A stretch of 64,000 bases of DNA from an uncultured Bacteroidales bacterium. GTDB lineage: Bacteria; Bacteroidota; Bacteroidia; Bacteroidales; P3. This document shows positions 1 through 64,000 of the stretch, one piece after another. The position numbers and the translations under genes are program-made. Under the pieces are notes generated by a model. It saw nothing but the letters and a program-made list of their open reading frames with translations, did no database searches and was not told the origin of the DNA. How positions within the stretch are numbered: the stretch's first letter is position 1; every line of letters begins with the position of its first letter. The stretch is taken from contig ONBK01000007.1 in assembly GCA_900316055.1 (NCBI GenBank), forward strand, positions 29,143-93,142. Direction: 5' to 3'.

Positions 1-1
1 G

Positions 2-964
2 ACCTACGACAAGAAAGCCGATACGGTGACCCGCCAGACGCTCTACGACCTTGCTTCGGTCACTAAAGTCTGTGCCACCACGTTGGCAGTGATGAAACTG
101 GTGGATATCGGGAAACTGCATATCGACGACCGCTTGAGCAAGTACCTGCCTTATCTAAAAGGAACCGACAAAGAACACATCACCATCAAGCAAGCCATGA
201 GTCATTGTGCCCGTCTGAAGTCGTTCGACGCCTACTGGCAGAAAACCTCCGGTTATGATGAAATCCTTAGTCTTGTGACCGCTACACCGCTGCTTAAGAA
301 AGAAGGTTATGTCTACAGCGATTTGGGATTTATGCTGCTGAGCGATGTGGTAAGAAGGGTGAGTGGTAAGACCCTCGACCGTTTTGTAGAAGAGCATTTC
401 TACCATCCGATGGGACTCATCCATACAGTATTCAACCCCATTGCAATGTTGGGCCCCATGCATGCGCGTCTTATTGCACCCACAGAGGTGGATAGCATTC
501 GAGGCCTTATCCAGGCTACTGTTCACGATCCCAATGCTTTCGCAATGGGAGGCGTGAGTGGTCATGCGGGACTCTTCTCCAACGCCGACCAGGTCTCGGC
601 ACTGATGCAGATGTTGCTCGATGGAGGTGTCTACAAGGGTCACCGTTATTTGAAACAGAAGACCGTTGAGACCTTTACTAGTCGCCATTATGCCAAACAG
701 AATAACCGTCGCGCTTTGGGATTCGACAAGCAACTCTTCAATCCCTCCAGTAGCGCACAGGTTTGTCCCGAAGCCTCGCAGTCCTCCTTTGGTCACACGG
801 GTTTTACGGGCACTATGGTCTGGGTCGACCCCGAATATGACCTTGTTTTTGTCTTCCTCTCCAACCGCGTACATCCTTCGGCAACCCCCAACCTGCTGGC
901 CAGAATGAATGTCCGCACCGATATTCAATCTATCATCTACAGTTACTTTATCCCCAAGAAATAA
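2..964 (+). CDS. Serine hydrolase / beta-lactamase-type domain, 5' truncated
   Basis: The reading frame is open from base 2, so the window starts inside the gene; the GTG at 26 is not a convincing start. The visible part is a class C beta-lactamase-like (penicillin-binding) fold: the SxxK nucleophile motif is SVTK (Ser codon at 56), the second motif is YSD near 313, and HTG is near 794. The ending (SNRVHPS, then NVRTDIQSIIY) resembles the C-terminal domain of Bacteroidetes proteins that fuse a GH3 beta-N-acetylglucosaminidase to a beta-lactamase domain; that is inference, since the N-terminal part lies outside the window. Likely envelope-located, acting on cell-wall sugars or peptides. Confidence 0.8.
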   Translation, partial: TYDKKADTVTRQTLYDLASVTKVCATTLAVMKLVDIGKLHIDDRLSKYLPYLKGTDKEHITIKQAMSHCARLKSFDAYWQKTSGYDEILSLVTATPLLKKEGYVYSDLGFMLLSDVVRRVSGKTLDRFVEEHFYHPMGLIHTVFNPIAMLGPMHARLIAPTEVDSIRGLIQATVHDPNAFAMGGVSGHAGLFSNADQVSALMQMLLDGGVYKGHRYLKQKTVETFTSRHYAKQNNRRALGFDKQLFNPSSSAQVCPEASQSSFGHTGFTGTMVWVDPEYDLVFVFLSNRVHPSATPNLLARMNVRTDIQSIIYSYFIPKK

Positions 965-968
965 CCGT

Positions 969-996
969 CAACTTCTTTAATCTTTAACCTTAAAAC
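969..996. repeat. Short period-7 array
   Basis: Degenerate units of the CTTTAAC type spaced 7 bp apart fill the spacer between the serine hydrolase and the J-domain gene. It is the smallest member of the period-7 group. Confidence 0.4.
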
Positions 997-1008
997 GTAT
1001 ACTGTTAC

Positions 1009-1788
1009 ATGGGCTTTGCTAAATGGATATTTGCAGGATTGGGATGGGCAGTGGGTGGTCCCATCGGAGCTTTGCTAGGGTTCTTTCTCGGTAGTTCGTT
1101 CGACACCTCGTCGACATTTGTCGGTGATGGCTCCACGCATCATGGTCCTTATCGCAATACCGGTACCCAAGCTGATATCAACGCCGCTTTGATGGTGCTT
1201 ATCGCTGCCGTAATGAAGGCCGACGGGCAGGTGAAGAAAAGTGAACTCAACTATGTGAAAGCCTTCCTTCTGCAAAACTACGGAGAAGAGCGCGGGAAAG
1301 AGATGCTCAAGGTGTTGCAGCAGATGGTGCAGCAGGATATCCCCATCAACCAGGTGTGTGTGCAAATCAAGGTCAATACCGACTATAACACGCGCTACCA
1401 CATGGTGGATTTCCTTTTCGGATTGGGGCGTGCCGACGGCTCGTTTGACCAGACAGAACTCAATATGCTGCGCCTCATTGCCCAGTATCTGGGTATTTCG
1501 CAAAGCGACTATATTTCTATCTATGAGCGTCATGTAGGTGGCAGCTACTCAGGCAATCAGGCATTCAGGCAATCAAGCAATCAGAAAGATCCCTACAAGG
1601 TTCTCGGCACCACCAAAGACGCTACCGACGACGAGGTGAAAAAAGCCTACCGCAAGATGGCCATGAAGTACCATCCCGACCGTGTGGCCGGCATGAGCGA
1701 AGAAATGCAACGCAATGCAGCCGAGCAGATGAAGGGAATTAACGAGGCTTACGAGCAGATTAAACTCCTGCGGCCTAATCTAAAATAA
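1009..1788 (+). CDS. TerB-like / DnaJ-domain membrane-associated co-chaperone (DjlA type)
   Basis: A 259-residue protein with three parts: a Gly-rich hydrophobic N terminus (about residues 3-28, [16 protein letters not shown]) that could anchor it in the membrane, a helical TerB-like domain (about 50-165), and a C-terminal J domain (about 195-255) with the HPD signature at 222-224. This is the DjlA arrangement; such proteins stimulate DnaK ATPase near the membrane. The linker between the TerB and J domains (about 180-192, [12 protein letters not shown]) is encoded by a period-8 repeat array. The stop codon abuts the stop of the convergent udp gene with no spacer, so both 3' ends must terminate inside the neighbour. 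Confidence 0.85.
1549..1585. repeat. Period-8 array inside the J-domain gene
   Basis: Units CAGGCAAT, CAGGCATT, CAGGCAAT, CAAGCAAT follow at 8 bp spacing, in frame, exactly at the interdomain linker. The same units occur at 10329, 17918 and 61211. Confidence 0.7.
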
Positions 1789-2613
1789 TCAAGCCAGCCT
1801 TTCCACCACGGTGCCGACAAGTTCGCGCATCTGGGGGTGGTAGTCGTTGAGAAAGGTCCCTTTGGGTCGGTTGGCGATAATTAGGCACACTGTAAGCGCT
1901 TCGTGACCCATGAGGTGGCTGAAGCCGAAGATGGCCGAAGTCTCCATCTCGAGGTTGGTCACAAGAGTGTTGTCGTAGGAGAACGAAGCCAGTTTTTCGT
2001 TGAGATTGTCGATGGAGGGATGCAGGCGCACGGTGCGTCCCTGTGGACCATAGAATCCGGGAGCGGTGGCGGTGATGCCGAGATGCATATCGGAGGCAAT
2101 CTTGTCTAATAGCACCTCACTGCCTTTGACGCAGTAGGGGAGGGCCACACGGTGATTGAGGCCCATGTGTACCATGAAGCGTTGGTCCATCTCAGGAAGT
2201 GGAAAATCCCATTCGCGATAGTAGTTCATCAAACCGTCGAGACCTATGGCGTAGCGCGAAGCTACATGACTTCCGCAATCAATCTCCTCCTGCAGCGAAC
2301 CGGAAGTGCCGATGCGAACCAGTTGCAGATGTCTGGAGTCTGCAGCAGCATCGAGTTCCGTCATAACGATGTCGATGTTGTCGCAACCCATACCGGTGGA
2401 GAGGGCCGTCATGCGGCTACCGTGATAGGTGCCGGTGAGCGCGTGGAGTTCGCGGTTCTGTGATTCGAACTCTATGTTGTCGAAGATTTCTTTGAACATA
2501 TTGACCCTTTCGGGGTCACCAACAAGCAGCACCTTGTCGGCCAAGGTGCTGCTCGTGAGTCTGATGTGGTAGAGGCTTCCGTCGGGAGCCAGTGGCAATT
2601 CAGAGGGTTTCAT
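1789..2613 (-). CDS. udp: Uridine phosphorylase family nucleoside phosphorylase
   Basis: A 274-residue PNP/UDP-family phosphorylase that cleaves nucleosides with phosphate to ribose-1-phosphate and free base. Visible hallmarks are the phosphate-loop VGDPERV near residue 31, GTSGSLQ near residue 104, and the nucleoside-binding NLEMETSAIFG near residue 220. Length is as expected. The gene lies 12 bp downstream of the secreted Ser/Thr/Arg-rich protein on the same strand, so the two may be cotranscribed although no functional link is evident. Whether uridine is the true substrate cannot be settled from sequence alone. Confidence 0.88.
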   Translation of the reverse strand: MKPSELPLAPDGSLYHIRLTSSTLADKVLLVGDPERVNMFKEIFDNIEFESQNRELHALTGTYHGSRMTALSTGMGCDNIDIVMTELDAAADSRHLQLVRIGTSGSLQEEIDCGSHVASRYAIGLDGLMNYYREWDFPLPEMDQRFMVHMGLNHRVALPYCVKGSEVLLDKIASDMHLGITATAPGFYGPQGRTVRLHPSIDNLNEKLASFSYDNTLVTNLEMETSAIFGFSHLMGHEALTVCLIIANRPKGTFLNDYHPQMRELVGTVVERLA

Positions 2614-2625
2614 CTTTTTTTGTTT

Positions 2626-3723
2626 TTATCTGGTGCCGCGGGTACCCGAAGTGCGGGTGCCAGTAGTGCTGCGGGTAGATGTCGTGGAACTACGGGTTGT
2701 CGGAGTGGTTGTGGCGCTGCGCTCAGAGCTGCGGGTCGTTGTTGAGGAGCTGCGGGACGTCGGAGTGGTGGGGGCGGTGGTAGTGCTGCGCTCAGAGGAG
2801 CGGGTCGTCGGGGTGGTTGTGGTGCCGCGTTCGGAGGAGCGGGGCTCTACAGTCGAGCGGGTGGGGGTGGTGCTGCGGGTGGTAGTGGTGGATGTTCCAC
2901 GAGTTTCGGTAGTTCCGCGAGTTTCGCTGGTGCTACGGGTTTCGGACGTTCCGCGAGTGGTGGTGCCTCGGGTCTCAGTGGTGCTGCGTGAGGCGGGGGT
3001 TCCGGTGCTGGTGCCGCCGCGCGAACCTCCGACGGAGCGGTTTGTGGAGGAGGAGCTGCTGCTCGTATGGCTACTTCTCACTTGTGTGCCCGTAGAGGGG
3101 TTGTGGTCTCGGGTCATCTCGGCGGTGTTGATTGTCGGTTTGCTGCTGCCGGGGGTCCAAGTGCCAGTGGGCATGGGGGCCGAAGTGCTGGGGTGACGCA
3201 TGTAGTAGTAGGGCAGGGGAGGCGGAGGCATACCGGGACCGTAGGTGTAGGCAGGGGGCATCCAACCATGACGGTGTATGTCGTAGTGGTAGGTGCGACT
3301 GTATCCGTGCCTGTGTACCACGCGGGTGTAGGGGCTATAGGGTGGGATGTACCAGGTCAGCGAATGTCTGCGCACATCGACCCTGAACCGCAGGTATTGG
3401 GCTGCGTTGTACATGTGTCCTGCGCTGTACAGCCAGACGCCTTCCAAATCGAGTGGCATATAGATTTCGTCGCCGGTGTAGGCATCGTAGCCGTAGACCC
3501 AGAGCTCGTAGTAGGAGGAGTTGACTCGCTCCATCCATACCTCGTTGATAAGCACGTAGGTAGGCAGCTCATACTCGTAGCCGAAGTAAATCATCATCTC
3601 GTTCTGAGCGTTGAGGTAACTGACCGTTCTGGCGGCTTGGCTGTAGGTGAAGTAGTGGATTGACCTAGCGGAAACTTCGAGGCTCAGGAGAGCCAGTGCT
3701 ACTAAGATTGCGATGCGTTTCAT
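2626..3723 (-). CDS. Secreted protein with long Ser/Thr/Arg low-complexity tail
   Basis: A 365-residue protein with a signal peptide (cleavage about after EVSA, residue 19). A Tyr-rich globular part (about 20-170) contains repeated aromatic segments such as YELWVYGYDAYTGDE, followed by a Pro-rich stretch. From about residue 205 to the end the sequence is almost only Ser, Thr and Arg with scattered Glu, Pro and Gly; many three-residue steps (TRG, TSE, TRS, TTE) reflect a 9-bp DNA period. The tail is strongly basic and could bind anionic surface polymers or be O-glycosylated; both are inference. I recognise no family. Confidence 0.7.
   Translation of the reverse strand: MKRIAILVALALLSLEVSARSIHYFTYSQAARTVSYLNAQNEMMIYFGYEYELPTYVLINEVWMERVNSSYYELWVYGYDAYTGDEIYMPLDLEGVWLYSAGHMYNAAQYLRFRVDVRRHSLTWYIPPYSPYTRVVHRHGYSRTYHYDIHRHGWMPPAYTYGPGMPPPPLPYYYMRHPSTSAPMPTGTWTPGSSKPTINTAEMTRDHNPSTGTQVRSSHTSSSSSSTNRSVGGSRGGTSTGTPASRSTTETRGTTTRGTSETRSTSETRGTTETRGTSTTTTRSTTPTRSTVEPRSSERGTTTTPTTRSSERSTTTAPTTPTSRSSSTTTRSSERSATTTPTTRSSTTSTRSTTGTRTSGTRGTR
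2640..3010. repeat. Degenerate period-9 coding repeat (Ser/Thr/Arg tail)
   Basis: The minus-strand coding DNA has imperfect 9-bp steps giving tripeptides of the form T-R/S-x. The same tripeptide style is seen in the pseudouridine synthase N terminus at 23309-23391. The repeats also open long spurious frames on the opposite strand. Confidence 0.6.
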
Positions 3724-3724
3724 G

Positions 3725-3917
3725 GCGTTTAAAGTTTAAGGTTTGACGTTTCTTTTTTATTGGGACCCCTAATTTCTTAGTTTTTAATTCTTAATTCTTG
3801 ATTCACTCTTGGTTTCTTTCACTTTTTTAGTACTGCAAAAGTACGAAAACTTTCATAACTGGCAAAAAAACATTGACTTTCCTTAAACTTTAACCCCTAA
3901 CACTTAAACTTTAGTTG
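3725..3917. repeat. Three short period-7 arrays in one spacer
   Basis: Arrays at about 3725-3752 (GTTTAAA/GTTTAAG type), 3772-3806 (TTCTTAA type) and 3881-3917 (AACTTTA type). They fill the divergent spacer between the secreted protein (-) and the OmpA-family gene (+). Confidence 0.55.
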
Positions 3918-3979
3918 TTAATTATCAGTAGTTTGTAAAAAAATAAGGATTTTTATTTTTATGTAACATTTTTTTTTAT

Positions 3980-3987
3980 TACTTTTG
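3980..3987 (+). promoter_or_regulatory. Bacteroidetes -7 promoter element for the OmpA-family gene
   Basis: TACTTTTG followed by CA fits TAnnTTTG. It implies a transcript start near 3994 and a leader of about 18 nt to the ATG at 4012. Confidence 0.6.
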
Positions 3988-4011
3988 CATCGAGAAATAT
4001 AGTGTTTTTTT

Positions 4012-5478
4012 ATGCATAAAATGAAACATTTTTTGGTCGCTTTTCTCGCTTGTGCCCTCGTCTTCGGTGCCGTCGATGTGCAGGCACAGACGAAGAAGAA
4101 GAAAAAATCTTCGAAGGCAAAGACTGAGAAGACTGACAAGAAGAAAAAGAAAACAGAGGTACCCGCAGCGCCTGCTTTTGTGGAACTGCCCGCCAATAGC
4201 AACGATTGCCTCTTCCCCATCAATCTTGAGATGGATGTCCCCTATGGACCCACCAACGCTCCCGATGGTGCCGGTCGTATTCAGGAGATTGTTGCCGACA
4301 AGGCCCATCCCAATATTTTCGAGCGCGAGCACAACTCTGTGTGGTATAAATTCACCGTTCCTTACAACGGAGAACTTGAGATTGCTATCTACCAGCAGTC
4401 TCCGTGGGACGATTACGATTTCCTCGTCTATAAGAATACCGGCAACTACTTCTCCAATCAGGTGATGCTCAACAAGGTGTCTCCTGTGGCCATCAATATG
4501 GCCAATATCGATAGTGCCGAAATGTTCAAGACCGTTATGCGGAGCGACAAGGAGAAGGCAAAGGCCGAAGCCGAAGCCCGCAAAAACGAGCGCAGAGCTG
4601 CCACCACGAAGCTGGGCGACGACCTTCCTCCGCTGGATCAGCCTGTGGCCGATTCAAAACCCACTATCGGTATGTTCTGTGATGCCACCGACGTGATGCT
4701 CACCAAGAAGCAGTCGGGTAAATTCATCAAGTCCATCCCCGTGCGTGCCGGCGAAGAGTACTACATCGTGCTCGACAACCGCACCGTCAATGGACAAGGA
4801 CACACCATCAAGGTCTCGGTTCATGTTAACGCTTATGAGCCCATCGTGGTCTTTTATGACCGCAAGAGCCGCAAATATGTCGATGTCAACTTGATGATTC
4901 TTGAGCGTGGAGGTCAGGGGGGCGAGCGCACCCTCATCAATGATGAGCATTTCCGCGGTGGACGCATCAAATTCATCCCTGGATACAGTTACCTCCTGTA
5001 TGCCAAACGCGACGGCTACTTCTCCGTCTATCGTGAGTTCAATTCGCGCACACTGATGGAGCGCGGTGACACCATTATGAAGTTTGACCTTGAGCGCACC
5101 GAGCGCGGTTCTACCTTCCCCATCCATGACCTCGACTTCGAGAGCGGAGAGGCTACCCTCATCGGCAACTATGACTCCGTGCTGATGGATTATGTGGCGA
5201 TGTTCCGCAATCATCCCGAGGTGAACTTTCTCGTGAAGGGCTATGTGCAGAGCTATGGTTTGAATGTAGAAGCAGATATGCTGCTCTCGCTCGACCGTGC
5301 TAAGAGTGTGAAGAACTGGTTTATCAAACACGGCATCGATGCCACGCGCATATCCACCGCCGGCATGACCAAGAACGAAATCAAACGTGCCGCCGCCGCC
5401 GCACTCAATGAGAAAGGCGGTGGATTCAGCAGCGTCAAAGTTGAGTTGATTATTACTGGAAAGGACGGAAAGAATTAA
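4012..5478 (+). CDS. OmpA-family outer-membrane/periplasmic protein
   Basis: A 488-residue envelope protein. It has a signal peptide (to about VQAQ, residue 26), a very Lys-rich segment (about 28-47), a middle domain with a Bacteroidetes-type beta-rich region (NSVWYKFTVPYNGELEIAIY) and a C-terminal OmpA-like peptidoglycan-binding domain (about 370-485, LDFESGEATLIGNYDSVLMD through the DRAKSVKNWFIKHGI helix and ISTAGM). The OmpA domain should hold the protein to peptidoglycan. ATG at 4021 is an alternative start, but 4012 suits the promoter. The large alpha-2-macroglobulin follows 71 bp downstream. Confidence 0.82.
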   Translation: MHKMKHFLVAFLACALVFGAVDVQAQTKKKKKSSKAKTEKTDKKKKKTEVPAAPAFVELPANSNDCLFPINLEMDVPYGPTNAPDGAGRIQEIVADKAHPNIFEREHNSVWYKFTVPYNGELEIAIYQQSPWDDYDFLVYKNTGNYFSNQVMLNKVSPVAINMANIDSAEMFKTVMRSDKEKAKAEAEARKNERRAATTKLGDDLPPLDQPVADSKPTIGMFCDATDVMLTKKQSGKFIKSIPVRAGEEYYIVLDNRTVNGQGHTIKVSVHVNAYEPIVVFYDRKSRKYVDVNLMILERGGQGGERTLINDEHFRGGRIKFIPGYSYLLYAKRDGYFSVYREFNSRTLMERGDTIMKFDLERTERGSTFPIHDLDFESGEATLIGNYDSVLMDYVAMFRNHPEVNFLVKGYVQSYGLNVEADMLLSLDRAKSVKNWFIKHGIDATRISTAGMTKNEIKRAAAAALNEKGGGFSSVKVELIITGKDGKN

Positions 5479-5509
5479 TATTTAATAATTAAGAATAATG
5501 AATTGAAAG

Positions 5510-5537
5510 CCTCTACCCCCCGTAGGGGTTTTCTTTT
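5510..5537 (+). terminator. Weak hairpin with T-rich tail between OmpA and A2M genes
   Basis: CCTCTAC (5510-5516) pairs with GTAGGGG (5522-5528), with one G-T pair, over a five-C loop, followed by TTTTCTTTT. It ends 12 bp before the next ATG, so it may act as partial terminator or attenuator. Confidence 0.45.
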
Positions 5538-5549
5538 AATAAAGATATT

Positions 5550-8500
5550 ATGAAGAAGTTGTTTGTAGTGGGGCTGTTAGGCCTGATGGGTTTGATGGGC
5601 AATATGTTGCATGCACAAACCGACTGGATGAAGATTGAGAAACTATTGTACGAAGGCTCCTATAAGAGTGCCTACACAGAAGCGGAATCGGTCTATAAGA
5701 AGACCCGTAACAGCAACGAACTGTTGACGGCCGCATGGTATATGAGCCGTGCAGCCGCCGAATACCAGGAAGATTACTACGACAGTACCCGTGCCCGTTA
5801 TCGTGCCATCCTGCCTCGCCTCGATGCCGTAGAGCGTTCTATTTGCTACGCTTTCCTCGGGGTGTACGACAGCGCGCTCCTCGACGAGGAGGTACTGAAG
5901 CGCACTCCCTCCGACCGCATTCTTCGCTTTTGTGATTTCGATGATGATTTTGCCGAAGATATTAAAGAAGGCAGCATCAATATCACCCCGACGGTGTATG
6001 ATGTCGTTGTGCGTAGTATCTTGGGAAATGGATACCAGTATCATTCTACAGGGAAAGAATATTTTGAGTTGTTTCGGAAACTGGTGGATTTCCATAGCAA
6101 CGACTCCGAAGAGCTCCGCATGTGTCTCGACCTCGAGTGGTTGGACGATATTCATGATGCCTACAATCAGCCCTACAACGATAAAATCATCCAGACGTAT
6201 ATCAACAAATATCGTGGCAGCAAGAGCCCTTTGCTGACGACCTTCTACTACGAGATGGCTCACTATCTTAATTCAGTACAGCGATATGTCGAAGCCGTCA
6301 ACTATTGCGATACAGCTGTTGCTCTGGCCCCCAAGAGCTATGGGGGAGCCCTTTGCATCAATCTCAAGAATGAGATAAGTGCCGCCCGTATCCATTTCCA
6401 GTCTGGTTACAACTCCACAGTTTATCCCGATCAGCCGTCTCTCCAAGGCCTCACCTACAGGAATTTGAAACGTATCTGTTTCGCTGTCTACCCATTCGAA
6501 GGCGATTGGTCGAAAAAATTCTTTGAGAAACTCCCCCAGCCAGTAAAGCAATGGCAGCTCGATGTGGTTGACGATGGTACCTATCGGGAGAACAACATCT
6601 ACTTCGAAATGCCGGCCCTTCCGACGGGACACTATCTCCTCATGGCTTCTCCCGATGGCAAAATGGACAACCAGAGCGCCAATATCGAGATTCACTCCAC
6701 CGACTTGATGGTAGCAAGAAATGGTTCTGTTTTTCAGCTCTTCGATGCCCACAACGGCACTCCTATTATTGGTCAGCGTGTGGATTTTTATAGAGAAAAC
6801 CGCAGCGATACCACCCTTATCGATAGTGCCTACTCCGATGCCACCGGTCGTGTGGACTATAAGGGCAAACCTTCTTCCATTACCTTGAAAATCAAACGGG
6901 GAGGCATTGTATTTAAAAAGGATGTCTATCATTATCGCGGGTCTTCTTCCAACCGCGAGATGCATTCGAGCATTAATCTGATGTCGGATCGCCCCATTTA
7001 TCGACCCGGTGATACCGTTCATTTCGCCGCACTCTGTTATCGGGCCGACGGTATCGACGGGGAGGTGCTCCCGAAAATTAAGGGTGAATTCAGATTCCGT
7101 GATCCTAACTACAAACAGAAAGATACTCTTGGTTTTACCACCGACGACCATGGTCTTGCTTCCGCCTTCTTTGTGATTCCCGCCGATGCATTGGGAGGAA
7201 GTTGGACAGTGGAATGTTTTATTCCCACAGGTGTTCTCGAAAAAAGTATAAGGTCGAGCATTCGTGTCCGTGTCGAAGAATATAAGCAACCCAAGTTCAT
7301 GGTCTCTCTTGACGACGATTCGGATTTCGAACACCAGGTTCCGCAATTTGGCAAGCCTTATACCATTCGGGGTATCGCCCGAGCCTATAACGGTGCCTCT
7401 CTGGCTGGTGCCCGTGTGTTGTATGCGATTAACCGAGACTGTTACGATTGGAGATACGGATCCCTCATTAGCATAAAGGAAGTGGCTTCCGACACCCTCC
7501 AAGTCTCAGCCGACGGCACTTTCGACATCACCTTCACTCCAGAGCCCGACAGCGCTATTGACCTCTCGCTTAAGCCCAACTTCCAGTTCGAGGTTATGGT
7601 CGAGGTGACCGACATTAATGGTGAAACTCATTACGCTACCACAGATTTCCGTATCGGTTTCCAAAACCGTATACTTTCTCTCTCGAGTGTCAAGGACAAT
7701 ACCTCGAGTCTTGCCTCCATTTCCTATAGTCTCTCCGATCTTAACTATAACCCGGTCAAGGGCACTGTCAATGTTACTGTGCAGCGCTTGGCTGCTGCCA
7801 AACCACTATTGGCTCATCCTCTGTATTATAACTTTGCTGGAGCTACCCATACACTTACACGCGAGGAGTTCCACGAACATTTCCCCGGATTCTACTATAC
7901 CTACGACGAAATTGACTTCAATAACCGTGCGGTCGAATGGGCCTACAATGTCAGCCATACCGCCGATGGGAACTCGTTCTCTCAAACGGTTCCCCTGCCC
8001 GAAAGCAAGATGAAGTCGGGAGTCTATCGCATCGTCGTCAGCATTGATGACCTCTCCGATACCACCTACACCACGCTGACCCTCCCCAATGAGCGTCGTG
8101 TACAGCCACAGCCCACTAATGAACTCTTCTGGTACGAATTCTCTTCTACCTCGTGCGAGGTGGGCGACCGTATCACCCTCAGCTATGCTTCCGCTTTCGA
8201 CGATGTGCACATTTTCTACACCCTCACAGGCCCTGACGGTGTGGAACGAGACAGCCGCTGGCTCCCTGCCGGCTCCACCATCAAGCAACTCTCCATTCCT
8301 GTCGACACCTCTCTCCTTGGAGGCTTCTCGATAAGCCTGACAGCCGTAAAAAAAGGTGTTGTTTGTAACAAGAGTATGAGTATCAATGTCCCCTTCTCCC
8401 ACAAAGCACTAAAAGTCGACATCGCCACCTTCCGCGACAAACTGCAGCCCGGCGAGCAGGAAGAATGGACCATCAAAACAGATTATCCATTGTCTACGCT

Positions 8501-11500
8501 CATAATGACTATGTTCGATGACGCCCTCTCCTCCTATGGCTACTCCGATGGTTCGTGGTCGCTTTACCCATGGCGTGGAAATCACGGTAGGGGTTATTCG
8601 GATTGGTTGACTCTTGGATTCAGTAGTATCCCTTACAATGCTTTTTCCGATAGCAAAAAGGAGATTGGTTACAGCCCTGAAACCCTTGGATTCATCCTAA
8701 AGCAGGGTTTTTTCTCCTATGGTGGGTATCGTTGGAGAAAATCAGCACATGTTGTTGAAGTATCTTCAACTGCCCGAGGAGAAGACGGTATGGTCTCCAA
8801 CGCCAAGGTGGATTCTCTTGCTACGGGATGTCTCAAGGGTACCGTCACCGACGAGAAAACGGCTGAAACACTTCCTTTCGTCAACGTTATTGTCAAGCAA
8901 AATGGTAAACTGGTATCGGGTGGTACCACGGATTTCGATGGCGTTTACATCATCAAACACCTCAAAGAAGGAACATACGACATCGAGATGGCCACAGTTG
9001 GCTATCAGAGCTACAAGAGGACAGGCGTCAAAGTGCTGTCTACAGGATTCACGGTGGTTGATATCCAACTTCATCCTACTGCCACCAACCTCGAAGAAGT
9101 CCAAATCGTGGAGGAGAAGGTGCCCGTGATAGAGATTGGTTCTCCAGAATCGGGAAAGCGAATCTCTAGCGACGACATCCAGCGCATGCCGGGTAACTCT
9201 GTGGAGAGCATTGTTGCCGCAGTAGGCGGAATAGGTTATAGCGACGGCGGCACCGTGCAGCAGCCCGTACAGGTACGCACCAACCTCAACACCTATGCTT
9301 TCTTCGTCGCCGGCCTCCATACCGATAGCACTGGTACCGCCACCTATCGCTTCACCGTTCCGGAACTTCTTACCCGTTGGAAGGTCAAAGGGCTTGCCTA
9401 TACCGACGACCTCAAGAGCGGCACGCTCGAGCGCACTCTCGTTACCCAGAAATCCCTGATGGTACAGCCCAATATCCCGCGCTTCCTGCGTCACGGCGAC
9501 AGCATCGTGCTCATGGCCAAGGTGGTGCTTGTGGAGCCGATTTCGACTCCGCAGGAGGTTGACGTTACCCTCCTTCTTACCGACGCCGCCACGGGCGATA
9601 CCATCACCCTTCAGCACCGTCAGGTGACTGTGAAAGATGCTGCCCAGGTGACCTTCCCCATCTTGGTGCCGAACAACGTCTATGTGGCTACCTACCAGAT
9701 TGCTGCCGTAGCCCAAGGGGGCGCCCTCGCCGATAGGAAATATAGCGACGGAGAACGTGGCCAGATTCCCGTTGTCTCCGACCGGCAGGCCGTCACCCTC
9801 TCGCAACCGGTGTATATCAACGGCAAGGGCGAAAAGAAATTCACCTTTCATCTTTCACCTCTCACCTCCACAGCAACGCCCCATTTCCTCGGTGCCGAGC
9901 TGGTCAGCAATCCCGTATGGCTTGCCATCAAGTCGATGCCCTATCTCAAGGAGCAGGAGAACCCCTCTACGCTCTATCTTGCCAACAGCCTCTATGTCAA
10001 CACTCTTGCCAATAAAATACTAGAAAAACTAGATATTATAGAAATGCTAGGAAAACTAGCTGACACCGCCAATACCCGTTTGAAGATTAATGAGGATGTC
10101 AAGCAGACGCTCCTTGAGGCTACCCCGTGGCTCCGCGATGCGGAAGCCGAGGTGGAACAACGACAAGCTATAGCCAACTACTTCGACTCTGCCCGTCTTT
10201 CGGAGGAATTCTCCAAACTGAATGCCCAGCTTGCCTCTCGTCAGAACTCCGACGGTGGTTGGAGTTGGATGCCCGAGGGCGAAAGCTCCACTTGGGTCAC
10301 CATGCAGGTACTCAAACGACTCTCCATACTCAAACAATCAAACAATCAAGCAATCAAGCAATCTCTTTCCTACGTTGATCGCGAGGAGCAGCGCCACTAC
10401 GAGAAATACATCAAGCCCTACTTGAAGAAATACAAATGGGAACCCGACAACATCGACTATCTCTACACCCGTTCGTATTATGGAAAGGGCACTACGGAGG
10501 CGTATAAGTTCTACTACAAGAACGCTTTGAAGAACTACAGAAAATACAACGGACTCTACACCCAGGCCCAACTGGCCCTTATCTTCCAGCGTCACGGGGA
10601 CAAGAAGGCCGCTCGCGACCTCATCCGTCGCCTCAAGGAGAAGTGTCTGGTAAATGACGAGATGGGTATGTACTGGCGCGACAACCGTAGCGGCTGGTGC
10701 TGGTACGAGCGTCCCATCGAGACCCAAGCCCTTCTCATCCAGGCTTTCCGCGAAGTTGTCCCACAAGATACTCTCTCTATCGCTCTCATGCAGCAATGGC
10801 TCCTCAAGCAGAAGCAGACCTCCCACTGGGGCAATGATCGCGCTACCGTTGAAGCCATCAGCGCTTTGATGATAGGTAAGAGGTATGAGGTAGGAGGTAA
10901 GACGCTCCAAACTCCAACCTCTATTGAGGCCCTCAAGAGCACCACGATGACCCTCTGCGGCATCGGCCTCTCGGCACCCTCCGAAGGCCTTGAAGGCTAC
11001 CGCTCTCAGCGCTGGGAAGGACCTGCGCTCGACAGCATCATCGCCCTCGGCGACAGCACCATCACTCTCCGCAAGAACACTTCTGGTATCGCTTGGGGCT
11101 CTGTCTACTTCCAGTACACCGACGATATGGACAAGATACCCTCTTCCGAGAGCGGCATCACGATAAGTCGGAGGTATGAATTAAGAGGTCAGACAATTCA
11201 ACCTCCAACCTCCGACCTCCAACCTCCTACCTCACTAAAGGTGGGTGACCGCATCAAGGTCCGCATCGATATTTCCTGCGACCGAACGATGGAGTACCTT
11301 GAACTCATCGACGGACGTCCTTCCTGCGTCGAACCCCTGAGCACCCGCGCCGGTTGGTGTTGGAATGACGGACTTCGCTACTATGTCGATGTTAAGAATA
11401 CCGCCACCCATTGCTACATCAACCGCCTCGAGAAAGGCAAGTATGTTGTTGAGTATGAGGTCTATGTCACCAATCCAGGGACCTTCCTCGCCGGCCCCGT

Positions 11501-11570
11501 TACCATGCAGTGTATGTACGCCCCTGAGTTCCGCGCTATCGCCCCCGCGCAGCGTTTGACCGTGAAATGA
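5550..11570 (+). CDS. Alpha-2-macroglobulin family protein with inserted regulatory/plug-like segment, no thioester Cys
   Basis: A 2006-residue secreted protein with a signal peptide ending MLHAQ. An N-terminal helical region is followed by MG-type domains, including the MG2 signature DRPIYRPGDTVHF (about residue 478). The A2M domain shows FFVAGLHTDSTGTATYRFTV (about 1252), and a helical TED-like domain lies at about 1450-1790. Inserted before the A2M domain is a CarboxypepD_reg-like domain (about 1092-1172, LKGTVTDEKTAETLPFVNVI) and a short stretch like the start of a TonB receptor plug (RISSDDIQRMPGNSVESIV, near 1205). At the usual thioester site, where C-x-E-Q is expected, the sequence is PYLKEQENPSTLYL: the Cys is absent, so covalent trapping is unlikely. 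Five repeat arrays lie in frame in the second half. Confidence 0.85.
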   Translation: MKKLFVVGLLGLMGLMGNMLHAQTDWMKIEKLLYEGSYKSAYTEAESVYKKTRNSNELLTAAWYMSRAAAEYQEDYYDSTRARYRAILPRLDAVERSICYAFLGVYDSALLDEEVLKRTPSDRILRFCDFDDDFAEDIKEGSINITPTVYDVVVRSILGNGYQYHSTGKEYFELFRKLVDFHSNDSEELRMCLDLEWLDDIHDAYNQPYNDKIIQTYINKYRGSKSPLLTTFYYEMAHYLNSVQRYVEAVNYCDTAVALAPKSYGGALCINLKNEISAARIHFQSGYNSTVYPDQPSLQGLTYRNLKRICFAVYPFEGDWSKKFFEKLPQPVKQWQLDVVDDGTYRENNIYFEMPALPTGHYLLMASPDGKMDNQSANIEIHSTDLMVARNGSVFQLFDAHNGTPIIGQRVDFYRENRSDTTLIDSAYSDATGRVDYKGKPSSITLKIKRGGIVFKKDVYHYRGSSSNREMHSSINLMSDRPIYRPGDTVHFAALCYRADGIDGEVLPKIKGEFRFRDPNYKQKDTLGFTTDDHGLASAFFVIPADALGGSWTVECFIPTGVLEKSIRSSIRVRVEEYKQPKFMVSLDDDSDFEHQVPQFGKPYTIRGIARAYNGASLAGARVLYAINRDCYDWRYGSLISIKEVASDTLQVSADGTFDITFTPEPDSAIDLSLKPNFQFEVMVEVTDINGETHYATTDFRIGFQNRILSLSSVKDNTSSLASISYSLSDLNYNPVKGTVNVTVQRLAAAKPLLAHPLYYNFAGATHTLTREEFHEHFPGFYYTYDEIDFNNRAVEWAYNVSHTADGNSFSQTVPLPESKMKSGVYRIVVSIDDLSDTTYTTLTLPNERRVQPQPTNELFWYEFSSTSCEVGDRITLSYASAFDDVHIFYTLTGPDGVERDSRWLPAGSTIKQLSIPVDTSLLGGFSISLTAVKKGVVCNKSMSINVPFSHKALKVDIATFRDKLQPGEQEEWTIKTDYPLSTLIMTMFDDALSSYGYSDGSWSLYPWRGNHGRGYSDWLTLGFSSIPYNAFSDSKKEIGYSPETLGFILKQGFFSYGGYRWRKSAHVVEVSSTARGEDGMVSNAKVDSLATGCLKGTVTDEKTAETLPFVNVIVKQNGKLVSGGTTDFDGVYIIKHLKEGTYDIEMATVGYQSYKRTGVKVLSTGFTVVDIQLHPTATNLEEVQIVEEKVPVIEIGSPESGKRISSDDIQRMPGNSVESIVAAVGGIGYSDGGTVQQPVQVRTNLNTYAFFVAGLHTDSTGTATYRFTVPELLTRWKVKGLAYTDDLKSGTLERTLVTQKSLMVQPNIPRFLRHGDSIVLMAKVVLVEPISTPQEVDVTLLLTDAATGDTITLQHRQVTVKDAAQVTFPILVPNNVYVATYQIAAVAQGGALADRKYSDGERGQIPVVSDRQAVTLSQPVYINGKGEKKFTFHLSPLTSTATPHFLGAELVSNPVWLAIKSMPYLKEQENPSTLYLANSLYVNTLANKILEKLDIIEMLGKLADTANTRLKINEDVKQTLLEATPWLRDAEAEVEQRQAIANYFDSARLSEEFSKLNAQLASRQNSDGGWSWMPEGESSTWVTMQVLKRLSILKQSNNQAIKQSLSYVDREEQRHYEKYIKPYLKKYKWEPDNIDYLYTRSYYGKGTTEAYKFYYKNALKNYRKYNGLYTQAQLALIFQRHGDKKAARDLIRRLKEKCLVNDEMGMYWRDNRSGWCWYERPIETQALLIQAFREVVPQDTLSIALMQQWLLKQKQTSHWGNDRATVEAISALMIGKRYEVGGKTLQTPTSIEALKSTTMTLCGIGLSAPSEGLEGYRSQRWEGPALDSIIALGDSTITLRKNTSGIAWGSVYFQYTDDMDKIPSSESGITISRRYELRGQTIQPPTSDLQPPTSLKVGDRIKVRIDISCDRTMEYLELIDGRPSCVEPLSTRAGWCWNDGLRYYVDVKNTATHCYINRLEKGKYVVEYEVYVTNPGTFLAGPVTMQCMYAPEFRAIAPAQRLTVK
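9841..9870. repeat. Period-7 array in A2M gene
   Basis: CACCTTT, CATCTTT, CACCTCT, CACCTCC at 7 bp steps, encoding FHLSPLTS around residue 1431-1440. The same CACCTTT unit occurs in the S41 protease signal peptide and, inverted, in the ABC-F gene. Confidence 0.65.
10014..10060. repeat. Period-9 CTAG array in A2M gene
   Basis: Five units of the form nnnnnCTAG (one TATAG variant) at 9 bp spacing. They encode a helical-looking segment (LEKLDIIEMLGKLAD, about residues 1490-1504) immediately after the degenerate thioester region. Confidence 0.7.
10329..10363. repeat. Period-8 array in A2M gene
   Basis: CAAACAAT twice then CAAGCAAT twice, encoding KQSNNQAIKQSL near residue 1594-1605. Unit sequence matches the atpB-pgk spacer array. 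Confidence 0.7.
10874..10921. repeat. Period-7 inverted array in A2M gene
   Basis: GGTAAGA, GGTATGA, GGTAGGA, GGTAAGA, then a short centre, then CTCCAAACTCCAACCTC as the opposite arm. Encodes GKRYEVGGKTLQTPTSIE (about 1775-1792). Confidence 0.7.
11169..11236. repeat. Period-7 inverted array in A2M gene
   Basis: A GGAGGTATGAATTAAGAGG arm, a short centre, then five ACCTCC-type units at 7 bp steps. Encodes RRYELRGQTIQPPTSDLQPP (about residues 1874-1893). Confidence 0.7.
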
Positions 11571-11594
11571 AAATCAATAAGTTATAAGCATAGA

Positions 11595-11635
11595 AATAGC
11601 CTCAATCCTCTGGTGTTGAGGCTATTATTGTTTTT
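11595..11635 (+). terminator. Rho-independent terminator after A2M gene
   Basis: Perfect 11-bp stem AATAGCCTCAA (11595-11605) with TTGAGGCTATT (11616-11626), 10-nt loop, followed by a T-rich run. Confidence 0.85.
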
Positions 11636-11676
11636 GTGAACTTGTAAGATGCTGGTAGTCAGTCGTAGAACGACAC

Positions 11677-11752
11677 CAACACCGTATCAACACCGTATCA
11701 TCTCCCTACCAACACCGTACCAACTCCTACCATGGTCGGTGTTGATAGGGAG
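11677..11752. repeat. Period-11 inverted array element, copy 1
   Basis: Five 11-bp units (CAACACCGTAT at 11677 and 11688, a divergent unit at 11699, CAACACCGTAC at 11710, CAACTCCTACC at 11721) are followed by a reverse-complement arm at 11734-11752 (GGTCGGTGTTGATAGGGAG). The transcript could fold into a long imperfect hairpin. It lies between the A2M terminator and the arcA promoter. Copies 2 and 3 are at 34547 and 58223. Confidence 0.8.
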
Positions 11753-11808
11753 AAAGGAGATTGTTGAAAAAATATTGGACCGATTTTGTAGGGTTTGAAT
11801 CTTTTTCG

Positions 11809-11816
11809 TATATTTG
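11809..11816 (+). promoter_or_regulatory. -7 promoter element for arginine deiminase
   Basis: TATATTTG then CA; an upstream TTG at 11775 sits at suitable -33 spacing. The leader is about 55 nt. Confidence 0.7.
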
Positions 11817-11877
11817 CATTTTCACAATATTTGCCCCAAAGGGGTAAACTTATTGTGTATTAAATAATAAAATAGTA

Positions 11878-13125
11878 ATGAGTAATAAAAATATAACTCC
11901 TTGTGCGGTAAATGTGGCTTCCGAGACCGGGACACTGCGTGCTGTGCTGTTGCATCGACCTGGTGTGGAGATTGAGCGCATGACGCCGCTGAATGCCGCC
12001 CACGCCCTCTATAGCGACATCCTCAACAAGCCCATCGTCGACAACGAATACTCGAATTTCTGCGGCGTACTTGAGAAGTGGACGAATGTCTATTATGTTG
12101 AAGATATTCTCGAAGAACTACTGAAAGACAATGATATACGCCGCCACCTTGTCTATGAGAGCTGCGATATGGACAATTGCGACGATGGACTCGCCGAGCA
12201 GCTGATGAGCTTCGATGCCAAGCAGTTGGCGGATGTTCTTATTGAAGGATATGAGGATCCGGAATGGGATGGGGGAGAGGAGCGTTACCTTTTGAAGCCG
12301 CTCTACAATCTTTTCTTCACCCGCGATGCCTCTTCGACGGTTTACAATCGCGTGTTGATTAACTCGATGAGTTTCGAGGTTCGTGAGCGCGAGACCCTTA
12401 TCTACGAGGCTATCTTCAAGCATTTCTTCAAAGTGGAAACCCTCAACGCTATGGCTTGGGATCGCGATGCCCGCACTGAGGGCGGCGATGTGCAGATTGC
12501 TTCGCCCGACCTGCTCTGCATTGGTCAAGGTATCCGTACCAACACCAAGGGTATCAAATATCTGGCGCAGACTTTTGCCAAAGAACGTGAGAAATTCAAC
12601 ATCTTGGTACAGGAACTGCCCAAGAGTCCCGAGAGTTTCATCCACCTCGATATGGTCTTCACCTTCCTGGGTAAGCATCAATGCATGGCTTTCGAGCCGA
12701 TGTTGAAGAAAACAGGTCTTTTTGCCGGCAAGGACACCACGCTCATCTCTATTGAAGGTGGCAATATCACCTACCAGAAATTCCCCAACATTGTGAAGGG
12801 CCTGGAGCATCTGGGTTGGGACATTGAGCCTGTGATTGGTGGTGGCAGCGACCCGTGGGTGCAGTTGCGCGAGCAATGGCATTCGGGTTGCAATTTCTTC
12901 TCGATGGGCGATGGCAAGATTATCGGTTACCGCCGAAATACGCAGACCATCGAGGCGTTGGACAAGGCAGGTTTCGCAGTGCTCAATGCCGAAGATATTG
13001 TGAGTGGCAAGGTGAACATGAAAGACTATGAGAAGTTCGTCGCTGCTTTCCCGGGAAGCGAGCTACCCAGAGCCGGCGGTGGCGCACGTTGCATGACGAT
13101 GCCCATTTTGAGAGATAATGGTTAG
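11878..13125 (+). CDS. arcA: Arginine deiminase
   Basis: A 415-residue amidinotransferase-fold enzyme converting L-arginine to citrulline and ammonia. It shows the substrate-binding EGGDV at about 201, the catalytic His in FIHLDMVFTF, and the nucleophilic Cys405 in GGARCMTMP near the C terminus, where it lies in this family. Length fits bacterial ArcA. No ornithine carbamoyltransferase or carbamate kinase is adjacent, so the rest of the pathway is elsewhere or absent. With aguA and aguB further along, the organism can attack both arginine and agmatine. The ATG at 11878 is preceded by an AT-rich leader and a clear promoter. Confidence 0.9.
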   Translation: MSNKNITPCAVNVASETGTLRAVLLHRPGVEIERMTPLNAAHALYSDILNKPIVDNEYSNFCGVLEKWTNVYYVEDILEELLKDNDIRRHLVYESCDMDNCDDGLAEQLMSFDAKQLADVLIEGYEDPEWDGGEERYLLKPLYNLFFTRDASSTVYNRVLINSMSFEVRERETLIYEAIFKHFFKVETLNAMAWDRDARTEGGDVQIASPDLLCIGQGIRTNTKGIKYLAQTFAKEREKFNILVQELPKSPESFIHLDMVFTFLGKHQCMAFEPMLKKTGLFAGKDTTLISIEGGNITYQKFPNIVKGLEHLGWDIEPVIGGGSDPWVQLREQWHSGCNFFSMGDGKIIGYRRNTQTIEALDKAGFAVLNAEDIVSGKVNMKDYEKFVAAFPGSELPRAGGGARCMTMPILRDNG

Positions 13126-13175
13126 CGTTTAATGTTTAGCAATTAAAGAATCCTGAAAAACAATAATTAAACGAT

Positions 13176-16100
13176 ATGGATAAATTCAAACTGACAAATC
13201 CAAGCCTGACGCGTGGCATCCTGGTGATGATACTGGGAATGCTGGTCTTCTCGATGGGGTTGGGGGCGTTCGGGACATTCGTCGGACTGCTCTGCCTCGC
13301 CTACGGAGTCTACGAGGCCGTGAAGTTCTCGCAAGAGAGCAAGAACGCCGTCGTGGGTCGTCCGGCTTGGAAGAAGACTGTAGAGTCTCAGCCCGTAGAA
13401 AACGAGGGCTGCGGGCTCAAACGCTACCACTTGGTGGACAACATCCTGGGATTGGTAGTGGGCGTTGTGGCCTGTGCGGTGTATATTATGACCGCTGAGG
13501 CTACCGCTTCATGGTGGGACTGTGGCGAATATATAGCCACAGCTAACAAGTTGCAAGTGGGTCACCCCCCGGGAGCCCCCTCGTTCCAGTTGTTGGGACG
13601 TCTCTTCTCGATGTTCTCCGACCAAGCCGATGTGGCTCATGCCGTCAACGTGATGTCGGCGGTCTGCAGTGGTTTGACCATCATGTTCCTTTACTGGGGT
13701 ATCACCCTCTTGGCCAAGCATCTGCTTCCCGACCCGAAGAATGTTTCTTTGAAGGACGCTCGCACTTGGGCGGTCTTCGCTTCTGGTCTGGTGGGTGCTT
13801 TCGCCTACTGTTTCAGTGACAGTTTCTGGTTCTCCGCTGTCGAGGGTGAGGTCTACGCTATGTCGAGCTTCTTCACGGCGTTGGTCTTCTGGGCTATCCT
13901 GAAATGGGAAGAACAGAGCGACGACAAACACTCGATGCGCTGGATTGTGCTCATCAGCCTGCTGGTGGGTGTGGCCATCGGTGTCCACCTGTTGAACCTC
14001 TTGACGGTCCCCGCCATCTTCTATGTGGTTTACTTCAAGAAGTGGCCCAAGGTGACCTGGAAAGGATTCCTGCTCACAGGTGTCCTCTCTTTTGTCACGC
14101 TGGCGCTGATTCTTTGGGCCATCATCCCTGGCATCGTGAATCTCGATTCGGCCTTCGATGTCTTCTTCGTCAACACTCTGGGCTTGCCCTTCAATAGCGG
14201 TACCATCTTCTACTTTGCCCTGCTGGTTGCTTTGGTCATTTGGGGGTTGTGGTTCTCGCAGAAGAAGAAACGTCCGGTGCTGAATGCCGCCATCATGAGT
14301 TTTGCCATGCTGGTCATCGGCTATTCCACCTTCTTCATCCTTGTCATTCGAGCCAACACCAATACGCCGCTTAACGAAAACGCCCCGAAAGATGCTGTGG
14401 CTATGCGCGCCTATCTCGGTCGTGAGCAGTATGGTGAGACTCCGCTGCTCACGGGTCACTATTACACCGAGAATCCCGTCGATATGGAGAAGGGCTATAC
14501 GAAATATGTGCGCGGTACGGATGAAAACGGCAACGACCGTTATATCGCCGCCGCCTACGATATGAAGTACGTCTACAACACTCCCTCGCACTTCCTGCCC
14601 CGCATGTGGAGTACACAGCGCGATCTCCATCCGTTGTACTACCGCTACTGGACCGATACCTACGATGGCAGCCAGCCCACCATGGGTGACAATCTCACCT
14701 TCATGAACCGCTACCAGTTTGGCTGGATGTATTGGCGCTATTTTATGTGGAACTTTGCCGGCCGTCAGAACGACCAACAGGGCCACTATTTCAATACCGA
14801 TGGCACACGTGACTATCTGAAAGGCAATTGGATTTGCGGCATCAACGCTATCGACGAGTCCCGTCTGGGCCCGCAGAGCGACCTGCCCGACTTTATGGCT
14901 AACGACAAGTCGCGTAATGTCTATTACTTGCTGCCACTGCTGCTCGGTTTGATAGGTTTGATCTACCACGTGGTGAAACATCCGAATGACGCATTCATTG
15001 TTGTGCTGATGTTCATTATGACGGGTATGGCTATTGCCTTCTACCTGAATATGCCTCCTTGCCAGCCGCGTGAGCGTGACTATGCCTTTGTCGGTTCCTT
15101 CAGCTTCTTCGCCATCTGGATTGGCCTCGGAGTGATGGGATTAGCAGAATGGGTGAGTGACCTCTTCAAGCAGAAGAAAGAGAAGGTGTACAAGGTGGTG
15201 ATGCCTGTGGTCTTCGTGGTGAGTTTCCTCGCCGTCCCCTGCCTGATGGCATGTCAGAACTGGGACGACCACGACCGAAGCGAAAAGACCGCCGCACGCG
15301 ACTTTGCAGAGAACTACCTGAACAGTGTGAAGAAAAACGGCATTCTTATCACCTTCGGCGATAACGACACCTTCCCCCTCTGGTACGCTCAAGAGGTGGA
15401 GGGCACGCGCACCGATGTGCGTATCCTCAACTACACCCTGTCGGGTATGTACTGGTATGTCGAGCAACTCTTCAATAAACTCTACGAGAGCGATCCGCTG
15501 CCCTTCACACTCACCAAGGACTTCTATGGATTGGGTCAGGATCAGGTGGCGCTCGAGCAGTCGGGCAACTACCGTGAAGTCACGGAGGTACTGGCAGAGG
15601 TGCGCGACAATCCAGGAAAGTACATGCGCCGCACGATGGCTGGCGACGAAATCCTGGTACTGCCTACCAACCGCTTCCAGATTACTCTCGACATTCCCGC
15701 ACTTCAGAAAGCCGGTGTCATCCCCGCCGACTTGGTAGGAAGTGTCGACTCCGTGATTCGTTGGGAAATCAAGAGAGGTGCCCTTGGCCGTCACGAGCTG
15801 ATGCTGCTCGACATTGTCGGCACCAATAAGTTTATGCGCGACATCAATATCGGCTATCCCAAGCAGTCGGGTATCGACAAGATTTTCCCTGACATCATGG
15901 AGTATAGCATCATGGATGGCTTGAACTATAAGCTCGTGCCTTACCGTTCGGATCGTATATTCACCTGTGAGAGTTGTGGCATTAGGTACAGACAGAGTTG
16001 TGTCTGTCCCCAGTGCAAGAAAACCGTCTCCAACTGGAGGTCGTATACAGAGACCTCGGCCGACTACTTCTTGAATAGTGTGAAACGTTGGGGTAGTCTC

Positions 16101-16568
16101 GACAAGGACATCTATATCGACCCCGTCAGCCGCGAGCAGTTTGTCCCCAGGCTCTACCAGACCATAGCCCTACTGGCCCGAGAGGAGAACGAACTCGGCC
16201 ATAACGATGTTGCAATGAGGTTGTTGGAACAGTATCACAAGTACTATCCCAACAAGAACTTCCTGCCCGAGACCCTGCCGCCTCAGTATTTGGACATCTA
16301 TATGAATATCTATGGCGTTGAGCATATCGACAAGGTGAAGGAAGCATGGCTCTGGATATTCAATTACCACGGCGCAATGGCCAAGTATTGTGCCAGCTTC
16401 ACCGGTGAAATGAAGTCCGGTGTCGAGAGCGAACTCATCCACTCGCTCCAGGCTGTCGCTTATCTGCAGAAATTTGCTTCGGAAACTTTGAAGGATGCCG
16501 AATTGTCCAAGAAGGCCGAAGAAGTATTGCAGCGTTATACCCCTGCCGAATTGTTAGCACAGAAATGA
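13176..16568 (+). CDS. DUF2723 (TMEM260-like) polytopic membrane protein, probable protein O-glycosyltransferase
   Basis: A 1130-residue protein with many membrane segments. The family hallmark WWDCGEYIATANKLQVGHPP (about residues 113-132) is present; the acidic residues there are the expected catalytic site of GT-C enzymes. DUF2723 includes human TMEM260, an O-mannosyltransferase, and Bacteroidetes are known to O-mannosylate exported proteins, so a role in envelope glycosylation is a reasonable inference. The first 60 residues carry an extra two-helix segment (ILVMILGMLVFSMGLGAFG). Unusually, around residues 930-947 there is a CxxC-(9)-CxxC zinc-knuckle-like insertion (CESCG, then CPQCKK) in the soluble C-terminal part. 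The small gene at 16565 overlaps its stop by four bases. Confidence 0.85.
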   Translation: MDKFKLTNPSLTRGILVMILGMLVFSMGLGAFGTFVGLLCLAYGVYEAVKFSQESKNAVVGRPAWKKTVESQPVENEGCGLKRYHLVDNILGLVVGVVACAVYIMTAEATASWWDCGEYIATANKLQVGHPPGAPSFQLLGRLFSMFSDQADVAHAVNVMSAVCSGLTIMFLYWGITLLAKHLLPDPKNVSLKDARTWAVFASGLVGAFAYCFSDSFWFSAVEGEVYAMSSFFTALVFWAILKWEEQSDDKHSMRWIVLISLLVGVAIGVHLLNLLTVPAIFYVVYFKKWPKVTWKGFLLTGVLSFVTLALILWAIIPGIVNLDSAFDVFFVNTLGLPFNSGTIFYFALLVALVIWGLWFSQKKKRPVLNAAIMSFAMLVIGYSTFFILVIRANTNTPLNENAPKDAVAMRAYLGREQYGETPLLTGHYYTENPVDMEKGYTKYVRGTDENGNDRYIAAAYDMKYVYNTPSHFLPRMWSTQRDLHPLYYRYWTDTYDGSQPTMGDNLTFMNRYQFGWMYWRYFMWNFAGRQNDQQGHYFNTDGTRDYLKGNWICGINAIDESRLGPQSDLPDFMANDKSRNVYYLLPLLLGLIGLIYHVVKHPNDAFIVVLMFIMTGMAIAFYLNMPPCQPRERDYAFVGSFSFFAIWIGLGVMGLAEWVSDLFKQKKEKVYKVVMPVVFVVSFLAVPCLMACQNWDDHDRSEKTAARDFAENYLNSVKKNGILITFGDNDTFPLWYAQEVEGTRTDVRILNYTLSGMYWYVEQLFNKLYESDPLPFTLTKDFYGLGQDQVALEQSGNYREVTEVLAEVRDNPGKYMRRTMAGDEILVLPTNRFQITLDIPALQKAGVIPADLVGSVDSVIRWEIKRGALGRHELMLLDIVGTNKFMRDINIGYPKQSGIDKIFPDIMEYSIMDGLNYKLVPYRSDRIFTCESCGIRYRQSCVCPQCKKTVSNWRSYTETSADYFLNSVKRWGSLDKDIYIDPVSREQFVPRLYQTIALLAREENELGHNDVAMRLLEQYHKYYPNKNFLPETLPPQYLDIYMNIYGVEHIDKVKEAWLWIFNYHGAMAKYCASFTGEMKSGVESELIHSLQAVAYLQKFASETLKDAELSKKAEEVLQRYTPAELLAQK

Positions 16569-16813
16569 GCAAACCGAAGAAAATCAAGCCGAAGAAATAT
16601 ACCCTCACGCTCTCGGAGCGTGAGGCCCTTCGGCTCGGTCGCTATGCCGAAGCCCTAGGGGTCAGTCGTCCGTTGGCACTTCAACGCATGATGAAGCAGG
16701 CTCTGCGTGAGGCCGCCGACTTGCCGGTAGGCAAGGAGGATACCAATCAACTGGGACTGTTCGACACTCTTCAGATTGACATTTTCAATAATACTGCGGT
16801 GGTGAAGGAGTGA
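16565..16813 (+). CDS. Small conserved-looking protein, possibly DNA-binding
   Basis: An 82-residue protein starting at an ATGA overlap with the DUF2723 gene, so translational coupling is likely. The N terminus is Lys-rich (KPKKIKPKKY), followed by a helix-turn-like stretch (LTLSEREALRLGRYAEALGV) that faintly resembles ribbon-helix-helix proteins, and a C-terminal LGLFDTLQIDIF motif. Its true role is unknown. It sits directly upstream of atpB, 28 bp away. Confidence 0.6.
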   Translation: MSKPKKIKPKKYTLTLSEREALRLGRYAEALGVSRPLALQRMMKQALREAADLPVGKEDTNQLGLFDTLQIDIFNNTAVVKE

Positions 16814-16841
16814 GGATTATGATAATATTATCTGTAATGGT

Positions 16842-17912
16842 ATGAAAAAGTTTTTTGTATTTTGGGTAGCGGCATTCTTCATGGCTCTTCCTCTCACTTC
16901 CCGAGCGGAGGAGAGCAATGAAATCGATGCCGGTTCGGAGATTATTGGACATGTCACCGACGCCCATTCGTGGCATCTGTTCGACTACGTCTCGGACGGC
17001 GAGACCCACGCCGTGGCTATCCCGCTGCCTGTCATCCTTATCAACGACGGACATCTGGACATCTTCATGTCGTCGAAGTTCGAGCACGGTCACGCCTCCT
17101 ACAAGGGCTATAGCCTTGTGGGCGGTGGGTCGGAGAAGGAGGAGATTGTCTATACCGACGCCAATGGTGTGGTGAGCAAGCCTTTCGACCTCTCCATTAC
17201 CAAGACGGCGGCAGCCATTATGGTGTCTGTTACCCTTCTGATAATCATCGTAATGGTGACAAAGAAGGGGTATAAGAAGCGCCCCAACCAAGCACCTAAA
17301 GGTCTGCAAAGTCTTGTGGAGATGCTGGTGGTATTCGTGAGGGACGATATTGTTCGTCCGATGATAGGTGAAGCCAAATACCAGAAATATCTGCCGTATC
17401 TGCTTACTCTCTTCTTCTTCATCTTCTTCAGCAACATTTTGGGTTTGATACCCATCTTCCCGGCGGGTGGCAATATCAGCGGAAACATTGCGGTCACCGC
17501 CACACTGGCGATTATCACATTCCTAATCACCAATATCAGCGGTAACCGTCATTACTGGACCGATGTTTTCAACACTCCGGGTGTTCCCGCTTGGCTAAAG
17601 ATATTCCCGCTGATGCCCTTGGTGGAATTAATGGGTGTCTTTACCAAACCCATCGTACTGATGATTCGTCTCTTTGCCAATATGACCGCCGGCCATATTG
17701 TCATCCTCGGATTTATCTTCCTCATCTTTATCCTCAGCAATCTTTTTGGCACCCTTGTGGGTAGCGGAGTGACGGTGGTGAGCATCTTCTTCAGTGTCTT
17801 TATCTCGCTGTTGGAATGTTTGGTGGCCTATCTGCAGGCTTTCGTTTTCACCATGCTCACCTCGCTCTACATCGGCATGGCGGTGGAAGAGCCGCACCAT
17901 AAGGAAGCGTGA
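16842..17912 (+). CDS. atpB: F0F1 ATP synthase subunit a
   Basis: A 356-residue subunit a of the long Bacteroidetes type: a signal peptide (to about SRAEE), a periplasmic segment with a YKGYSLVGGG stretch, then the five to six transmembrane helices of the F0 stator. The essential proton-path Arg is R276 in MIRLFANMTAGH, with a C-terminal helix including LECLVAYLQAFVFTMLTSLY. Subunit a forms the half channels beside the c-ring. No c, b, delta, alpha, gamma, beta or epsilon gene follows; the next gene is pgk, so the ATP synthase operon is split here. Confidence 0.92.
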   Translation: MKKFFVFWVAAFFMALPLTSRAEESNEIDAGSEIIGHVTDAHSWHLFDYVSDGETHAVAIPLPVILINDGHLDIFMSSKFEHGHASYKGYSLVGGGSEKEEIVYTDANGVVSKPFDLSITKTAAAIMVSVTLLIIIVMVTKKGYKKRPNQAPKGLQSLVEMLVVFVRDDIVRPMIGEAKYQKYLPYLLTLFFFIFFSNILGLIPIFPAGGNISGNIAVTATLAIITFLITNISGNRHYWTDVFNTPGVPAWLKIFPLMPLVELMGVFTKPIVLMIRLFANMTAGHIVILGFIFLIFILSNLFGTLVGSGVTVVSIFFSVFISLLECLVAYLQAFVFTMLTSLYIGMAVEEPHHKEA

Positions 17913-17917
17913 TTAAT

Positions 17918-18010
17918 GTTTGATTGCTTGATTGCGTTAATGCATGAGTGGCTGACGCAATCAAACAATCAACCACTCAAACAATCAAGCAATCAACCAT
18001 TCAAACAATT
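17918..18010. repeat. Period-8 inverted array between atpB and pgk
   Basis: Left arm GTTTGATTGCTTGATTGCG, a centre containing GAGTGGCTGACGC, then seven CAATCAAx-type units at 8 bp steps. The array has no stop codon in the pgk frame. The centre is shared with arrays at 21275 and 61211 and, more weakly, at 47749. Confidence 0.8.
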
Positions 18011-18016
18011 TATAAC

Positions 18017-19213
18017 ATGAAAAGTATTAAAGATATCAATTTTGCAGGTCGTAAAGTCCTCCTCCGTGTCGACTTCAACGTCCCTATGAACGACCAAAAG
18101 CAGATCACCGACGACACCCGTATGCGTGAGTCGATGCCCACCATCGAGAAACTTCTAAAAGACGGCGCCGCCATCATCATTATGGCCCACTTCGGTCGTC
18201 CCAAGAAAGGTGGTTTCGAGCCCGAGTTGACCCTCGAGCCTGTGGCCAAATATCTTGAGACCCTCGTGAACCGTCCCGTGAAGTTCACCCAGGAACTCCT
18301 CGGTAGCGGCAAGCCCGAGGCAATGGCTAAAGAGCTGAAGGGTGGCGAAGTGATGCTCCTTGAGAACATCCGCTTCTATCCCGAAGAGACCAAGGGTGGC
18401 GAGGACCTCGCCCGTCAGTTGGCCGCTCTCGGCGACTGCTACATCAACGACGCCTTTGGTGCTGCTCACCGTGAGCACAGCTCCACGGCTGTCATAGCCA
18501 AGTTCTTCCCCAACGACAAATACTTCGGTTTCCTCATGGAGAACGAGGTGCGTAACCTTGAGAAGCTCATGCAGAATCCTCCGCGTCCCTTTACCGCTAT
18601 CATCGGTGGCTCGAAGGTCAGCAGTAAGATTGGTATCCTTGAGAATCTTCTCGATAAGGTCGACAATATGATTATCATCGGCGGCATGCGCTACACCTTC
18701 ACCAAGGCCCTCGGTGGCAAGATTGGCAATTCTATCTGCGAAGACGACAAACTTGACCTGGCCCGCGAACTGATGCGCCGCATGGACGGGAAGGGCGTGA
18801 AGTACTATCTGCCCGTCGACAGCGTCATCGGTGACAAGTTCGGCAACGACGCCAACACCCAGATTGTCGCCTCCGGCGAGGTGCCCGACGGTTGGGAGAG
18901 TATGGACTGCGGTCCCGAGAGTTGCAAGGCCATCCACGACATCGTGATGAATAGCAAGACCATCCTCTGGAACGGCCCCGCCGGTGTCTTCGAGTTGGAG
19001 ACCTTCGCCAAGGGCACCAAGGCCATCGCCCAGAGCGTGGCTGAGAGCTGCAAGAAGGGCTGCTTCGCCGCCGTGGGCGGTGGCGACAGCGTGGCTGCCG
19101 TCAAGCAGATGGGTATCGCCGACCAGATGAGCTACGTCTCCACTGGCGGTGGCGCCATGCTCGAATACCTCGAAGGCAAAGTCCTCCCCGGCATCAAAGC
19201 CATCCAGGACTAA
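18017..19213 (+). CDS. pgk: Phosphoglycerate kinase
   Basis: A 398-residue enzyme of lower glycolysis transferring phosphate between 1,3-bisphosphoglycerate and ADP. Diagnostic segments are LLRVDFNVPM, AHFGRPKKG, the ENIRFYPEE strand, the HREHSSTAVIAKF hinge and the C-terminal nucleotide loop GGGDSVAAV. The frame stays open 23 codons further upstream to 17948, but that extension is encoded by the period-8 array and lacks family similarity, so ATG 18017 (MKSIKDINFAGRKVLLRV) is chosen. gapA lies elsewhere in the window (48.6 kb). Confidence 0.95.
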   Translation: MKSIKDINFAGRKVLLRVDFNVPMNDQKQITDDTRMRESMPTIEKLLKDGAAIIIMAHFGRPKKGGFEPELTLEPVAKYLETLVNRPVKFTQELLGSGKPEAMAKELKGGEVMLLENIRFYPEETKGGEDLARQLAALGDCYINDAFGAAHREHSSTAVIAKFFPNDKYFGFLMENEVRNLEKLMQNPPRPFTAIIGGSKVSSKIGILENLLDKVDNMIIIGGMRYTFTKALGGKIGNSICEDDKLDLARELMRRMDGKGVKYYLPVDSVIGDKFGNDANTQIVASGEVPDGWESMDCGPESCKAIHDIVMNSKTILWNGPAGVFELETFAKGTKAIAQSVAESCKKGCFAAVGGGDSVAAVKQMGIADQMSYVSTGGGAMLEYLEGKVLPGIKAIQD

Positions 19214-19224
19214 AGGTTCTATTA

Positions 19225-19265
19225 TAAAAGAAGAGGGGCTTCTATCAGAAGCCCCTCTTCTTTTA
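19225..19265. terminator. Bidirectional terminator between pgk and nitroreductase
   Basis: Perfect 18-bp stem 19225-19242 with 19248-19265 around the loop TATCA. A-rich and T-rich ends serve both convergent genes. Confidence 0.9.
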
Positions 19266-19277
19266 TACAATTATCTG

Positions 19278-19835
19278 TTATTCCGCCCAGCGGATATAGT
19301 TGGTTTTGCGGGGCAGGGGAGAGGGGATGGGCTTTGAAGGGTAGCCGACGACTAAATGGTCGATGCCCTCATAGTCGCCTTCGATTTCAAGTTCTTTCAG
19401 AATTTGCTTGCCTTCTTCGGAGTCGAACTCTTGTTTGGCGCGGTGTATCCAGCATGAGGCCAGTCCCACGGCTTCGGCGGCATTGGCCATATTGGTAAGC
19501 ACGGCACAACCATCATAGAGGTAGGTGGGTACCGAACGGTCGGCAAGTACAAGCAGTACAACAGGGGCGCCATAGAAAGGGTCGATGCCTTCGTGCGCCA
19601 CACCTCCTCGAGCGATGGTGAGTTCATTCCAGATGCGGGCATTCATTGCCGAGAGACGGTCGCGTAGCGATTTATTGGTGATGGCTACAATCAGCGGACT
19701 CTGTTTCCCGTGACCGGTGGGAGCCCATGTGCCAGCTTCGCAAATCTTCTCAAGGAGTGCGCGTTCGGGCATTTGTGAAGAAAAAGCGCGGCAACTGCGT
19801 CGCGCTTTCATATTGTCGAGAACTTGATTGTTCAT
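19278..19835 (-). CDS. Nitroreductase family protein
   Basis: A 185-residue FMN-dependent NAD(P)H oxidoreductase of the nitroreductase fold. Visible are the N-terminal FMN phosphate-binding ARRSCRAFSSQ, the TWAPTGHGKQSPLIV segment, and a C-terminal VGYPSKPIPSPLPRK typical of small Bacteroidales and clostridial members. The natural substrate is not predictable. Its start overlaps the stop of the upstream lipoprotein gene by four bases, so the pair forms an operon driven from about 20330. Confidence 0.88.
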   Translation of the reverse strand: MNNQVLDNMKARRSCRAFSSQMPERALLEKICEAGTWAPTGHGKQSPLIVAITNKSLRDRLSAMNARIWNELTIARGGVAHEGIDPFYGAPVVLLVLADRSVPTYLYDGCAVLTNMANAAEAVGLASCWIHRAKQEFDSEEGKQILKELEIEGDYEGIDHLVVGYPSKPIPSPLPRKTNYIRWAE

Positions 19836-20284
19836 TTTTTATCAACGGCTTTAATGAGGCTAATGACAGGAGCAGATGCGGCTTGCTGGTTCTGTTGGGA
19901 GGTGTTGCTCGAACTGACGTTGGCAAGTCCGCTACATGTCAGCAGGAGGTTGATAAATTCGTTGGAATTATGGTTGGTGATAAGACCGGCAGATGACATG
20001 ACAAGGCCAGTGGCGAAAGATTTACGGTAACTCGAGTTGTCCTTGTTGGCTTTAATCTGGGTGTAGGCAGTGGCCAGCGCAAGGGCGTTGGAAAGGTTGT
20101 TGCCAGAGGTGAGGTTGATGGTGCCTGTGGATTTGTACGAGTTGTAGAGACCGAGTATTGCGCTGCCGCAGGTCTGGCCCATGGAGGTGGCTGCTGTGTT
20201 TGATGAAGCTGCCGAACCAAGGATGCCACAAGAAGTGAATGCCAGCGAGGCGAAACATACAAGAATAATAGATAAACGTTTCAT
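19832..20284 (-). CDS. Small lipoprotein of unknown function
   Basis: A 150-residue protein with a signal peptide and lipobox (LAFTSCG, Cys19), then a Ser/Asn/Thr-rich body (AASSNTAATSMGQTCGSAILG, cut by short hydrophobic helices) and a Gln/Ser-rich C terminus. The repeated small residues and the helix LSNALALATAYTQIK suggest a compact helical periplasmic lipoprotein. No family recognised. First gene of a two-gene operon with the nitroreductase. Confidence 0.7.
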   Translation of the reverse strand: MKRLSIILVCFASLAFTSCGILGSAASSNTAATSMGQTCGSAILGLYNSYKSTGTINLTSGNNLSNALALATAYTQIKANKDNSSYRKSFATGLVMSSAGLITNHNSNEFINLLLTCSGLANVSSSNTSQQNQQAASAPVISLIKAVDKK

Positions 20285-20327
20285 ATTCTGTAATTTTAAT
20301 TGTTAATAATAATTTCTATACAAACTG

Positions 20328-20335
20328 CAAATATA
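20328..20335 (-). promoter_or_regulatory. -7 promoter element for lipoprotein-nitroreductase operon
   Basis: On the minus strand TATATTTG followed by CAG; leader about 36 nt to the ATG at 20284. Confidence 0.65.
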
Positions 20336-20377
20336 CACAAAAAAATATAATTGAAATATGAAAAATACGGAATGACC

Positions 20378-22267
20378 TTAGTTAATAATCTCGTCGAGTT
20401 CAAGCCAACGGAGCTCTTTTTCGTCAAGAAGAGCAATCACTTCACCGATGCGGGTAGAGGCTTTCATGATTTCTGTTGGGTCGGTCATTGCGCCGTCACT
20501 AAGATGCTGTTCAAGGGTGGCCTTTTCTGTGGTAAGTGATTCAATCTCAGTGGTGAGTGATTCGTATTCTTTTTGTTCCTTGTAGGTGGCCTTCCGTTTA
20601 GGTGATAGTTGAGAGCTGTGGGGTGAAACTTTATTGTTGACCTTTTGAGCTTTTTCTTCTTTCACCTTTAACTTTTCACCTTTCACCTTCTCTAATCGGT
20701 ACTGCGTATAGTTGCTGTGGTAGTCCTTTATTTTGCCATTGCCCTCGAACACGAGGAGATGGTCGACGATATGATCCATAAAGGAACGGTCGTGCGAGAC
20801 GATGATAAGACACCCTTTGTAGGTCTGGAGAAATTGCTCCAGAATCTGTAAGGTGTAGATGTCGAGGTCGTTGGTGGGCTCATCGAGGATGAGAAAGTTG
20901 GGGTTGGCCATGAGAATCTGCAGCAGGTAGAGTCGCCGCTTCTCGCCACCGCTGAGGTTGCCGAAGTAGTTGTACTGCGTCGTGCCGTCGAATCCGAAGT
21001 AGGTGAGGAACTGGTGTGCCGACATGCTCTTGCCGTTGTCCAATTCTATCTCTTCGGCGATGTCTTTTACCAAGTCGATGACACGTCGGTCGGCAGGTGC
21101 GCTCAAGCCCGCTTGTGTGTAGAATCCAAACTGGATGGTTTGTCCAACAACAACACGCCCGCTGGTGGGTTTTAGTTTCTCTGTGATGATATTCAGAAAT
21201 GTACTCTTCCCTACGCCGTTGGGGCCCACAATGCCAATCTTTTCTCCCTTTTTGAATACGTAACTATAATCGTCGATTAATGTGTTAATGTGTGAATGCG
21301 TTAATGTATTAGTGGCTGGCGCATCAATACTAACGCAATTACGCTTTGGCGCATTAACGCAATAGGTAATGTTGTACAGTTCAAGGATTTTTCCACCGAT
21401 GCGCTCGGTCTTCACGGTGAGTTGGGGACGGGTCTCGTCGAAGCGCGTGTGAGCTTTGGCTTCCAACTCGTAGAAAGCATCGATGCGGGCTTGCGCTTTG
21501 GTGCCACGAGCCTGTGGCATGCGGCGCATCCACTCGAGTTCGGTGCGGTAGAGACTACGGGCTTTCGCCACTTCGGCACGCTCGTTGGCCTCGCGTTCGG
21601 CTTTCTTCTCTAAATAATAATCATAATGTCCTTTGTAATGATAGAGTCGCGCGTTGTCGAGTTCGTAGATATTGTCGCAGACGTTGTCGAGGAAGTAACG
21701 GTCGTGGGTGACCATAAGGATGGCGAGTCGTTGGCGCGAGAGAAATTCCTCAAGCCATTCGATCATCTCGATGTCAAGGTGGTTGGTAGGCTCGTCGAGG
21801 ATGAGCAGGTTGCAGTCGTCCATCAGCAGTCGGCATAGTGCAACCTTCTTCTGCTCGCCACCGCTGAGGGTCTCCATTTGGCGGTCAAGGAGGCTGTCGA
21901 CCTTCATGCGACTCAGAATTTCCTCCATCCGCTGTTCGAAAGTCCACTCGTCCTCTGTCTCGGGCTTTTGTACATCGTAGACAAAATCGCGCACCATCTG
22001 TTGGGGGTAGGCCTCGGGGCTTTGGGGTAGGTAGGCGAGCTTTAGATCGCCTCGGAAGGTAATCTTACCACTGTCCTGCAGCGTATTGTAACCACGTTGT
22101 CCAGCGGCCGTCATGATGATATTGAGCAGGGTCGACTTACCGTATCCATTGCGGGCAATGAGGGCCGACTTCTGTCCTGCGTTGATGCCGAAGGAGATGT
22201 CTTCGAAGAGCAGTTTGTCGCCGAAACTCTTGGTGAGGTTTTCTACTGTGAGCAGTGCGTCAGCCAT
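20378..22267 (-). CDS. uup: ABC-F family ATPase (Uup-like)
   Basis: A 629-residue soluble protein with two ATP-binding cassettes and no membrane domain. NBD1 has a slightly unusual Walker A (ARNGYGKST) with LSGGEQKKVALCRLL and LILDEPTNHLD; NBD2 has GPNGVGKST with LSGGEKRRLYLLQIL and LILDEPTNDLD. The C-terminal Lys/Glu coiled coil (EYESLTTEIESLTTEKATLEQ) is the Uup type. ABC-F proteins act on ribosomes or on DNA junctions. Two repeat arrays are inserted in frame: one in the turn before NBD2 strand 2 (about residues 300-331, VSIDAPATNTLTHSHINTLI) and one in the linker before the coiled coil (about 524-558). It follows the acid phosphatase gene by 9 bp. Confidence 0.9.
   Translation of the reverse strand: MADALLTVENLTKSFGDKLLFEDISFGINAGQKSALIARNGYGKSTLLNIIMTAAGQRGYNTLQDSGKITFRGDLKLAYLPQSPEAYPQQMVRDFVYDVQKPETEDEWTFEQRMEEILSRMKVDSLLDRQMETLSGGEQKKVALCRLLMDDCNLLILDEPTNHLDIEMIEWLEEFLSRQRLAILMVTHDRYFLDNVCDNIYELDNARLYHYKGHYDYYLEKKAEREANERAEVAKARSLYRTELEWMRRMPQARGTKAQARIDAFYELEAKAHTRFDETRPQLTVKTERIGGKILELYNITYCVNAPKRNCVSIDAPATNTLTHSHINTLIDDYSYVFKKGEKIGIVGPNGVGKSTFLNIITEKLKPTSGRVVVGQTIQFGFYTQAGLSAPADRRVIDLVKDIAEEIELDNGKSMSAHQFLTYFGFDGTTQYNYFGNLSGGEKRRLYLLQILMANPNFLILDEPTNDLDIYTLQILEQFLQTYKGCLIIVSHDRSFMDHIVDHLLVFEGNGKIKDYHSNYTQYRLEKVKGEKLKVKEEKAQKVNNKVSPHSSQLSPKRKATYKEQKEYESLTTEIESLTTEKATLEQHLSDGAMTDPTEIMKASTRIGEVIALLDEKELRWLELDEIIN
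20594..20694. repeat. Period-7 inverted array in ABC-F linker
   Basis: Minus-strand units AAGGTGA, AAGGTGA, AAAGTTA, AAGGTGA, AAGAAGA, then a centre and a TCACC-containing opposite arm. Encodes KVKGEKLKVKEEKAQK. Confidence 0.7.
21275..21368. repeat. Period-8 inverted array inside NBD2 of ABC-F
   Basis: Plus-strand units nnTTAATG at 8 bp steps, centre TTAGTGGCTGGCGC, then a right arm with CATTAACGCAAT. The centre matches the atpB-pgk spacer element. It enlarges a surface turn of the ATPase fold while keeping the frame. Confidence 0.8.
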
Positions 22268-22276
22268 TTTTAACTC

Positions 22277-23002
22277 TTATCTCCAATCTCTTAACTTCGT
22301 GTACTCTTTCTTGGCCTTCTCCATGAGGACGAGAAAGCGAGGGTCGGCATGAAGTCGTGCGACGGCGGCACTGGAGCAGAGACGGCCGGCGTCGACATCG
22401 CTTTGCCAATGGAATCCGGCAATGACGCGGCTCTGGCCAAACCTGTATCCGATGGTCAGGATGGCGTCGGCATGCTCGGGAGCCAGTTCGGTGAGCAGCA
22501 GGGCAGCACTCCATCCAAGAATGGTGTGGCCGGAAGGGTAGGAGCCGTTGTGACTCAGTTCTTCCTCGTCATTGGGCACGATGGTGGGCTCGTCGAAGAA
22601 GACATAGGGGCGTGTGCGCATATAGTGTTCTTTGGGAAGTTTACCCACTTGATCGGTTGTCATCAATCCAATGCTGAGCATCTCATAGATGGCTGGCGAG
22701 GTTTCTTTGCTGATGGTCAAACCAATAGCATCGCTGTATATGCGGCAGATATTTGCCATGCTCCATTCAGCATCGCTTACAGCAATGGCACAACGCACGC
22801 TGTCTTTTCGCTGCCCGAGCCCCCAACGATACTGGGCTTTGTCGTAGGCGAAGGCCGCTGACGCAGTGTCAGGTGGCGCTGGCAGAAAGATTACTGCATT
22901 AGGCATGTCCTCTTTCATAATCAAGGGGTCTTGCCCATAGGTGCTGATAGAAATGAAGAAAAGAAAGGTGAGTAAGGTGGTTGAAGGGAGAATGTGTTTC
23001 AT
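22277..23002 (-). CDS. Class A nonspecific acid phosphatase (PAP2 superfamily)
   Basis: A secreted phosphomonoesterase of about 241 residues when started at MKHILPST (23002), which gives a clean signal peptide ending STYGQ; the frame extends five codons further. The three PAP2 signatures are present: K-x6-RP (KEHYMRTRPY), PSGH (SYPSGHTILG) and SR-x5-H-x3-D (SRVIAGFHWQSD). The two His residues are the nucleophile and acid/base. Periplasmic phosphate scavenging is the expected role. Cotranscribed with the ABC-F gene. Confidence 0.87.
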   Translation of the reverse strand: MKHILPSTTLLTFLFFISISTYGQDPLIMKEDMPNAVIFLPAPPDTASAAFAYDKAQYRWGLGQRKDSVRCAIAVSDAEWSMANICRIYSDAIGLTISKETSPAIYEMLSIGLMTTDQVGKLPKEHYMRTRPYVFFDEPTIVPNDEEELSHNGSYPSGHTILGWSAALLLTELAPEHADAILTIGYRFGQSRVIAGFHWQSDVDAGRLCSSAAVARLHADPRFLVLMEKAKKEYTKLRDWR

Positions 23003-23031
23003 AATCTTAGTTTCCAATTATCTTTCTTGAT

Positions 23032-23153
23032 AACGTTTGACGTTTAAAGTTTAAGGTTTAAAGTTTAAGGTTTAAAGTTTAAAGAATTATGATTTAAGAA
23101 AGGCTGTGTCAGCCTCTTTAACCGTTAAACGTTAACCTTTAATCTTAATAACG
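23032..23153. repeat. Period-7 inverted array upstream of pseudouridine synthase gene
   Basis: Left arm of GTTTAAA/GTTTAAG units at 7 bp steps (23042-23085), centre hairpin AGGCTG-TGT-CAGCCT (23101-23115), right arm of CCGTTAAACGTTAACC type. The centre resembles that of the 41122 array. It may act as terminator for divergent transcripts. Confidence 0.8.
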
Positions 23154-23233
23154 TTTGTGCCTTATTATTATTGTACGCGAATCTTTTTAAAAATATAGCA
23201 GTGATACAATAAATTGTTTTTTTTAGAGTTATC

Positions 23234-24163
23234 ATGGAAAAAATAGCGACAATGATTAAGAAAGACAACGTTAAGCCACAGAATAAAACTCGTAAGACTG
23301 GCGATGCCCAAAAAACTAGTGAAACAAGAAAACCTAGTTTTACGAGGGATAGCAGAGATACCAGTTATAGTAGGAAAACCAGAAGCACTCGCCCGTCAGG
23401 TAAAAAACCTGTAGGCCCGCAAAAACCGAAGGAGCCCCACCCCGAGGGGGCTATGCGGCTTAACAAGTATATCGCCCATGCCGGCATCTGCTCGCGCCGT
23501 GAGGCCGACGAACTCATTGCCGCCGGCAGTGTGAAGGTCAACGGCAAAGTGGTCACTGAGATGGGCTATCAAGTGCTTCCGGGCGACGAGGTCTCCTACG
23601 GTGGCGAGAAGCTCCGCAGTGAGAAACTCCGCTACTTTCTTCTCAACAAGCCCAAGGGTTTCATCACCACCACCGACGACCCGCAGGAGCGCCGCACGGT
23701 GATGATGCTTATGGACGGATGCTGCGCCGAACGCATCTATCCTGTTGGCCGCCTCGACCGCGCCACCACAGGTCTGCTGCTCTTCACCAACGACGGCGAG
23801 CTGGCCAAGCGCCTCACACATCCTTCTACGCAGGTGTATAAAATTTACCAGGTGGAACTCAATAAGCCTGTTACTAAGGAGGATATGAAGAAATTACTTG
23901 AAGGCATAGAGTTGGAGGATGGCCCTATGCATGTGGATGATATTCAGTATGCTGCCAACGGTGGTACCATCGACAAGCGTGTTGTGGGTGTGGAGCTGCA
24001 CAGCGGACGCAACCGCATCGTGCGACGCTTGTTTGAGGCCCTCGGCTATGAGGTCCACAAACTCGACCGTGTCGTCTTCGCAGGCCTCACCAAGAAAGAC
24101 CTCCCTCGCGGCCGCTGGCGTGAGCTGACAGATAAAGAGGTGGGCTTCCTCAAGATGATATAA
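23234..24163 (+). CDS. rluB: Pseudouridine synthase, RsuA/RluB family
   Basis: A 309-residue enzyme isomerising uridine in rRNA. An N-terminal S4 RNA-binding domain (MRLNKYIAHAGICSRREADE, then VKVNGKVV) is followed by the catalytic domain with Asp175 in GRLDRATTGLLLF and a C-terminal RNRIVRRLFEALGYEV. RluB (23S U2605) is the likely assignment, although RluE/RsuA cannot be excluded. The first 70 residues are an extra basic low-complexity tail: from about residue 26 to 52 it is a run of tripeptides such as ETR, KPS, FTR, DSR from a 9-bp DNA repeat. ATG 23252 is an alternative start. Confidence 0.88.
   Translation: MEKIATMIKKDNVKPQNKTRKTGDAQKTSETRKPSFTRDSRDTSYSRKTRSTRPSGKKPVGPQKPKEPHPEGAMRLNKYIAHAGICSRREADELIAAGSVKVNGKVVTEMGYQVLPGDEVSYGGEKLRSEKLRYFLLNKPKGFITTTDDPQERRTVMMLMDGCCAERIYPVGRLDRATTGLLLFTNDGELAKRLTHPSTQVYKIYQVELNKPVTKEDMKKLLEGIELEDGPMHVDDIQYAANGGTIDKRVVGVELHSGRNRIVRRLFEALGYEVHKLDRVVFAGLTKKDLPRGRWRELTDKEVGFLKMI
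23309..23391. repeat. Period-9 array encoding basic tail of RluB
   Basis: About nine units of the form nnnnnCnAG at 9 bp spacing; the first (AAAAACTAG) matches the A2M array at 10014. Reads as tripeptides ending in Arg or Ser. Confidence 0.7.
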
Positions 24164-24173
24164 TTGGGGGAAT

Positions 24174-24692
24174 ATGAAAAGGACTGTATTGTTATCCATG
24201 ACGGCGATTGTTCTGGTTGCTGTCGGGTGTAGCAGTTTAAGGTCAGGACATTTAGAGTTGCCCAAGCGTGCAGTGGGGCACATTGAGGCTTGTGGACAAA
24301 AAGATAATGTATTGTCAATTGTTTATGGAAAGTGCGACCATGAATGGTTATACCCTTACATCTTTAATTTGCCAGAGAAATGCTGGACGGTTGTGACTTT
24401 TGATAGTGTGAAAATGGTCTATGATACCAAAGGAGAATGCTTGTATTCGTATGTTCTTAGATGGACAGATGACCTTGACACAAAGTATTTTTCTGACATT
24501 CCTAATGCCGATAAGATGATGAGGCATCTTTATGCAAAAAGCAAAGATATCCAGGTGGTTGGCGTTATAAGAGATACTGATGGGTGGATTATAGCTGCAT
24601 ACGAAACCCACGCGTCGTCACATTATGGTTATCCGCGATACTATTATTTTCGCCCCGACGGCAGTTATCGCGGATGTAAGATAATTGCATAA
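24174..24692 (+). CDS. Lipoprotein of unknown function
   Basis: A 172-residue protein with a signal peptide and lipobox (VAVGCSS, Cys19). The mature part is rich in Tyr, Trp and Asp, with a C-terminal segment HYGYPRYYYFRPDGSYRG. Codon use is more AT-rich than the flanking genes. No family recognised. It follows rluB by 10 bp and overlaps the next gene by one base, so the three are probably cotranscribed. Confidence 0.7.
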   Translation: MKRTVLLSMTAIVLVAVGCSSLRSGHLELPKRAVGHIEACGQKDNVLSIVYGKCDHEWLYPYIFNLPEKCWTVVTFDSVKMVYDTKGECLYSYVLRWTDDLDTKYFSDIPNADKMMRHLYAKSKDIQVVGVIRDTDGWIIAAYETHASSHYGYPRYYYFRPDGSYRGCKIIA

Positions 24693-24967
24693 TGGCACAT
24701 TGTTTTACTGCCACCATCTTTCAGAACGGCGACATGGACGCCGCCTATATTATGGTGCCCGTCGACATCCGCAAGGAATATGGCAAAGGCCGGATAAAAG
24801 TGAAGGCTACCTTTGACGGCGAGCCCTACAGCGGCAGCGTAGTTAATATGGGCGTGAAGGATGCCGACGGAAATGTCTGCTACATTATAGGTATCACCAA
24901 AGCCCTCCGCCAGAAGATTGGCAAGACCTTCGGCGACAGCGTGGAGGTGGAGATTACTCCCCGATAA
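24692..24967 (+). CDS. DUF1905 domain protein
   Basis: A 91-residue single-domain DUF1905 protein (FTATIFQNGDMDAAYIMVPV, VKATFDGEPYSGSVVNMG, TKALRQKIGKTFGDSVEVEI). This small beta-barrel family often accompanies YdeI-type proteins; biochemical role unknown. The start ATG shares its A with the TAA stop upstream. The last 14 bases overlap the convergent RsmI-like gene. Confidence 0.82.
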   Translation: MAHCFTATIFQNGDMDAAYIMVPVDIRKEYGKGRIKVKATFDGEPYSGSVVNMGVKDADGNVCYIIGITKALRQKIGKTFGDSVEVEITPR

Positions 24968-25667
24968 GGAATACAGTATTTCTTTTGTGTAGATCCACTT
25001 TGGTGCGCTCTTTCTGCCATTTGGCGGCGGTGAGTGAGCGGATGTACTGTGTTGGTAGCGTGAGGTCGCAGGCCACGCAGACCATTGTCTGAGGATTGAG
25101 TGTCGATGCTAACGATTCCAACATCTGGTTGTTGCGGTAGGGGGCTTCGATGAAGATTTGTGTTTGGTGTTCGCGGTGCACACGCTCTTCGAGATGACGG
25201 ATGGCGGCGGCGCGTTTGCCCTTGTCGACAGGTAGATAGCCCACGAAAGCGAACGACTGTCCGTTGAAGCCGCTGGCCATCAGTGCCAGCATTAACGAGG
25301 AAGGACCCACAAGCGGAACTGCCTCGATTCCACGTCGTTGTGCTATCTTGGTGATCATCGCTCCCGGGTCGGCCACACAAGGCAATCCGGCTTCACTCAG
25401 CAGCCCTATGTTCTCGCCCCGCTCGATGGCATCCAAATAACCGCCTATTTCCTCGTGAGTAGTATGCTCGTTAAGTTCCAGAAAAACAGTGTCGTCGATA
25501 GGGTAGGGGAATCCTGCTTTCTTCAGAAACCGCCGTGCTGTTCGGAGTTCTTCGACGATGAAAGTGTGGCAGGTACCAAGGAGGCCGAGGTTGCCTTCTG
25601 GGAGACTTAGCGCAAGTTCGTCAGCGCCTATGGGTACGGGGAAAAGTATCAGTTTGCCTTTTGTCAT
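24954..25667 (-). CDS. rsmI: SAM-dependent tetrapyrrole-methylase-fold methyltransferase (RsmI-like)
   Basis: A 237-residue protein related to RsmI, which 2'-O-methylates C1402 of 16S rRNA. Conserved stretches are LFPVPIGADE at the N terminus, LSEAGLPCVADPGAMI (glycine-rich SAM loop), VPLVGPSSLMLALMASGFNG and IFIEAPYRNNQMLESL. It is shorter than E. coli RsmI because the C-terminal domain is missing; the Bacteroidetes variant of this family usually ends here. Lies four bases downstream of the patatin gene on the same strand. Confidence 0.82.
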   Translation of the reverse strand: MTKGKLILFPVPIGADELALSLPEGNLGLLGTCHTFIVEELRTARRFLKKAGFPYPIDDTVFLELNEHTTHEEIGGYLDAIERGENIGLLSEAGLPCVADPGAMITKIAQRRGIEAVPLVGPSSLMLALMASGFNGQSFAFVGYLPVDKGKRAAAIRHLEERVHREHQTQIFIEAPYRNNQMLESLASTLNPQTMVCVACDLTLPTQYIRSLTAAKWQKERTKVDLHKRNTVFLIGE

Positions 25668-25671
25668 GGTG

Positions 25672-26517
25672 TTATTTGCTGATTTCTGATAGTGTTTTCG
25701 CTGTCATACGGCGTCCAATCTCTACCAGGCGCTCCGATTTGTCGAAATCCATACCGTCGTAGCGGTTCATCTGAATGTCTATTAATACATCTGGTGGACA
25801 GATGGTTTCCATGAGCAGCGAGTTTTGCCTAATCATCAGTGAGCTTGCACGCACCAATAGAGAAAGGTAGTTCACCTTATTGCGTCTTGTAAACAATTTA
25901 GAACGACGGCGGTGGAAACGCTTTAGGGTTTGTTGTTGCCCCCAGTAATCGTGGCCACTTACATCCACGGCCACTAAGAGGTCGCCCTCTCGTCGTTCTA
26001 CGCGGTTCAGCGGCAGCGGGTTCATCACGCCTCCGTCTATCAGAATGCGGCCGCCCTGGTGCCGGGGGTCGAAGAGGGCTGGCAGCGAAATGGATGCACG
26101 TATGGCTTCCAGCAAACTCCCTTTGCGGAACACCACCTCTTCGCCACGTTCCCAGTCGGTAGAAATGGCGCAGAAGGGGATGGGCAACTCTTCGATTTTC
26201 ACATCTGAGATGAGCTCCCGGAGAGTCTCTACAACCTTCTCTCCCTTCACAATGTGGTCTAAACTAAACGAGAAGTCGGCCAAACGCAACATCTTCCATT
26301 TGTCCACGTTCTTCATTATCTCTCGCAACTCACGAAGCTTGCCTGCGGCATATACGCCGCCCACCAGGGCTCCCATAGAGCAACCCGCTATTGATCTTAT
26401 GTGGTAGCCGTGGGCCTCCAGCTCCTCTATGGCTCCGATATGCGCCAACCCTCGTGCGCCGCCACTCGAAAGCACCAGCGCCACTTCACGCCCTTGGTCC
26501 GTTAATTCCATTCCCAT
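25672..26517 (-). CDS. Patatin-like phospholipase
   Basis: A protein of about 281 residues from ATG 26517 with the patatin catalytic dyad: Ser in GCSMG (GxSxG), oxyanion loop SSGGARGLAHIG, and Asp in DGGVMNPLP. Bacterial members hydrolyse membrane phospholipids or lysophospholipids. The frame is open up to a TTG at 26577, but that TTG overlaps the -7 promoter element (26575-26582), so it cannot lie in the transcript; ATG 26517 or 26511 is preferred. Forms an operon with the RsmI-like gene. Confidence 0.83.
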   Translation of the reverse strand: MGMELTDQGREVALVLSSGGARGLAHIGAIEELEAHGYHIRSIAGCSMGALVGGVYAAGKLRELREIMKNVDKWKMLRLADFSFSLDHIVKGEKVVETLRELISDVKIEELPIPFCAISTDWERGEEVVFRKGSLLEAIRASISLPALFDPRHQGGRILIDGGVMNPLPLNRVERREGDLLVAVDVSGHDYWGQQQTLKRFHRRRSKLFTRRNKVNYLSLLVRASSLMIRQNSLLMETICPPDVLIDIQMNRYDGMDFDKSERLVEIGRRMTAKTLSEISK

Positions 26518-26574
26518 GCTCTTTTTACTCTTAGTCAGAGGATTCAATATGTTTCCTCTTTTTCTTTCATTTTG

Positions 26575-26582
26575 CAAAAATA
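26575..26582 (-). promoter_or_regulatory. -7 promoter element for patatin-rsmI operon
   Basis: Minus strand TATTTTTG followed by CA. It decides the patatin start because the long-frame TTG lies inside it. The leader to 26517 would be about 50 nt. Confidence 0.6.
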
Positions 26583-26660
26583 CATATATTTTGTCGTCTT
26601 ATGCAATAAAAAGATTTTTTTTCTGTTTTTTTGTAAATTTCAATATAAACACATAGGTAT

Positions 26661-27779
26661 ATGAAAAGAGTTGTCTGTTTTGCAATTGTTTTTCTCTCGT
26701 TGTCAGTACAGTCGTGCACTGCTCAACAGGGAGAGGTTCCAAAGGCATCAGAAAATGTGGTGTCTCGTTTGACACTTACCGACTTCACCGATGTGGCGGC
26801 CGCCACCATTGACGGTGTGGTACATATCAAGACCGAGATGACGCAACTGACACCTCTCTATCAGTCGTTCTTTGGTTTTATTATCCAGCAAGGTGTTCAA
26901 CGTCAGGTGTATAATGCTTATGGTTCGGGTGTTATCATCACCTCTGACGGTTATATCCTCACCAACAACCATGTGGTGCAGGACGCCGAGCGCATCTATG
27001 TGACCTTCAACGATCGCCGTGAACTGCCCGCCCATCTGGTGGGTAACGATCCCGCAACTGATTTGGCAGTGATTAAAGTGGAGGCTGAAGATTTAACCTA
27101 TATCCCCTTCGGTAACAGTGACAAGGTGCGTGTTGGTGAGCCCGTGTTGGCTATCGGCAACCCATTCAATCTTACCTCCACGGTGACCTCCGGCATTATC
27201 AGCGCAAAGGCACGCAATATGCATATTATTGACAATCCCCGCACAAACGAAACTCCGTTAGAGTCTTTTTTACAGACAGATGCAGCTGTTAATTCAGGTA
27301 ATAGTGGAGGTGCATTGGTGAACTCCCGTGCCGAACTTATCGGCATCGTGACGGCCATTGCTTCGGGTAATACGGGCAATTATATTGGTTACTCTTTCGC
27401 TATCCCCAGCAATATTGCTGTCAAGGTGGCCTCTGATTTGACCCGTTACGGTTATGTGCAGCGAGGCTATTTAGGAGTGCAAGTAACTGAAGTTGATGCC
27501 AATGTGGCTCGTCAGACGGGTGCCCGTGACACCAAAGGCCTTTATGTGGCTAGTGTCGTGCGCGACTGTGCTGCCGAGCGGGCAGGCATCCGTCAGGGTG
27601 ACGTCATTCTTCGCGTGGCCGGAAAGGAGGTGAATACCTTCGCCGAGATGATGGAAGAACTCGGAATCTTTTCTCCTGGCGACGAGGTAGAGGTGGATTA
27701 TGTACGTAATGGGAATACGAAGACTGTAAGATTGCAATTGCTTAATTCTAACGGAAATACGGATATTATTCGTAAGTGA
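26661..27779 (+). CDS. degQ: HtrA/DegP-family serine protease with a single PDZ domain
   Basis: A 372-residue periplasmic protease. The signal peptide ends VQSCTAQ, where the Cys could be lipidated though the lipobox is imperfect. The catalytic triad is visible: His in LTNNHVVQDAE, Asp in DPATDLAVIK, Ser in GNSGGALVN. One PDZ domain follows (about 265-365, GYLGVQVTEVDANVARQTGA to AGIRQGDVILRVAGKEV). Most Bacteroidetes Do proteases carry two PDZ domains, so this is a short, DegS-like architecture. Role: envelope protein quality control or signalling. The MATE gene overlaps its stop. Confidence 0.88.
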   Translation: MKRVVCFAIVFLSLSVQSCTAQQGEVPKASENVVSRLTLTDFTDVAAATIDGVVHIKTEMTQLTPLYQSFFGFIIQQGVQRQVYNAYGSGVIITSDGYILTNNHVVQDAERIYVTFNDRRELPAHLVGNDPATDLAVIKVEAEDLTYIPFGNSDKVRVGEPVLAIGNPFNLTSTVTSGIISAKARNMHIIDNPRTNETPLESFLQTDAAVNSGNSGGALVNSRAELIGIVTAIASGNTGNYIGYSFAIPSNIAVKVASDLTRYGYVQRGYLGVQVTEVDANVARQTGARDTKGLYVASVVRDCAAERAGIRQGDVILRVAGKEVNTFAEMMEELGIFSPGDEVEVDYVRNGNTKTVRLQLLNSNGNTDIIRK

Positions 27780-29170
27780 CACTTGAAGATAAATATGAAG
27801 AGATGACGACCGAACCTGTGAAGGGTTTGGTTTGTAAGATGGCGGTGCCGACCATCATTGCGATGGTCACCACCGCCCTCTATAATGTCGTCGATGCCGC
27901 TTTCATTGGCAGGCTTAGCACCGAGGGTACTGCGGGTATCGGTATCTCGTTTGCCTACATGACCTTCATCCAGGCTCTTGGTTTCTATTTTGGACATGGA
28001 AGTGGTAATCATATTTCCAGAGCGTTAGGGGCCAAAGATGTGTCGTCGGCATCGGTGGTTGCTACCGTGGGATTTGTCACCCCGTTCCTACTGGGTTTAG
28101 TAGCGGCGTTGGTATGTTTGCCAAATCTCAGCTGGCTGAGTCGTCTGCTTGGAGCTCCAGAGGGTGTGGTGCCCTATGCCAATGAATATCTGTGCTATAT
28201 CGTTGTGGCTACGCCCTTTATGATGTCTGCACTCACGCTCAACAATCAGCTCCGTCTACAGGGAAATGCCCATTTCGGCATGGTGGGTATCGTCAGTGGC
28301 GCCATTCTCAATATTGCCCTCGACCCACTCTTCATCTTTACTTTTGGTATGGGCGTGAGCGGCGCTTCCTTGGCCACTGCCATCAGTCAACTCTTTGCAT
28401 GGGGATTGCTTTTGTATGGTACATTTAAGCCTGAGAGTGTGCATATAAGTCTTCGTAACTTTAAGCCTTCCTTTAATGTCTATTACGAAATCTTTCGAGG
28501 GGGATTACCCTCTCTTTTTCGTCAGGTCTTCAACTGTGCAGCCGCTGTCTCGCTCAACTATTGTGCCGCCCTCTATGCTGCTCCCGGCCAGGAGGCCTCT
28601 GCTGTAGCCGCTTTCGCAGTGGTCACTCGCATTATGATGTTCGCCTTCAGTGTGGTGCTGGGTTTCTGTCAGGGATTCCAGCCTGTCTGTGGCTATAACT
28701 ACGGGGCCAAACTCTATGGCCGTGTGCGTGAGTCGTGGCTTTTCGCCAGTAGCATGGGTACTGTCTTTTTGTTCGTTATCTCGGCCGTGGGTTTTCTCTT
28801 TGCACCACAGATTGTTGCCCTCTTCCGAGCGGAAGACCCGGTGCTGATAGAGATAGGTGCCGTCACCCTTCGATGGCAGTGTGCCGCCTTCCCGTTAGTA
28901 GCCCTCTTCACCGCCACAGGCATGCTCTTTCAGAACATCCGTATGACTGGACCAGCCACACTGCTAAGTGTCTGTCGTAATGGTCTTTTCTTCCTTCCGG
29001 CGCTGCTCCTGCTGCCCATGTGGCTGGGGCTGGAGGGTGTTCAGATGGCCCAAAGTGTTGCCGACTTCCTCACCTTTGTCCTATCGGTACCCTATGCTAT
29101 TTGGATCAATCGGAAATTGAAAAACAAGATGGGAACCGATGATAATATCCACACAACAACTGAAGAATGA
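27776..29170 (+). CDS. MATE family multidrug/cation efflux transporter
   Basis: A 464-residue, twelve-helix MatE protein with two repeated halves, expected to export cationic compounds with sodium or proton antiport. Characteristic pieces are VPTIIAMVTTALYNVVDAAFIG, GFYFGHGSGNHISRALGA and FCQGFQPVCGYNYGAK. The GTG at 27776 overlaps the protease TGA (GTGA); ATG at 27803 is the alternative and gives a more usual N terminus. Coupled with the protease gene by position only. Confidence 0.88.
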   Translation: MTLEDKYEEMTTEPVKGLVCKMAVPTIIAMVTTALYNVVDAAFIGRLSTEGTAGIGISFAYMTFIQALGFYFGHGSGNHISRALGAKDVSSASVVATVGFVTPFLLGLVAALVCLPNLSWLSRLLGAPEGVVPYANEYLCYIVVATPFMMSALTLNNQLRLQGNAHFGMVGIVSGAILNIALDPLFIFTFGMGVSGASLATAISQLFAWGLLLYGTFKPESVHISLRNFKPSFNVYYEIFRGGLPSLFRQVFNCAAAVSLNYCAALYAAPGQEASAVAAFAVVTRIMMFAFSVVLGFCQGFQPVCGYNYGAKLYGRVRESWLFASSMGTVFLFVISAVGFLFAPQIVALFRAEDPVLIEIGAVTLRWQCAAFPLVALFTATGMLFQNIRMTGPATLLSVCRNGLFFLPALLLLPMWLGLEGVQMAQSVADFLTFVLSVPYAIWINRKLKNKMGTDDNIHTTTEE

Positions 29171-29277
29171 ATCTATTAGATGCCTCTTTGGTACAAACGA
29201 AAAATGATTTCACTTCACTCGACAAGAGTGACATTCCGGAAATGAACAAAAAATTTTGCCAATTTGCTCAACTTTCG

Positions 29278-29285
29278 TAACTTTG
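29278..29285 (+). promoter_or_regulatory. -33/-7 promoter for sufB
   Basis: TAACTTTG then CA, with TTTG at 29254-29257 twenty bases upstream: one of the best matches to the Bacteroidetes consensus in the window. Confidence 0.75.
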
Positions 29286-29313
29286 CATTTTTGATTTAGA
29301 CATTGATTTTGTG

Positions 29314-30759
29314 ATGGAAGACAACGAAAAAGATATTATTCAGGAAGTTACCAACGAGGAATACAAATGGGGCTTCACCACCGATATTGACACCGAGACC
29401 ATCCGCAAGGGTCTCGACGAGGAGGTTGTACGATTGATTTCGAAGAAAAAGAACGAACCGGAGTGGCTGTTGGAGTTCCGCCTCGAGGCCTTCCACCGTT
29501 GGCAGAAGATGAAGGAGCCCGACTGGGCACATCTCGAATACGAAACGCCCAACTACCAGGATATCATCTATTTCGCTGCTCCAAAGCAAGAGAAGAAAAA
29601 AAGCATGGATGAGGTTGATCCGGAGCTTTTGGCCACCTTCGACAAGCTGGGTATCCCACTCCGTGAGCGTGAAGCCCTCGCAGGTGTGGCCTACGATGCC
29701 ATCATGGACTCCGTGAGTGTGAAGACTACCAGCCAGAAAGCCTTGGAGGAGAAAGGTATCATCTTTATGCCCATCAGCGAGGCGGTACAGAAGCACCCCG
29801 ACTTGGTTCGCAAGTATTTGGGAAGCGTGGTGCCGTCGGCTGACAACTTCTTTGCCGCCCTCAACAGCGCCGTCTTCTCCGATGGCTCCTTCTGCTATAT
29901 TCCCAAGGGGGTGCGCTGTCCAATGGAACTCTCCAGCTATTTCAGAATCAACGCCAAGGGAACGGGTCAGTTTGAGCGCACGCTGATAGTGGCCGACGAG
30001 GGCGCCTATGTCTCCTATATGGAAGGTTGTACCGCTCCGCAACGCGATGAGAACCAGCTGCATGCCGCCATCGTGGAGATTGTCGTCATGAAGGACGCCG
30101 AGGTGAAATACAGCACCGTACAGAACTGGTACCCCGGCGATAAGGAGGGCAAGGGTGGCATCTACAATTTTGTTACCAAGCGTGGCATCTGCAAGGGCTC
30201 GCACTCGAAGCTCAGTTGGACGCAGGTGGAGACCGGCAGTGCCGTTACTTGGAAGTACCCCAGCTGCATACTGCAAGGCGATGACAGCACTGCTGAGTTT
30301 TACTCCGTCGCTGTCACCAACAATTACCAGCAGGCCGATACCGGCACCAAGATGATTCATGTGGGGAAGAATACCCGCTCGACCATTATGAGCAAGGGTA
30401 TTTCGGCCGGCAAAAGCCACAACAGCTACCGCGGCCTTGTGCAGATAGGCAAGGGGGCCGACAACGCCCGCAACTACTCGCAGTGCGACAGCCTCCTATT
30501 GGGTGACCAATGCGGTGCCCATACATGGCCCTACATCAAGGCCGACAACCACACCGCCATCCTCGAGCATGAGGCCACCACCTCGAAAATTTCTGAGGAT
30601 CAGCTCTTCTACTGTCAGCAGCGTGGCATCAGCCCCGAGAGTGCCGTGGGCCTCATCGTCAATGGCTACGCTAAGGATGTGCTGAAAAAACTTCCCATGG
30701 AATTTGCTGTCGAAGCCCAAAAGTTACTCAGCATCAGCCTCGAAGGCAGCGTGGGATAA
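29314..30759 (+). CDS. sufB: Fe-S cluster assembly scaffold protein SufB
   Basis: A 481-residue SufB. It shows [10 protein letters not shown]-like N-terminal motifs, the [21 protein letters not shown] block, [38 protein letters not shown] and the C-terminal [21 protein letters not shown] with GLIVNGY. SufB forms the SufBC2D complex that builds Fe-S clusters. GTG 29311 is one codon upstream, but ATG 29314 is the natural start. sufC, sufD and sufS, which normally follow, are not here; an aguB-aguA operon does. Confidence 0.94.
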
Positions 30760-30770
30760 TGAATGAAAAC

Positions 30771-30801
30771 TATAGTGACTATAGTTACAATAGTCACTAT
30801 A
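30771..30801. repeat. Period-9 inverted array / hairpin between sufB and aguB
   Basis: TATAGTGACTAT (30771-30782) and ATAGTCACTATA (30790-30801) are perfect 12-bp arms around AGTTACA; the DNA also has a 9-bp period (TATAGTGAC, TATAGTTAC, AATAGTCAC). Confidence 0.75.
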
Positions 30802-30813
30802 ATATAAAGAGTT

Positions 30814-31683
30814 ATGAATAAAGTAAAAGTGGGTATTGCGCAGATGAGTTGCGTCGAGGATAAGGCGCAAAACATTGAGCGCTACACAGAAAAGGTGCGC
30901 GAGCTGGCCGCCGGCGGCGCACAGATTATCTGTCTGCAGGAACTCTTCGCCTCGCTCTATTTCTGCGACGAGGAGCGTTATCAGAACTTCAAACTGGCAG
31001 AGCCTATTCCCGAGGGTCCTACCACGCAGCACTTCATGGCGCTGGCTAAGGAACTCGGCGTGGTGATTATCTGCTCGATGTTCGAGAAGCGTGCCGAAGG
31101 GCTCTATCACAACACCACTGCCGTCATCGACGCCGATGGCTCCTACCTTGGCATGTACCGCAAGATGCACATCCCCGATGATCCGGGTTACTACGAGAAA
31201 TTCTACTTCACCCCCGGCGACCTCGGCTATAAGGTGTTCAAAACCAAGTACGCTACCGTGGGTGTGCTCATCTGCTGGGACCAGTGGTACCCCGAAGCCA
31301 GCCGCATCACCGCCCTCAAGGGCGCCCAGATACTTTTCTATCCTACCGCTATTGGTTGGGACGTACGGCAGGACGAACACGACAACCGTGAGCAGTACGA
31401 TGCCTGGCAGACCATCCAGCGCAGCCACGCTGTCGCCAACGGCGTCCCTGTAGTGAGCGTGAATCGCACCGGTAGGGAAGGGGGTATGCAGTTCTGGGGC
31501 GGCAGCTTCATCACCAACGCCTTTGGACGTGTGCTCTATCAAGCTCCTCATCTCGAAGAGACCATCCACATTGAGGAACTTGACCTTGACGAGACCGACC
31601 ACTACCGCCGCCACTGGCCCTACCTCCGCGACCGCCGAATCGACAGCTACTCCGACATAACCAAAAGATATATAGACGAATGA
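30814..31683 (+). CDS. aguB: N-carbamoylputrescine amidase
   Basis: A 289-residue nitrilase-superfamily enzyme hydrolysing N-carbamoylputrescine to putrescine, CO2 and ammonia. The Glu-Lys-Cys triad is visible in ICLQELFAS, YRKMHIPDDPGYYEKFYF and VGVLICWDQWYPEASR. Its partner aguA follows with an ATGA-type four-base overlap, which supports the substrate assignment. Together they turn agmatine into putrescine in the cytoplasm. Confidence 0.93.
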   Translation: MNKVKVGIAQMSCVEDKAQNIERYTEKVRELAAGGAQIICLQELFASLYFCDEERYQNFKLAEPIPEGPTTQHFMALAKELGVVIICSMFEKRAEGLYHNTTAVIDADGSYLGMYRKMHIPDDPGYYEKFYFTPGDLGYKVFKTKYATVGVLICWDQWYPEASRITALKGAQILFYPTAIGWDVRQDEHDNREQYDAWQTIQRSHAVANGVPVVSVNRTGREGGMQFWGGSFITNAFGRVLYQAPHLEETIHIEELDLDETDHYRRHWPYLRDRRIDSYSDITKRYIDE

Positions 31684-32735
31684 CTCCAAAAGAACTCGGA
31701 TATTTCATGCCCGCCGAATGGGCAAAGCACGAGGCCACCTGGCTCACTTATCCCAAGAACCCCGACTCCTGGCCCGGAAAGATAGAGACCATCTATCCCT
31801 CCTATCATCTCTTTGTCAAGACACTGGCGGAGTGCGAGATGGTGCATATCAATGTAGATGATAACACCATGTTACAGCACGTCAAGAAGGAACTCGAGGC
31901 CATCGGGACTAACATGCAGAACATTACCCTGCATCTCATTGCCAGCAATGATGCCTGGTGCCGTGATCACGGCCCCGCCTTCCTACTTAACCATAATAAT
32001 AGCAATCGGGCAATTGTCAACTGGAATCACAATGCCTGGGGTGGCAAGTACCCCTATGAGCTTGATACCCAAGTGCCCGTACGAATCCACGAATATTTAG
32101 TGGAAAGTAAAAAGTGGAAAGCGGAAAGTCTGTTCACTCCCAACATAGTGATGGAGGGTGGAAGCATTGACGTCAACGGCTGTGGCGACCTCCTCACCAC
32201 CACCTCGTGCCTCCTCAACCCCAACCGCAATCCGCAACTCAATCAGGATCAGATAGAGAACTACCTTCGAGACTACTACGGTGTGGAAAATATCATCTGG
32301 TTGGGCGACGGCATTGTGGGCGATGACACCGACGGCCATGTCGACGACCTCTCGCGCTTTGTCGCGCCCGACACCATCGTTACCGTCGTCGAAGAAGATG
32401 CCTGGGACGAGAACTATGAGCCCCTGCAGAAGAATCTTCGAATGCTCAACCGTTGCCGCCTCGCCAACGGCAAACAACCCACCATTGTTGAACTTCCCAT
32501 GCCCGACATCGTCTTCTATGACAACCAGCGCCTCCCGGCTTCCTACGCCAACTTCTACATTGCCAATGGAAAGGTCATTTTTCCCACCTATCGTTGCCTC
32601 GCCGACAATCAGGCCGCCTACATCCTCGAAGCCCTCTTCCCCGACCGCGAAATCATCGGCATCGACTCCACTGATATCATTTGGGGTCTCGGCTCTTTCC
32701 ATTGCCTTTCGCAGCAAATGCCGTCTATCAGTTAA
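31680..32735 (+). CDS. aguA: Agmatine deiminase
   Basis: A 351-residue PPAD-family deiminase making N-carbamoylputrescine from agmatine. Key segments are SNDAWCRDHGPAF, WNHNAWGGKY, MEGGSIDVNG, DTDGHVDDLSRF and the nucleophile Cys in WGLGSFHCLSQQMP close to the end. A short repeat array encodes VESKKWKAES (about residues 141-150), a stretch with no counterpart I would expect in the family. Overlaps aguB; the S41 protease follows 26 bp on. Confidence 0.93.
   Translation: MTPKELGYFMPAEWAKHEATWLTYPKNPDSWPGKIETIYPSYHLFVKTLAECEMVHINVDDNTMLQHVKKELEAIGTNMQNITLHLIASNDAWCRDHGPAFLLNHNNSNRAIVNWNHNAWGGKYPYELDTQVPVRIHEYLVESKKWKAESLFTPNIVMEGGSIDVNGCGDLLTTTSCLLNPNRNPQLNQDQIENYLRDYYGVENIIWLGDGIVGDDTDGHVDDLSRFVAPDTIVTVVEEDAWDENYEPLQKNLRMLNRCRLANGKQPTIVELPMPDIVFYDNQRLPASYANFYIANGKVIFPTYRCLADNQAAYILEALFPDREIIGIDSTDIIWGLGSFHCLSQQMPSIS
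32099..32130. repeat. Period-7 array in aguA
   Basis: AGTGGAA, AGTAAAA, AGTGGAA, AGCGGAA at 7 bp steps, in frame, in a loop between the NHNAWGG block and MEGGSID. Confidence 0.65.
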
Positions 32736-32736
32736 G

Positions 32737-32763
32737 AGATAATAGATAAGAGATAATAGTTAT
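32737..32763. repeat. Period-7 array before S41 protease
   Basis: AGATAAT, AGATAAG, AGATAAT, AGTTATG: the last unit contains the protease start codon at 32762. Confidence 0.6.
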
Positions 32764-34423
32764 GAAAAAACATTTGTCCTTTCACTTCCTTTCACTTCCT
32801 TTCACTCCTTGTCACTCCCTAATACTTCTTTCGCTCCTCACCTTTCACCTTTCACCTTTCACCTCAGTTTCCGCGCAGGCTCCCATCATCCCCGACACTC
32901 TCACCGCCGGGCAGGTACGTGTCGACGAGGTGATGAAACTCATCGACGGCAACTACACCGAGGCTCCCGATATGGACAAGCTTTCCACCGAGGCTATCAA
33001 CGCCATGTTCAAAGCCCTTGACCCCCACAGTACTTACATTCCCGCCAAGGATGTGGAGCGTGCAAACGAAGGTCTGCAGGGCAATTTCGAAGGCGTGGGC
33101 ATCTCGTTCCAGATTGTTGAGGACACCATTGTTGTACAATCGGTCATCGCCGGCGGCCCCTCCGAGAAGGTAGGACTCGAGGTGGGCGACAAACTCATCC
33201 GCATCGACGGGGAGCCCGCCACGGGCGATAGCATCAACAACCAGTTTGTATTCAAGCACCTGAGAGGTAAGAAGGGTACAGTCGTCACCCTCGACATCCA
33301 GCGACAAGGCTCCATCTACACCTTCGAAATCACGCGCGATAAGGTGCCTATCTATTCCATTGACACCTGGTTTATGGCCGACGACACCATCGGCTACATT
33401 CGCCTCATCCGCTTTGCCCGTACCTCCGTCGACGAGTTTCGCAAAGCACTCTCATCCTTGCAGAAACAAGGCATGAAAGCCCTTATCCTCGACCTTCGCG
33501 GCAATACCGGCGGCTTCCTCGACATTGCCTACAATCTCGCCAACGAGTTTCTCGACCGCAACCAGCTCATAGTCTATCAGGAAGGTCGTCGCACACCGCG
33601 TCAGAATTACCGCTCCAACGGGCGTGGGAAATTCCGTGCTGAGCGCAAAGATGATAAAATCACTGGAAACCGCCTCGTCGTCCTTATCGACGAAGGCTCT
33701 GCCTCTGCCTCCGAGATTGTCTCGGGAGCCGTGCAAGATTGGGACCGCGGTACCATCATCGGTCGCCGCTCCTTCGGTAAAGGACTCGTACAGCGCATGT
33801 TTCAGCTCTCCGACGGCGGACAGATACGTCTCACCACCGCCCGCTACTACACCCCCTCGGGTCGCTGCATCCAGCGCCCCTACGACGCGGGATCCGATGC
33901 CTACCGGGACGATATTTCTGATCGTTACAAGCATGGTGAGCTCGTCAATGCCGACTCTATCCATTTCGCTGATTCGCTGAAATACAAGACTGCTGGTGGC
34001 CGAACTGTCTATGGTGGTGGCGGCATCATGCCCGATATTTTCGTCCCCATGGACACCATGCGCCTCTCCGACTATTTCATCTCGCTGCGTGGCAAAGGTC
34101 TACTCAACAGTGTGCCCCTGCAGTGGGCCGACAGCCACAGGAAAGACCCCGAGGTGAAGACCTTCGAACTCTTCCTGCAGCACTATGACAGCTTTGGCCT
34201 CGACAAGATTCTTGCCGATGCTGCCATCGAGAAAGGCGTGGTGCGAGACACAGAGAAAGAGGCGCAAGAACCTGAACGCACGAAACATAGCGATAACTAT
34301 CTACGTATGATGCTCAAAGCCCAAGTCGCCAAAGACCTCTTCGGCATCGAGTACTACTACAAGGTGATGAAGGATTCTGACGAGCCCTACCTCCGCGCCC
34401 TCGAAGAGCTCCGGAAGAGATAA
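32762..34423 (+). CDS. S41 family C-terminal processing peptidase
   Basis: A 553-residue exported protease of the CtpA/Prc type. After the signal peptide come a PDZ domain (about 95-180, GNFEGVGISFQIV to VGLEVGDKLIRIDGEPA) and the catalytic core with IGYIRLIRFARTS, ALILDLRGNTGGFLD, the Ser nucleophile in GSASASE (about 312-318) and the Lys base in RSFGKGLVQ. Family members trim C termini of periplasmic proteins. The signal peptide is odd: nearly all of it (HFLSLPFTPCHSLILLSLLT) is encoded by period-10 and period-7 arrays. A terminator follows. Confidence 0.92.
   Translation: MKKHLSFHFLSLPFTPCHSLILLSLLTFHLSPFTSVSAQAPIIPDTLTAGQVRVDEVMKLIDGNYTEAPDMDKLSTEAINAMFKALDPHSTYIPAKDVERANEGLQGNFEGVGISFQIVEDTIVVQSVIAGGPSEKVGLEVGDKLIRIDGEPATGDSINNQFVFKHLRGKKGTVVTLDIQRQGSIYTFEITRDKVPIYSIDTWFMADDTIGYIRLIRFARTSVDEFRKALSSLQKQGMKALILDLRGNTGGFLDIAYNLANEFLDRNQLIVYQEGRRTPRQNYRSNGRGKFRAERKDDKITGNRLVVLIDEGSASASEIVSGAVQDWDRGTIIGRRSFGKGLVQRMFQLSDGGQIRLTTARYYTPSGRCIQRPYDAGSDAYRDDISDRYKHGELVNADSIHFADSLKYKTAGGRTVYGGGGIMPDIFVPMDTMRLSDYFISLRGKGLLNSVPLQWADSHRKDPEVKTFELFLQHYDSFGLDKILADAAIEKGVVRDTEKEAQEPERTKHSDNYLRMMLKAQVAKDLFGIEYYYKVMKDSDEPYLRALEELRKR
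32777..32865. repeat. Period-10 and period-7 arrays encoding a signal peptide
   Basis: TTTCACTTCC-type units at 10 bp steps (32777-32820), then CACCTTT units at 7 bp steps (32837-32865). Together they supply the hydrophobic core of the protease signal sequence. Confidence 0.75.
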
Positions 34424-34455
34424 ATATGGTTTAGATCTTCATTTTGAGACTTTTC

Positions 34456-34493
34456 CGTTCCCTGTGCAATTTTTGAACAGGGAACGTTTTTTT
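34456..34493 (+). terminator. Rho-independent terminator after S41 protease
   Basis: CGTTCCCTGT (34456-34465) pairs with ACAGGGAACG (34477-34486), followed by seven Ts. Confidence 0.9.
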
Positions 34494-34546
34494 GTGTCCC
34501 CAAACCGTTTTTGTACAATCCACGAAATCACCACTTTGTAGTCTAT

Positions 34547-34629
34547 AACTCTTACTCAACTCTTACTCTTCTCTTACTCCTCCCTTACCCACCTCTTACT
34601 TGGGTAGGAGAATATAAAGAGAAGAGTAT
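34547..34629. repeat. Period-11 inverted array element, copy 2
   Basis: Five 11-bp units at 34547, 34558, 34569, 34580 and 34591 (AACTCTTACTC type), then the opposite arm 34602-34629 containing GGGTAGGAG and AGAGAAGAGTA. Unit sequence differs from copies 1 and 3, but period, unit number, inverted arm and position between terminator and promoter are the same. Confidence 0.75.
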
Positions 34630-34793
34630 GCTGATAGGTGTTTGTTTTCAGAGGGTAAGGGTTTCTATGGGACAGTTTTTTAAATAAATGTTAAAAGGCA
34701 CTAGTTGGGCACTAGTTGATGTTAAGCTGATGGTAAAAGGAGGGTTGAAAAAACTGTTTGGGAGATTTATTTTGCTAGTTTGATTTTTATTCG

Positions 34794-34801
34794 TATTTTT
34801 G
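34794..34801 (+). promoter_or_regulatory. -33/-7 promoter for structured RNA / lipoprotein gene
   Basis: TATTTTTG then CA, with TTTG at 34771-34774 nineteen bases upstream. The transcript should start near 34807. Confidence 0.7.
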
Positions 34802-34806
34802 CAGTC

Positions 34807-35060
34807 GCTTTCGAGAGCGAAAGCTGTAAGCAAGAAAAGCATTGCAATACTGTCCTTTGATAGAAATTTTGGCAGAATTCAAGAAGGAGGATCGAGCATT
34901 TGCTTTCGCTTGATGTGTATGCTATATTTCCATGAGCATACCTCCAGGCGTGAGATATGTTCCTTAGACCCCGTTCCTTCAAAGGTTTGCCAAAGCCTCT
35001 ATCAAAACGGACATGAGCACATAACCTCATGCCTTTTCTTATTGTTAAAGAATAATTTTT
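34807..35060 (+). ncRNA. Candidate structured RNA or long 5' leader
   Basis: About 280 nt between promoter and the next start codon hold no credible coding frame but strong pairing. There is a 5' hairpin (34807-34813 with 34818-34824). A long interrupted stem pairs 34851-34855 with 35009-35013, 34856-34864 with 34998-35006, and 34868-34874 with 34988-34994. An outer stem pairs 34832-34842 with 35029-35040. Inside are two hairpins (34891-34897 with 34908-34914; 34917-34923 with 34935-34941) enclosed by GGAGG 34886-34890 and CCTCC 34941-34945. It does not show the conserved motifs I know for RNase P, tmRNA, SRP RNA or 6S RNA. It could be independent or a cis-leader of the lipoprotein gene at 35092. 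Confidence 0.5.
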
Positions 35061-35091
35061 CCGTTGGAGGGTCGGAGAATTCATATTGACG

Positions 35092-36165
35092 ATGAGAAAA
35101 GTATTATGCATCGCGTTGGCTGCTTTATTACTTTCCGCGTGTGGTTCTACCAAGAGCGAAGATGAAAGCAATGTACGTTGGCCTGATTTTCTTCGGGATT
35201 GGGCTGCTGATTATGAAATTAACGATGAACAGCGGTTGTCTCTTATGGATTTAGTGGACTCTGTGTATTGCTTCTTTGAGGACAGCACATTATCTGCCGA
35301 CGATTATTCTGACCAGATATGTAGAATGTTAGCCCGTATAGCAGGGGTTATTGCAAACGATTCGGTGTTTGAATTCACTTTGATGATGCGGGCGACTGCG
35401 GCAAATTTTTGGGGATATGCCGTGAAGGACAATCGATTTTTTCAATGTGATTGCTCTGGAGAATCTTTGGGGCGTATTGTGGAATGGCAAACTGTCAGCA
35501 CGGATGATGTCGAGCTAATGTGCTATACTATCATGCCTATTTCTTGGCGAACTCCGTGGCATTTTGCCAATGTGCTCCTAACTATCGGAAAGGATGATAA
35601 AGAACCCTATGCCAGCCTTGTGGTTACCAATTACGAGGATTATCATATGGACAGCATTCGCGTGGCTTTCATTGATAAACACAACATAATTCTCGATATT
35701 CTATACGAGGAAGATGTGTGGGTTGACTCAACAAATGCGAAAGATGGTATTAAAACGTTGCTTATTCCATATGATTATTTGATGCAAGCACTGTCGCATT
35801 GCATGTCTGTGGTTGTTACTTACCAGACCCCTCAGGAATTGTTTACAATGCGTGGTGTTCCGGCAGCAGGATTTGATGTACAGATAAATGATTGTCCTCG
35901 ACTAAAATCAGCATTGGAAAAAACAATTGCCAAAGGTAATCCCTTTTCTACAGTAACAGACGAAATAATAAATGGAATCGGACAACCGATTAAACGGGTG
36001 GAAAACAAGACAACTGGCGAGGTATTTGATTTTGACGGGGACGAATCAACATGGTATCTTGACACAGCCTGGTCAGAGGATTTCGGAGCATATTATCTAC
36101 ATTACACAAAAAAAAAGATGAATCCAACGACACCCAAAAATTCACCTTTAGTGAAGACGATGTAA
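35092..36165 (+). CDS. Unknown lipoprotein, paralogue of the 52907 gene; possible -1 frameshift product
   Basis: A 357-residue lipoprotein (LLLSACGS lipobox; ATG 35092 preferred over TTG 35086). It is clearly related to the protein at 52907-53764: both share a RWP-F--DWA-D start, DSVY-F-EDST, ICRM, MMRATA-NFWGY--KD-RFF-CDCSGE and a conserved VDSTN. No known domain recognised. The gene is AT-rich. Near the 3' end, after nine As (36108-36116), the zero frame ends in a short tail, NPTTPKNSPLVKTM. The -1 frame continues 40 charged residues to a stop at 36234-36236. The run contains the classic A AAA AAG slippery heptamer in phase (36111-36117). Confidence 0.72.
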   Translation: MRKVLCIALAALLLSACGSTKSEDESNVRWPDFLRDWAADYEINDEQRLSLMDLVDSVYCFFEDSTLSADDYSDQICRMLARIAGVIANDSVFEFTLMMRATAANFWGYAVKDNRFFQCDCSGESLGRIVEWQTVSTDDVELMCYTIMPISWRTPWHFANVLLTIGKDDKEPYASLVVTNYEDYHMDSIRVAFIDKHNIILDILYEEDVWVDSTNAKDGIKTLLIPYDYLMQALSHCMSVVVTYQTPQELFTMRGVPAAGFDVQINDCPRLKSALEKTIAKGNPFSTVTDEIINGIGQPIKRVENKTTGEVFDFDGDESTWYLDTAWSEDFGAYYLHYTKKKMNPTTPKNSPLVKTM

Positions 36166-36236
36166 GACAAAGGTATGCCGAATCTGACAGAAAGGCACAA
36201 GATGCTGGACGCAAAGTTAGTAAGATGATGAAATAG
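36108..36236 (+). promoter_or_regulatory. Putative -1 frameshift site and frame-shifted extension
   Basis: Slippery A AAA AAG at 36111-36117 in the zero frame; the -1 frame reads KDESNDTQKFTFSEDDVRQR and onward to TAG 36234. Either programmed slippage, phase variation of the A run, or a one-base sequence error. Confidence 0.45.
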
Positions 36237-36258
36237 ATGAAAATCAAAAAAAATTTAT

Positions 36259-36840
36259 ATGAGAGTCAAAAAACATTTCTTGGCAGTATCTGTTATCATG
36301 ACAGTATGTTTGCAAGTGTCTAATGCACAAAATGTGTTTCAAGGCACGACTTATCAACCAGTTTCTACAGACTATTCAACACTTCGAAGAAGTTTTGAAC
36401 GGCAAGAAAATCGGAGTACTCAAGCGTACCAAAAATATTCTGAACTGGCCCAACTTATAGGTGAGAAAAGACAGAAAATTAGTAATGATAGAGAAACTCT
36501 GATTTGGTTTGAGGAAAATATCAACTCAATGCTAAAGAATGTCAAATCATCACTTGATGTGGGAGATTACTCGACTGCATATAACCGTGCGACAGAATAT
36601 ATGGGAGAAATATATTCTAATACGGAATTGTCTTGTAGAATTCGCACATATGAAGAGTACGTTTCTGTTGTGGAATCAATACATAATAGAACAGACTTGA
36701 CTTATCAACAGAAGCAAGAATGGTTTGCCAAGTACAGCTATCGTTTTGTTCCCATGCGCAATCAAGAAGGGAAAGTAATTGGTGCCAAGCGTTGGGTAGA
36801 AATTGGGGGACCGAATAATACACCTGTGATAATACCATGA
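36259..36840 (+). CDS. Secreted helical protein of unknown function
   Basis: A 193-residue exported protein (signal peptide MRVKKHFLAVSVIMTVCLQV, cleaved after SNAQ). The mature part is mostly charged helix (SFERQENRSTQAYQKYSELA, KISNDRETLIWFEENINSML), perhaps coiled coil, with a compact C terminus GAKRWVEIGGPNNTPVIIP. AT-rich like its neighbours. No family recognised. It lies between the frameshift lipoprotein and the zinc-finger lipoprotein in one probable operon. Confidence 0.65.
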   Translation: MRVKKHFLAVSVIMTVCLQVSNAQNVFQGTTYQPVSTDYSTLRRSFERQENRSTQAYQKYSELAQLIGEKRQKISNDRETLIWFEENINSMLKNVKSSLDVGDYSTAYNRATEYMGEIYSNTELSCRIRTYEEYVSVVESIHNRTDLTYQQKQEWFAKYSYRFVPMRNQEGKVIGAKRWVEIGGPNNTPVIIP

Positions 36841-36841
36841 C

Positions 36842-37336
36842 ATGGAAAATAATAAAAGAAATATAAATAAAATGACAAAAAAAAATATCTTTTGGGGTAT
36901 ATTCTTTCTCTTGTATTCATGCACTTCCCCTATAGAGAATCACAAAGAACTGGTAACGTGTGATGAATGCAATGGAGATGGATATAGTAAGGTCAGGTGC
37001 AATGAATGCTATGGGCGTGGGTTTGTGAGTTGCTGGAGTTGCAACGGAAGCGGTGTGCAGGGTAGTTGTATATTTTGTGATGGAACTGGAGCCGAGAAAT
37101 GTAACTTTTGTAATGGTAGAGGAGGAGAACACGATCAGTTTTGGGGAAGATACGAAGAATGTTTCCATTGTTCAGGCAGAGGCTTTAATCGTTGTTTTCA
37201 TTGCAAGGGTATTGGATATAACCTTTGCCAGCAATGTGGAGGTAATAAGGTTGTTTATTGCGATGAATGCAATGGAACTGGAGAGAAAACAATTGAATGT
37301 GAAAAATGCGATGGAAAAGGAGAAGTATACGAGTAA
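36842..37336 (+). CDS. Lipoprotein with many DnaJ-type CxxCxGxG zinc-finger repeats
   Basis: A 164-residue protein; ATG at 36872 (MTKKNIFWG) is the likelier start and gives a signal peptide with lipobox FFLLYSCTS. The rest is a chain of CxxCxGxG-type units (CDECNGDGY, CNECYGRGF, CWSCNGSG, CIFCDGTG, CNFCNGRG, CFHCSGRGF, CFHCKGIGY, CDECNGTG, CEKCDGKG), the motif that binds zinc in DnaJ. There is no J domain. Such repeats outside DnaJ often mediate metal or thiol functions; on a surface lipoprotein this is unusual. Two bases separate it from the upstream gene. Confidence 0.75.
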   Translation: MENNKRNINKMTKKNIFWGIFFLLYSCTSPIENHKELVTCDECNGDGYSKVRCNECYGRGFVSCWSCNGSGVQGSCIFCDGTGAEKCNFCNGRGGEHDQFWGRYEECFHCSGRGFNRCFHCKGIGYNLCQQCGGNKVVYCDECNGTGEKTIECEKCDGKGEVYE

Positions 37337-37408
37337 AAAAATCCGTGTCGGGGAAAAACGTACTTCTGTAGTCGTATTTTTTGCTTAATTCACCGTTTTA
37401 TCCTGCCT

Positions 37409-38236
37409 TTATTTTTCGAATCTAATCATCCCTGCCAGCTGGACGAAGTAGTCGTTGCTCCAGATGTCCAGGTCGTGGGGATTCTTTAAGAACGGCTTGA
37501 CATCATTTTTGACTTGCCCCATGTCGGCGGAGGCGAGCCGTTCTTTCAGCATTTCGACAAATTGGGGTTTGTCAACCTCCATGTTGTTGAATTCCTTGAT
37601 TCTCAATTTCAGATGCTCGAAATTCAAGGGGATGCCATTGCGTACATACCATTCAAAATCGTACCAATCGCGTCCTTTGACGCGATTTTTCCATTGGCGG
37701 AACATAAGTGCATGCATTTTGCCTGCAAAGAGATTAGGCAGTGTCAGGCAGCGAGTCATAAAAGAGAAGGGTTGCAGCAGCAGTCGCTCCTCGGTATCAA
37801 ATTCAAGCGGTGGCTGGGTGTCTATCTCAATTTTTACTTTCACGCTTTTCTCCGTGCGGAAGGAGAGGTTGTAAACGTTGGTGTTGTCTTTGAGGAAGGC
37901 CGACTCCACTTTGCCAAAAGAGCGTTTGTCCTTGAGGGTAATCTCCACCTCGCGCCCCAACAGACGGCATTCATCAATAATGGCGGGGAAATATTTCTCC
38001 ATCGAAAAGGTAGGATCTTTTCGCAACAGGGTGAAATCCATATCTTCCGAGAATCGCTCCATCCCGTGGAATATCCGCAGGCAGGTGCCGCCATAGAAAG
38101 CGGCTTCAGCGAAGAAGCCTCCTCGGTACAGCCCTCCCAGCACTACTTGCTGCAAAACCTCGTAGGTGGCGTTGCGACGAGCGTTCACAGTGTCCATAGG
38201 ATAGCGTGACAGCATCTGTTCAAATATGTTATTCAT
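37409..38236 (-). CDS. abiEii: AbiEii-family nucleotidyltransferase toxin
   Basis: A 275-residue nucleotidyltransferase of the AbiEii/AbiGii toxin family. The fold signature is GGTCLRIFHGMERFSEDMDF (NTase G-G-T plus D-x-D), with the typical LFAGKMHALMFRQWKNRVKGRDWYDFEWYV segment in two parts. In characterised type IV AbiE systems the toxin modifies tRNA acceptor stems and causes growth arrest during phage infection. It overlaps the antitoxin gene by eight bases and is encoded second, as usual. Confidence 0.9.
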   Translation of the reverse strand: MNNIFEQMLSRYPMDTVNARRNATYEVLQQVVLGGLYRGGFFAEAAFYGGTCLRIFHGMERFSEDMDFTLLRKDPTFSMEKYFPAIIDECRLLGREVEITLKDKRSFGKVESAFLKDNTNVYNLSFRTEKSVKVKIEIDTQPPLEFDTEERLLLQPFSFMTRCLTLPNLFAGKMHALMFRQWKNRVKGRDWYDFEWYVRNGIPLNFEHLKLRIKEFNNMEVDKPQFVEMLKERLASADMGQVKNDVKPFLKNPHDLDIWSNDYFVQLAGMIRFEK

Positions 38237-38861
38237 TGTTTGTCAGGTGTATGAGATTGGAAATTAAATCAGATTTAATTGATGTATGTTGACGACATTG
38301 CTCCAGCAAATCTCTGTCAAATGTTTCCAGCGCATCCATTTCAAAACGCAAGTCCGATGCAAGGAATGATTCCATTTTTTTTGTGTTCGATAGATTCAGC
38401 CCTTTGGTTTTCAGCAGGAGGTCGCAAAGGGCTTTCTCCGGTGTGGCGATTAGGTAGGTATCGGAGCCTTCTTGCTCCTGCCGGATTCCGATGGGGAAAT
38501 AATCCACACCACAGTTGCGGTAGGAGAACGTCCCCAGCGGGGTGTCGAAACTGCGGCTGTGCTTGATAGTCATCGACGTTGTCTCGTACACTCGCTCAGG
38601 GATCAATCCGTAATGTCTCAGTGCCGACTGAAAACTGACATACGATGGGCCATAGAGGTGGTTGGCGATGAGGAATGGTATCTGCATCGCCCCATCTTCG
38701 GAGCTGCGCACATAGAGGCCGCGCTTCATCCGGATGATGCGTTTTTCTTGCTCCAGGTACCTTGCTTTGTCGCAAATCTGACGGGTGTCGGGATACAAAG
38801 TCGATAGTATCGCTGGTGTGAATGGAATGTTACCCAGTTGATTTAGAGTGTCTTTCTTCAT
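38229..38861 (-). CDS. abiEi: AbiEi-family antitoxin/transcriptional regulator
   Basis: A 210-residue AbiEi antitoxin with an N-terminal winged-helix region (IPFTPAILSTLYP, then YLEQEKRIIRMKRGLYV) and the C-terminal AbiEi domain (YGPSYVSFQSALRHYGLIPE, IATPEKALCDLLL). Known relatives bind inverted repeats upstream and repress their own operon. A matching inverted repeat lies just upstream (38902-38936). Translationally coupled to the toxin. Confidence 0.88.
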   Translation of the reverse strand: MKKDTLNQLGNIPFTPAILSTLYPDTRQICDKARYLEQEKRIIRMKRGLYVRSSEDGAMQIPFLIANHLYGPSYVSFQSALRHYGLIPERVYETTSMTIKHSRSFDTPLGTFSYRNCGVDYFPIGIRQEQEGSDTYLIATPEKALCDLLLKTKGLNLSNTKKMESFLASDLRFEMDALETFDRDLLEQCRQHTSIKSDLISNLIHLTNNE

Positions 38862-38884
38862 AGGTCCATCTGTTTCTCAAAATG

Positions 38885-38892
38885 CAAATATA
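38885..38892 (-). promoter_or_regulatory. -7 promoter element for abiE operon
   Basis: Minus-strand TATATTTG followed by CA, about 24 bp before the ATG at 38861. Confidence 0.7.
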
Positions 38893-38936
38893 CAAATTTT
38901 TGTACAGTTAAACGATTTTTTTTCGTTTTTCTGTAC
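38891..38936. promoter_or_regulatory. Candidate AbiEi operator
   Basis: GTACAG-tt-AAACG (38902-38914) is mirrored by CGTTT-tt-CTGTAC (38924-38936); next to it TACAAA-tt-TTTGTA (38891-38904) is a second palindrome. Both lie across the expected -33 region of the abiE promoter, fitting autorepression. Confidence 0.6.
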
Positions 38937-38977
38937 GAAATTCCACGTTTTGGGTAGAAGCTTGTGTTTTTTTCTCA

Positions 38978-39010
38978 TTTTTCAATTTTCAATTATCAAT
39001 TTTCAATTTT
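38978..39010. repeat. Period-7 array
   Basis: TCAATTT, TCAATTA, TCAATTT, TCAATTT at 7 bp steps immediately upstream of the mce promoter. Confidence 0.65.
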
Positions 39011-39015
39011 TTTCG

Positions 39016-39023
39016 TATCTTTG
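39016..39023 (+). promoter_or_regulatory. -7 promoter element for mce-mmdA operon
   Basis: TATCTTTG then CA, about 85 bp before the mce ATG; the leader is AT-rich. Confidence 0.7.
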
Positions 39024-39108
39024 CACTTTCAAAGCATTGTGCTTTGGAGTGTAAGAAATTAAGTATTAAATATTAAGAATTAATTAATAATATAAATATA
39101 TAAAAATT

Positions 39109-39516
39109 ATGACACCTTCACACATTGAACACATCGGCATTGCTGTGACCAACCTCGACGAGGCTATCCGCTACTGGGAGGACGTTATGGGTCTGAAATG
39201 CTATGCCATCGAAGAAGTTAAGGACCAGAAAGTGAAGACCGCTTTCTTCCGCTGCGGTGACGTGAAAATCGAGCTCCTCGAGCCCACCTGTCCCGAGAGC
39301 ACCATCGCCGCTTTCATCGAGAAGAACGGCGGCAAGGGTGGCATGCACCACATCGCTTTTGCTATGGAGAACACCGATCAGGCCCTCAACGAGGCCAAGG
39401 AGAAGGGTGTGCGCCTCATCGACCAGCAAAGCCGCGGCGGCGCCGAAGGCCTTCACATCGGTTTCCTGCACCCCAAATCGACCTTGGGTGTTCTCACCGA
39501 GTTTTGCTGCAAATAA
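39109..39516 (+). CDS. mce: Methylmalonyl-CoA epimerase
   Basis: A 135-residue glyoxalase/VOC-fold enzyme interconverting (R)- and (S)-methylmalonyl-CoA. Metal ligands are seen in HIEHIGIAV, VKIELLEPT, MHHIAFA and LGVLTEF. It opens the operon for converting succinate-derived methylmalonyl-CoA to propionyl-CoA. Methylmalonyl-CoA mutase is not in the window. Confidence 0.94.
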   Translation: MTPSHIEHIGIAVTNLDEAIRYWEDVMGLKCYAIEEVKDQKVKTAFFRCGDVKIELLEPTCPESTIAAFIEKNGGKGGMHHIAFAMENTDQALNEAKEKGVRLIDQQSRGGAEGLHIGFLHPKSTLGVLTEFCCK

Positions 39517-39519
39517 ACA

Positions 39520-39550
39520 AACCTTAAACCGTAAACATTAAACCAAAGTA
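39520..39550. repeat. Period-7 array between mce and mmdA
   Basis: AACCTTA, AACCGTA, AACATTA, AACCAAA at 7 bp steps fill the 38-bp spacer. Confidence 0.6.
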
Positions 39551-39554
39551 TATT

Positions 39555-41114
39555 ATGGCTTTTGAACAGAAGATAAAAGAGCTGCTGGACAAGCGTGGCG
39601 AGGCCCGCTTGGGTGGTGGCCAGAAAGGTATCGACAAACAGCACGAGCAGGGCAAGCTCACCGCCCGTGAGCGTATCGCCCTGCTGCTCGACGAGGGTTC
39701 GTTTGAGGAATTCGACATGTTTGTCACCCATCGTTGCACCAATTTCGACATGCAGAAGAAGTCATACCTCGGCGACGGCGTGGTGACTGGCTACGGTACC
39801 ATCAACGGCCGCATGGTGTATGTTTTCGCACAGGACTTTACCGTCCTCGGCGGCTCGCTGAGTGAGACGATGGCTCTGAAGATCTGTAAGGTGATGGACC
39901 AGGCCATGAAGGTCGGTGCTCCCGTCATCGGACTGAACGACTCCGGCGGAGCCCGCATCCAGGAGGGTATCAACGCCCTGGCTGGCTATGCCGAGATTTT
40001 CGAGCGTAATATCCTGGCCAGCGGTGTGGTGCCGCAGATTAGCGCCATCTTTGGCCCCTGTGCCGGTGGCTCTGTCTACAGCCCTGCTCTGACCGACTTC
40101 ATCTTTATGTCCAAGGAGAACAGCTACATGTTCCTCACCGGTCCGAAGGTGGTGAAAACCGTCACGGGCGAGGATGTCACCGTCGACAAACTCGGCGGCG
40201 CTATGGTGCATGCCACCAAGAGCGGCGTGGCCCACTTTGTCGGCGAGACCGAGGAGAGCACTATCAACACTATCCGCGAGTTGGTGGGCTACATTCCCAG
40301 CAACAACTTCGAGGAGGCTCCTATGGTGGCCACCGGCGACCCCATCGACCGTCTGGAGGACACCCTCAACAGCATCATCCCCGAGAATCCCAACGAGGCC
40401 TACGATGTGAAGGATGTGATTCACGCCATCGTTGACGATGGACAGTTCCTTGAGGTACATGAGAATTTCGCCAAGAACCTCGTGGTCGGCTTTGCTCACA
40501 TGGGCGGCATGAGCGTGGGTATCGTTGCCAACCAGCCCAAGGCTATGGCCGGCGTGCTCGATTGCAACAGTTCGCGCAAGGGGGCGCGTTTCGTGCGCTT
40601 CTGTGACGCTTTCAATATCCCGCTGGTGACGCTGGTCGACGTGCCCGGCTTCCTGCCTGGTACGGGCCAGGAGTACAACGGCGTCATCAACCACGGTGCC
40701 AAGTTCCTCTTCGCCTACGGCGAGGCCACGGTGCCCAAGGTGACCGTCACCCTTCGCAAGAGCTACGGCGGTGCCCACATCGTGATGAGTTGCAAGCAAC
40801 TGCGTTCGGACATCAATTACGCTTGGCCTACAGCTCAGATTGCTGTTATGGGTGCCAGCGGTGCCACGGAGGTGCTTCACGGCCGTGCCCTGAAGGAAAT
40901 CACCGATGCAGAGGAGAAGGCCAAATTCATCGCCGAGAAGGAGAAGGAGTACAACGACCTCTTCGCCAACCCCTACAATGCGGCCAAGTACGGTTATATC
41001 GACGATGTCATCGAGCCGCGTAACACCCGTTTCCGCGTCATCCGTGCCCTCCAGGCCCTGCAGACCAAGAAGGACTCCCTGCCGATGAAGAAGCATTGCA
41101 ATTTGCCGTTGTAA
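39555..41114 (+). CDS. mmdA: Methylmalonyl-CoA decarboxylase alpha subunit (carboxyltransferase)
   Basis: A 519-residue crotonase-fold carboxyltransferase. Both oxyanion regions are present: [20 protein letters not shown] in the N half and [19 protein letters not shown] in the C half, with [19 protein letters not shown] between. It moves CO2 from methylmalonyl-CoA to the biotin carrier encoded downstream. The neighbours oadG, biotin carrier and oadB mark it as the sodium-pumping decarboxylase rather than propionyl-CoA carboxylase. Confidence 0.93.
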
Positions 41115-41121
41115 GATTAAT

Positions 41122-41224
41122 AAAGTTTAAAGTTTAAGGTTTAAAGTTTAAAGTTTAACGTTTAAAGAAAGCTGCCGCGTCAGCTTTAAAACCTCTTAAA
41201 CCTTTTAAACCCTTTAAACAAAAG
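41122..41224. repeat. Period-7 inverted array between mmdA and Cys-rich lipoprotein
   Basis: Left arm of six GTTTAA-type units at 7 bp steps, centre hairpin AAAGCTG-CCGCGT-CAGCTTT (41168-41187), right arm of TTAAACC units. Very like the 23032 element; may terminate or process the operon transcript. Confidence 0.8.
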
Positions 41225-41265
41225 AAAATAGTTATTAACCAATTTAATAAAAAAACATCAAAAAA

Positions 41266-41631
41266 ATGAAGAAAGTTCTTTTCACCGCTTTTGCCGCTAT
41301 GGCATTTGCTTTCACGATGACCGCTTGCAGCGGTAACAATGGTACCAACGACAGCGCTGTCGACACCACCAAACAGGCTGTTGCAGCTGAGGAAGAGCAG
41401 CACTGCTGCCACGAGGCCGACACCGCCAATTGCTGCCAAAAAGTTGAAGGCGAAGCCTGCGAGCACAAGTGCGACAAAGCTTGCGACCACAAGTGCGACA
41501 AAGCCGAGGGCAAAGAGTGCTGCAAGAAGGCTGAAGGCAAAGAGTGCGAGCACAAATGCGCCAAAACTGAAGGCAAAGAGTGCTGCAAGAAAGCTGAAGG
41601 CAAAGAGTGCGAGCACAAGTGCCAGAAGTAA
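41266..41631 (+). CDS. Cys/His/Lys-rich repeat lipoprotein
   Basis: A 121-residue protein with signal peptide and lipobox (TMTACSG). From about residue 42 it is built of imperfect repeats of EGKECCKKA and EGKECEHKC type, with HCCHE, CEHKCDK and CDHKCDK variants: close to one residue in four is Cys or His. The composition suggests soft-metal binding (copper, zinc) or thiol chemistry at the envelope. It lies inside the decarboxylase operon, between mmdA and oadG. No family recognised. Confidence 0.75.
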   Translation: MKKVLFTAFAAMAFAFTMTACSGNNGTNDSAVDTTKQAVAAEEEQHCCHEADTANCCQKVEGEACEHKCDKACDHKCDKAEGKECCKKAEGKECEHKCAKTEGKECCKKAEGKECEHKCQK

Positions 41632-41633
41632 AT

Positions 41634-41722
41634 GGTTAGTGGTTATGGGTTATTGGTTATAGAGTGTGTCTAACAATGAATATGACATGTTCAATAACCA
41701 ATAACCAATAACCGATAACCCA
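41634..41722. repeat. Period-7 inverted array between lipoprotein and oadG
   Basis: GGTTAGT, GGTTATG, GGTTATT, GGTTATA, a 34-nt centre, then AATAACC units and GATAACC: clear arm, centre, inverted arm at 7 bp steps. Confidence 0.8.
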
Positions 41723-41752
41723 TTTTTTGATGTTTACAATTAAAAAAGAACA

Positions 41753-42772
41753 ATGAAGACCATTTATAAATTGCTGTTTGCAGGTCTGCTCAGCTTCTCG
41801 CTGCTCAGCGCCACTGCCCAAACAAACGGGCAGCAGGGTGGGGCGGATGCTGTTGCCGGCGCCACGCCGGTGAAGGAAGCTCCCATGCCAGGTCCTGACG
41901 GCCATCATGGTTGTCCCGCCGCCATGGGTCCAGCCTGTCAGCCCGTGGACTTCCAGAGCGTGAAGATCTGCTATGCACCCGTTTTGGATGCATTCGTGGC
42001 TGTCGATAGTGTTGAGTGTTCGGTACACCTCGTGAAGGAGGTGGCAGGGAAACTCGACACCGTTGCCGTCTTCAAGACAGACAACACCCACAAGCGTCAC
42101 GACCTGAAGAATATCCTGCGTCCTGTGAGCGTCACCGCCATGGGTGAATATGTGATTGTGCTAGTATCGGCAGTGAACGACACCGCTTATGTGGCCATCC
42201 TCGATGCTAAGTTTAACGAGATGACCCGCCGCTCGTTCAGTAGTCCGATGTATGCTATGGATCTCAAACCCGGAAAGCTTACCGTTGTGGGTCGCAACCC
42301 CTATGGCTACGATATCAATATCATCCCGCTGGGTACCCCCGAGAGCGGACTCGATTTTATTGCTTTCGCCAAAGCCGAAATGTCGACGCTGCACTATCGT
42401 GTGGCCAAGCAAGCTGAGAAGATCAAGAGTTCTGACCCCGTGGGTATCGGTCTCACCGCTGTGGCTGTCGCCGTGGTGTTCCTTGCCTTGGTCTGTATCG
42501 CCCTCATCCTGCAGGGTACCGGCAAGTTGATGTCGGGTATGGACGAGAAAAAGAAAGGCAAGAAGGAGACCAAGAAGCCCATCGGAGCTATTGCTTCGGT
42601 TTCGAACGACGATGAGGTGATTGCCGCAATTGCTGCAGCCATCCACCTCTACAACGACGAGCTCCACGACGAAGAGGATGCCGTCATCACCATCCAAAAG
42701 GTGGAGCGTGAGTGGACTCCCTGGAATGCCAAGTATTATAATATGAATCAATATTTTAATAATAGAAGATAA
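41753..42772 (+). CDS. oadG: OadG-family decarboxylase gamma/delta subunit
   Basis: A 339-residue subunit with signal peptide (to ATAQ), a beta-rich periplasmic domain of unknown role (about 60-215), then one transmembrane helix with the OadG core (about 232-262, IGLTAVAVAVVFLALVCIAL, ILQGTGKLM) and a cytosolic tail rich in Lys and Glu. The tail contains AIAAAIHLY, an OadG-type ending. It links carboxyltransferase and beta subunit. The periplasmic N-terminal domain makes it much longer than proteobacterial OadG, as is usual in Bacteroidales. Confidence 0.85.
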   Translation: MKTIYKLLFAGLLSFSLLSATAQTNGQQGGADAVAGATPVKEAPMPGPDGHHGCPAAMGPACQPVDFQSVKICYAPVLDAFVAVDSVECSVHLVKEVAGKLDTVAVFKTDNTHKRHDLKNILRPVSVTAMGEYVIVLVSAVNDTAYVAILDAKFNEMTRRSFSSPMYAMDLKPGKLTVVGRNPYGYDINIIPLGTPESGLDFIAFAKAEMSTLHYRVAKQAEKIKSSDPVGIGLTAVAVAVVFLALVCIALILQGTGKLMSGMDEKKKGKKETKKPIGAIASVSNDDEVIAAIAAAIHLYNDELHDEEDAVITIQKVEREWTPWNAKYYNMNQYFNNRR

Positions 42773-42775
42773 GAT

Positions 42776-43210
42776 ATGAAAAATTATAAACTCAAGATAA
42801 ACGGCAACGACTATAATGTTGATATCAACGAGGTCGAAGGTCAGGAGATTAAACTCAACGTCAACGGTGAGGCCTACGTTGTCACCGTTGACCAGGAAAT
42901 CAAGCAGCAGAAGCCGAAATCCGCTCCTCGTCCCGTTGCTTCGCCGGTGGCTCCCGCCGCGGGTGGTTCGGTGCAGAAGAGCAATGCCCCTGTTGCTGGA
43001 AGCAAGGTGTCCACCCCGCTACCAGGCACCATCCTTGATGTCTTCGTCAATGTGGGTGACACCGTTAAGTCGGGTCAGACCGTTGTACTCCTCGAGGCCA
43101 TGAAGATGGAGAACAACATAGAGGCCGATTGTGAAGGTACCGTCAAGGAAGTGAAGGTCCGCAAGGGCGACAGCGTCCTCGAGGGTGATATTCTGGTAGT
43201 TATTGGATAA
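42776..43210 (+). CDS. mmdC: Biotin carboxyl carrier subunit of methylmalonyl-CoA decarboxylase
   Basis: A 144-residue biotinyl protein. The lipoyl/biotinyl domain occupies the C-terminal half, with biotin-accepting Lys in EAMKMEN (near residue 110) and VFVNVGDTVKSGQTVVLL before it. A Pro/Ala/Ser linker (about 45-75) tethers it to a small N-terminal domain. Three bases separate it from oadG. Confidence 0.92.
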   Translation: MKNYKLKINGNDYNVDINEVEGQEIKLNVNGEAYVVTVDQEIKQQKPKSAPRPVASPVAPAAGGSVQKSNAPVAGSKVSTPLPGTILDVFVNVGDTVKSGQTVVLLEAMKMENNIEADCEGTVKEVKVRKGDSVLEGDILVVIG

Positions 43211-43225
43211 TAATATTGGAAGAAA

Positions 43226-44395
43226 ATGATTAGTTTAGCAACAGGTGGCTTCATGGATTTCATGTCGACGCAGCTGGTACAGTTCCTCGAATATACCGGC
43301 TTCGCCAATGTAACCTTGGGCCATATCGCAATGATTTTTATCGGCTTGACGTTCATCTTCCTGGGCATCAAGTACGAATTTGAACCCCTCCTGCTGGTAC
43401 CTATCGGATTCGGTATGCTTATCGGCAACATCCCCTTCTATCCGGGACTGAAGATAGGTATCTATGAACAGGGGTCGGTGCTTAATATCCTGTATCACGG
43501 AGTGCAGAACGGCTGGTATCCACCGCTAATCTTCCTTGGGATTGGTGCAATGACCGACTTCTCGGCATTGCTATCGAACCCCAAGTTGATGCTTATCGGT
43601 GCTGCCGCTCAGGTGGGTATCTTCGCTGCCTATATGGGTTCTCTCGCCCTCGGTTTCATGCCCAACGAGGCTGGTGCCATCGGTATCATCGGTGGTGCCG
43701 ATGGTCCCACGGCAATCTTCATCTCCAGCCAGTTGGCTCCCGAATTGATGGGTGCTATCGCTGTGTCGGCCTATAGCTATATGGCCCTCGTGCCCGTTAT
43801 CCAGCCACCCATCATGCGACTGATGACCACTCAGAAGGAGCGCACCATCCGCATGAAACCTCCGCGTCAGGTCTCGAAGCTCGAGAAGATTTCGTTCCCC
43901 ATCATCGGTCTGCTTTTCTGCGCGTTCATCGTGCCGAGCGGCCTGCCGCTGCTGGGTATGCTTTTCTTCGGCAACCTGCTGAAAGAATGCGGTGTCACCA
44001 AGCGTCTCTCCGAGGTGGCCTCGAATGCTGTGGTGAACATCTGCACATTGCTCATCGGTATCACCGTGGGTGCCTCTACCCAGGCTTCTGTGTTCCTCAC
44101 CGGCAAGTCGGTGATGATCTTCGGTCTCGGTGCCGGAAGCTTCATCGTGGCTACCTTCTGCGGTGTGCTCTTCGTGAAGATTATGAACCTCTTCCTCAAG
44201 GAAGGCAACAAGATTAACCCGCTTATCGGCAACTCTGGTGTCAGCGCTGTGCCTGATGCTGCCCGCGTGTCGAACAACGTGGGTCTTGAGTACGACAAGA
44301 CCAACTACCTGCTCCAGCACGCTATGGGTCCGAATGTGGCCGGTGTGGTGGGTTCGGCAGTGGCTGCCGGTATTCTGCTGGCATTCCTGCACTAA
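43226..44395 (+). CDS. oadB: Sodium-translocating decarboxylase beta subunit
   Basis: A 389-residue polytopic protein, the sodium channel/decarboxylation subunit. Typical motifs are GIGAMTDFSALLSNPK, IIGGADGPTAIFISSQLAPE with the ion-binding Asp, and the C-terminal NYLLQHAMGPNVAGVVGSAV. It decarboxylates carboxybiotin and exports sodium across the inner membrane, completing the operon. Confidence 0.94.
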   Translation: MISLATGGFMDFMSTQLVQFLEYTGFANVTLGHIAMIFIGLTFIFLGIKYEFEPLLLVPIGFGMLIGNIPFYPGLKIGIYEQGSVLNILYHGVQNGWYPPLIFLGIGAMTDFSALLSNPKLMLIGAAAQVGIFAAYMGSLALGFMPNEAGAIGIIGGADGPTAIFISSQLAPELMGAIAVSAYSYMALVPVIQPPIMRLMTTQKERTIRMKPPRQVSKLEKISFPIIGLLFCAFIVPSGLPLLGMLFFGNLLKECGVTKRLSEVASNAVVNICTLLIGITVGASTQASVFLTGKSVMIFGLGAGSFIVATFCGVLFVKIMNLFLKEGNKINPLIGNSGVSAVPDAARVSNNVGLEYDKTNYLLQHAMGPNVAGVVGSAVAAGILLAFLH

Positions 44396-46234
44396 GTGGC
44401 TCACTTTTTGCCTATAACGCTGGACGAGGTAAAACGCCTCGGATGGGAGATGGTCGACGTAGTGTTGGTCAGTGGTGACGCCTACGTCGACCATCCCTCT
44501 TTTGGCACTGCCGTCATCGGACGAACGCTTGAGGCGGCAGGCTACAGGGTGGCCATCATTCCGCAACCCAACTGGAGGGACGACCTGAGGGACTTCCGTA
44601 AGTTCGGCCGACCGCGACTCTTCTTTGGGGTTACCAGCGGCGCCATGGATTCAATGGTGAACCACTACACGGCAGCCCGCCGACTGCGTCACGACGATGC
44701 CTATACACCAGGAGGGGAGGCGGGATTCCGTCCCGACCGTGCCACCTATGTCTACACCCGTATCCTCAAGCAGATTTATCCCGATGTGCCGGTTATCATT
44801 GCGGGCATCGAAGCCAGTATGCGTCGTTTGGCGCACTACGACTATTGGGACGACAGGCTATTTCCGAGCATCCTCGTGGATACCCCGGCCGACCTGCTGA
44901 ACTACGGAATGGGTGAGAGGACGACGCTGAAGATTGCCCGTCTCCTGGATGAGGGCAAGGGCATTGAGAGTTGCCATGGGTTGCCGCAGGTGGCTTATTG
45001 TACCAAGAATATTCAGAATAATCAGAGTTTTCAGAATAATCTGATCACTTTGCACTCGTTCGAGGAGTGCCAAAAAAGCAAGCGCGCCGAAGCGGAGAAC
45101 TACCACATCATTGAATTGGAGAGTAACAAGATAGAGGCTGCCACGCTGGTGCAGAAACATGGTGGTCGCTATGTTGTGGTGAATCCTCCTGAGCCTCCTA
45201 TGACCACTGATGAGGTGGATGCATCGTTCGACCTGCCTTATCTGCGGTTGCCGCATCCCAAATACAAGAAGCGTGGTCCCATTCCGGCCTTTGAGATGAT
45301 ACGATGGAGCGTGAATACACATCGTGGGTGCTTTGGAGGCTGCTCGTTTTGCACCATCAGTGCCCATCAGGGCAAGCAGATTGCTTCACGCAGTGAGGAG
45401 AGTGTCTTGCGTGAGGTGGAAATCCTGACGCAGGATCCCGAGTTTCGCGGGGTACTTACCGATCTCGGAGGTCCTTCGGCGAATATGTGGCGCATGAAAG
45501 GAAAGAGCCCCGACCTCTGCCGCAAGTGCAGTCGCTACAGCTGCTCGATGCCTTCGATTTGCAAGAACCTCGACAGCGATCATCGTCCGATGATTGGCTT
45601 GTTGCGCAAGGTGGCAAGCCATCCCAAGGTGAAACATCTGTATGTGGGGAGTGGCATAAGGTGCGATTTGTTTCAAGAAGGAGTGAAAGGGAGTGAAAGG
45701 ACAAATGGGTTGGACGGTAATAATGCTGGTTGGGAGTATTTTCGTGAGGTGGTGGTCAATCACACCTCGGGGCGCTTGAAGGTGGCGCCGGAACATACGT
45801 CGGACCATGTGCTGGCGTTGATGCGAAAACCTTCGTTCGGCCTTTTTCGTGAGACCAAACGTAGGTTTGACGAAATCTGCAAACAGGCGGGGCTGCGCTA
45901 TCAGCTGATACCTTATTTTATCAGTTCGCACCCGGGATGCCGACTGGAGGATATGGCGCAGTTGGCACTTGATATGAAGCAGATGGGCTACCGGTTGGAG
46001 CAGATACAGGATTTCACGCCCACGCCGATGACGCTCAGCACGGAGATGTACTACACAGGCATCGACCCTGCCACGATGAAGCCTGTATATGTGGCGACGA
46101 CGGCGGCAGACAAAGCCGACCAGCGTCGGATGTTTTTCTTTTACAAGGACAACGAGCAGCGCGACATCATTGCGTCGTTGCGTCGTGCGGGACTTGCGCA
46201 CTTCATCCCGCGGCTATTTCCGGGCAAGAGATAA
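44396..46234 (+). CDS. ygiQ: YgiQ family radical SAM protein
   Basis: A 612-residue radical SAM protein. The cluster motif is C312-F-G-G-C316-S-F-C319. The N terminus (GWEMVDVVLVSGDAYVDHPSFG) is characteristic of YgiQ/UPF0313, as is RVAPEHTSDHV-like KVAPEHTSDHVL. The function is not established. The start is GTG directly after the oadB TAA with no gap, so it may be translated by re-initiation. Two repeat arrays are encoded in frame: a period-9 one (NIQNNQSFQNN, about residues 204-214) and a period-10 one (EGVKGSERTNG, about 428-438). Confidence 0.9.
   Translation: MAHFLPITLDEVKRLGWEMVDVVLVSGDAYVDHPSFGTAVIGRTLEAAGYRVAIIPQPNWRDDLRDFRKFGRPRLFFGVTSGAMDSMVNHYTAARRLRHDDAYTPGGEAGFRPDRATYVYTRILKQIYPDVPVIIAGIEASMRRLAHYDYWDDRLFPSILVDTPADLLNYGMGERTTLKIARLLDEGKGIESCHGLPQVAYCTKNIQNNQSFQNNLITLHSFEECQKSKRAEAENYHIIELESNKIEAATLVQKHGGRYVVVNPPEPPMTTDEVDASFDLPYLRLPHPKYKKRGPIPAFEMIRWSVNTHRGCFGGCSFCTISAHQGKQIASRSEESVLREVEILTQDPEFRGVLTDLGGPSANMWRMKGKSPDLCRKCSRYSCSMPSICKNLDSDHRPMIGLLRKVASHPKVKHLYVGSGIRCDLFQEGVKGSERTNGLDGNNAGWEYFREVVVNHTSGRLKVAPEHTSDHVLALMRKPSFGLFRETKRRFDEICKQAGLRYQLIPYFISSHPGCRLEDMAQLALDMKQMGYRLEQIQDFTPTPMTLSTEMYYTGIDPATMKPVYVATTAADKADQRRMFFFYKDNEQRDIIASLRRAGLAHFIPRLFPGKR
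45005..45047. repeat. Period-9 array in ygiQ
   Basis: AAGAATATT, CAGAATAAT, CAGAGTTTT, CAGAATAAT at 9 bp steps, in frame. Confidence 0.65.
45679..45703. repeat. Period-10 array in ygiQ
   Basis: GGAGTGAAAG, GGAGTGAAAG, then GAC. It is the reverse complement of the CTTTCACTCC units in the S41 protease signal peptide. Confidence 0.6.
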
Positions 46235-46235
46235 G

Positions 46236-46270
46236 AATGAGGCCCGCCGTCAGGCGGGCCTCATTGTTTT
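46236..46270. terminator. Bidirectional terminator between ygiQ and FKBP gene
   Basis: Perfect 13-bp stem AATGAGGCCCGCC (46236-46248) with its complement at 46253-46265, loop GTCA, T run on the plus side. Confidence 0.9.
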
Positions 46271-46877
46271 ACAGGACTTTGATTAGTTCTACTTTGAATA
46301 TCAATGCGGCATAGGGTGGGATGTCGGCACCGGCGCCGTGTTCGCCGTAGGCGAGGTTGTAGGGGATGTAGAATTTGAAGATGGAACCTTCCTTCATCAG
46401 TTGCACACCTTCGGTCCAACCGGCGATAACCTGTCGTAGACCGAATTCGGCGGGCATACCGCGACGGTAGCTCGAGTCGAAGACGGTGCCGTCGATGAGG
46501 GTTCCCTCATAGTGGCAGCGTACGGTATCGCTGGCTTTGGGTTGACGGCCGGAACCTTCTTTGACGATTTCGTACTGAAGACCGGAAGCGGTTGTGACGA
46601 TGCCGGCTTTTTTCTTGTTCTCGGCCAAGAAGGCCTCACCCTCGGAGCGGGCGGCTTTGCCGCGTTCGGCGGCTTCGGCCTGTTGGCGCTCCTCCAACTC
46701 GTTGAAGAAGTGTTGCAGGGTTTGTTGCACTTCGGCAGCACTCATCAGTTCCGGCCGGCCTTCTATCACATCTCGGATGGCGGCAGCATAATCATCTACA
46801 TTCAGGCTTTTTCCCAAGCCCATTCCAATCAGTTGATGGCCAATATTGTGGCCAAGTGCATAGCTTAATTTATCCAT
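46269..46877 (-). CDS. FKBP-type peptidyl-prolyl isomerase
   Basis: A 202-residue protein with an N-terminal dimerisation-like helical region (LSYALGHNIGHQLIGMGLGK), a charged linker (RQQAEAAERGKAARSEGEAF) and a C-terminal FKBP domain (about 110-202, VRCHYEGTLIDGTVFDSSYR, FGLRQVIAGWTEGVQLM, IPYNLAYGEHGAGADIPPYA). This is the FkpA/Mip layout, but no signal peptide is visible, so it may be cytosolic. Last gene of a run that starts at gapA. Confidence 0.9.
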   Translation of the reverse strand: MDKLSYALGHNIGHQLIGMGLGKSLNVDDYAAAIRDVIEGRPELMSAAEVQQTLQHFFNELEERQQAEAAERGKAARSEGEAFLAENKKKAGIVTTASGLQYEIVKEGSGRQPKASDTVRCHYEGTLIDGTVFDSSYRRGMPAEFGLRQVIAGWTEGVQLMKEGSIFKFYIPYNLAYGEHGAGADIPPYAALIFKVELIKVL

Positions 46878-46913
46878 TGTGGGGTTAAAATGGTTTTAAA
46901 AGGTTAAAGGGTT

Positions 46914-47846
46914 TTATTGGGTGGATTGCATTCGTTGGCGGAGATAGAGGATGGCGTCGATGTTGCGGGGGACCTGGAGGTCGAGGGTGCCGCTGACGAT
47001 GCCGATGACGTGGCCTTGCTTGACAGCGCTGAGGCGGTTGTAGGGCTTCGAGTTGCAGAAAGCGGCGCTGTCTTCGCGGCGCACGATAATAAAGTCGGGG
47101 TCCTCTTTCATCAGGGCTTCGAGGCTATAGCTCCATCCGTCGATACCTTCAGCGATATTACGTCCGCCGGCCATGCGGATGATGTCGTTGATGAAAGTGT
47201 TACCGCCGGCGGTGAAGTTGCCACCTTCACCGAAGCCGACGACGTAGTAGACCGAAGGTGTTGTTGCTTGATTTCTTGATTGTCTGGTCGCTTGATCATT
47301 AGGGTGTGTGGTCTCACTCAAGCAGTCGTTCATTAACGCAATCAAGCATTCATTCAGGCTGTCTGCTTCACGTTCCTTACCTACCAATTTTCCGATGGCC
47401 AGTATGTTGTCGTATAGGGCTTCGAACTTGGGTTTTTCGATGACGCAAACCATTGGGGTTCCCATAGCATCCATTTGATTGGTGACTTTCTTTCCCACCA
47501 TTGAGCCACAGATGACGAGGTCGGGCTGCAGGGCGAGGATGCTCTCGATATTCAGGTTGCTAATGCCACCGATGGAGGGAATGTCTGTCGCCTCGTCAGG
47601 ATAAAGGCAGAAGTCGGTACGTCCCACCAGAAGGTCTTCGGCACCGAGGGCAAACATGATTTCAGTGACGGCAGGGGAGAGGCTCACCACGCGTTGCGGA
47701 TGAGTGGGCACCACGACCCTACGGCCGTAGTCGTCGGTGACGGTGTCGTTGTGTGATTGTGTGATTGTGTGATTGTGTGAGTGGCCGCAAGCAACCACCA
47801 ATAAGGCAATAACGCAATAACGCAATAATGCATTCAGCCTACGCAT
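46914..47846 (-). CDS. btuF: BtuF-like ABC transporter substrate-binding lipoprotein
   Basis: A 310-residue periplasmic binding protein of the helical-backbone class (cobalamin, haem or siderophore uptake). Visible: VVVPTHPQRVVSLSPAVTEI, GGISNLNIESILALQPDLVI and the C-lobe VGFGEGGNFTAGGNTFINDI, AGGRNIAEG. No permease or ATPase gene is adjacent. Remarkably the signal peptide and lipobox (ALLRYCVIALLVVACG) and the linker after the Cys (HSHNHTITQSHND) are encoded by a period-8 inverted array. A second array encodes the interlobe stretch NDQATRQSRNQATTPS (about 180-195). The start overlaps the fabG stop by eight bases. Confidence 0.85.
   Translation of the reverse strand: MRRLNALLRYCVIALLVVACGHSHNHTITQSHNDTVTDDYGRRVVVPTHPQRVVSLSPAVTEIMFALGAEDLLVGRTDFCLYPDEATDIPSIGGISNLNIESILALQPDLVICGSMVGKKVTNQMDAMGTPMVCVIEKPKFEALYDNILAIGKLVGKEREADSLNECLIALMNDCLSETTHPNDQATRQSRNQATTPSVYYVVGFGEGGNFTAGGNTFINDIIRMAGGRNIAEGIDGWSYSLEALMKEDPDFIIVRREDSAAFCNSKPYNRLSAVKQGHVIGIVSGTLDLQVPRNIDAILYLRQRMQSTQ
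47260..47358. repeat. Period-8 inverted array inside btuF-like gene
   Basis: TTGCTTGA, TTTCTTGA, TTGTCTGG, TCGCTTGA units on the left; CATTAACG, CAATCAAG, CATTCATT on the right. Encodes residues about 163-195 between the two lobes. Confidence 0.65.
47749..47832. repeat. Period-8 inverted array encoding a lipoprotein signal peptide
   Basis: TGTGATTG three times, then centre TGTGAGTGGCCGCAAGC, then GCAATAAC units. It supplies the hydrophobic core, lipobox Cys and post-Cys linker of the BtuF-like protein. Confidence 0.8.
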
Positions 47847-48585
47847 CTTCCATTCCTCCGCATACGGGTAGCATCACGCTGGTAATATATGGGCACATGT
47901 CGCTGGCGAGGAAGACGCAGGCCTGCGCCACTTCGTCGGGCGTGCCGGCACGTTTCATGGGTATACGGCTGGTCCAAGTGTCCATCAATTCTTTCGGTAT
48001 GTCGGCTGTCATCTCGGTTTCCACAAATCCCGGACAGACGACGTTGACGCGGATGTTGCGGGCGGCGAATTCTTTGGCACAACTCTTGGTGAAGCCTGTG
48101 ATGCCGGCCTTCGAGGCCGCATAGTTGGCTTGGTTGTAGTTGCCAGCAACGCCAACCACAGAGCCGATATTGACGATGGAGCCGTGTCCTTGTTTCCACA
48201 TGGAGGGCTGGATGGCTTTGGTCATGCAGAACACGGACTTGAGGTTGGTGTTTACCACGCGATCGAATTGCTCTTCGGTCATACGTTTCACAGCGGCATC
48301 GTCGGTGATGCCAGCGTTGTTGACCAGAATATCCACCTTGTCGAAGTCGGCAAGAACCTCTTTGACAAAGGCTTGAGCGGAATCGTAGTTGGCTACATCG
48401 GCGGCATAGCCTTTCGCTTTTACGCCCAAGGCATTCAGTTCCTGCTCGACGGCAATCATCTTGTCGTTGCGTGTGCGGCCACAGAAGGCCACGTTGCAAC
48501 CCTCAAGAGCGAACCTCTTAGCAATAGCGTGACCGATGCCACGTGTGGCACCGGTCACTATTGCAGTCATATTTTCTAAAAGCAT
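47839..48585 (-). CDS. fabG: 3-oxoacyl-ACP reductase
   Basis: A 248-residue short-chain dehydrogenase for fatty-acid elongation. Motifs: TGATRGIG (NADPH loop), NNAG at VDILVNNAGIT, catalytic Ser in VNIGSVVG, Tyr and Lys in YAASKAG, and VNVVCPGFVETEMT. The frame opens 13 codons further upstream, into the gapA stop region, but MLLENMTAIVTG at 48585 fits FabG N termini. It lies one base after gapA and overlaps the BtuF-like gene. Confidence 0.9.
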   Translation of the reverse strand: MLLENMTAIVTGATRGIGHAIAKRFALEGCNVAFCGRTRNDKMIAVEQELNALGVKAKGYAADVANYDSAQAFVKEVLADFDKVDILVNNAGITDDAAVKRMTEEQFDRVVNTNLKSVFCMTKAIQPSMWKQGHGSIVNIGSVVGVAGNYNQANYAASKAGITGFTKSCAKEFAARNIRVNVVCPGFVETEMTADIPKELMDTWTSRIPMKRAGTPDEVAQACVFLASDMCPYITSVMLPVCGGMEDA

Positions 48586-48586
48586 A

Positions 48587-49594
48587 TTATAGCAGCTTGG
48601 CGAGTTTGGCAGCCAGGTCGCCAACGCGGGTGCTGTAACCTTTTTCGTTGTCGTACCAGCTAACGATTTTCACGAAGTTGCCGTCCATCACCTGAGTGAG
48701 CAGGCTGTCGAAAATGCTGCTGTGAGTGTTGTCAATAATGTCGATGCTGACGATGGGCTCATCAACATACTGGAGGACACCTTTCATGGGGCCTTCAGCG
48801 GCTTCCTTGATGCAAGCGTTGATTTCTTCCTTGGTGACGTTGCAAGCCATCTCGGCGGTCAGGTCAACGACAGAGCCGTCGGGAGTGGGGACGCGCATGG
48901 CGAAGCCGTCGAGTTTACCCATCAGCTCGGGGATGACGAGACCCACGGCTTTGGCGGCGCCGGAGGAGGTGGGGATGATGCTGACGGCAGCGGCACGGGC
49001 ACGACGGAGGTCGCTGTGGGGCTGGTCAAGAATCTTCTGGTCGTTGGTGTAGCTATGGATGGTGTTCATCAAGCCGCGTTTGATGCCGAACTTGTCATTG
49101 AGGGCTTTTGCCACGGGAGCCAAGCAGTTGGTAGTGCAGCTGGCGTTGGAGACGAGTTGCATTTCTTTGGTCAGCGTGTTGTCGTTGACACCCATCACGA
49201 TGGTGGCGTCGACATCGTCGGCCTTGCCGGCGGGGACGGTGAGGATAACCTTTTTGGCACCGGCGTTGATGTGCTTCATCAGCTGTTCACGTTTCTTGAA
49301 CAGGCCGGTCGACTCGACCACGATGTCCACTCCGAGGTCTTTCCAGGGGAGGTTCTGCGGGTCGCGCTCGGCATAGATTTTCACCTTTTTGCCATTCACA
49401 ACAAGGCAGTCGCCTTCGGCGTGCACTTCACCGTCGAAGTTCTCGTGCACAGAGTCGTATTTGAATAGGTAGGCCAGAGTGTCAGCACTGGTGAGGTCGT
49501 TGATAGCGACAATGTCAAGCTCGGGGTGGGCGAGCATGGCGCGGAAGCTCATTCTTCCGATTCGGCCGAAGCCATTGATTGCAACTTTTGCCAT
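48587..49594 (-). CDS. gapA: Glyceraldehyde-3-phosphate dehydrogenase, type I
   Basis: A 335-residue GAPDH. The NAD domain starts INGFGRIGR; the catalytic Cys is in SNASCTTNCLAPV with His in the HSYTNDQ segment; RARAAAVSIIPTSSGAAKA and SWYDNEKGYS close the protein. It forms 1,3-bisphosphoglycerate for Pgk. First gene of the minus-strand run gapA-fabG-btuF-FKBP. Confidence 0.95.
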   Translation of the reverse strand: MAKVAINGFGRIGRMSFRAMLAHPELDIVAINDLTSADTLAYLFKYDSVHENFDGEVHAEGDCLVVNGKKVKIYAERDPQNLPWKDLGVDIVVESTGLFKKREQLMKHINAGAKKVILTVPAGKADDVDATIVMGVNDNTLTKEMQLVSNASCTTNCLAPVAKALNDKFGIKRGLMNTIHSYTNDQKILDQPHSDLRRARAAAVSIIPTSSGAAKAVGLVIPELMGKLDGFAMRVPTPDGSVVDLTAEMACNVTKEEINACIKEAAEGPMKGVLQYVDEPIVSIDIIDNTHSSIFDSLLTQVMDGNFVKIVSWYDNEKGYSTRVGDLAAKLAKLL

Positions 49595-49647
49595 AGTATC
49601 TTGTTTTTTAATGAATTAAGATTTAATCTGTTTTTTGATTAATTCTA

Positions 49648-49655
49648 CAAAGGTA
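49648..49655 (-). promoter_or_regulatory. -33/-7 promoter for gapA
   Basis: Minus strand TACCTTTG with TTTG (plus strand CAAA 49676-49679) twenty bases upstream. The leader is about 45 nt. Confidence 0.7.
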
Positions 49656-49733
49656 CAACATTTTTTTATATAAAACAAATTTATTTTTTTTTAACACACA
49701 ATTCTTTTCGAAAATTACGTTATTGTGTTTGAA

Positions 49734-50564
49734 ATGAAGAAAGAAAAAGTCAAAAAAAGAAGTCTGTTCGGTTGGATGAAGCCTTGGAAGAGTCTGGGGT
49801 GGGGGAGAAAGATCCTCCGTGTGGTGTGGGTGTCGATAGTGAGCCTGTGGCTTTTCTCGGTATTGCAGGTGTTGCTCGGCATCTTCTTTAATCCCCTGCT
49901 GACACCGCTGATGGTGCAGCGTTTCTTTCAGCAAGTCTTTGATGGTGAGCGCAAAGTCTGCTTTGAACGCGACTATGTGCCCCTAGACTCTATCTCGCCC
50001 AACCTAATCACTGCTGTGGTCTATGCTGAGGACGGCCTTTTTATGTATCACCATGGTTTTGACGTGAAACAGATGAAGATAGCTTATTCCGAGAATAAGA
50101 GCGGCAAACGTTTTCGTGGAGGCAGCACCATCAGTCAGCAGACCGCCAAAAATGCATTCCTGCCTCATTCCCGTACTATGATTCGCAAAGCGCTCGAGGC
50201 TTACTATACCATGATGATTGAAGTGTTTTGGAGTAAGCGTCGAATCATGGAGGTCTATCTGAATATCATTGAGTTCGGGGATGGAATTTACGGAGCAGAG
50301 GCTGCCTCGCAGCACTATTTCGGCCATTCAGCAAAGACGCTCTCCCGCAACGAGGCAGCGCAGTTGGCGGCCACGCTCCCATCGCCCCTCAAGCGAAACC
50401 CTGCCCACCCCTCCTCCTACTTCCGTCGCCGTACCGCCGACATACAGAGTCGTTTCGGCTGGGGCAAGGTAAACCTCGACAAGCCAGATCCCAAGAAGGT
50501 GAAGAAATATGAGAACCAGGAAACCCTTTGGGATTTCATCAAATGGTATTATGAGAAGGAGTAA
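49734..50564 (+). CDS. mtgA: Monofunctional peptidoglycan glycosyltransferase
   Basis: A 276-residue GT51 enzyme polymerising lipid II, anchored by one N-terminal helix (VWVSIVSLWLFSVLQVLLG). Catalytic Glu is in AEDGLFMYHHGFD, followed by FRGGSTISQQTAKNAF, a second conserved block EVYLNIIEFGDGIYGAEAAS and AATLPSPLKRNP. No transpeptidase domain. ATG 49734 (MKKEKVKKRS) is preferred over the GTG at 49725. Confidence 0.93.
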   Translation: MKKEKVKKRSLFGWMKPWKSLGWGRKILRVVWVSIVSLWLFSVLQVLLGIFFNPLLTPLMVQRFFQQVFDGERKVCFERDYVPLDSISPNLITAVVYAEDGLFMYHHGFDVKQMKIAYSENKSGKRFRGGSTISQQTAKNAFLPHSRTMIRKALEAYYTMMIEVFWSKRRIMEVYLNIIEFGDGIYGAEAASQHYFGHSAKTLSRNEAAQLAATLPSPLKRNPAHPSSYFRRRTADIQSRFGWGKVNLDKPDPKKVKKYENQETLWDFIKWYYEKE

Positions 50565-50596
50565 CGTTTAATGTTTAACGGTTAACGTTTAAAGAT
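50564..50596. repeat. Period-7 array between mtgA and xerD
   Basis: CGTTTAA, TGTTTAA, CGGTTAA, CGTTTAA at 7 bp steps. Confidence 0.65.
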
Positions 50597-51506
50597 GGAG
50601 ATAGAGCAGACATGGAAACGTTATCGTCGCGACTTCGAGACCTGGCTCAAACTGGAGAAGGGGCTCGCCGATAACAGCGTTCAGTCCTACCTTAGGGACG
50701 TGAATCATCTGTCGGTTTATATGTCAGAGATGGGTATTGAACCTGAATTGGTTACGTTGGAACACTTGCAGTCTCTCTTGAAGCGTCTCAACGACCTCGG
50801 CATCGCCCCCACTTCCCAGCGTCGCATTATTTCCGGCTGGCGCATGTTTTTCAAACACCTTGTCATCGAAGATGCCATCAAGGAGAATCCTGCCGACCTC
50901 CTCGACCTCCCACTCCGTCCGCAACATCTGCCCGATGTGCTAACCGACGAGGATATAACAAAGATTCAGGCTACTTTCGACCTCTCTTTTCCCGATCAGT
51001 ACCGCAACAACGTTATCGTCGAGGTGCTCTATGGCTGCGGACTTCGTGTGTCGGAATTGGTAAATCTTAAGCTCTCAAATATTTACCTCGATGAGCAGAT
51101 GCTACAGATTTTTGGTAAGGGCAGTAAGGAACGCTGGGTACCCATCAACCCCCGTGCTCTCGACATGCTCTCCACCTATATCCATACTGTCCGTTCTCAA
51201 ATCTCTCCCAAACTCCATGAAGAGAAATATGTCTTTCTCAACCGTCGTGGTTCTCACCTCTCGCGCAACTATGTCTTCATGTTCCTCAAGCAAGCTGTCC
51301 TCGATGCCGGCATCGACAAGCATGTGAGTCCCCACTCCCTGCGTCATTCTTTCGCAACGGAACTCGTCGAAAATGGCGCCGACCTTCGTGCCGTTCAAGA
51401 GATGCTGGGCCACGAGAGCATTTCCACCACCGAGATTTACACACACCTCACGCGTGACACCCTCCGCAACACCATCGAGGCCTACCACCCTCACTACAAG
51501 AAATAA
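50595..51506 (+). CDS. xerD: Tyrosine recombinase XerD
   Basis: A 303-residue tyrosine recombinase for chromosome dimer resolution. The N-terminal SAM-like domain begins FETWLKLEKGLADNSVQSY. Catalytic residues are Arg151 (GCGLRVSEL), Lys in GKGSKERWVP, His-x-x-Arg in HSLRHSFAT, His in LGHESISTT and the Tyr nucleophile in EIYTHL. All are present, so it should be active. A diverged copy of its middle segment occurs at 57902. Confidence 0.93.
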   Translation: MEIEQTWKRYRRDFETWLKLEKGLADNSVQSYLRDVNHLSVYMSEMGIEPELVTLEHLQSLLKRLNDLGIAPTSQRRIISGWRMFFKHLVIEDAIKENPADLLDLPLRPQHLPDVLTDEDITKIQATFDLSFPDQYRNNVIVEVLYGCGLRVSELVNLKLSNIYLDEQMLQIFGKGSKERWVPINPRALDMLSTYIHTVRSQISPKLHEEKYVFLNRRGSHLSRNYVFMFLKQAVLDAGIDKHVSPHSLRHSFATELVENGADLRAVQEMLGHESISTTEIYTHLTRDTLRNTIEAYHPHYKK

Positions 51507-51817
51507 TCTATAATGGTTATTGAATGGTTTGCTCCAACCCCTGCTCACCGACTTTGCTTGCGTCGCAGGCCGTGACCAAAGGTCAGGCAGAGTGGTTATT
51601 GGTTTGCTCCACAAGATCGCAGGACATTTCCTTCGGTCAGGCAACTACGTGGCTTCTATGTCCCTTCTATGTGCCCCTTACGAAAACCCTGAAAACCAAC
51701 GCAATCCACAAATCGCCCCGCAAAACCTACAAAACGCTGATTTCCACCCACATCACCCCACGACCTCTCGGTGATCCCTCGGCGGTTGTTTCATGACCAT
51801 TTCTCCTCATTTCACAT
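51507..51817. other. Spacer between convergent xerD and lipoprotein gene, no gene seen
   Basis: Short frames here have no start context or family likeness. A 20-odd base motif (GGTTATTG plus GGTTTGCTCCA) occurs at about 51513 and again near 51594. GACC-AAA-GGTC near 51577 is a minor palindrome. No convincing terminator was found for either flanking gene. Confidence 0.5.
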
Positions 51818-52897
51818 TTACTTCCATGCGTCTAATGTGGAGTCAACAGTCGGCAGATAGCAGAAACTATGCGAACAACCCTGTGGCTCACCTCCGGAAT
51901 ATTCGTATATCCTTAGATCAACCTCCTTGGCGTAGATATATTCGCCGGAGTGGAGCACTTTGGGATATGGGTGATAGGTATAGTTAAGGTCGTGGACGGC
52001 AAACGACCGCCCATGCCCGTTCATATTATCGATGTCTTCGTCGGTGACATACTTCAACGGCTGACCGAACATTCTGGTCTTATGGTTTTTAGCTCTGCCG
52101 TTTCCCGCATAAATGAAAAGAGTATCGTCTGCCCGTACTTTTGAGGTGCTGTCTTCATAGAAATAGCGCAAATAGCGTACATCGGCCGACTGTTTCCATT
52201 CCCTGTCGTAGTGCAGCAAAAGACTTATTGGATACTTCGCAACGGAATCGACGGGGATTGACCTCTTCTGTGGGTATAACACATCCCGTCTTTTATCGTA
52301 GTGGTGACAGTCATCGTCGAAACCGATGCGCATCGTGCTGTCGCCGTCGAAGAAGCACCAGTACTCGTCGGTACCTGTAGTATCGTTTATCTTGTCGTGA
52401 CTCCGGTGGAGCCGATCCGTGTGATTAAAAATCTCCGTAAATCTCCCGTCTTTCAAACGAACGATTCTGTCCCAATAATTGCCCATCGAACCGTCACAGT
52501 TGCGCACCAACCCGCTGAGCGGAACAAACTCATTTCCACAACGCCACGATTGCCATTCGGTAACTTTCCCATCAAATGCCGACAGAATCCTGCACCCTGT
52601 GGCTTCACTCCAACACCGCAACAGCAACTCGGGTACTTCATCGCCATCAATGTAGGCCAATCCCCATCGGCCGTGTTCTGCCGTAAGGTTATGTTCGACA
52701 ACATACCGACCGTACAACTGCATCCACTCCGTCGCCCAGATACTATCGGGTGGTGCCGGTTCATTTGCGGCATCCTCCGCCGAGTATGGCCACAATTCGT
52801 CAATACCATATTCCGTATCCTTGGTGGATGTTTTACCATGACAACCCAGCAATAAAGCTGTTGTAACTACCACAAATGAATACACTCGCAATTTCAT
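51818..52897 (-). CDS. Lipoprotein of unknown function
   Basis: A protein of about 359 residues from ATG 52897 (MKLRVYSF) with lipobox (TALLLGCHG). It is rich in Asp, Trp and Tyr, with WGLAYIDGDEVPELLLRC, a phrase recalling small calcium-loop-like D-x-D-x-x-P-E-L segments found in secreted Bacteroidetes proteins, and a C-terminal YIYAKEVDLRIYEY. No family recognised. Last gene of a five-gene minus-strand cluster; it starts within ten bases of the upstream stop. Confidence 0.65.
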   Translation of the reverse strand: MKLRVYSFVVVTTALLLGCHGKTSTKDTEYGIDELWPYSAEDAANEPAPPDSIWATEWMQLYGRYVVEHNLTAEHGRWGLAYIDGDEVPELLLRCWSEATGCRILSAFDGKVTEWQSWRCGNEFVPLSGLVRNCDGSMGNYWDRIVRLKDGRFTEIFNHTDRLHRSHDKINDTTGTDEYWCFFDGDSTMRIGFDDDCHHYDKRRDVLYPQKRSIPVDSVAKYPISLLLHYDREWKQSADVRYLRYFYEDSTSKVRADDTLFIYAGNGRAKNHKTRMFGQPLKYVTDEDIDNMNGHGRSFAVHDLNYTYHPYPKVLHSGEYIYAKEVDLRIYEYSGGEPQGCSHSFCYLPTVDSTLDAWK

Positions 52898-52906
52898 CAC
52901 ATACAA

Positions 52907-53764
52907 TTATTGCTTCAACCCCAATTGTTTTAATCCAGCCACCATTCGCGGACAATCGATAACCTGTGCCTCGAATGCTGCACCAGGAATGCCCCAGATG
53001 GATATCACCTCACCGGAGCCATCATAGTGAGTCACTATTATCTTGTCAGAATGAAGTAAATCATATACTACGTCCTCAAAAGGCAGGAAAAGAATCTTCT
53101 CTCCAGTGTTTATGTTAGTCGAATCCACATACAAATCCATTTCATCGAACTCATCGATTATCCTGTCGGTACTGTCGGCAAACGATATCAGAATGCTGTC
53201 CAGAGCCATATCATCGTAATTGCAGATATTCAGGCCGGCCATATAGTAGTTTCTATCGTCGAATTTAAGCATGCAAAGCTCAGCGAAATGGGCTGGGGCC
53301 TCCCACGACACTGGGATAAGCACGAAAGACATAAAGTCAGCGCTGTCGGTAGTGTTTGTATGCCAAGTAACAACGCTACTAAGGATTTCGCCCGAACAAT
53401 CACACTCAAAGAAACGTTTGTCCTTCATCGAATAGCCCCAGAAATTATGAGCCGTTGCCCTCATCATGCACCTGAAGCCCACATCCTCGTCGTGGATGAG
53501 TGCCTCGTTAATGCCGTCCTTCATACGGCAGATAGTAGCGCAGTAGTCAGTCATCGAAGCCGTGCTGTCTTCCAGAAACTGGTACACGGAATCAATCGTA
53601 TTTATCAGCTGCAGCCGCTCGCTTGTGTTGAGGCCAAAGTCAACCGCCCAATCGCTAATGAAGTTTGGCCAACGGACGGGGGTGTTGTCATCAGGTGTCT
53701 TTTCTGATGTGCCGCAGGCAGAAAAGGCAAAAAAACAAATCAATATTATTGCTAACCTCCGCAT
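52907..53764 (-). CDS. Unknown lipoprotein, paralogue of the 35092 gene
   Basis: A 285-residue lipoprotein (FFAFSACGT lipobox). It aligns along most of its length with the 35092 protein: RWPNFISDWAVDFGL against RWPDFLRDWAADYEI, LEDSTASMTDYCATICRM against FEDSTLSADDYSDQICRM, MMRATAHNFWGYSMKDKRFF against MMRATAANFWGYAVKDNRFF, and VDSTN. It lacks the C-terminal extension. These two define a small family with conserved CDCSGE (two Cys). Function unknown; surface or periplasmic location inferred from the lipobox. Confidence 0.68.
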   Translation of the reverse strand: MRRLAIILICFFAFSACGTSEKTPDDNTPVRWPNFISDWAVDFGLNTSERLQLINTIDSVYQFLEDSTASMTDYCATICRMKDGINEALIHDEDVGFRCMMRATAHNFWGYSMKDKRFFECDCSGEILSSVVTWHTNTTDSADFMSFVLIPVSWEAPAHFAELCMLKFDDRNYYMAGLNICNYDDMALDSILISFADSTDRIIDEFDEMDLYVDSTNINTGEKILFLPFEDVVYDLLHSDKIIVTHYDGSGEVISIWGIPGAAFEAQVIDCPRMVAGLKQLGLKQ

Positions 53765-53807
53765 ATCTTAACTTTTAATTAATGATCACAAAACAAATCC
53801 TGTAAAT

Positions 53808-54314
53808 TTACATTCCGTCGTTTTTCATCCAGTCATACGGCCAAGGGTATTGATATTTCTCCCACAGTGACTCACAGTATTTCTTTGCTCTGCTTTTGTC
53901 TGAAAAATCAATGTTAACAGGTGTTGCACTTTTCTTTTTTATATCATTAATCCTGCGGTAAATAACGGTTGACGCATGCTCCACATAGTGTTTTTTCACT
54001 CCGAGGTATAGCGTATTATAGTCCTCGCCTCCCCAACTGTTTTCCTCATATTTTCCATATGCTGCCATATTAAGTTTGTCTGATAAAAAATCCAGGAAGT
54101 CTTTCTCTGTTTTTGCACGATATGTGTCAAGTTCAATCACTTTTTTCATCGCCTGTATTGAATACTTTCGGAATTCATTCTCTTTTTTTGTTTCATATCT
54201 GTTTTGACTCAAATCAAGCCCCACCTGATTAAGCAATTCCTTCTTTGTATCCGCTTTGCCAAATAGCAAACCACAAATGACAACAACGGCAATCATTATT
54301 ACAAATCCAGCCAT
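53808..54314 (-). CDS. Membrane-anchored protein of unknown function
   Basis: A 168-residue protein with one N-terminal transmembrane helix (FVIMIAVVVICGLLFG) and a charged helical body (YSIQAMKKVIELDTYRAKTE, FLDFLSDKLNMAAYGKYEEN), ending YPWPYDWMKNDGM. AT-rich. It has no recognisable domain. It lies in the same orientation as the flanking unknown genes, 43 bp from the lipoprotein. Confidence 0.6.
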   Translation of the reverse strand: MAGFVIMIAVVVICGLLFGKADTKKELLNQVGLDLSQNRYETKKENEFRKYSIQAMKKVIELDTYRAKTEKDFLDFLSDKLNMAAYGKYEENSWGGEDYNTLYLGVKKHYVEHASTVIYRRINDIKKKSATPVNIDFSDKSRAKKYCESLWEKYQYPWPYDWMKNDGM

Positions 54315-54379
54315 TTTTTCCTAAATGATACTCAAAATTCAATGAATTGATTATTCTAATTCGATTGTTATTAGTACTT

Positions 54380-54877
54380 TCAGATTAGAACAAAGGAACA
54401 TATTATAGTGCTAACTATAACTATCATAATGACAGAAAGACAACCTGTGCCAGAACTTGAGTTATTGTGTGAACCCAATTTTGCCCCATTGTCTATCGGT
54501 TTTATTCCTTCTATTTCTTCTATTAAATCCAAACTATCCTTTATTTCTTTTTTATTCCACCCCAAGTCATCACAGAACGTCCGAAAATCATGTAAAGCAT
54601 CGTTTCGCCTGCTTTTTAGCACTGGTGAATACGTGTTAGTAATCACCCAATCTCTCACTTCTGGATTGGAAATGAGTTTCAAATGAGCAATTAATTGAGC
54701 ATATGATGGCATCGGGAATCGCTCAATTTCTTCTTTGGTCAATCCCAAAACATCGAGGAGCATTTCACCGCGAATTTCAGTCATATCGTCGACCCCATTA
54801 AACCCCTCAAAAACCATAACGGCAGACATAATGTAGCACCTGGTTTCTTTGCTCTGTTTACTGAATACTTCTTTCAT
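54380..54877 (-). CDS. Tail-anchored protein of unknown function
   Basis: A 165-residue protein with a soluble helical N-terminal region (EIRGEMLLDVLGLTKEEIER, VRDWVITNTYSPVL), a Ser/Asn linker and a single C-terminal transmembrane helix (LSVIMIVIVSTIICSFVLI). The region VFEGFNGVDDMTEIRGEML hints at a TerB-like helical bundle, but this is weak. AT-rich. Member of the unknown minus-strand cluster. Confidence 0.58.
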   Translation of the reverse strand: MKEVFSKQSKETRCYIMSAVMVFEGFNGVDDMTEIRGEMLLDVLGLTKEEIERFPMPSYAQLIAHLKLISNPEVRDWVITNTYSPVLKSRRNDALHDFRTFCDDLGWNKKEIKDSLDLIEEIEGIKPIDNGAKLGSHNNSSSGTGCLSVIMIVIVSTIICSFVLI

Positions 54878-54906
54878 ATTACATTGTTATTTAAATTTTT
54901 CTCACT

Positions 54907-55965
54907 CTATTTGTTGGATGTTATCGTTCCAGATTCATCAAAAATCATATTCCGTGCAAGTAATATTATCTTGAGATTACTGCGTTCGCCCGTGATGTAA
55001 TATTTATACGCTAATTCTGGGCAGAACTGACTAACGAAAGCGGCGCGGATGCGGCTGCATTTCTCGTTGATGGAGTTGTGGGTGGAATCGACCAACTCGT
55101 CGATGCTACGCTCCAGTTTTGTGATGTCCTCGCGGTTCGAGAGACGGTAGTATAGCTGCAACAGCTCTTCGCGGTAGTCGACCAGTTGCTTGAACATTAC
55201 CCCTTCAGGATGCCGCAGGAAGAAGAAGTACACTACTTTAGAGAGTGTCGGCATAGTGATTTCCATATTGTTGTAGTCGGGCAACAGGATGCGATAGTCC
55301 TTTGTGATGACCATGCGGCTCAGCTTGGGTTCTGGCAGAGCAATCATCTGCCGTATGGCATAGTCGGTTACCCCCATCATGCGCAGTTGTTCCACTCGTT
55401 GACGTATCTCCCCCGCAAGGGTGTCGATGTAATTCCAATCTGCCCAATCTTGTGGTGTTCCATGAAACTCACGAATACTGCTTGCACGAAGTCCTGAATC
55501 GGGCACAGGTGCGCATCGGACAGCCTCAACCAATGCCTTGAATTGTTCTTCGCTCTCATAATGCAACGGGAACAAAGTGAAATAATATCCTTCTGGGACT
55601 CCCCACTCGTACCGCATAAGCATTGGCTGTTGTGTGAACAGGTTTTGTGTGGTACAGCAGGATAGTATATCATTATACATCGTTTGTATCGGAATGTCTC
55701 TCCTCAAGAGATTATCAACATCGACATTGGGGAAATTATATTTCAAGATAGCATCTGCTTGCTCCACAATGGCAGGGAGATACGAAAAAAATTGATACTC
55801 TCCAAAACGTTCGGTTATCTCGTCGTAGTGCTCGTGAAAGTAGCGATTGATGTTTTCATCGTACCCGTTAGGTTCCACGTACAGAAACTGCCGTCCCTGT
55901 GGACGGAAAGGCAGGTTATCGTTGAATATTGCCTTGTATGATTCTATTTGCGATTTGTCATTCAT
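54907..55965 (-). CDS. Conserved Bacteroidales-type protein of unknown function
   Basis: A 352-residue soluble protein. The C-terminal part (about 225-345) has the look of a domain I associate with Bacteroidetes hypothetical proteins: LPDYNNMEITMPTLSKVVYF, FLRHPEGVMFKQLVDYREEL, and NSINEKCSRIRAAFVSQF with YYITGERS. It includes many basic residues and might bind nucleic acid, but no catalytic motif is visible. First gene of the cluster, with its own promoter at 56008. Confidence 0.65.
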   Translation of the reverse strand: MNDKSQIESYKAIFNDNLPFRPQGRQFLYVEPNGYDENINRYFHEHYDEITERFGEYQFFSYLPAIVEQADAILKYNFPNVDVDNLLRRDIPIQTMYNDILSCCTTQNLFTQQPMLMRYEWGVPEGYYFTLFPLHYESEEQFKALVEAVRCAPVPDSGLRASSIREFHGTPQDWADWNYIDTLAGEIRQRVEQLRMMGVTDYAIRQMIALPEPKLSRMVITKDYRILLPDYNNMEITMPTLSKVVYFFFLRHPEGVMFKQLVDYREELLQLYYRLSNREDITKLERSIDELVDSTHNSINEKCSRIRAAFVSQFCPELAYKYYITGERSNLKIILLARNMIFDESGTITSNK

Positions 55966-56007
55966 TACTAATATATTATACGGGTACGTCTATCATTATT
56001 CGAGATG

Positions 56008-56015
56008 CAAAGATA
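56008..56015 (-). promoter_or_regulatory. -7 promoter element for the unknown five-gene cluster
   Basis: Minus strand TATCTTTG followed by CA; leader about 40 nt to the ATG at 55965. Confidence 0.65.
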
Positions 56016-56080
56016 AATTGTTCTTTTATTATCGCTCTTGTTTTGCAAGGCTTGCAAACTGACAGGTGAATTGTTTATGT

Positions 56081-56405
56081 TGTGTATTTTTGCACATTCT
56101 TTAGCCAATAAAGAAAGGCGCGAAACCTCGTTATCGAACCCTTATTTCTCGGATAGGCGACTGGTAGATACCTTTGGGTAAATAAGGAACGAACGTTTCA
56201 CGCCATTGCGTGAACTGGTCGTTTCTTATTCTCACCCGTTCAGATTACCAGTCTTTTATCCAAGGAGAACAAGAGCGTCAGCTCAATATGTCTTTATGTC
56301 TATCTATTCTGTTGTTTTATACCATAATTATCATTAGTTTTTATTCTCCGCTTCGCTATCGGATGTCCAGTGGACATCCATCATATCACGGTGCAAAAAT
56401 ACACA
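56081..56405. mobile_element. 325-bp element with 15-bp terminal inverted repeats and inward promoters
   Basis: TGTGTATTTTTGCAC (56081-56095) is repeated as a perfect reverse complement at 56391-56405; each copy contains a -7-like TATTTTTG pointing inward. Inside are two interleaved inverted repeats: 56117-56147 with 56180-56204, and 56151-56169 with 56243-56261. A competing hairpin (TTCACGC 56197-56203 with GCGTGAA 56208-56214) and a palindrome (GGATGTCCA-g-TGGACATCC, 56361-56379) are also present. No coding frame is credible. MITE-like remnant or structured RNA locus. Confidence 0.5.
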
Positions 56406-56413
56406 TTTTATTT
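56392..56413. repeat. 22-bp direct repeat, copy downstream of KilA-N gene
   Basis: Identical over 22 bases to 57273-57294; the two copies flank the KilA-N gene. This copy also forms the right end of the 325-bp element. Confidence 0.75.
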
Positions 56414-56430
56414 CAATTGTCGATAAAATC

Positions 56431-57249
56431 TTATTTCAGCAGCTTGCGGTTCTCCACCTCTTCGAGGACGCTCATCTGCTTGATGGCTATCTGGTTCAGG
56501 CGTTTCAGACGCTCGCGCTGCGGGATGCCATCACCAATGAAGACGGCGTTGAGGTTCTCCAAATTGGAGAGGCAGATGAGTTGATTGATGGTGGCATAGT
56601 CGCGCATGTTGCCTTTCTTGTCGGGGTTGGCATCGCGCCACTCCTTGGCGGTCATGCCGAACAAGGCTACATTGAGGACATCCGCTTCCTCTGCATAGAT
56701 AAGCGAGCTGTGGTAGGCATCCACCTCGGCAGGGATAAGGTTGGCACGGACGGCATCGGTGTGGATATGGTAGTTTATCTTCGACAGCTCTCGTTTGGCG
56801 CTCCAGCCAATGGCTTTCTGCTCCTCGGCCTTCAGGCGTTGGAACTCTTTGACAAGATAGAGCTCGAACTCCACAGATACCCAGTTGGCAAACTTGAAGG
56901 CAATGTCGGAAATGGCGTAGGTGCCGCCATAACGTCCTGCCTGCGAAATAAGGCCTATGGCATTGGTGGCGGTAATCCACTGTGTGGGAGACAATGTGAA
57001 GGCGTTCAGACCTGCATTGCGTCTAAACCCCTCGAATTCGAGGGGGTTAAAATTTTGGTTATAGAGAGTCTCCCAAAGGCCAAGATACTCAATGGTATTG
57101 CGGTTGCGCATCCAGTTTGCAATCACGCCGTTAGGGTCAACGGGGTTGCGCTGCTTGGCAATGTCGGTGATGCAGATATAATCCACTCCGTCCTTCGACA
57201 TCGTCCGTATACTTGTATCTTTTACCGTTATGATGTTTCGCTTGGCCAT
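56431..57249 (-). CDS. KilA-N domain protein
   Basis: A protein of about 272 residues from ATG 57249 (MAKRNIITV); ATG 57261 is possible, but the frame beyond it runs into the promoter. The KilA-N DNA-binding domain is clear: DYICITDIAKQRNP, VIANWMRNRNTIEYLGLWE, SQAGRYGGTYAISDIAFKFA and NWVSVEFELYLVKEFQRLKA. A C-terminal helical part follows. KilA-N proteins are common in phages and mobile islands. It is bracketed by 22-bp direct repeats that carry its promoter. Confidence 0.88.
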   Translation of the reverse strand: MAKRNIITVKDTSIRTMSKDGVDYICITDIAKQRNPVDPNGVIANWMRNRNTIEYLGLWETLYNQNFNPLEFEGFRRNAGLNAFTLSPTQWITATNAIGLISQAGRYGGTYAISDIAFKFANWVSVEFELYLVKEFQRLKAEEQKAIGWSAKRELSKINYHIHTDAVRANLIPAEVDAYHSSLIYAEEADVLNVALFGMTAKEWRDANPDKKGNMRDYATINQLICLSNLENLNAVFIGDGIPQRERLKRLNQIAIKQMSVLEEVENRKLLK

Positions 57250-57272
57250 TTTCCAACTCATTTTTTTCGATT

Positions 57273-57294
57273 TGCAAAAATACACATTTTATTT
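57273..57294. repeat. 22-bp direct repeat, copy upstream of KilA-N gene
   Basis: Same 22 bases as 56392-56413. The minus-strand -7 element TATTTTTG (57275-57282) of the KilA-N promoter lies within it. Confidence 0.75.
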
Positions 57295-57334
57295 GGAACG
57301 GCGAAATATATTTTGCCATTCCGCTCAACTTTTG

Positions 57335-57342
57335 TATCTTTG
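57335..57342 (+). promoter_or_regulatory. -33/-7 promoter for gpx
   Basis: TATCTTTG then CA, with TTTG at 57312-57315 nineteen bases upstream; the leader is about 18 nt. Confidence 0.75.
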
Positions 57343-57365
57343 CACCGGAAAAAAAACAAAGAATT

Positions 57366-57908
57366 ATGGCAACAATTTATGATTACAAGGCCATGGCAAG
57401 CAACGGCAATGAGATTGACTTCCGTCAGTTCGAAGGCAAGCTCCTCCTCATCGTCAACACCGCCAGCAAGTGCGGTTTCACACCTCAGTTCGACGGATTG
57501 GAGGCACTAAACGAGAAATACCGTGACCGCGGATTGGTCATCGTCGGCTTCCCCTGCAACCAGTTCAAGGAACAGGACCCCGGCAGCGACAGCGAGATAC
57601 AGGAGTTCTGCCGTCTCAACTACGGTGTCACCTTCCAGATAATGAAGAAAATCGACGTCAACGGCGCCGACGAACACCCCATCTTCACCTGGCTCAAAGA
57701 GCAGGCCCCCTCCGAGGAGTACAAAGGGCTGAAAGCCAAGGCTACCCACACTATGCTCAAGGGTATCAGCACCACCGCCAAGAAGGAGAGCGACATCCTG
57801 TGGAACTTCACCAAATTCCTCATCGCTAAAGACGGCACCACGGTGAAACGCTTCGCCCCCACCACAGAACCCAAAGACTTCGAGCAGGAAATCGAAGCAA
57901 TGTTATAA
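57366..57908 (+). CDS. gpx: Glutathione/thioredoxin peroxidase family protein
   Basis: A 180-residue thiol peroxidase. The peroxidatic residue is Cys36 in NTASKCGFTPQ, with Gln in GFPCNQFKEQDPGS and Trp-Asn in ILWNFTKFL completing the tetrad. Bacterial members with Cys generally use thioredoxin. The 3' end is odd: the last codons (ATG TTA TAA) run directly into a fragment homologous to xerD, sharing GTTAT with the xerD sequence at the join. The C terminus may have been set by a recombination event. Confidence 0.92.
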   Translation: MATIYDYKAMASNGNEIDFRQFEGKLLLIVNTASKCGFTPQFDGLEALNEKYRDRGLVIVGFPCNQFKEQDPGSDSEIQEFCRLNYGVTFQIMKKIDVNGADEHPIFTWLKEQAPSEEYKGLKAKATHTMLKGISTTAKKESDILWNFTKFLIAKDGTTVKRFAPTTEPKDFEQEIEAML

Positions 57909-58039
57909 TCGAGGTGCTTTATGGCTGTGGACTCCGTGTCTCGGAGTTGGTAAACCTCAAGCTCTCAAATATCTACGAGGAGGAGCAGTGTCTGCAGATC
58001 TTCGGCAAGGGTGACAAGGAACGGTGGGTGTCCATCCAG
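57902..58039 (+). pseudogene. Orphan internal fragment of xerD
   Basis: About 138 bp aligned with xerD 51012-51149. Translated it reads EVLYGCGLRVSELVNLKLSN and onward to FGKGDKERWVSIQ, with 6 amino-acid differences in 43 by eye, while most base differences are silent. It has no start, no N-terminal domain and no catalytic His/Tyr. The silent pattern implies that the source was a functional, diverged recombinase gene rather than a recent copy of the neighbour. Confidence 0.8.
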
Positions 58040-58149
58040 AAGAGTCTTTTTGTCACTCCAAAGGGTCATTTCGTCTCCCCCAAAGTGTCTTTTTGCCGGT
58101 CAAAAGGGTGTTGGGAGCCAAAATTGGAAATCAGCAAGTTACGAGCATA

Positions 58150-58190
58150 AAAACACACATAACCTACTAGTTATGTGTGTTTTATTGTTT
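58150..58190. terminator. Terminator hairpin downstream of gpx/xerD fragment
   Basis: Perfect 14-bp stem AAAACACACATAAC (58150-58163) with 58170-58183, six-base loop, T-rich tail. The following bases match those after the A2M terminator (AACTTGTAA). Confidence 0.85.
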
Positions 58191-58222
58191 TAGTAAACTT
58201 GTAACTTGCTGATACTTAATAC

Positions 58223-58329
58223 CAACACCGTATCAACACCGTACCAACACCGTACCAACTCCTACCGAAGTCCGACTACGGTCGGAGATGGTACGGTGAT
58301 GGTGGGTCGATGGTAGGATGAAGGTGCGT
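58223..58329. repeat. Period-11 inverted array element, copy 3
   Basis: CAACACCGTAT 58223, CAACACCGTAC 58234 and 58245, CAACTCCTACC 58256, a centre hairpin TCCGAC-tacg-GTCGGA (58271-58286), then inverted 11-mers GATGGTACGGT 58287, GATGGTGGGTC 58298, GATGGTAGGAT 58309. Nearly the same unit as copy 1, 46 kb away. Confidence 0.85.
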
Positions 58330-58379
58330 TTTTTGTGGCTTGTGGATAACTTTTTTTGTGTTATGTGGGAAATAATTCG

Positions 58380-58387
58380 TATTTTTG
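58380..58387 (+). promoter_or_regulatory. -33/-7 promoter for ppdK
   Basis: TATTTTTG then CA, TTTG at 58355-58358 about 21 bases upstream; leader about 53 nt. Confidence 0.7.
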
Positions 58388-58446
58388 CATTTTCTTTTTT
58401 AATTGGAAATATAAATAAATAATTAGTAATAAACAAATTAATCAAG

Positions 58447-61221
58447 ATGACAAAGTACGTTTACACGTTCGGTGGCAAGACCGCCGAGGGAAAAGCCGAC
58501 ATGAAGAATCTTTTGGGCGGTAAAGGCGCCAACCTGGCCGAGATGTGCCTTTTGGGTCTCCCCGTGCCCGCTGGTCTGACCATCACTACCGACTGCTGCA
58601 CAGCTTATTACGCAAACAACTGCCAGCTGCCTGCCGGTCTTATGGAGGAGGTGTGGAAAGGTGTGGAGAATATTGAGAAGATCATGGGAATGAAGTATGA
58701 CGACGCCGAGAATCCCCTGCTTGTCAGCTGCCGTTCGGGTGCCCGTTCGTCGATGCCCGGTATGATGGATACCGTTCTCAATATCGGTCTCAGCAGCAAG
58801 ACTATTCCCGGTATGTTGAAGAAGACCAACAATCCTCGTTTCGTGTATGACTCGTACCGTCGTCTGATTATGATGTATGCCGACGTGGTGATGGAGAAGA
58901 GCGAGGGTATCGAGCCCGCCGACGGTAAGGGTATCCGCAAACAGCTCGACGATATGCTCGACGAGTATAAGGCTGTGAAGGGTTACAAGAGCGACACGGA
59001 GCTTACCGCGGAGGATCTCCAGAAGTTGGCCGATGCTTTCAAGGTGCGTGTGAAAGAGGTGCTCGGTACCGAATTCCCCGACGATGCCCGTGCCCAGATG
59101 GAAGGTGGCATCAAGGCTGTGTTCAAGAGCTGGAACGGCAAGAAGGCCGTTGCCTACCGTAAGATTGAGGGTATTCCCGACGATTGGGGTACCGCTGTCA
59201 ACGTGCAGGCTATGGTGTTCGGCAATATGGGTGACACTTCCGCTACCGGTGTGGCTTTCACCCGCAACCCTGCCACTGGTGACAACCAGTTCTACGGTGA
59301 GTGGCTTATCAATGCCCAGGGTGAGGATGTGGTGGCCGGTATCCGTACCCCCAACCCCCTGAACGACGACACCAAGAACGAGAAGAACAAGGAGATGCCC
59401 TCGATGCAGGAGCTGATGCCTGAGACTTATAAGGAGCTCTGTGAGATTCGTCAGATTCTCGAGAAGAACTACCACGATATGCTCGATATCGAGTTTACCA
59501 TCCAGGATGGCAAGCTGTATATGCTGCAGTGCCGCGTGGGTAAGCGTACGGGTGTTGCCGCCCTCACCATGGCTATGGACATGATGAAGGAGGGGCTTAT
59601 CGACGACAGTGAGGTGGTGATGCGCATATCGCCCGCCCAGCTGGACGAGTTGCTGCACCCCATCCTCGACGCTGCCGACGAGAAGAAGCACACGGTGTTG
59701 GCCAAGGGTCTGCCCGCCGGTCCCGGCGGTGCCGTGGGTGTCATTGCTCTCACCAGCGAGAAGGCCAAGGAGTATCATGCTGCCGGCATTAAGAATATCC
59801 TTGTCCGTGAGGAGACCAATCCCGAGGATGTGGAGGGTATGCGTGCCGCTGACGGTATTCTCACCGCCCGTGGCGGTATGACCTCCCACGCCGCCCTTGT
59901 GGCCCGTGGCTGGGGCAAGTGCTGCGTGGTGGGATGCGACGCGGTGAAGATCAGCCTGGAGCAGGCTTCTGTGTCGACCGACAACTTCGGCAAGAAGAGA
60001 GTCAATGTTCAGGAGGACAACACTGTCATCATCGGTGGCAAGGTGTTCCACGAAGGCGACCTGCTCTCGCTGAACGGCTCCAAGGGCTATGTCTACGACG
60101 AGGAGGTGAAGATGATTGACGCTACGGAGAATCCGTTGTTCCAGCAGTTTATGAAGCTGGTTGACAAGCACCGCAAGATGGGTGTCCGCACCAATGCCGA
60201 CAATCCCGCCGACGCCCAGCGCGCCATCGATTTCGGTGCCGAAGGCATCGGACTGTTCCGTATCGAGCATATGTTCTACGGAGAGAACAGCGAGGTGCCG
60301 CTGGAGAAGTTGCGCAATATGATTCTTGCCGACACTTTGGAGGCTCGCGTTGCCGCGTTGGCCGAGTTGGAGCCTTATATGAGGGAGAGCGCCAAGGGTA
60401 CGCTGAAGGTGATGGATGGCAAGCCTCTGACCTTCCGTCTGATGGATCCCCCGCTGCACGAGTTTGTTCCTCAGACCGAGGAGAAGCAGCGCGAGGTGGC
60501 CAAGGCCCGTGGCATCGAGTTTGAGAAGTTGCACGCTCGCATTGAGAGTATGCACGAGGTGAACCCGATGATGGGTTTGCGTGGTGTGCGACTGGGTATC
60601 ATCTATCCGGAAATCACGGAGATGCAGTTCCGTGCCCTGTTCAGTGCCACCTGTGAGCTTTTGAAGGAGGGCAAGCACCCGATGCTGGAGATTATGGTTC
60701 CGCTGACCATCAACGCTGCGGAGCTGAAGCACCAGAAGGCGCTTGCGGACCGTGTGAAGGAGGAGGTGGAGAAGAAGTACGGTTTGAAGTTCGAGTATAA
60801 GTTTGGCACGATGATTGAGATTCCGCGTGCCGCGTTGGTTGCCAACCAGATTGCGGAGGTGGCGGAGTTCTTCAGCTTCGGCACGAATGACCTGACCCAG
60901 ATGACCTTCGGCTTCAGCCGCGACGACGTGAACGCCATTGTGAAGACTTATGTGGACGAGAAGATTATCCCTGCCGACCCGTTCAATAACTTCGACCGCG
61001 AGTGCGTGGGTGAGTTGGTGAAGATTGGTATCGAGCGAGGCCGTTCGACGCGTAGTGCCTTGAAGTGCGGAGTCTGTGGAGAGCACGGAGGAGATCCCAC
61101 TGCCGCCGAGTTCTTCTACAAGGCCGGCATGAACTATGTGAGCTGCTCGCCGTTCCGTGTGCCGGTGGCCCGACTTGCCGCCGCCCAGGCCGCCATCAAA
61201 GAGGCCAGGGGGAATGCTTGA
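58447..61221 (+). CDS. ppdK: Pyruvate, phosphate dikinase
   Basis: A 924-residue enzyme interconverting pyruvate, ATP and phosphate with PEP, AMP and PPi. The nucleotide-binding domain starts GGKGANLAEM; the phosphohistidine is in LTARGGMTSHAALVARGWGK (near residue 480); the PEP domain has GLFRIEHMF and a C-terminal CGVCGEHGGDPTAAEFFY. It supports PPi-linked glycolysis or gluconeogenesis. The stop codon and the last residues (GNA) lie in a period-8 array. The long opposite-strand frame over this gene is a shadow of codon bias. Confidence 0.96.
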   Translation: MTKYVYTFGGKTAEGKADMKNLLGGKGANLAEMCLLGLPVPAGLTITTDCCTAYYANNCQLPAGLMEEVWKGVENIEKIMGMKYDDAENPLLVSCRSGARSSMPGMMDTVLNIGLSSKTIPGMLKKTNNPRFVYDSYRRLIMMYADVVMEKSEGIEPADGKGIRKQLDDMLDEYKAVKGYKSDTELTAEDLQKLADAFKVRVKEVLGTEFPDDARAQMEGGIKAVFKSWNGKKAVAYRKIEGIPDDWGTAVNVQAMVFGNMGDTSATGVAFTRNPATGDNQFYGEWLINAQGEDVVAGIRTPNPLNDDTKNEKNKEMPSMQELMPETYKELCEIRQILEKNYHDMLDIEFTIQDGKLYMLQCRVGKRTGVAALTMAMDMMKEGLIDDSEVVMRISPAQLDELLHPILDAADEKKHTVLAKGLPAGPGGAVGVIALTSEKAKEYHAAGIKNILVREETNPEDVEGMRAADGILTARGGMTSHAALVARGWGKCCVVGCDAVKISLEQASVSTDNFGKKRVNVQEDNTVIIGGKVFHEGDLLSLNGSKGYVYDEEVKMIDATENPLFQQFMKLVDKHRKMGVRTNADNPADAQRAIDFGAEGIGLFRIEHMFYGENSEVPLEKLRNMILADTLEARVAALAELEPYMRESAKGTLKVMDGKPLTFRLMDPPLHEFVPQTEEKQREVAKARGIEFEKLHARIESMHEVNPMMGLRGVRLGIIYPEITEMQFRALFSATCELLKEGKHPMLEIMVPLTINAAELKHQKALADRVKEEVEKKYGLKFEYKFGTMIEIPRAALVANQIAEVAEFFSFGTNDLTQMTFGFSRDDVNAIVKTYVDEKIIPADPFNNFDRECVGELVKIGIERGRSTRSALKCGVCGEHGGDPTAAEFFYKAGMNYVSCSPFRVPVARLAAAQAAIKEARGNA

Positions 61222-61297
61222 ATGCTTGAATGCGTGATTGCTTGAGTGGCTGGGGTGGCTAATGGGCTGCCGTAGCGCTCAAGCAATCAGGCAATAA
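61211..61297. repeat. Period-8 inverted array between ppdK and rex
   Basis: GAATGCTT units at 8 bp steps, centre GAGTGGCTGGGG, right arm with GCTCAAGCAATCAGGCAATA. It contains the ppdK stop codon. Confidence 0.75.
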
Positions 61298-61309
61298 TAG
61301 AGATAGAGA

Positions 61310-61966
61310 ATGGCAGAACACGACATTCGCTCGATGATTGTGATGAAATCGACATTGAGTCGGATGCCGTTGTATTATACCTATTTGTGCAGCCTTCAGA
61401 AGGAGGGGACGCAGTATGTGTCGTCGGCGCGGATAGCGCAGGGACTGAACATGAATCCGGTGTTGGTGAGGAAAGACTTGGCCTGTCTGAGCAGTGTATC
61501 GGGCCGGCCGAGGGTGGGATTTGAAGTGGACACACTTTTGAAGGAGTTAGAAGAATACCTTGGGTATAACAACACCGACCAGGCGATACTGGTCGGTGTT
61601 GGGTCCCTGGGGAGATTGATACTGAGCAACAAGGAGTTTGACACGTTGGGGATGCACATACCGGTGGGGTTCGACAAGGACCCGCACTTGGCAGGGCTGC
61701 AGGTGGAGGGGAAGTATATACTGCCGATGAACAAGATGGAGAGCTATGTGAGGCGGACGGGGATAAGGATTGGAATCATCACGGTGCCGGCAGGGGAGGC
61801 GCAGGGGGTGTGCGACCAGATGGTGAGATGCGGGATAAGAGCGATATGGAATTTTGCATTCACGCTGCTGAACGTGCCGCCGACGGTGCTGGTGAAGAAC
61901 GAGAACCTGCCAATGTCGTTGGCGCTGCTGTCGCACCAATTGGAAAAGAACCAGAGAAAGAAATAA
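61310..61966 (+). CDS. rex: Redox-sensing transcriptional repressor Rex
   Basis: A 218-residue NADH-sensing repressor. The N-terminal winged helix includes YVSSARIAQGLNMNPVLVRK; the Rossmann domain has GVGSLGRLI (GxGxxG); the C-terminal swap helix includes PMSLALLSHQLEK. High NADH releases it from DNA, turning on fermentative genes. The region coding for the nucleotide loop holds a perfect 13-bp inverted repeat (61570-61582 with 61589-61601) whose arm contains CAACACCG, the motif of the 11-bp arrays. Confidence 0.9.
   Translation: MAEHDIRSMIVMKSTLSRMPLYYTYLCSLQKEGTQYVSSARIAQGLNMNPVLVRKDLACLSSVSGRPRVGFEVDTLLKELEEYLGYNNTDQAILVGVGSLGRLILSNKEFDTLGMHIPVGFDKDPHLAGLQVEGKYILPMNKMESYVRRTGIRIGIITVPAGEAQGVCDQMVRCGIRAIWNFAFTLLNVPPTVLVKNENLPMSLALLSHQLEKNQRKK
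61570..61601. repeat. Perfect inverted repeat within rex coding sequence
   Basis: CAACACCGACCAG, GCGATA, CTGGTCGGTGTTG. It encodes the turn leading into the Rossmann glycine loop. Confidence 0.7.
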
Positions 61967-62016
61967 ATTTTTTTGCAAAAATATTGATACTTTTTTATCG
62001 AATAAAAAATATTTTG

Positions 62017-62024
62017 TATATTTG
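62017..62024 (+). promoter_or_regulatory. -7 promoter element for CoA-transferase gene
   Basis: TATATTTG then CAG; leader of about 100 nt with no obvious structure. Confidence 0.6.
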
Positions 62025-62132
62025 CAGTGTGGTTTTGGAAGGGAAGATGATGATGATTGGTTGTGTTTCAGGTATTTGTGCGAAAATGATGGTTGGATAA
62101 TCCCGACAAAAACCGGATAAGAAAGCTGAAAA

Positions 62133-63434
62133 ATGAACTGGAAACAACTATATGAGAGTCGATCGGTAGATGCGAGTGAAGCCATCAAAGTGATAAAAGA
62201 TGGCGACCATGTGGTATTTTCCGATGGTGCCGCCATTCCGCAGCATATTGCCTGCACACTTGCTCAGCATAGGAATGAATATAATAATGTATACATATAT
62301 CACATGCTGGCTTTGGGTAACAAAGATTATCTTCTGCCCGAGTGCTACGGACACTTCCGTCATCAGACGAATTTCGTCTGCTGCAATTCCCGGCAGGCAA
62401 TCCTTGACCATCAGGCCGATTATGCTCCTTTGTATTTCAAAGATGTACCCGAGATGTTGGGTAACGCTTTCCCAGTGGACGTAGCGGTGATTTCGTTGTC
62501 GCACCCCAATGAGGAGGGTTACTGCAGTTTCGGCGTTTCCTGTGATTATTCTGTTGCAGCGGCCCGTAAAGCCAAGATTGTCATTGCCGAAATCAATGAG
62601 AATACCCCCTTCACCTATGGTCCGGAAAATCGGATTCATGTGTCGGAGGTGGATTATTTCGTCCACTGCTGCTACGAACTCCCGGCCTATCCGCTGCCCC
62701 CCATCGGCGAGGTGGAGAAGGCTATCGGCAGGCACTGCGCAACACTTATCCACGATGGTGCCACCTTGCAGTTGGGCATCGGTGCCATTCCGGAAGCACT
62801 GCTGCTGTCGTTGACCGACAAGCACGATTTGGGAATCCACACCGAGATGTTCTCCGACGGGGTGGTCGACCTGATGAAAGCAGGCGTCATCACAAATGCG
62901 AGAAAGACGCTGCATCAGGGCAAAACCATCTCGACCTTTGTGGCGGGTACACGCAAACTTTATGACTACATAGACAATAACCCCGATGTGGAGCTCTATC
63001 CTGTCGACCATGTGAATGATCCGTGGGTGATTGGCAAGAACGACAATATGGTTTCCGTCAATTCCTGTATCGAGCTTGACCTCACGGGACAGGTGACCTC
63101 GGAGATGATAGGGGAGAAGCAGTACAGTGGCCCAGGAGGACAGGTGGACTTTGTTCGTGGAGCCATGCTGTCAAAGGGGGGTGTCTCCATTATTGCAGTG
63201 CCCTCGACAGCGAAGCATGGATCCCTTTCTCGTATCGTCCCTTATCTGAAGCCCGGTGCCGCTGTTACCACTTCGCGCAACGATGTTGATTATGTGGTTA
63301 CTGAATACGGTGTGGCAAAGTTGAGAGGAATGAACTTGTTGCAACGTGCCGAGAACCTGATTGCGGTGGCCCATCCCAGCTTCCGAGAGGAACTGAAATC
63401 TGAATGTCTACGACGTTATGATTTTTTTAATTAA
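62133..63434 (+). CDS. Acetyl-CoA hydrolase/transferase family CoA-transferase
   Basis: A 433-residue class I CoA-transferase of the 4-hydroxybutyrate/butyrate:acetate type. Family motifs are FSDGAAIPQHIA near the N terminus, LQLGIGAIPEALL, the catalytic Glu in GIHTEMFSDGVVDL, the oxyanion region YSGPGGQVDFVRGA and VVTEYGVAKLRG. It swaps CoA between acetate and a short acyl group, for example butyrate, 4-hydroxybutyrate or succinate; the acyl partner cannot be fixed from sequence. Neighbouring Rex and AspA fit a fermentation context. Confidence 0.87.
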   Translation: MNWKQLYESRSVDASEAIKVIKDGDHVVFSDGAAIPQHIACTLAQHRNEYNNVYIYHMLALGNKDYLLPECYGHFRHQTNFVCCNSRQAILDHQADYAPLYFKDVPEMLGNAFPVDVAVISLSHPNEEGYCSFGVSCDYSVAAARKAKIVIAEINENTPFTYGPENRIHVSEVDYFVHCCYELPAYPLPPIGEVEKAIGRHCATLIHDGATLQLGIGAIPEALLLSLTDKHDLGIHTEMFSDGVVDLMKAGVITNARKTLHQGKTISTFVAGTRKLYDYIDNNPDVELYPVDHVNDPWVIGKNDNMVSVNSCIELDLTGQVTSEMIGEKQYSGPGGQVDFVRGAMLSKGGVSIIAVPSTAKHGSLSRIVPYLKPGAAVTTSRNDVDYVVTEYGVAKLRGMNLLQRAENLIAVAHPSFREELKSECLRRYDFFN

Positions 63435-63497
63435 CAATTGCTAAAATTTTATCAAATATAGAAATAACATTTAGGGTTAATTATACTTTGTTTGGTG

Positions 63498-63519
63498 GCT
63501 GGGGGTATCCCCCCAAAGC
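63498..63519. terminator. GC-rich hairpin before aspA
   Basis: TGGGGG-TAT-CCCCCA with outer GC pairs; the nearest T run is about 20 bases further on, so termination is uncertain. A TACTTTG stretch just upstream (63484) could be a promoter. Confidence 0.4.
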
Positions 63520-63592
63520 AGATACTCCCTCCCTCCTTTTTTAAATTGAAAGTTATAATTGAAAACAAAATTAATATAAACGTTTATAGAAT

Positions 63593-64000
63593 ATGAAAAA
63601 TCAAGAATTCCGCACCGAGAGTGACCTTCTGGGTCAGAAACAGGTTCCCGTCGAGGCTTTTTATGGTGTTCAAACCTCGCGTGCAATGGAAAACTTCCAC
63701 ATCAGTGGTCAGTTGCTCAACAACTACCCGAATTTCATCAAGGGTATGGCTATCACCAAGAAGGCCGCCGCTATGGCCAACGTCGAGGTGGGCATGATTT
63801 CTCCCGAGCAGGGGGAGGCAATTATGTGGGCCTGCGACCAGCTCATCGAGGGCAAGTACCACGACCAGTTCCCCATCGACATGATTCAGGGTGGTGCCGG
63901 CACCAGTACCAATATGGCTGCCAATGAGGTGATCGCCAACCTCGCCCTCGAGCGTATGGGTCACCAGAAGGGTGAGTATCAGTTCTGCTCCCCCAACGAC
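63593..64000 (+). CDS. aspA: Aspartate ammonia-lyase, 3' truncated by window end
   Basis: The first 136 residues of an aspartase/fumarase-superfamily enzyme. The opening ESDLLGQKQVPVEAFYGVQT, SRAMENFHISG and IQGGAGTSTNMAANEVIANL match aspartate ammonia-lyase rather than class II fumarase. It would release fumarate and ammonia from aspartate and feed fumarate respiration. The catalytic SS loop lies beyond the window. Confidence 0.9.
   Translation, partial: MKNQEFRTESDLLGQKQVPVEAFYGVQTSRAMENFHISGQLLNNYPNFIKGMAITKKAAAMANVEVGMISPEQGEAIMWACDQLIEGKYHDQFPIDMIQGGAGTSTNMAANEVIANLALERMGHQKGEYQFCSPND

Follow-up and report, generated by a model that had tools for sequence, protein, structure and literature searches.

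Dispersed 7-11 bp tandem arrays with species-specific units in an uncultured Bacteroidales bacterium and its genus

The genome of the uncultured Bacteroidales bacterium from which the 64,000-nucleotide window was taken (the window being the whole stretch of DNA analysed) carries short-period tandem arrays that are confirmed as real and as a property of its genus of ruminant gut bacteria, and the strongest finding is that a DNA anchor, CATTTGTC, is followed by arrays built on a species-specific word. Exact matches to the anchor were followed by TTCACT in 10 of 10 cases in the source genome and by TTAACT in 56 of 58 in the relative G034. Across 37 genomes of the genus the anchor plus unit pattern gave 219 matches against 19 for the reversed pattern, the corresponding figures in 24 outgroups being 49 against 63, with only 8 of the 37 rich in the anchor (at least 8 matches). 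The word CATTTGT was followed by an array at 7/51 occurrences in the source genome, 19/61 in G062, 1/10 in G061 and 4/5 in G034, against 9/175, 9/206, 0/44 and 0/9 for control words, with some of the G062 cases reading CATTTGTT, in which the word is itself part of a period-11 array. No anchor was present at 10 of 23 period-10 arrays, and no match to the period-10 anchor pattern was found in IMG/VR. The palindrome TGATnnATCA was considered as an anchor for period-11 arrays and rejected as weak (4/11, 3/31 and 1/14).

The arrays were sought with a detector based on ungapped autocorrelation, scanning periods 2-30 at thresholds of 12 and 14. The search covered 463,569 bp (19%) of the source genome and returned 162 arrays, with counts per period at threshold 12 of 92 (period 7), 28 (8), 20 (9), 7 (10), 11 (11), 6 (12) and 0 (13), periods 2-6 being nearly absent (1-3 arrays each), while three shuffles of the window at threshold 14 gave no arrays for any period from 2 to 30. 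The original prediction of 7-11 bp tandem arrays is thus borne out, and the profile is not that of ordinary slippage microsatellites, in which short periods dominate and units are unrelated between sites. The density of 35 arrays per 100 kb compares with 12.6-16.6 in the other genus genomes sampled. In the window, threshold 12 gave 25 arrays in 21 clusters (12 of period 7, seven of period 8, two of period 9, one of period 10 and three of period 11), with TRF at a score of at least 30 giving 78 rows and Rfam no match. The three units named at the outset were found, in some cases displaced by up to about 65 bases, since the positions first given were array starts: CAATCAAG at 1570, 10343 and 17982 on the plus strand and 17927 on the minus strand, and, all on the plus strand, GTTTAAAG at 3727, 23042 and 41125 and CACCTTT at 9842 and 32839. 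The window elements outside the alpha-2-macroglobulin-like gene are as follows, with the strand given where one applies.

1549-1583: period-8 array TCAGGCAA/CAATCAAG, single arm, within the TerB/DnaJ-domain ORF 1009-1788
3726-3804: period-7 arrays of GTTTAAAG and TTAATTC, intergenic; orthologous site in G062 77 bp shorter
11675-11732: period-11 array CAACACCGTAC with partial inverted arm, intergenic
17915-18009: two-armed period-8 element, arm TTGATTGC, centre with AGTGGCTGACGC, arm CAATCAAG
20659-20689, minus strand: period-7 CTTTCAC array in ORF 20378-22267 (domains: two ABC_tran, ABC_tran_Xtn and CTD)
21277-21363, minus strand: two-armed period-8 element with centre AGTGGCTG, in the same ORF; G062 75 bp shorter
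23031-23146: period-7 hairpin, GTTTAAAG, centre GGCTGTGTCAGCC, CTTTAAC, intergenic
30769-30801: period-9 ACTATAGTC array; G062 differs by one base
32771-32820, plus strand: anchor CATTTGT, then period-10 TCCTTTCACT array, at the N-terminus of ORF 32762-34423
32838-32864, plus strand: period-7 TCACCTT array in ORF 32762-34423
34547-34640: period-11 AACTCTTACTC hairpin between convergent genes
38971-39010: period-7 TCAATTT array
41121-41219: hairpin with period-7 arm GTTTAAAG, core GCTGCCGCGTCAGC and period-9 arm CTTTTAAAC; G062 87 bp shorter
41633-41720: period-7 hairpin TGGTTAT/CAATAAC; G062 49 bp shorter, with no such arrays seen
45680-45707, minus strand: anchor CATTTGTCC and two-unit period-10 CTTTCACTCC repeat
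47749-47832, minus strand: two-armed period-8 element, TTGTGTGA, centre AGTGGCCG, CAATAACG, in ORF 46914-47846
50562-50592: period-7 TAACGTT array between ORFs 49725-50564 and 50595-51506; period-7 AATTCTC at the G062 site
58220-58315: period-11 TACCAACACCG hairpin between divergent genes
61212-61297: two-armed period-8 element, GAATGCTT, centre AGTGGCTG, CAAGCAATC, overlapping the end of ORF 58447-61221

The inverted design that had been proposed for these arrays holds for a clear minority. In about one fifth a reverse-complement arm lies no more than 110 bp away, a 6-8-fold excess over the control (35/159 in the source genome against 5.6 expected and 60/257 in the sister species against 7.2), most having no recognisable second arm. 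Around one centre or anchor the arms vary in unit and period, and the two arms of one element may differ in period (7 and 9 at 41121). The proposed shared centre AGTGGC(T/C)G, at 17947, 21311, 47780 and 61245, does lie next to the arms in each of the four two-armed period-8 elements found in the window, but taken by itself the 8-mer does not stand out clearly (8 occurrences against 4.2 expected, with 8 reached in 7 of 100 shuffles) and the sequence that follows is alike in only two of the four. Common descent is supported within classes, by shared centres, a shared anchor and variable arms, rather than for one superfamily, there being several classes and not one element. The first is built on a core GCTACGC/GCTGACGC and the second on the anchor CATTTGTC, the arms in both having periods of 7-10, and the third consists of short-loop period-11 hairpins, nearly all of them intergenic. 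The core is enriched near arrays 5.4-fold in the source genome and only 1.6-fold in G062. The core word GCGTCAGC includes CGTC, and the ends of the elements are not sharply defined. DNA folding gave z < -3 for six of the eight window elements tested, the remaining two scoring -1.8 and -2.1. Composition is strongly skewed, with min(G,C)/(G+C) of 0.13-0.14 against 0.38 in random windows and one strand devoid of G in 44-46% of arrays against 1% of random windows.

Dispersal through both spacers and genes was confirmed, with units recurring genome-wide and 80 of 159 arrays in the source genome lying within ORFs as called by a simple ORF caller (44/91 of period 7 and 18/26 of period 8). The stretch holding the period-8 element at 17915 has at least 50 matches at at least 41 distinct places in the source genome, itself included, these being minima since 40 of 139 candidates were scored. 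The element itself has 48 matches in G062, 14 in G061 and 0-4 in six other relatives, counts that in some cases include both strands of one place. Unit preference differs between genomes: AAAGTGG makes up 31 of 142 period-7 arrays in G062 and 4 of 91 in the source genome, AAAGGTG 4 of 142 and 13 of 91. The 20 period-9 arrays of the source genome have 20 different units.

Turnover between species is rapid. Among 86 arrays comparable with the sister species, 21 keep the unit, 22 face another unit at the same site and 43 face no array, in line with the expectation of presence/absence between sister genomes; units recur and only 21 of 86 are kept, so that neither half of the opposing picture, unrelated units and arrays fixed at orthologous loci, was found. 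Alignments with G062 show gains or losses of 75-137 bp as well as a 14-bp, two-unit difference between flanks 99-100% identical. The clean boundaries expected of such events were seen in part, with well-matching flanks in some of the 17 alignments inspected and ends blurred by about ten bases in several; no target-site duplication was recognised in them. In genes, arrays coincide at 28 of 51 orthologous coding sites against 21 of 672 random coding sites, and among coding arrays not shared in unit the non-zero length differences are multiples of three in 22 of 29 (A to B) and 15 of 21 (B to A). The alpha-2-macroglobulin-like gene (5550-11570) has five array sites, all on the plus strand.

9840-9868, plus strand: period-7 TTTCACC array
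10015-10059, plus strand: period-9 CTAGnnnnn array, flagged by TRF only and not by our detector
10330-10363, plus strand: period-8 CAATCAAG/A array; AACTTATC/AACGTATC in L031, period 7 in L036
10874-10920, plus strand: period-7 AGGTAAG array, in our reading with a degenerate inverted arm
11199-11233, plus strand: period-7 CAACCTC array, present also in L033

At 9840 the orthologs have TTTCACC in the source genome, L031 and L088 (57 bp) and TTTCCAC in L033 (63 bp) and L087 (60 bp), L034 having the same 57 bp with no array flagged. At 10015 the unit is of the CCTTAAGGA type in L088 and a period-7 AACTCTC in L103, all of 60 bp, and at 10874 period-9 arrays with other units occur in L088, L091 and L093. 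Other arrays were flagged at 11199 in L088 and L096 and none in the remaining aligned orthologs. Different units and periods thus fill the same length as non-repetitive orthologs, and such equal-length swaps are not explained by simple insertion.

The suggestion that copy number tracks a particular enzyme was not supported for any of the three tested. RVT_1 (PF00078) was found in 26 of 61 genomes and Y1_Tnp (PF01797) in 46 of 61, many array-bearing relatives lacking RVT_1, and G008 and G009 (completeness 88 and 95%) gave hits to neither, yet carry 6 and 7 arrays in 20 kb. As such, a reverse transcriptase or Y1 transposase as determinant was rejected on these counter-examples, judged by presence against arrays rather than by formal correlation. 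Loss of SbcCD as the cause was likewise rejected (16.6 against 12.6 arrays per 100 kb in 36 genus genomes, Mann-Whitney p = 0.14; for arrays with an inverted partner the SbcD comparison gave p = 0.71), SbcC itself never having reached its own cut-off, with its best genus matches adjoining sbcD. The first 20 genus genomes had suggested more arrays where SbcD is missing, which faded with 36. G034, whose stretch with 18 arrays in 20 kb is one of the two densest, has SbcCD.

The explanation preferred, to which about an even chance is given, is that these are short non-autonomous palindrome-forming dispersed repeats of several families, with tandem 7-11 bp arms, copied from species-specific sources. 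Unit recurrence, fixed pieces with variable arms and species-specific anchor units are observed, as are presence/absence, single whole-unit length changes and the reading-frame filter; the copying step, its enzyme, its direction and the fewness of its sources are what we infer. Each family would consist of a fixed piece (the core, the anchor or the short-loop period-11 hairpin) with one or two arms of 7-11 bp tandem units, G-poor on one strand. A few species-specific source copies would give rise to new copies, intergenic and inside genes, whose arms would lengthen or shorten by whole-unit slippage and which would decay or be replaced at a high rate. Inside genes survival would be set by reading frame and protein tolerance, so that the same tolerant sites would be hit repeatedly, sometimes with another unit. 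Against this explanation, none of the enzymes tested follows copy number, the 17 alignments revealed no target-site duplication, ends are blurred and most arrays are one-armed. The weak core enrichment in G062, the anchor being rich in 8 of 37 genomes, the equal-length swaps, the 20 units in 20 period-9 arrays and the fewer arrays per 100 kb in other genus genomes than in the source genome also count against it.

Concerted evolution in place, in which old arrays stay and gene conversion or annealing rewrites their units to one per species, is possible but rather unlikely. It would account for the same site holding another unit at near-equal length, as in the alpha-2-macroglobulin-like gene and at C26 site 293337 (AATTGAA against AGTGGAA, in phase and of equal length), for the differing genome-wide preference for AAAGTGG and AAAGGTG, and for an anchor kept while the unit changed. 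However, the 43 of 86 sites with no sister array need gain or loss, and there is little homology between 30-40 bp arms built on different units. Of 36 coding arrays whose unit is not shared, a mere 7 show zero length change against G062; these represent five places, at one of which G062 probably has a weak array. This counts against rewriting in place, and for the same reason pure overwriting, although seen in the alpha-2-macroglobulin-like gene, was rejected as the general mode.

That the arrays are born locally, by polymerase slipping 7-11 nt or switching template, as has been suggested for bacterial heptamer repeats generally, is unlikely, even though the two-unit difference between near-identical flanks fits slippage and heptamers are reported as the commonest 5-11 nt repeat category in most genomes (Mrazek and co-workers, in PMC4679880). 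The same units turn up at unlinked sites, together with shared centres and a shared anchor, a species-specific unit stands at dozens of loci and periods below 7 are nearly absent, with the anchor and core statistics already speaking against local slippage as the whole story. Retention as regulatory leaders, terminators or mRNA-stabilising hairpins, as for TAACTGA arrays, would be quite improbable judging from sequence. Period-11 hairpins are nearly all intergenic (11/11 and 28/30), and in phage contig L268 period-7 arrays occupy several gene gaps, five of eight ending 0-7 bp before a start codon. A start-codon function was rejected in the source genome and G062, where period-7 arrays are no nearer starts than under random placement in the same gap (13/30 against 11.4 expected and 23/48 against 22.1). 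In addition, about half of all arrays sit in ORFs, and retention of the unit is rare. Highly improbable is that the lineage would write its repeats telomerase-style, a reverse transcriptase with a short RNA template priming on CATTTGTC-like anchors and its product entering the chromosome to overwrite or extend neighbours, a reading suggested by anchors followed by species-specific units of varied sequence and length, by the tandem-repeat cDNA of DRT10 (PMC12632851) and by the three RVT_1 proteins of the source genome (Drt3a and Drt3b of DRT3, and a UG24 reverse transcriptase), but opposed by the array-bearing genomes without RVT_1 and the many arrays without an anchor.

Were such a template at work, each species would have its own template word, and the repeat word could shift simultaneously at dozens of loci beside unchanged anchors. 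If the copying step exists as inferred, the repeats would be a rapid source of new peptide segments (N-termini, linkers, strands, helices) for bacterial genes, read in more than one frame, and would be an example in bacteria of satellite-like repeat words that differ by species. An anchor whose arms change gives a concrete starting point in the search for the copying machinery. Since independent assemblies contain the families too, differences in length and repeats among these metagenome genomes should be taken as biology.

Several known systems bear comparison. The tandem repeats of Borgs, extrachromosomal archaeal elements, are likewise fast-evolving, in gaps and genes, of biased composition and with a repeat hotspot region, but are described as perfect amino-acid repeats under strong selection (PMC9879509), whereas here the units are degenerate and lengths of 7, 8 and 10 break frame. 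DRT10 makes tandem repeats of about this unit size and variable sequence (9 nt in one system, motif and length varying in others), reported as a cDNA product in phage defence; the relevant passages do not describe chromosomal arrays (PMC12632851), and the RVT_1 types of the source genome are DRT3 and UG24. REP/BIME sequences, GTAG- or CGTC-tagged palindromic repeats with stems of 5-13 bp and a tetranucleotide end, are also short, dispersed, present in many copies and sometimes within genes, CGTC repeats being reported in Bacteroidetes too and, in the passages concerned, without a dedicated transposase (PMC3733652). Here the stems are instead 7-11 bp tandem arrays differing by site and species, and the dependence of REP on a Y1 (IS200-like) RAYT transposase does not extend to G008 and G009. 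Rickettsia palindromic elements, families of about 150 bp lying in frame inside unrelated genes (PMC10969869), share the in-frame presence in genes, but here a short centre or anchor alone is fixed and the arms vary. TAACTGA arrays of Beggiatoaceae, Cyanobacteria and some Bacteroidetes, one fixed heptamer in direct repeats, placed in one genome chiefly right upstream of start codons (PMC4679880, which also recounts the long simple repeats rich in heptamers of Mrazek 2007), resemble the present ones as short heptamer arrays scattered through a genome and in scattered lineages. They differ from the many units, periods of 7-11, some inverted arms, ORF locations and lack of start preference seen here, and TAACTGA does not appear in the lists of most frequent period-7 units (up to 14 per set). 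The BrickBuilt MITE of Porphyromonas gingivalis, also of the Bacteroidales, is a tandem repeat in a dispersed element with small inverted ends, described as having a 23-nt unit, 19 copies in one strain and an always intergenic position (PMC4596501), against units of 7-12 nt and half of the arrays in ORFs here. REP/CGTC repeats, Rickettsia palindromic elements, TAACTGA arrays and BrickBuilt are the closest known systems.

Degenerate tandem arrays were sought with a detector that tallies base matches at a fixed shift, in set A (the window plus 399.6 kb of its own genome, 463,569 bp in total), set B (644,442 bp of the sister species G062, record RUG14564) and set C (165,961 bp of G061, RUG156). 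The source is a 2.43-Mb genome in 32 contigs, the window being C14:29143-93142. An alpha-2-macroglobulin-like gene in the window led to the relatives, which are metagenome-derived genomes of Bacteroidales; ruminants are named in several titles, and RUG in the record names stands for rumen genomes. A wider sample comprised one or two stretches from each of 36 further genomes of the genus and one stretch from each of 20 genomes of the order. The short-period arrays of the original prediction are real, set A having most of its arrays at periods 7 (92 arrays), 8 (28), 9 (20), 10 (7), 11 (11) and 12 (6), with 1-3 arrays at each of periods 2-6, none at period 13 and none in three shuffles of the window at threshold 14. 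With overlaps removed (periods 6-12), sets A, B and C hold 162, 265 and 45 arrays. The 36 genus genomes gave 114 arrays in 778 kb against 10 in 323 kb for the order, six of the 10 from the single genome G060, and the arrays are therefore a property of the genus, whose members differ widely, set A being denser than most.

Placement of the arrays of A in B by both flanks succeeded for 89 of 162, many of the 73 others being unplaced because only part of each genome was analyzed; three were dropped for long gaps. Among the 86 scored, 21 met the same unit in B, 22 an array with another unit and 43 no array; reciprocally, of 263 arrays of B, 66 were placed and 65 scored (20 same unit, 16 other unit, 29 no array). 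Arrays of A met an array in B at 28/51 coding, 9/21 intergenic and 6/14 mixed sites, compared with 21/672, 17/120 and 24/155 for array-free random positions with a placement in B, so that array sites are shared between the sisters beyond chance, with units that often differ. Presence/absence differences, proposed earlier as a check, were found in the sister genome, both in the 43 sites lacking an array and where matching flanks enclose 75-137 bp that one sister has and the other lacks; one 14-bp difference is exactly two units, with flanks 99-100% identical. Among the 51 coding arrays, length was equal in 15, differed by a multiple of three in 26 and otherwise in 10, some of the latter possibly errors of the simple ORF caller used for coding status.

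In keeping with the expectation that unit words recur far apart, the 91 period-7 arrays of set A share 33 unit classes, the largest being AAACTTT (15) and AAAGGTG (13). Period-8 units are mostly forms of CAATCAAG, while the 20 period-9 arrays have 20 different units. Preferred words differ between the sisters, AAAGTGG making up 31/142 period-7 arrays in B vs 4/91 in A, and AAAGGTG 13/91 in A vs 4/142 in B. The anchor-plus-unit pattern CATTTGTCNNTTNACTNC, with one mismatch allowed, had 219 matches in 37 genus genomes vs 19 for its reversed control, and 49 vs 63 in 24 outgroups; eight of the 37 had at least eight matches. The free base preceding ACT is fixed by species among the exact matches listed, reading TTCACT in 10/10 from the own genome and 3/3 from G007, and TTAACT in 56/58 from G034, 2/2 from G015 and 1/1 from G035 (G001, G002, G008 and G014 not included).

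One strand of the arrays is poor in G, min(G,C)/(G+C) averaging 0.13-0.14 vs 0.38 in random windows, and in adjacent complementary pairs (12 in A, 23 in B) the 5′ arm is C-poor and the 3′ arm G-poor. Reverse-complement partners within 110 bp exceed the expectation from flanks of other arrays (35 vs 5.6 in A; 60 of 257 arrays vs 7.2 in B), but an inverted arm is less frequent than had been claimed, only 35 of 159 arrays of A having one. Arm periods can be unequal (7 and 9 in the hairpin at 41121), and in G034 the two arms of a hairpin can be unrelated. Eight elements of the window, folded as single-stranded DNA, gave z of -1.8 to -7.0.

Other pieces are more constant. The core words GCTACGC or GCTGACGC, or their complements, are enriched close to arrays (up to 60 bp away), with 14 occurrences in 17,208 bp of A (5.4-fold over the rest) and nine in 27,046 bp of B (1.6-fold); the adjoining arms have periods of 7, 8, 9 and 10 in A and of 7 and 8 in B. 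The four centers AGTGGC(T/C)G, put forward as common to period-8 elements, include one AGTGGCTGACGC and one AGTGGCTGGCGC, but the other two diverge 3′ of AGTGGC. The anchor CATTTGT(C) precedes period-10 arrays in 3/6 cases in A, 7/14 in B and 3/3 in the G034 stretch, and the arrays 3′ of it vary in period and unit (TTTCACTCCC, TTTAACTTC, TTATCTCC, TGCACTCCC, TAATCAC, CCTTAACTCC). Six of 20 anchor cases in B read CATTTGTT, four of them period-11 arrays that themselves contain the anchor word. Within ORFs the anchor falls in two reading frames and, in addition, on the opposite strand, and is therefore conserved as DNA, not as protein. Period-11 hairpins in B have loops of 2-6 bases and several units, at several loci, nearly all intergenic. 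In the own genome, some period-11 arrays (e.g., window 58190-58240) are preceded by a hairpin resembling a terminator and by a palindrome similar to CTGATWATCAG, the latter near 4/11 such arrays in A, and may thus belong to a larger, composite repeat.

The alpha-2-macroglobulin-like protein (2006 residues; MG2, A2M and bMG10 domains) carries five arrays, all in its second half, and its gene was aligned across 30 loci, some being one genome under two names (L034/L089, L036/L094). One site has TTTCACC arrays in the own genome, L031 and L088 (57 bp), and TTTCCAC arrays in L033 (63 bp) and L087 (60 bp); L091, L098 and L100 have a flagged array here as well, and L034 (57 bp) and L093 (60 bp) are similar in length with no array flagged. 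The next has CTAGnnnnn repeats in the own genome, L033, L031 and L091 (60 bp), L093 (69) and L087 (78), those of the own genome and L033 being missed by the detector (TRF picks up the own one); L088 has a CCTTAAGGA type and L103 an AACTCTC heptamer array, both 60 bp, as are the non-repetitive L105, L107 and L108. Repetition at the amino-acid level cannot account for 7-nt repeats that extend over 28-35 nt. About 350 bp of this gene (window 9930-10330) is nearly identical to L033, from another species, although the upstream part of the gene differs strongly between the two, which looks like recent recombination. A separate coding minisatellite (63-bp unit, 2.3 copies) lies at 41453-41622, in ORF 41266-41631.

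A link of copy number to a reverse transcriptase, transposase or nuclease gene had been proposed as a check. Profile matches among 61 genomes were RVT_1 in 26, Y1_Tnp in 46 and SbcD above cut-off in 24, with no SbcD above cut-off in G062 and G061. Stretches of 20 kb from G008 and G009 carry 6 and 7 arrays, and these genomes have neither RVT_1 nor Y1_Tnp, which speaks against the first two, and SbcCD showed no significant relation to arrays. An sbcD above cut-off with an adjoining SbcC-like ORF occurs in 15/36 genus relatives, and not in the rest of the 36 or the own genome. Two reverse transcriptase loci of the own genome (G000) were recorded:

L263 (G000:C12:79001-87540), 3478-6593: Drt3a and Drt3b reverse transcriptases, defense system DRT3, neighbored by two ORFs, one for a Y1 transposase and one with BRO-N/PDC-S13.
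L264 (G000:C24:122001-133000), 4714-8094: UG24-type reverse transcriptase of 1126 residues with an HD-CE domain; a nearby protein has CHC2 zinc-finger and Toprim domains.

Proximity of arrays to start codons within their gaps was not beyond chance. Like period-7 arrays occur on the IMG/VR phage contigs L268 (amidase) and L270 (tail tape-measure protein), and thus phages, too, are reached by whatever makes the arrays or by the arrays it makes. Period-7 arrays of related words (GTTTAAAG, GTTTCAAG, GGTTAAAG) lie in several gene gaps of L268 (793-3751), where five arrays end 0-7 bp upstream of a start codon.

Because fixed pieces accompany changing arms, species-specific words stand at dozens of loci and arrays turn over between sisters, the arrays fit families of non-autonomous palindromic repeats, in which new copies would derive from recent species-specific sources and the arms then slip. 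Replacement at equal length at some sites, and common sites carrying other units, leave room for conversion of arrays in place. A literature search, with subscription papers mostly not covered, found no multi-period, anchor-led repeat family of such kind described; dispersed palindromic repeats in general are already known.
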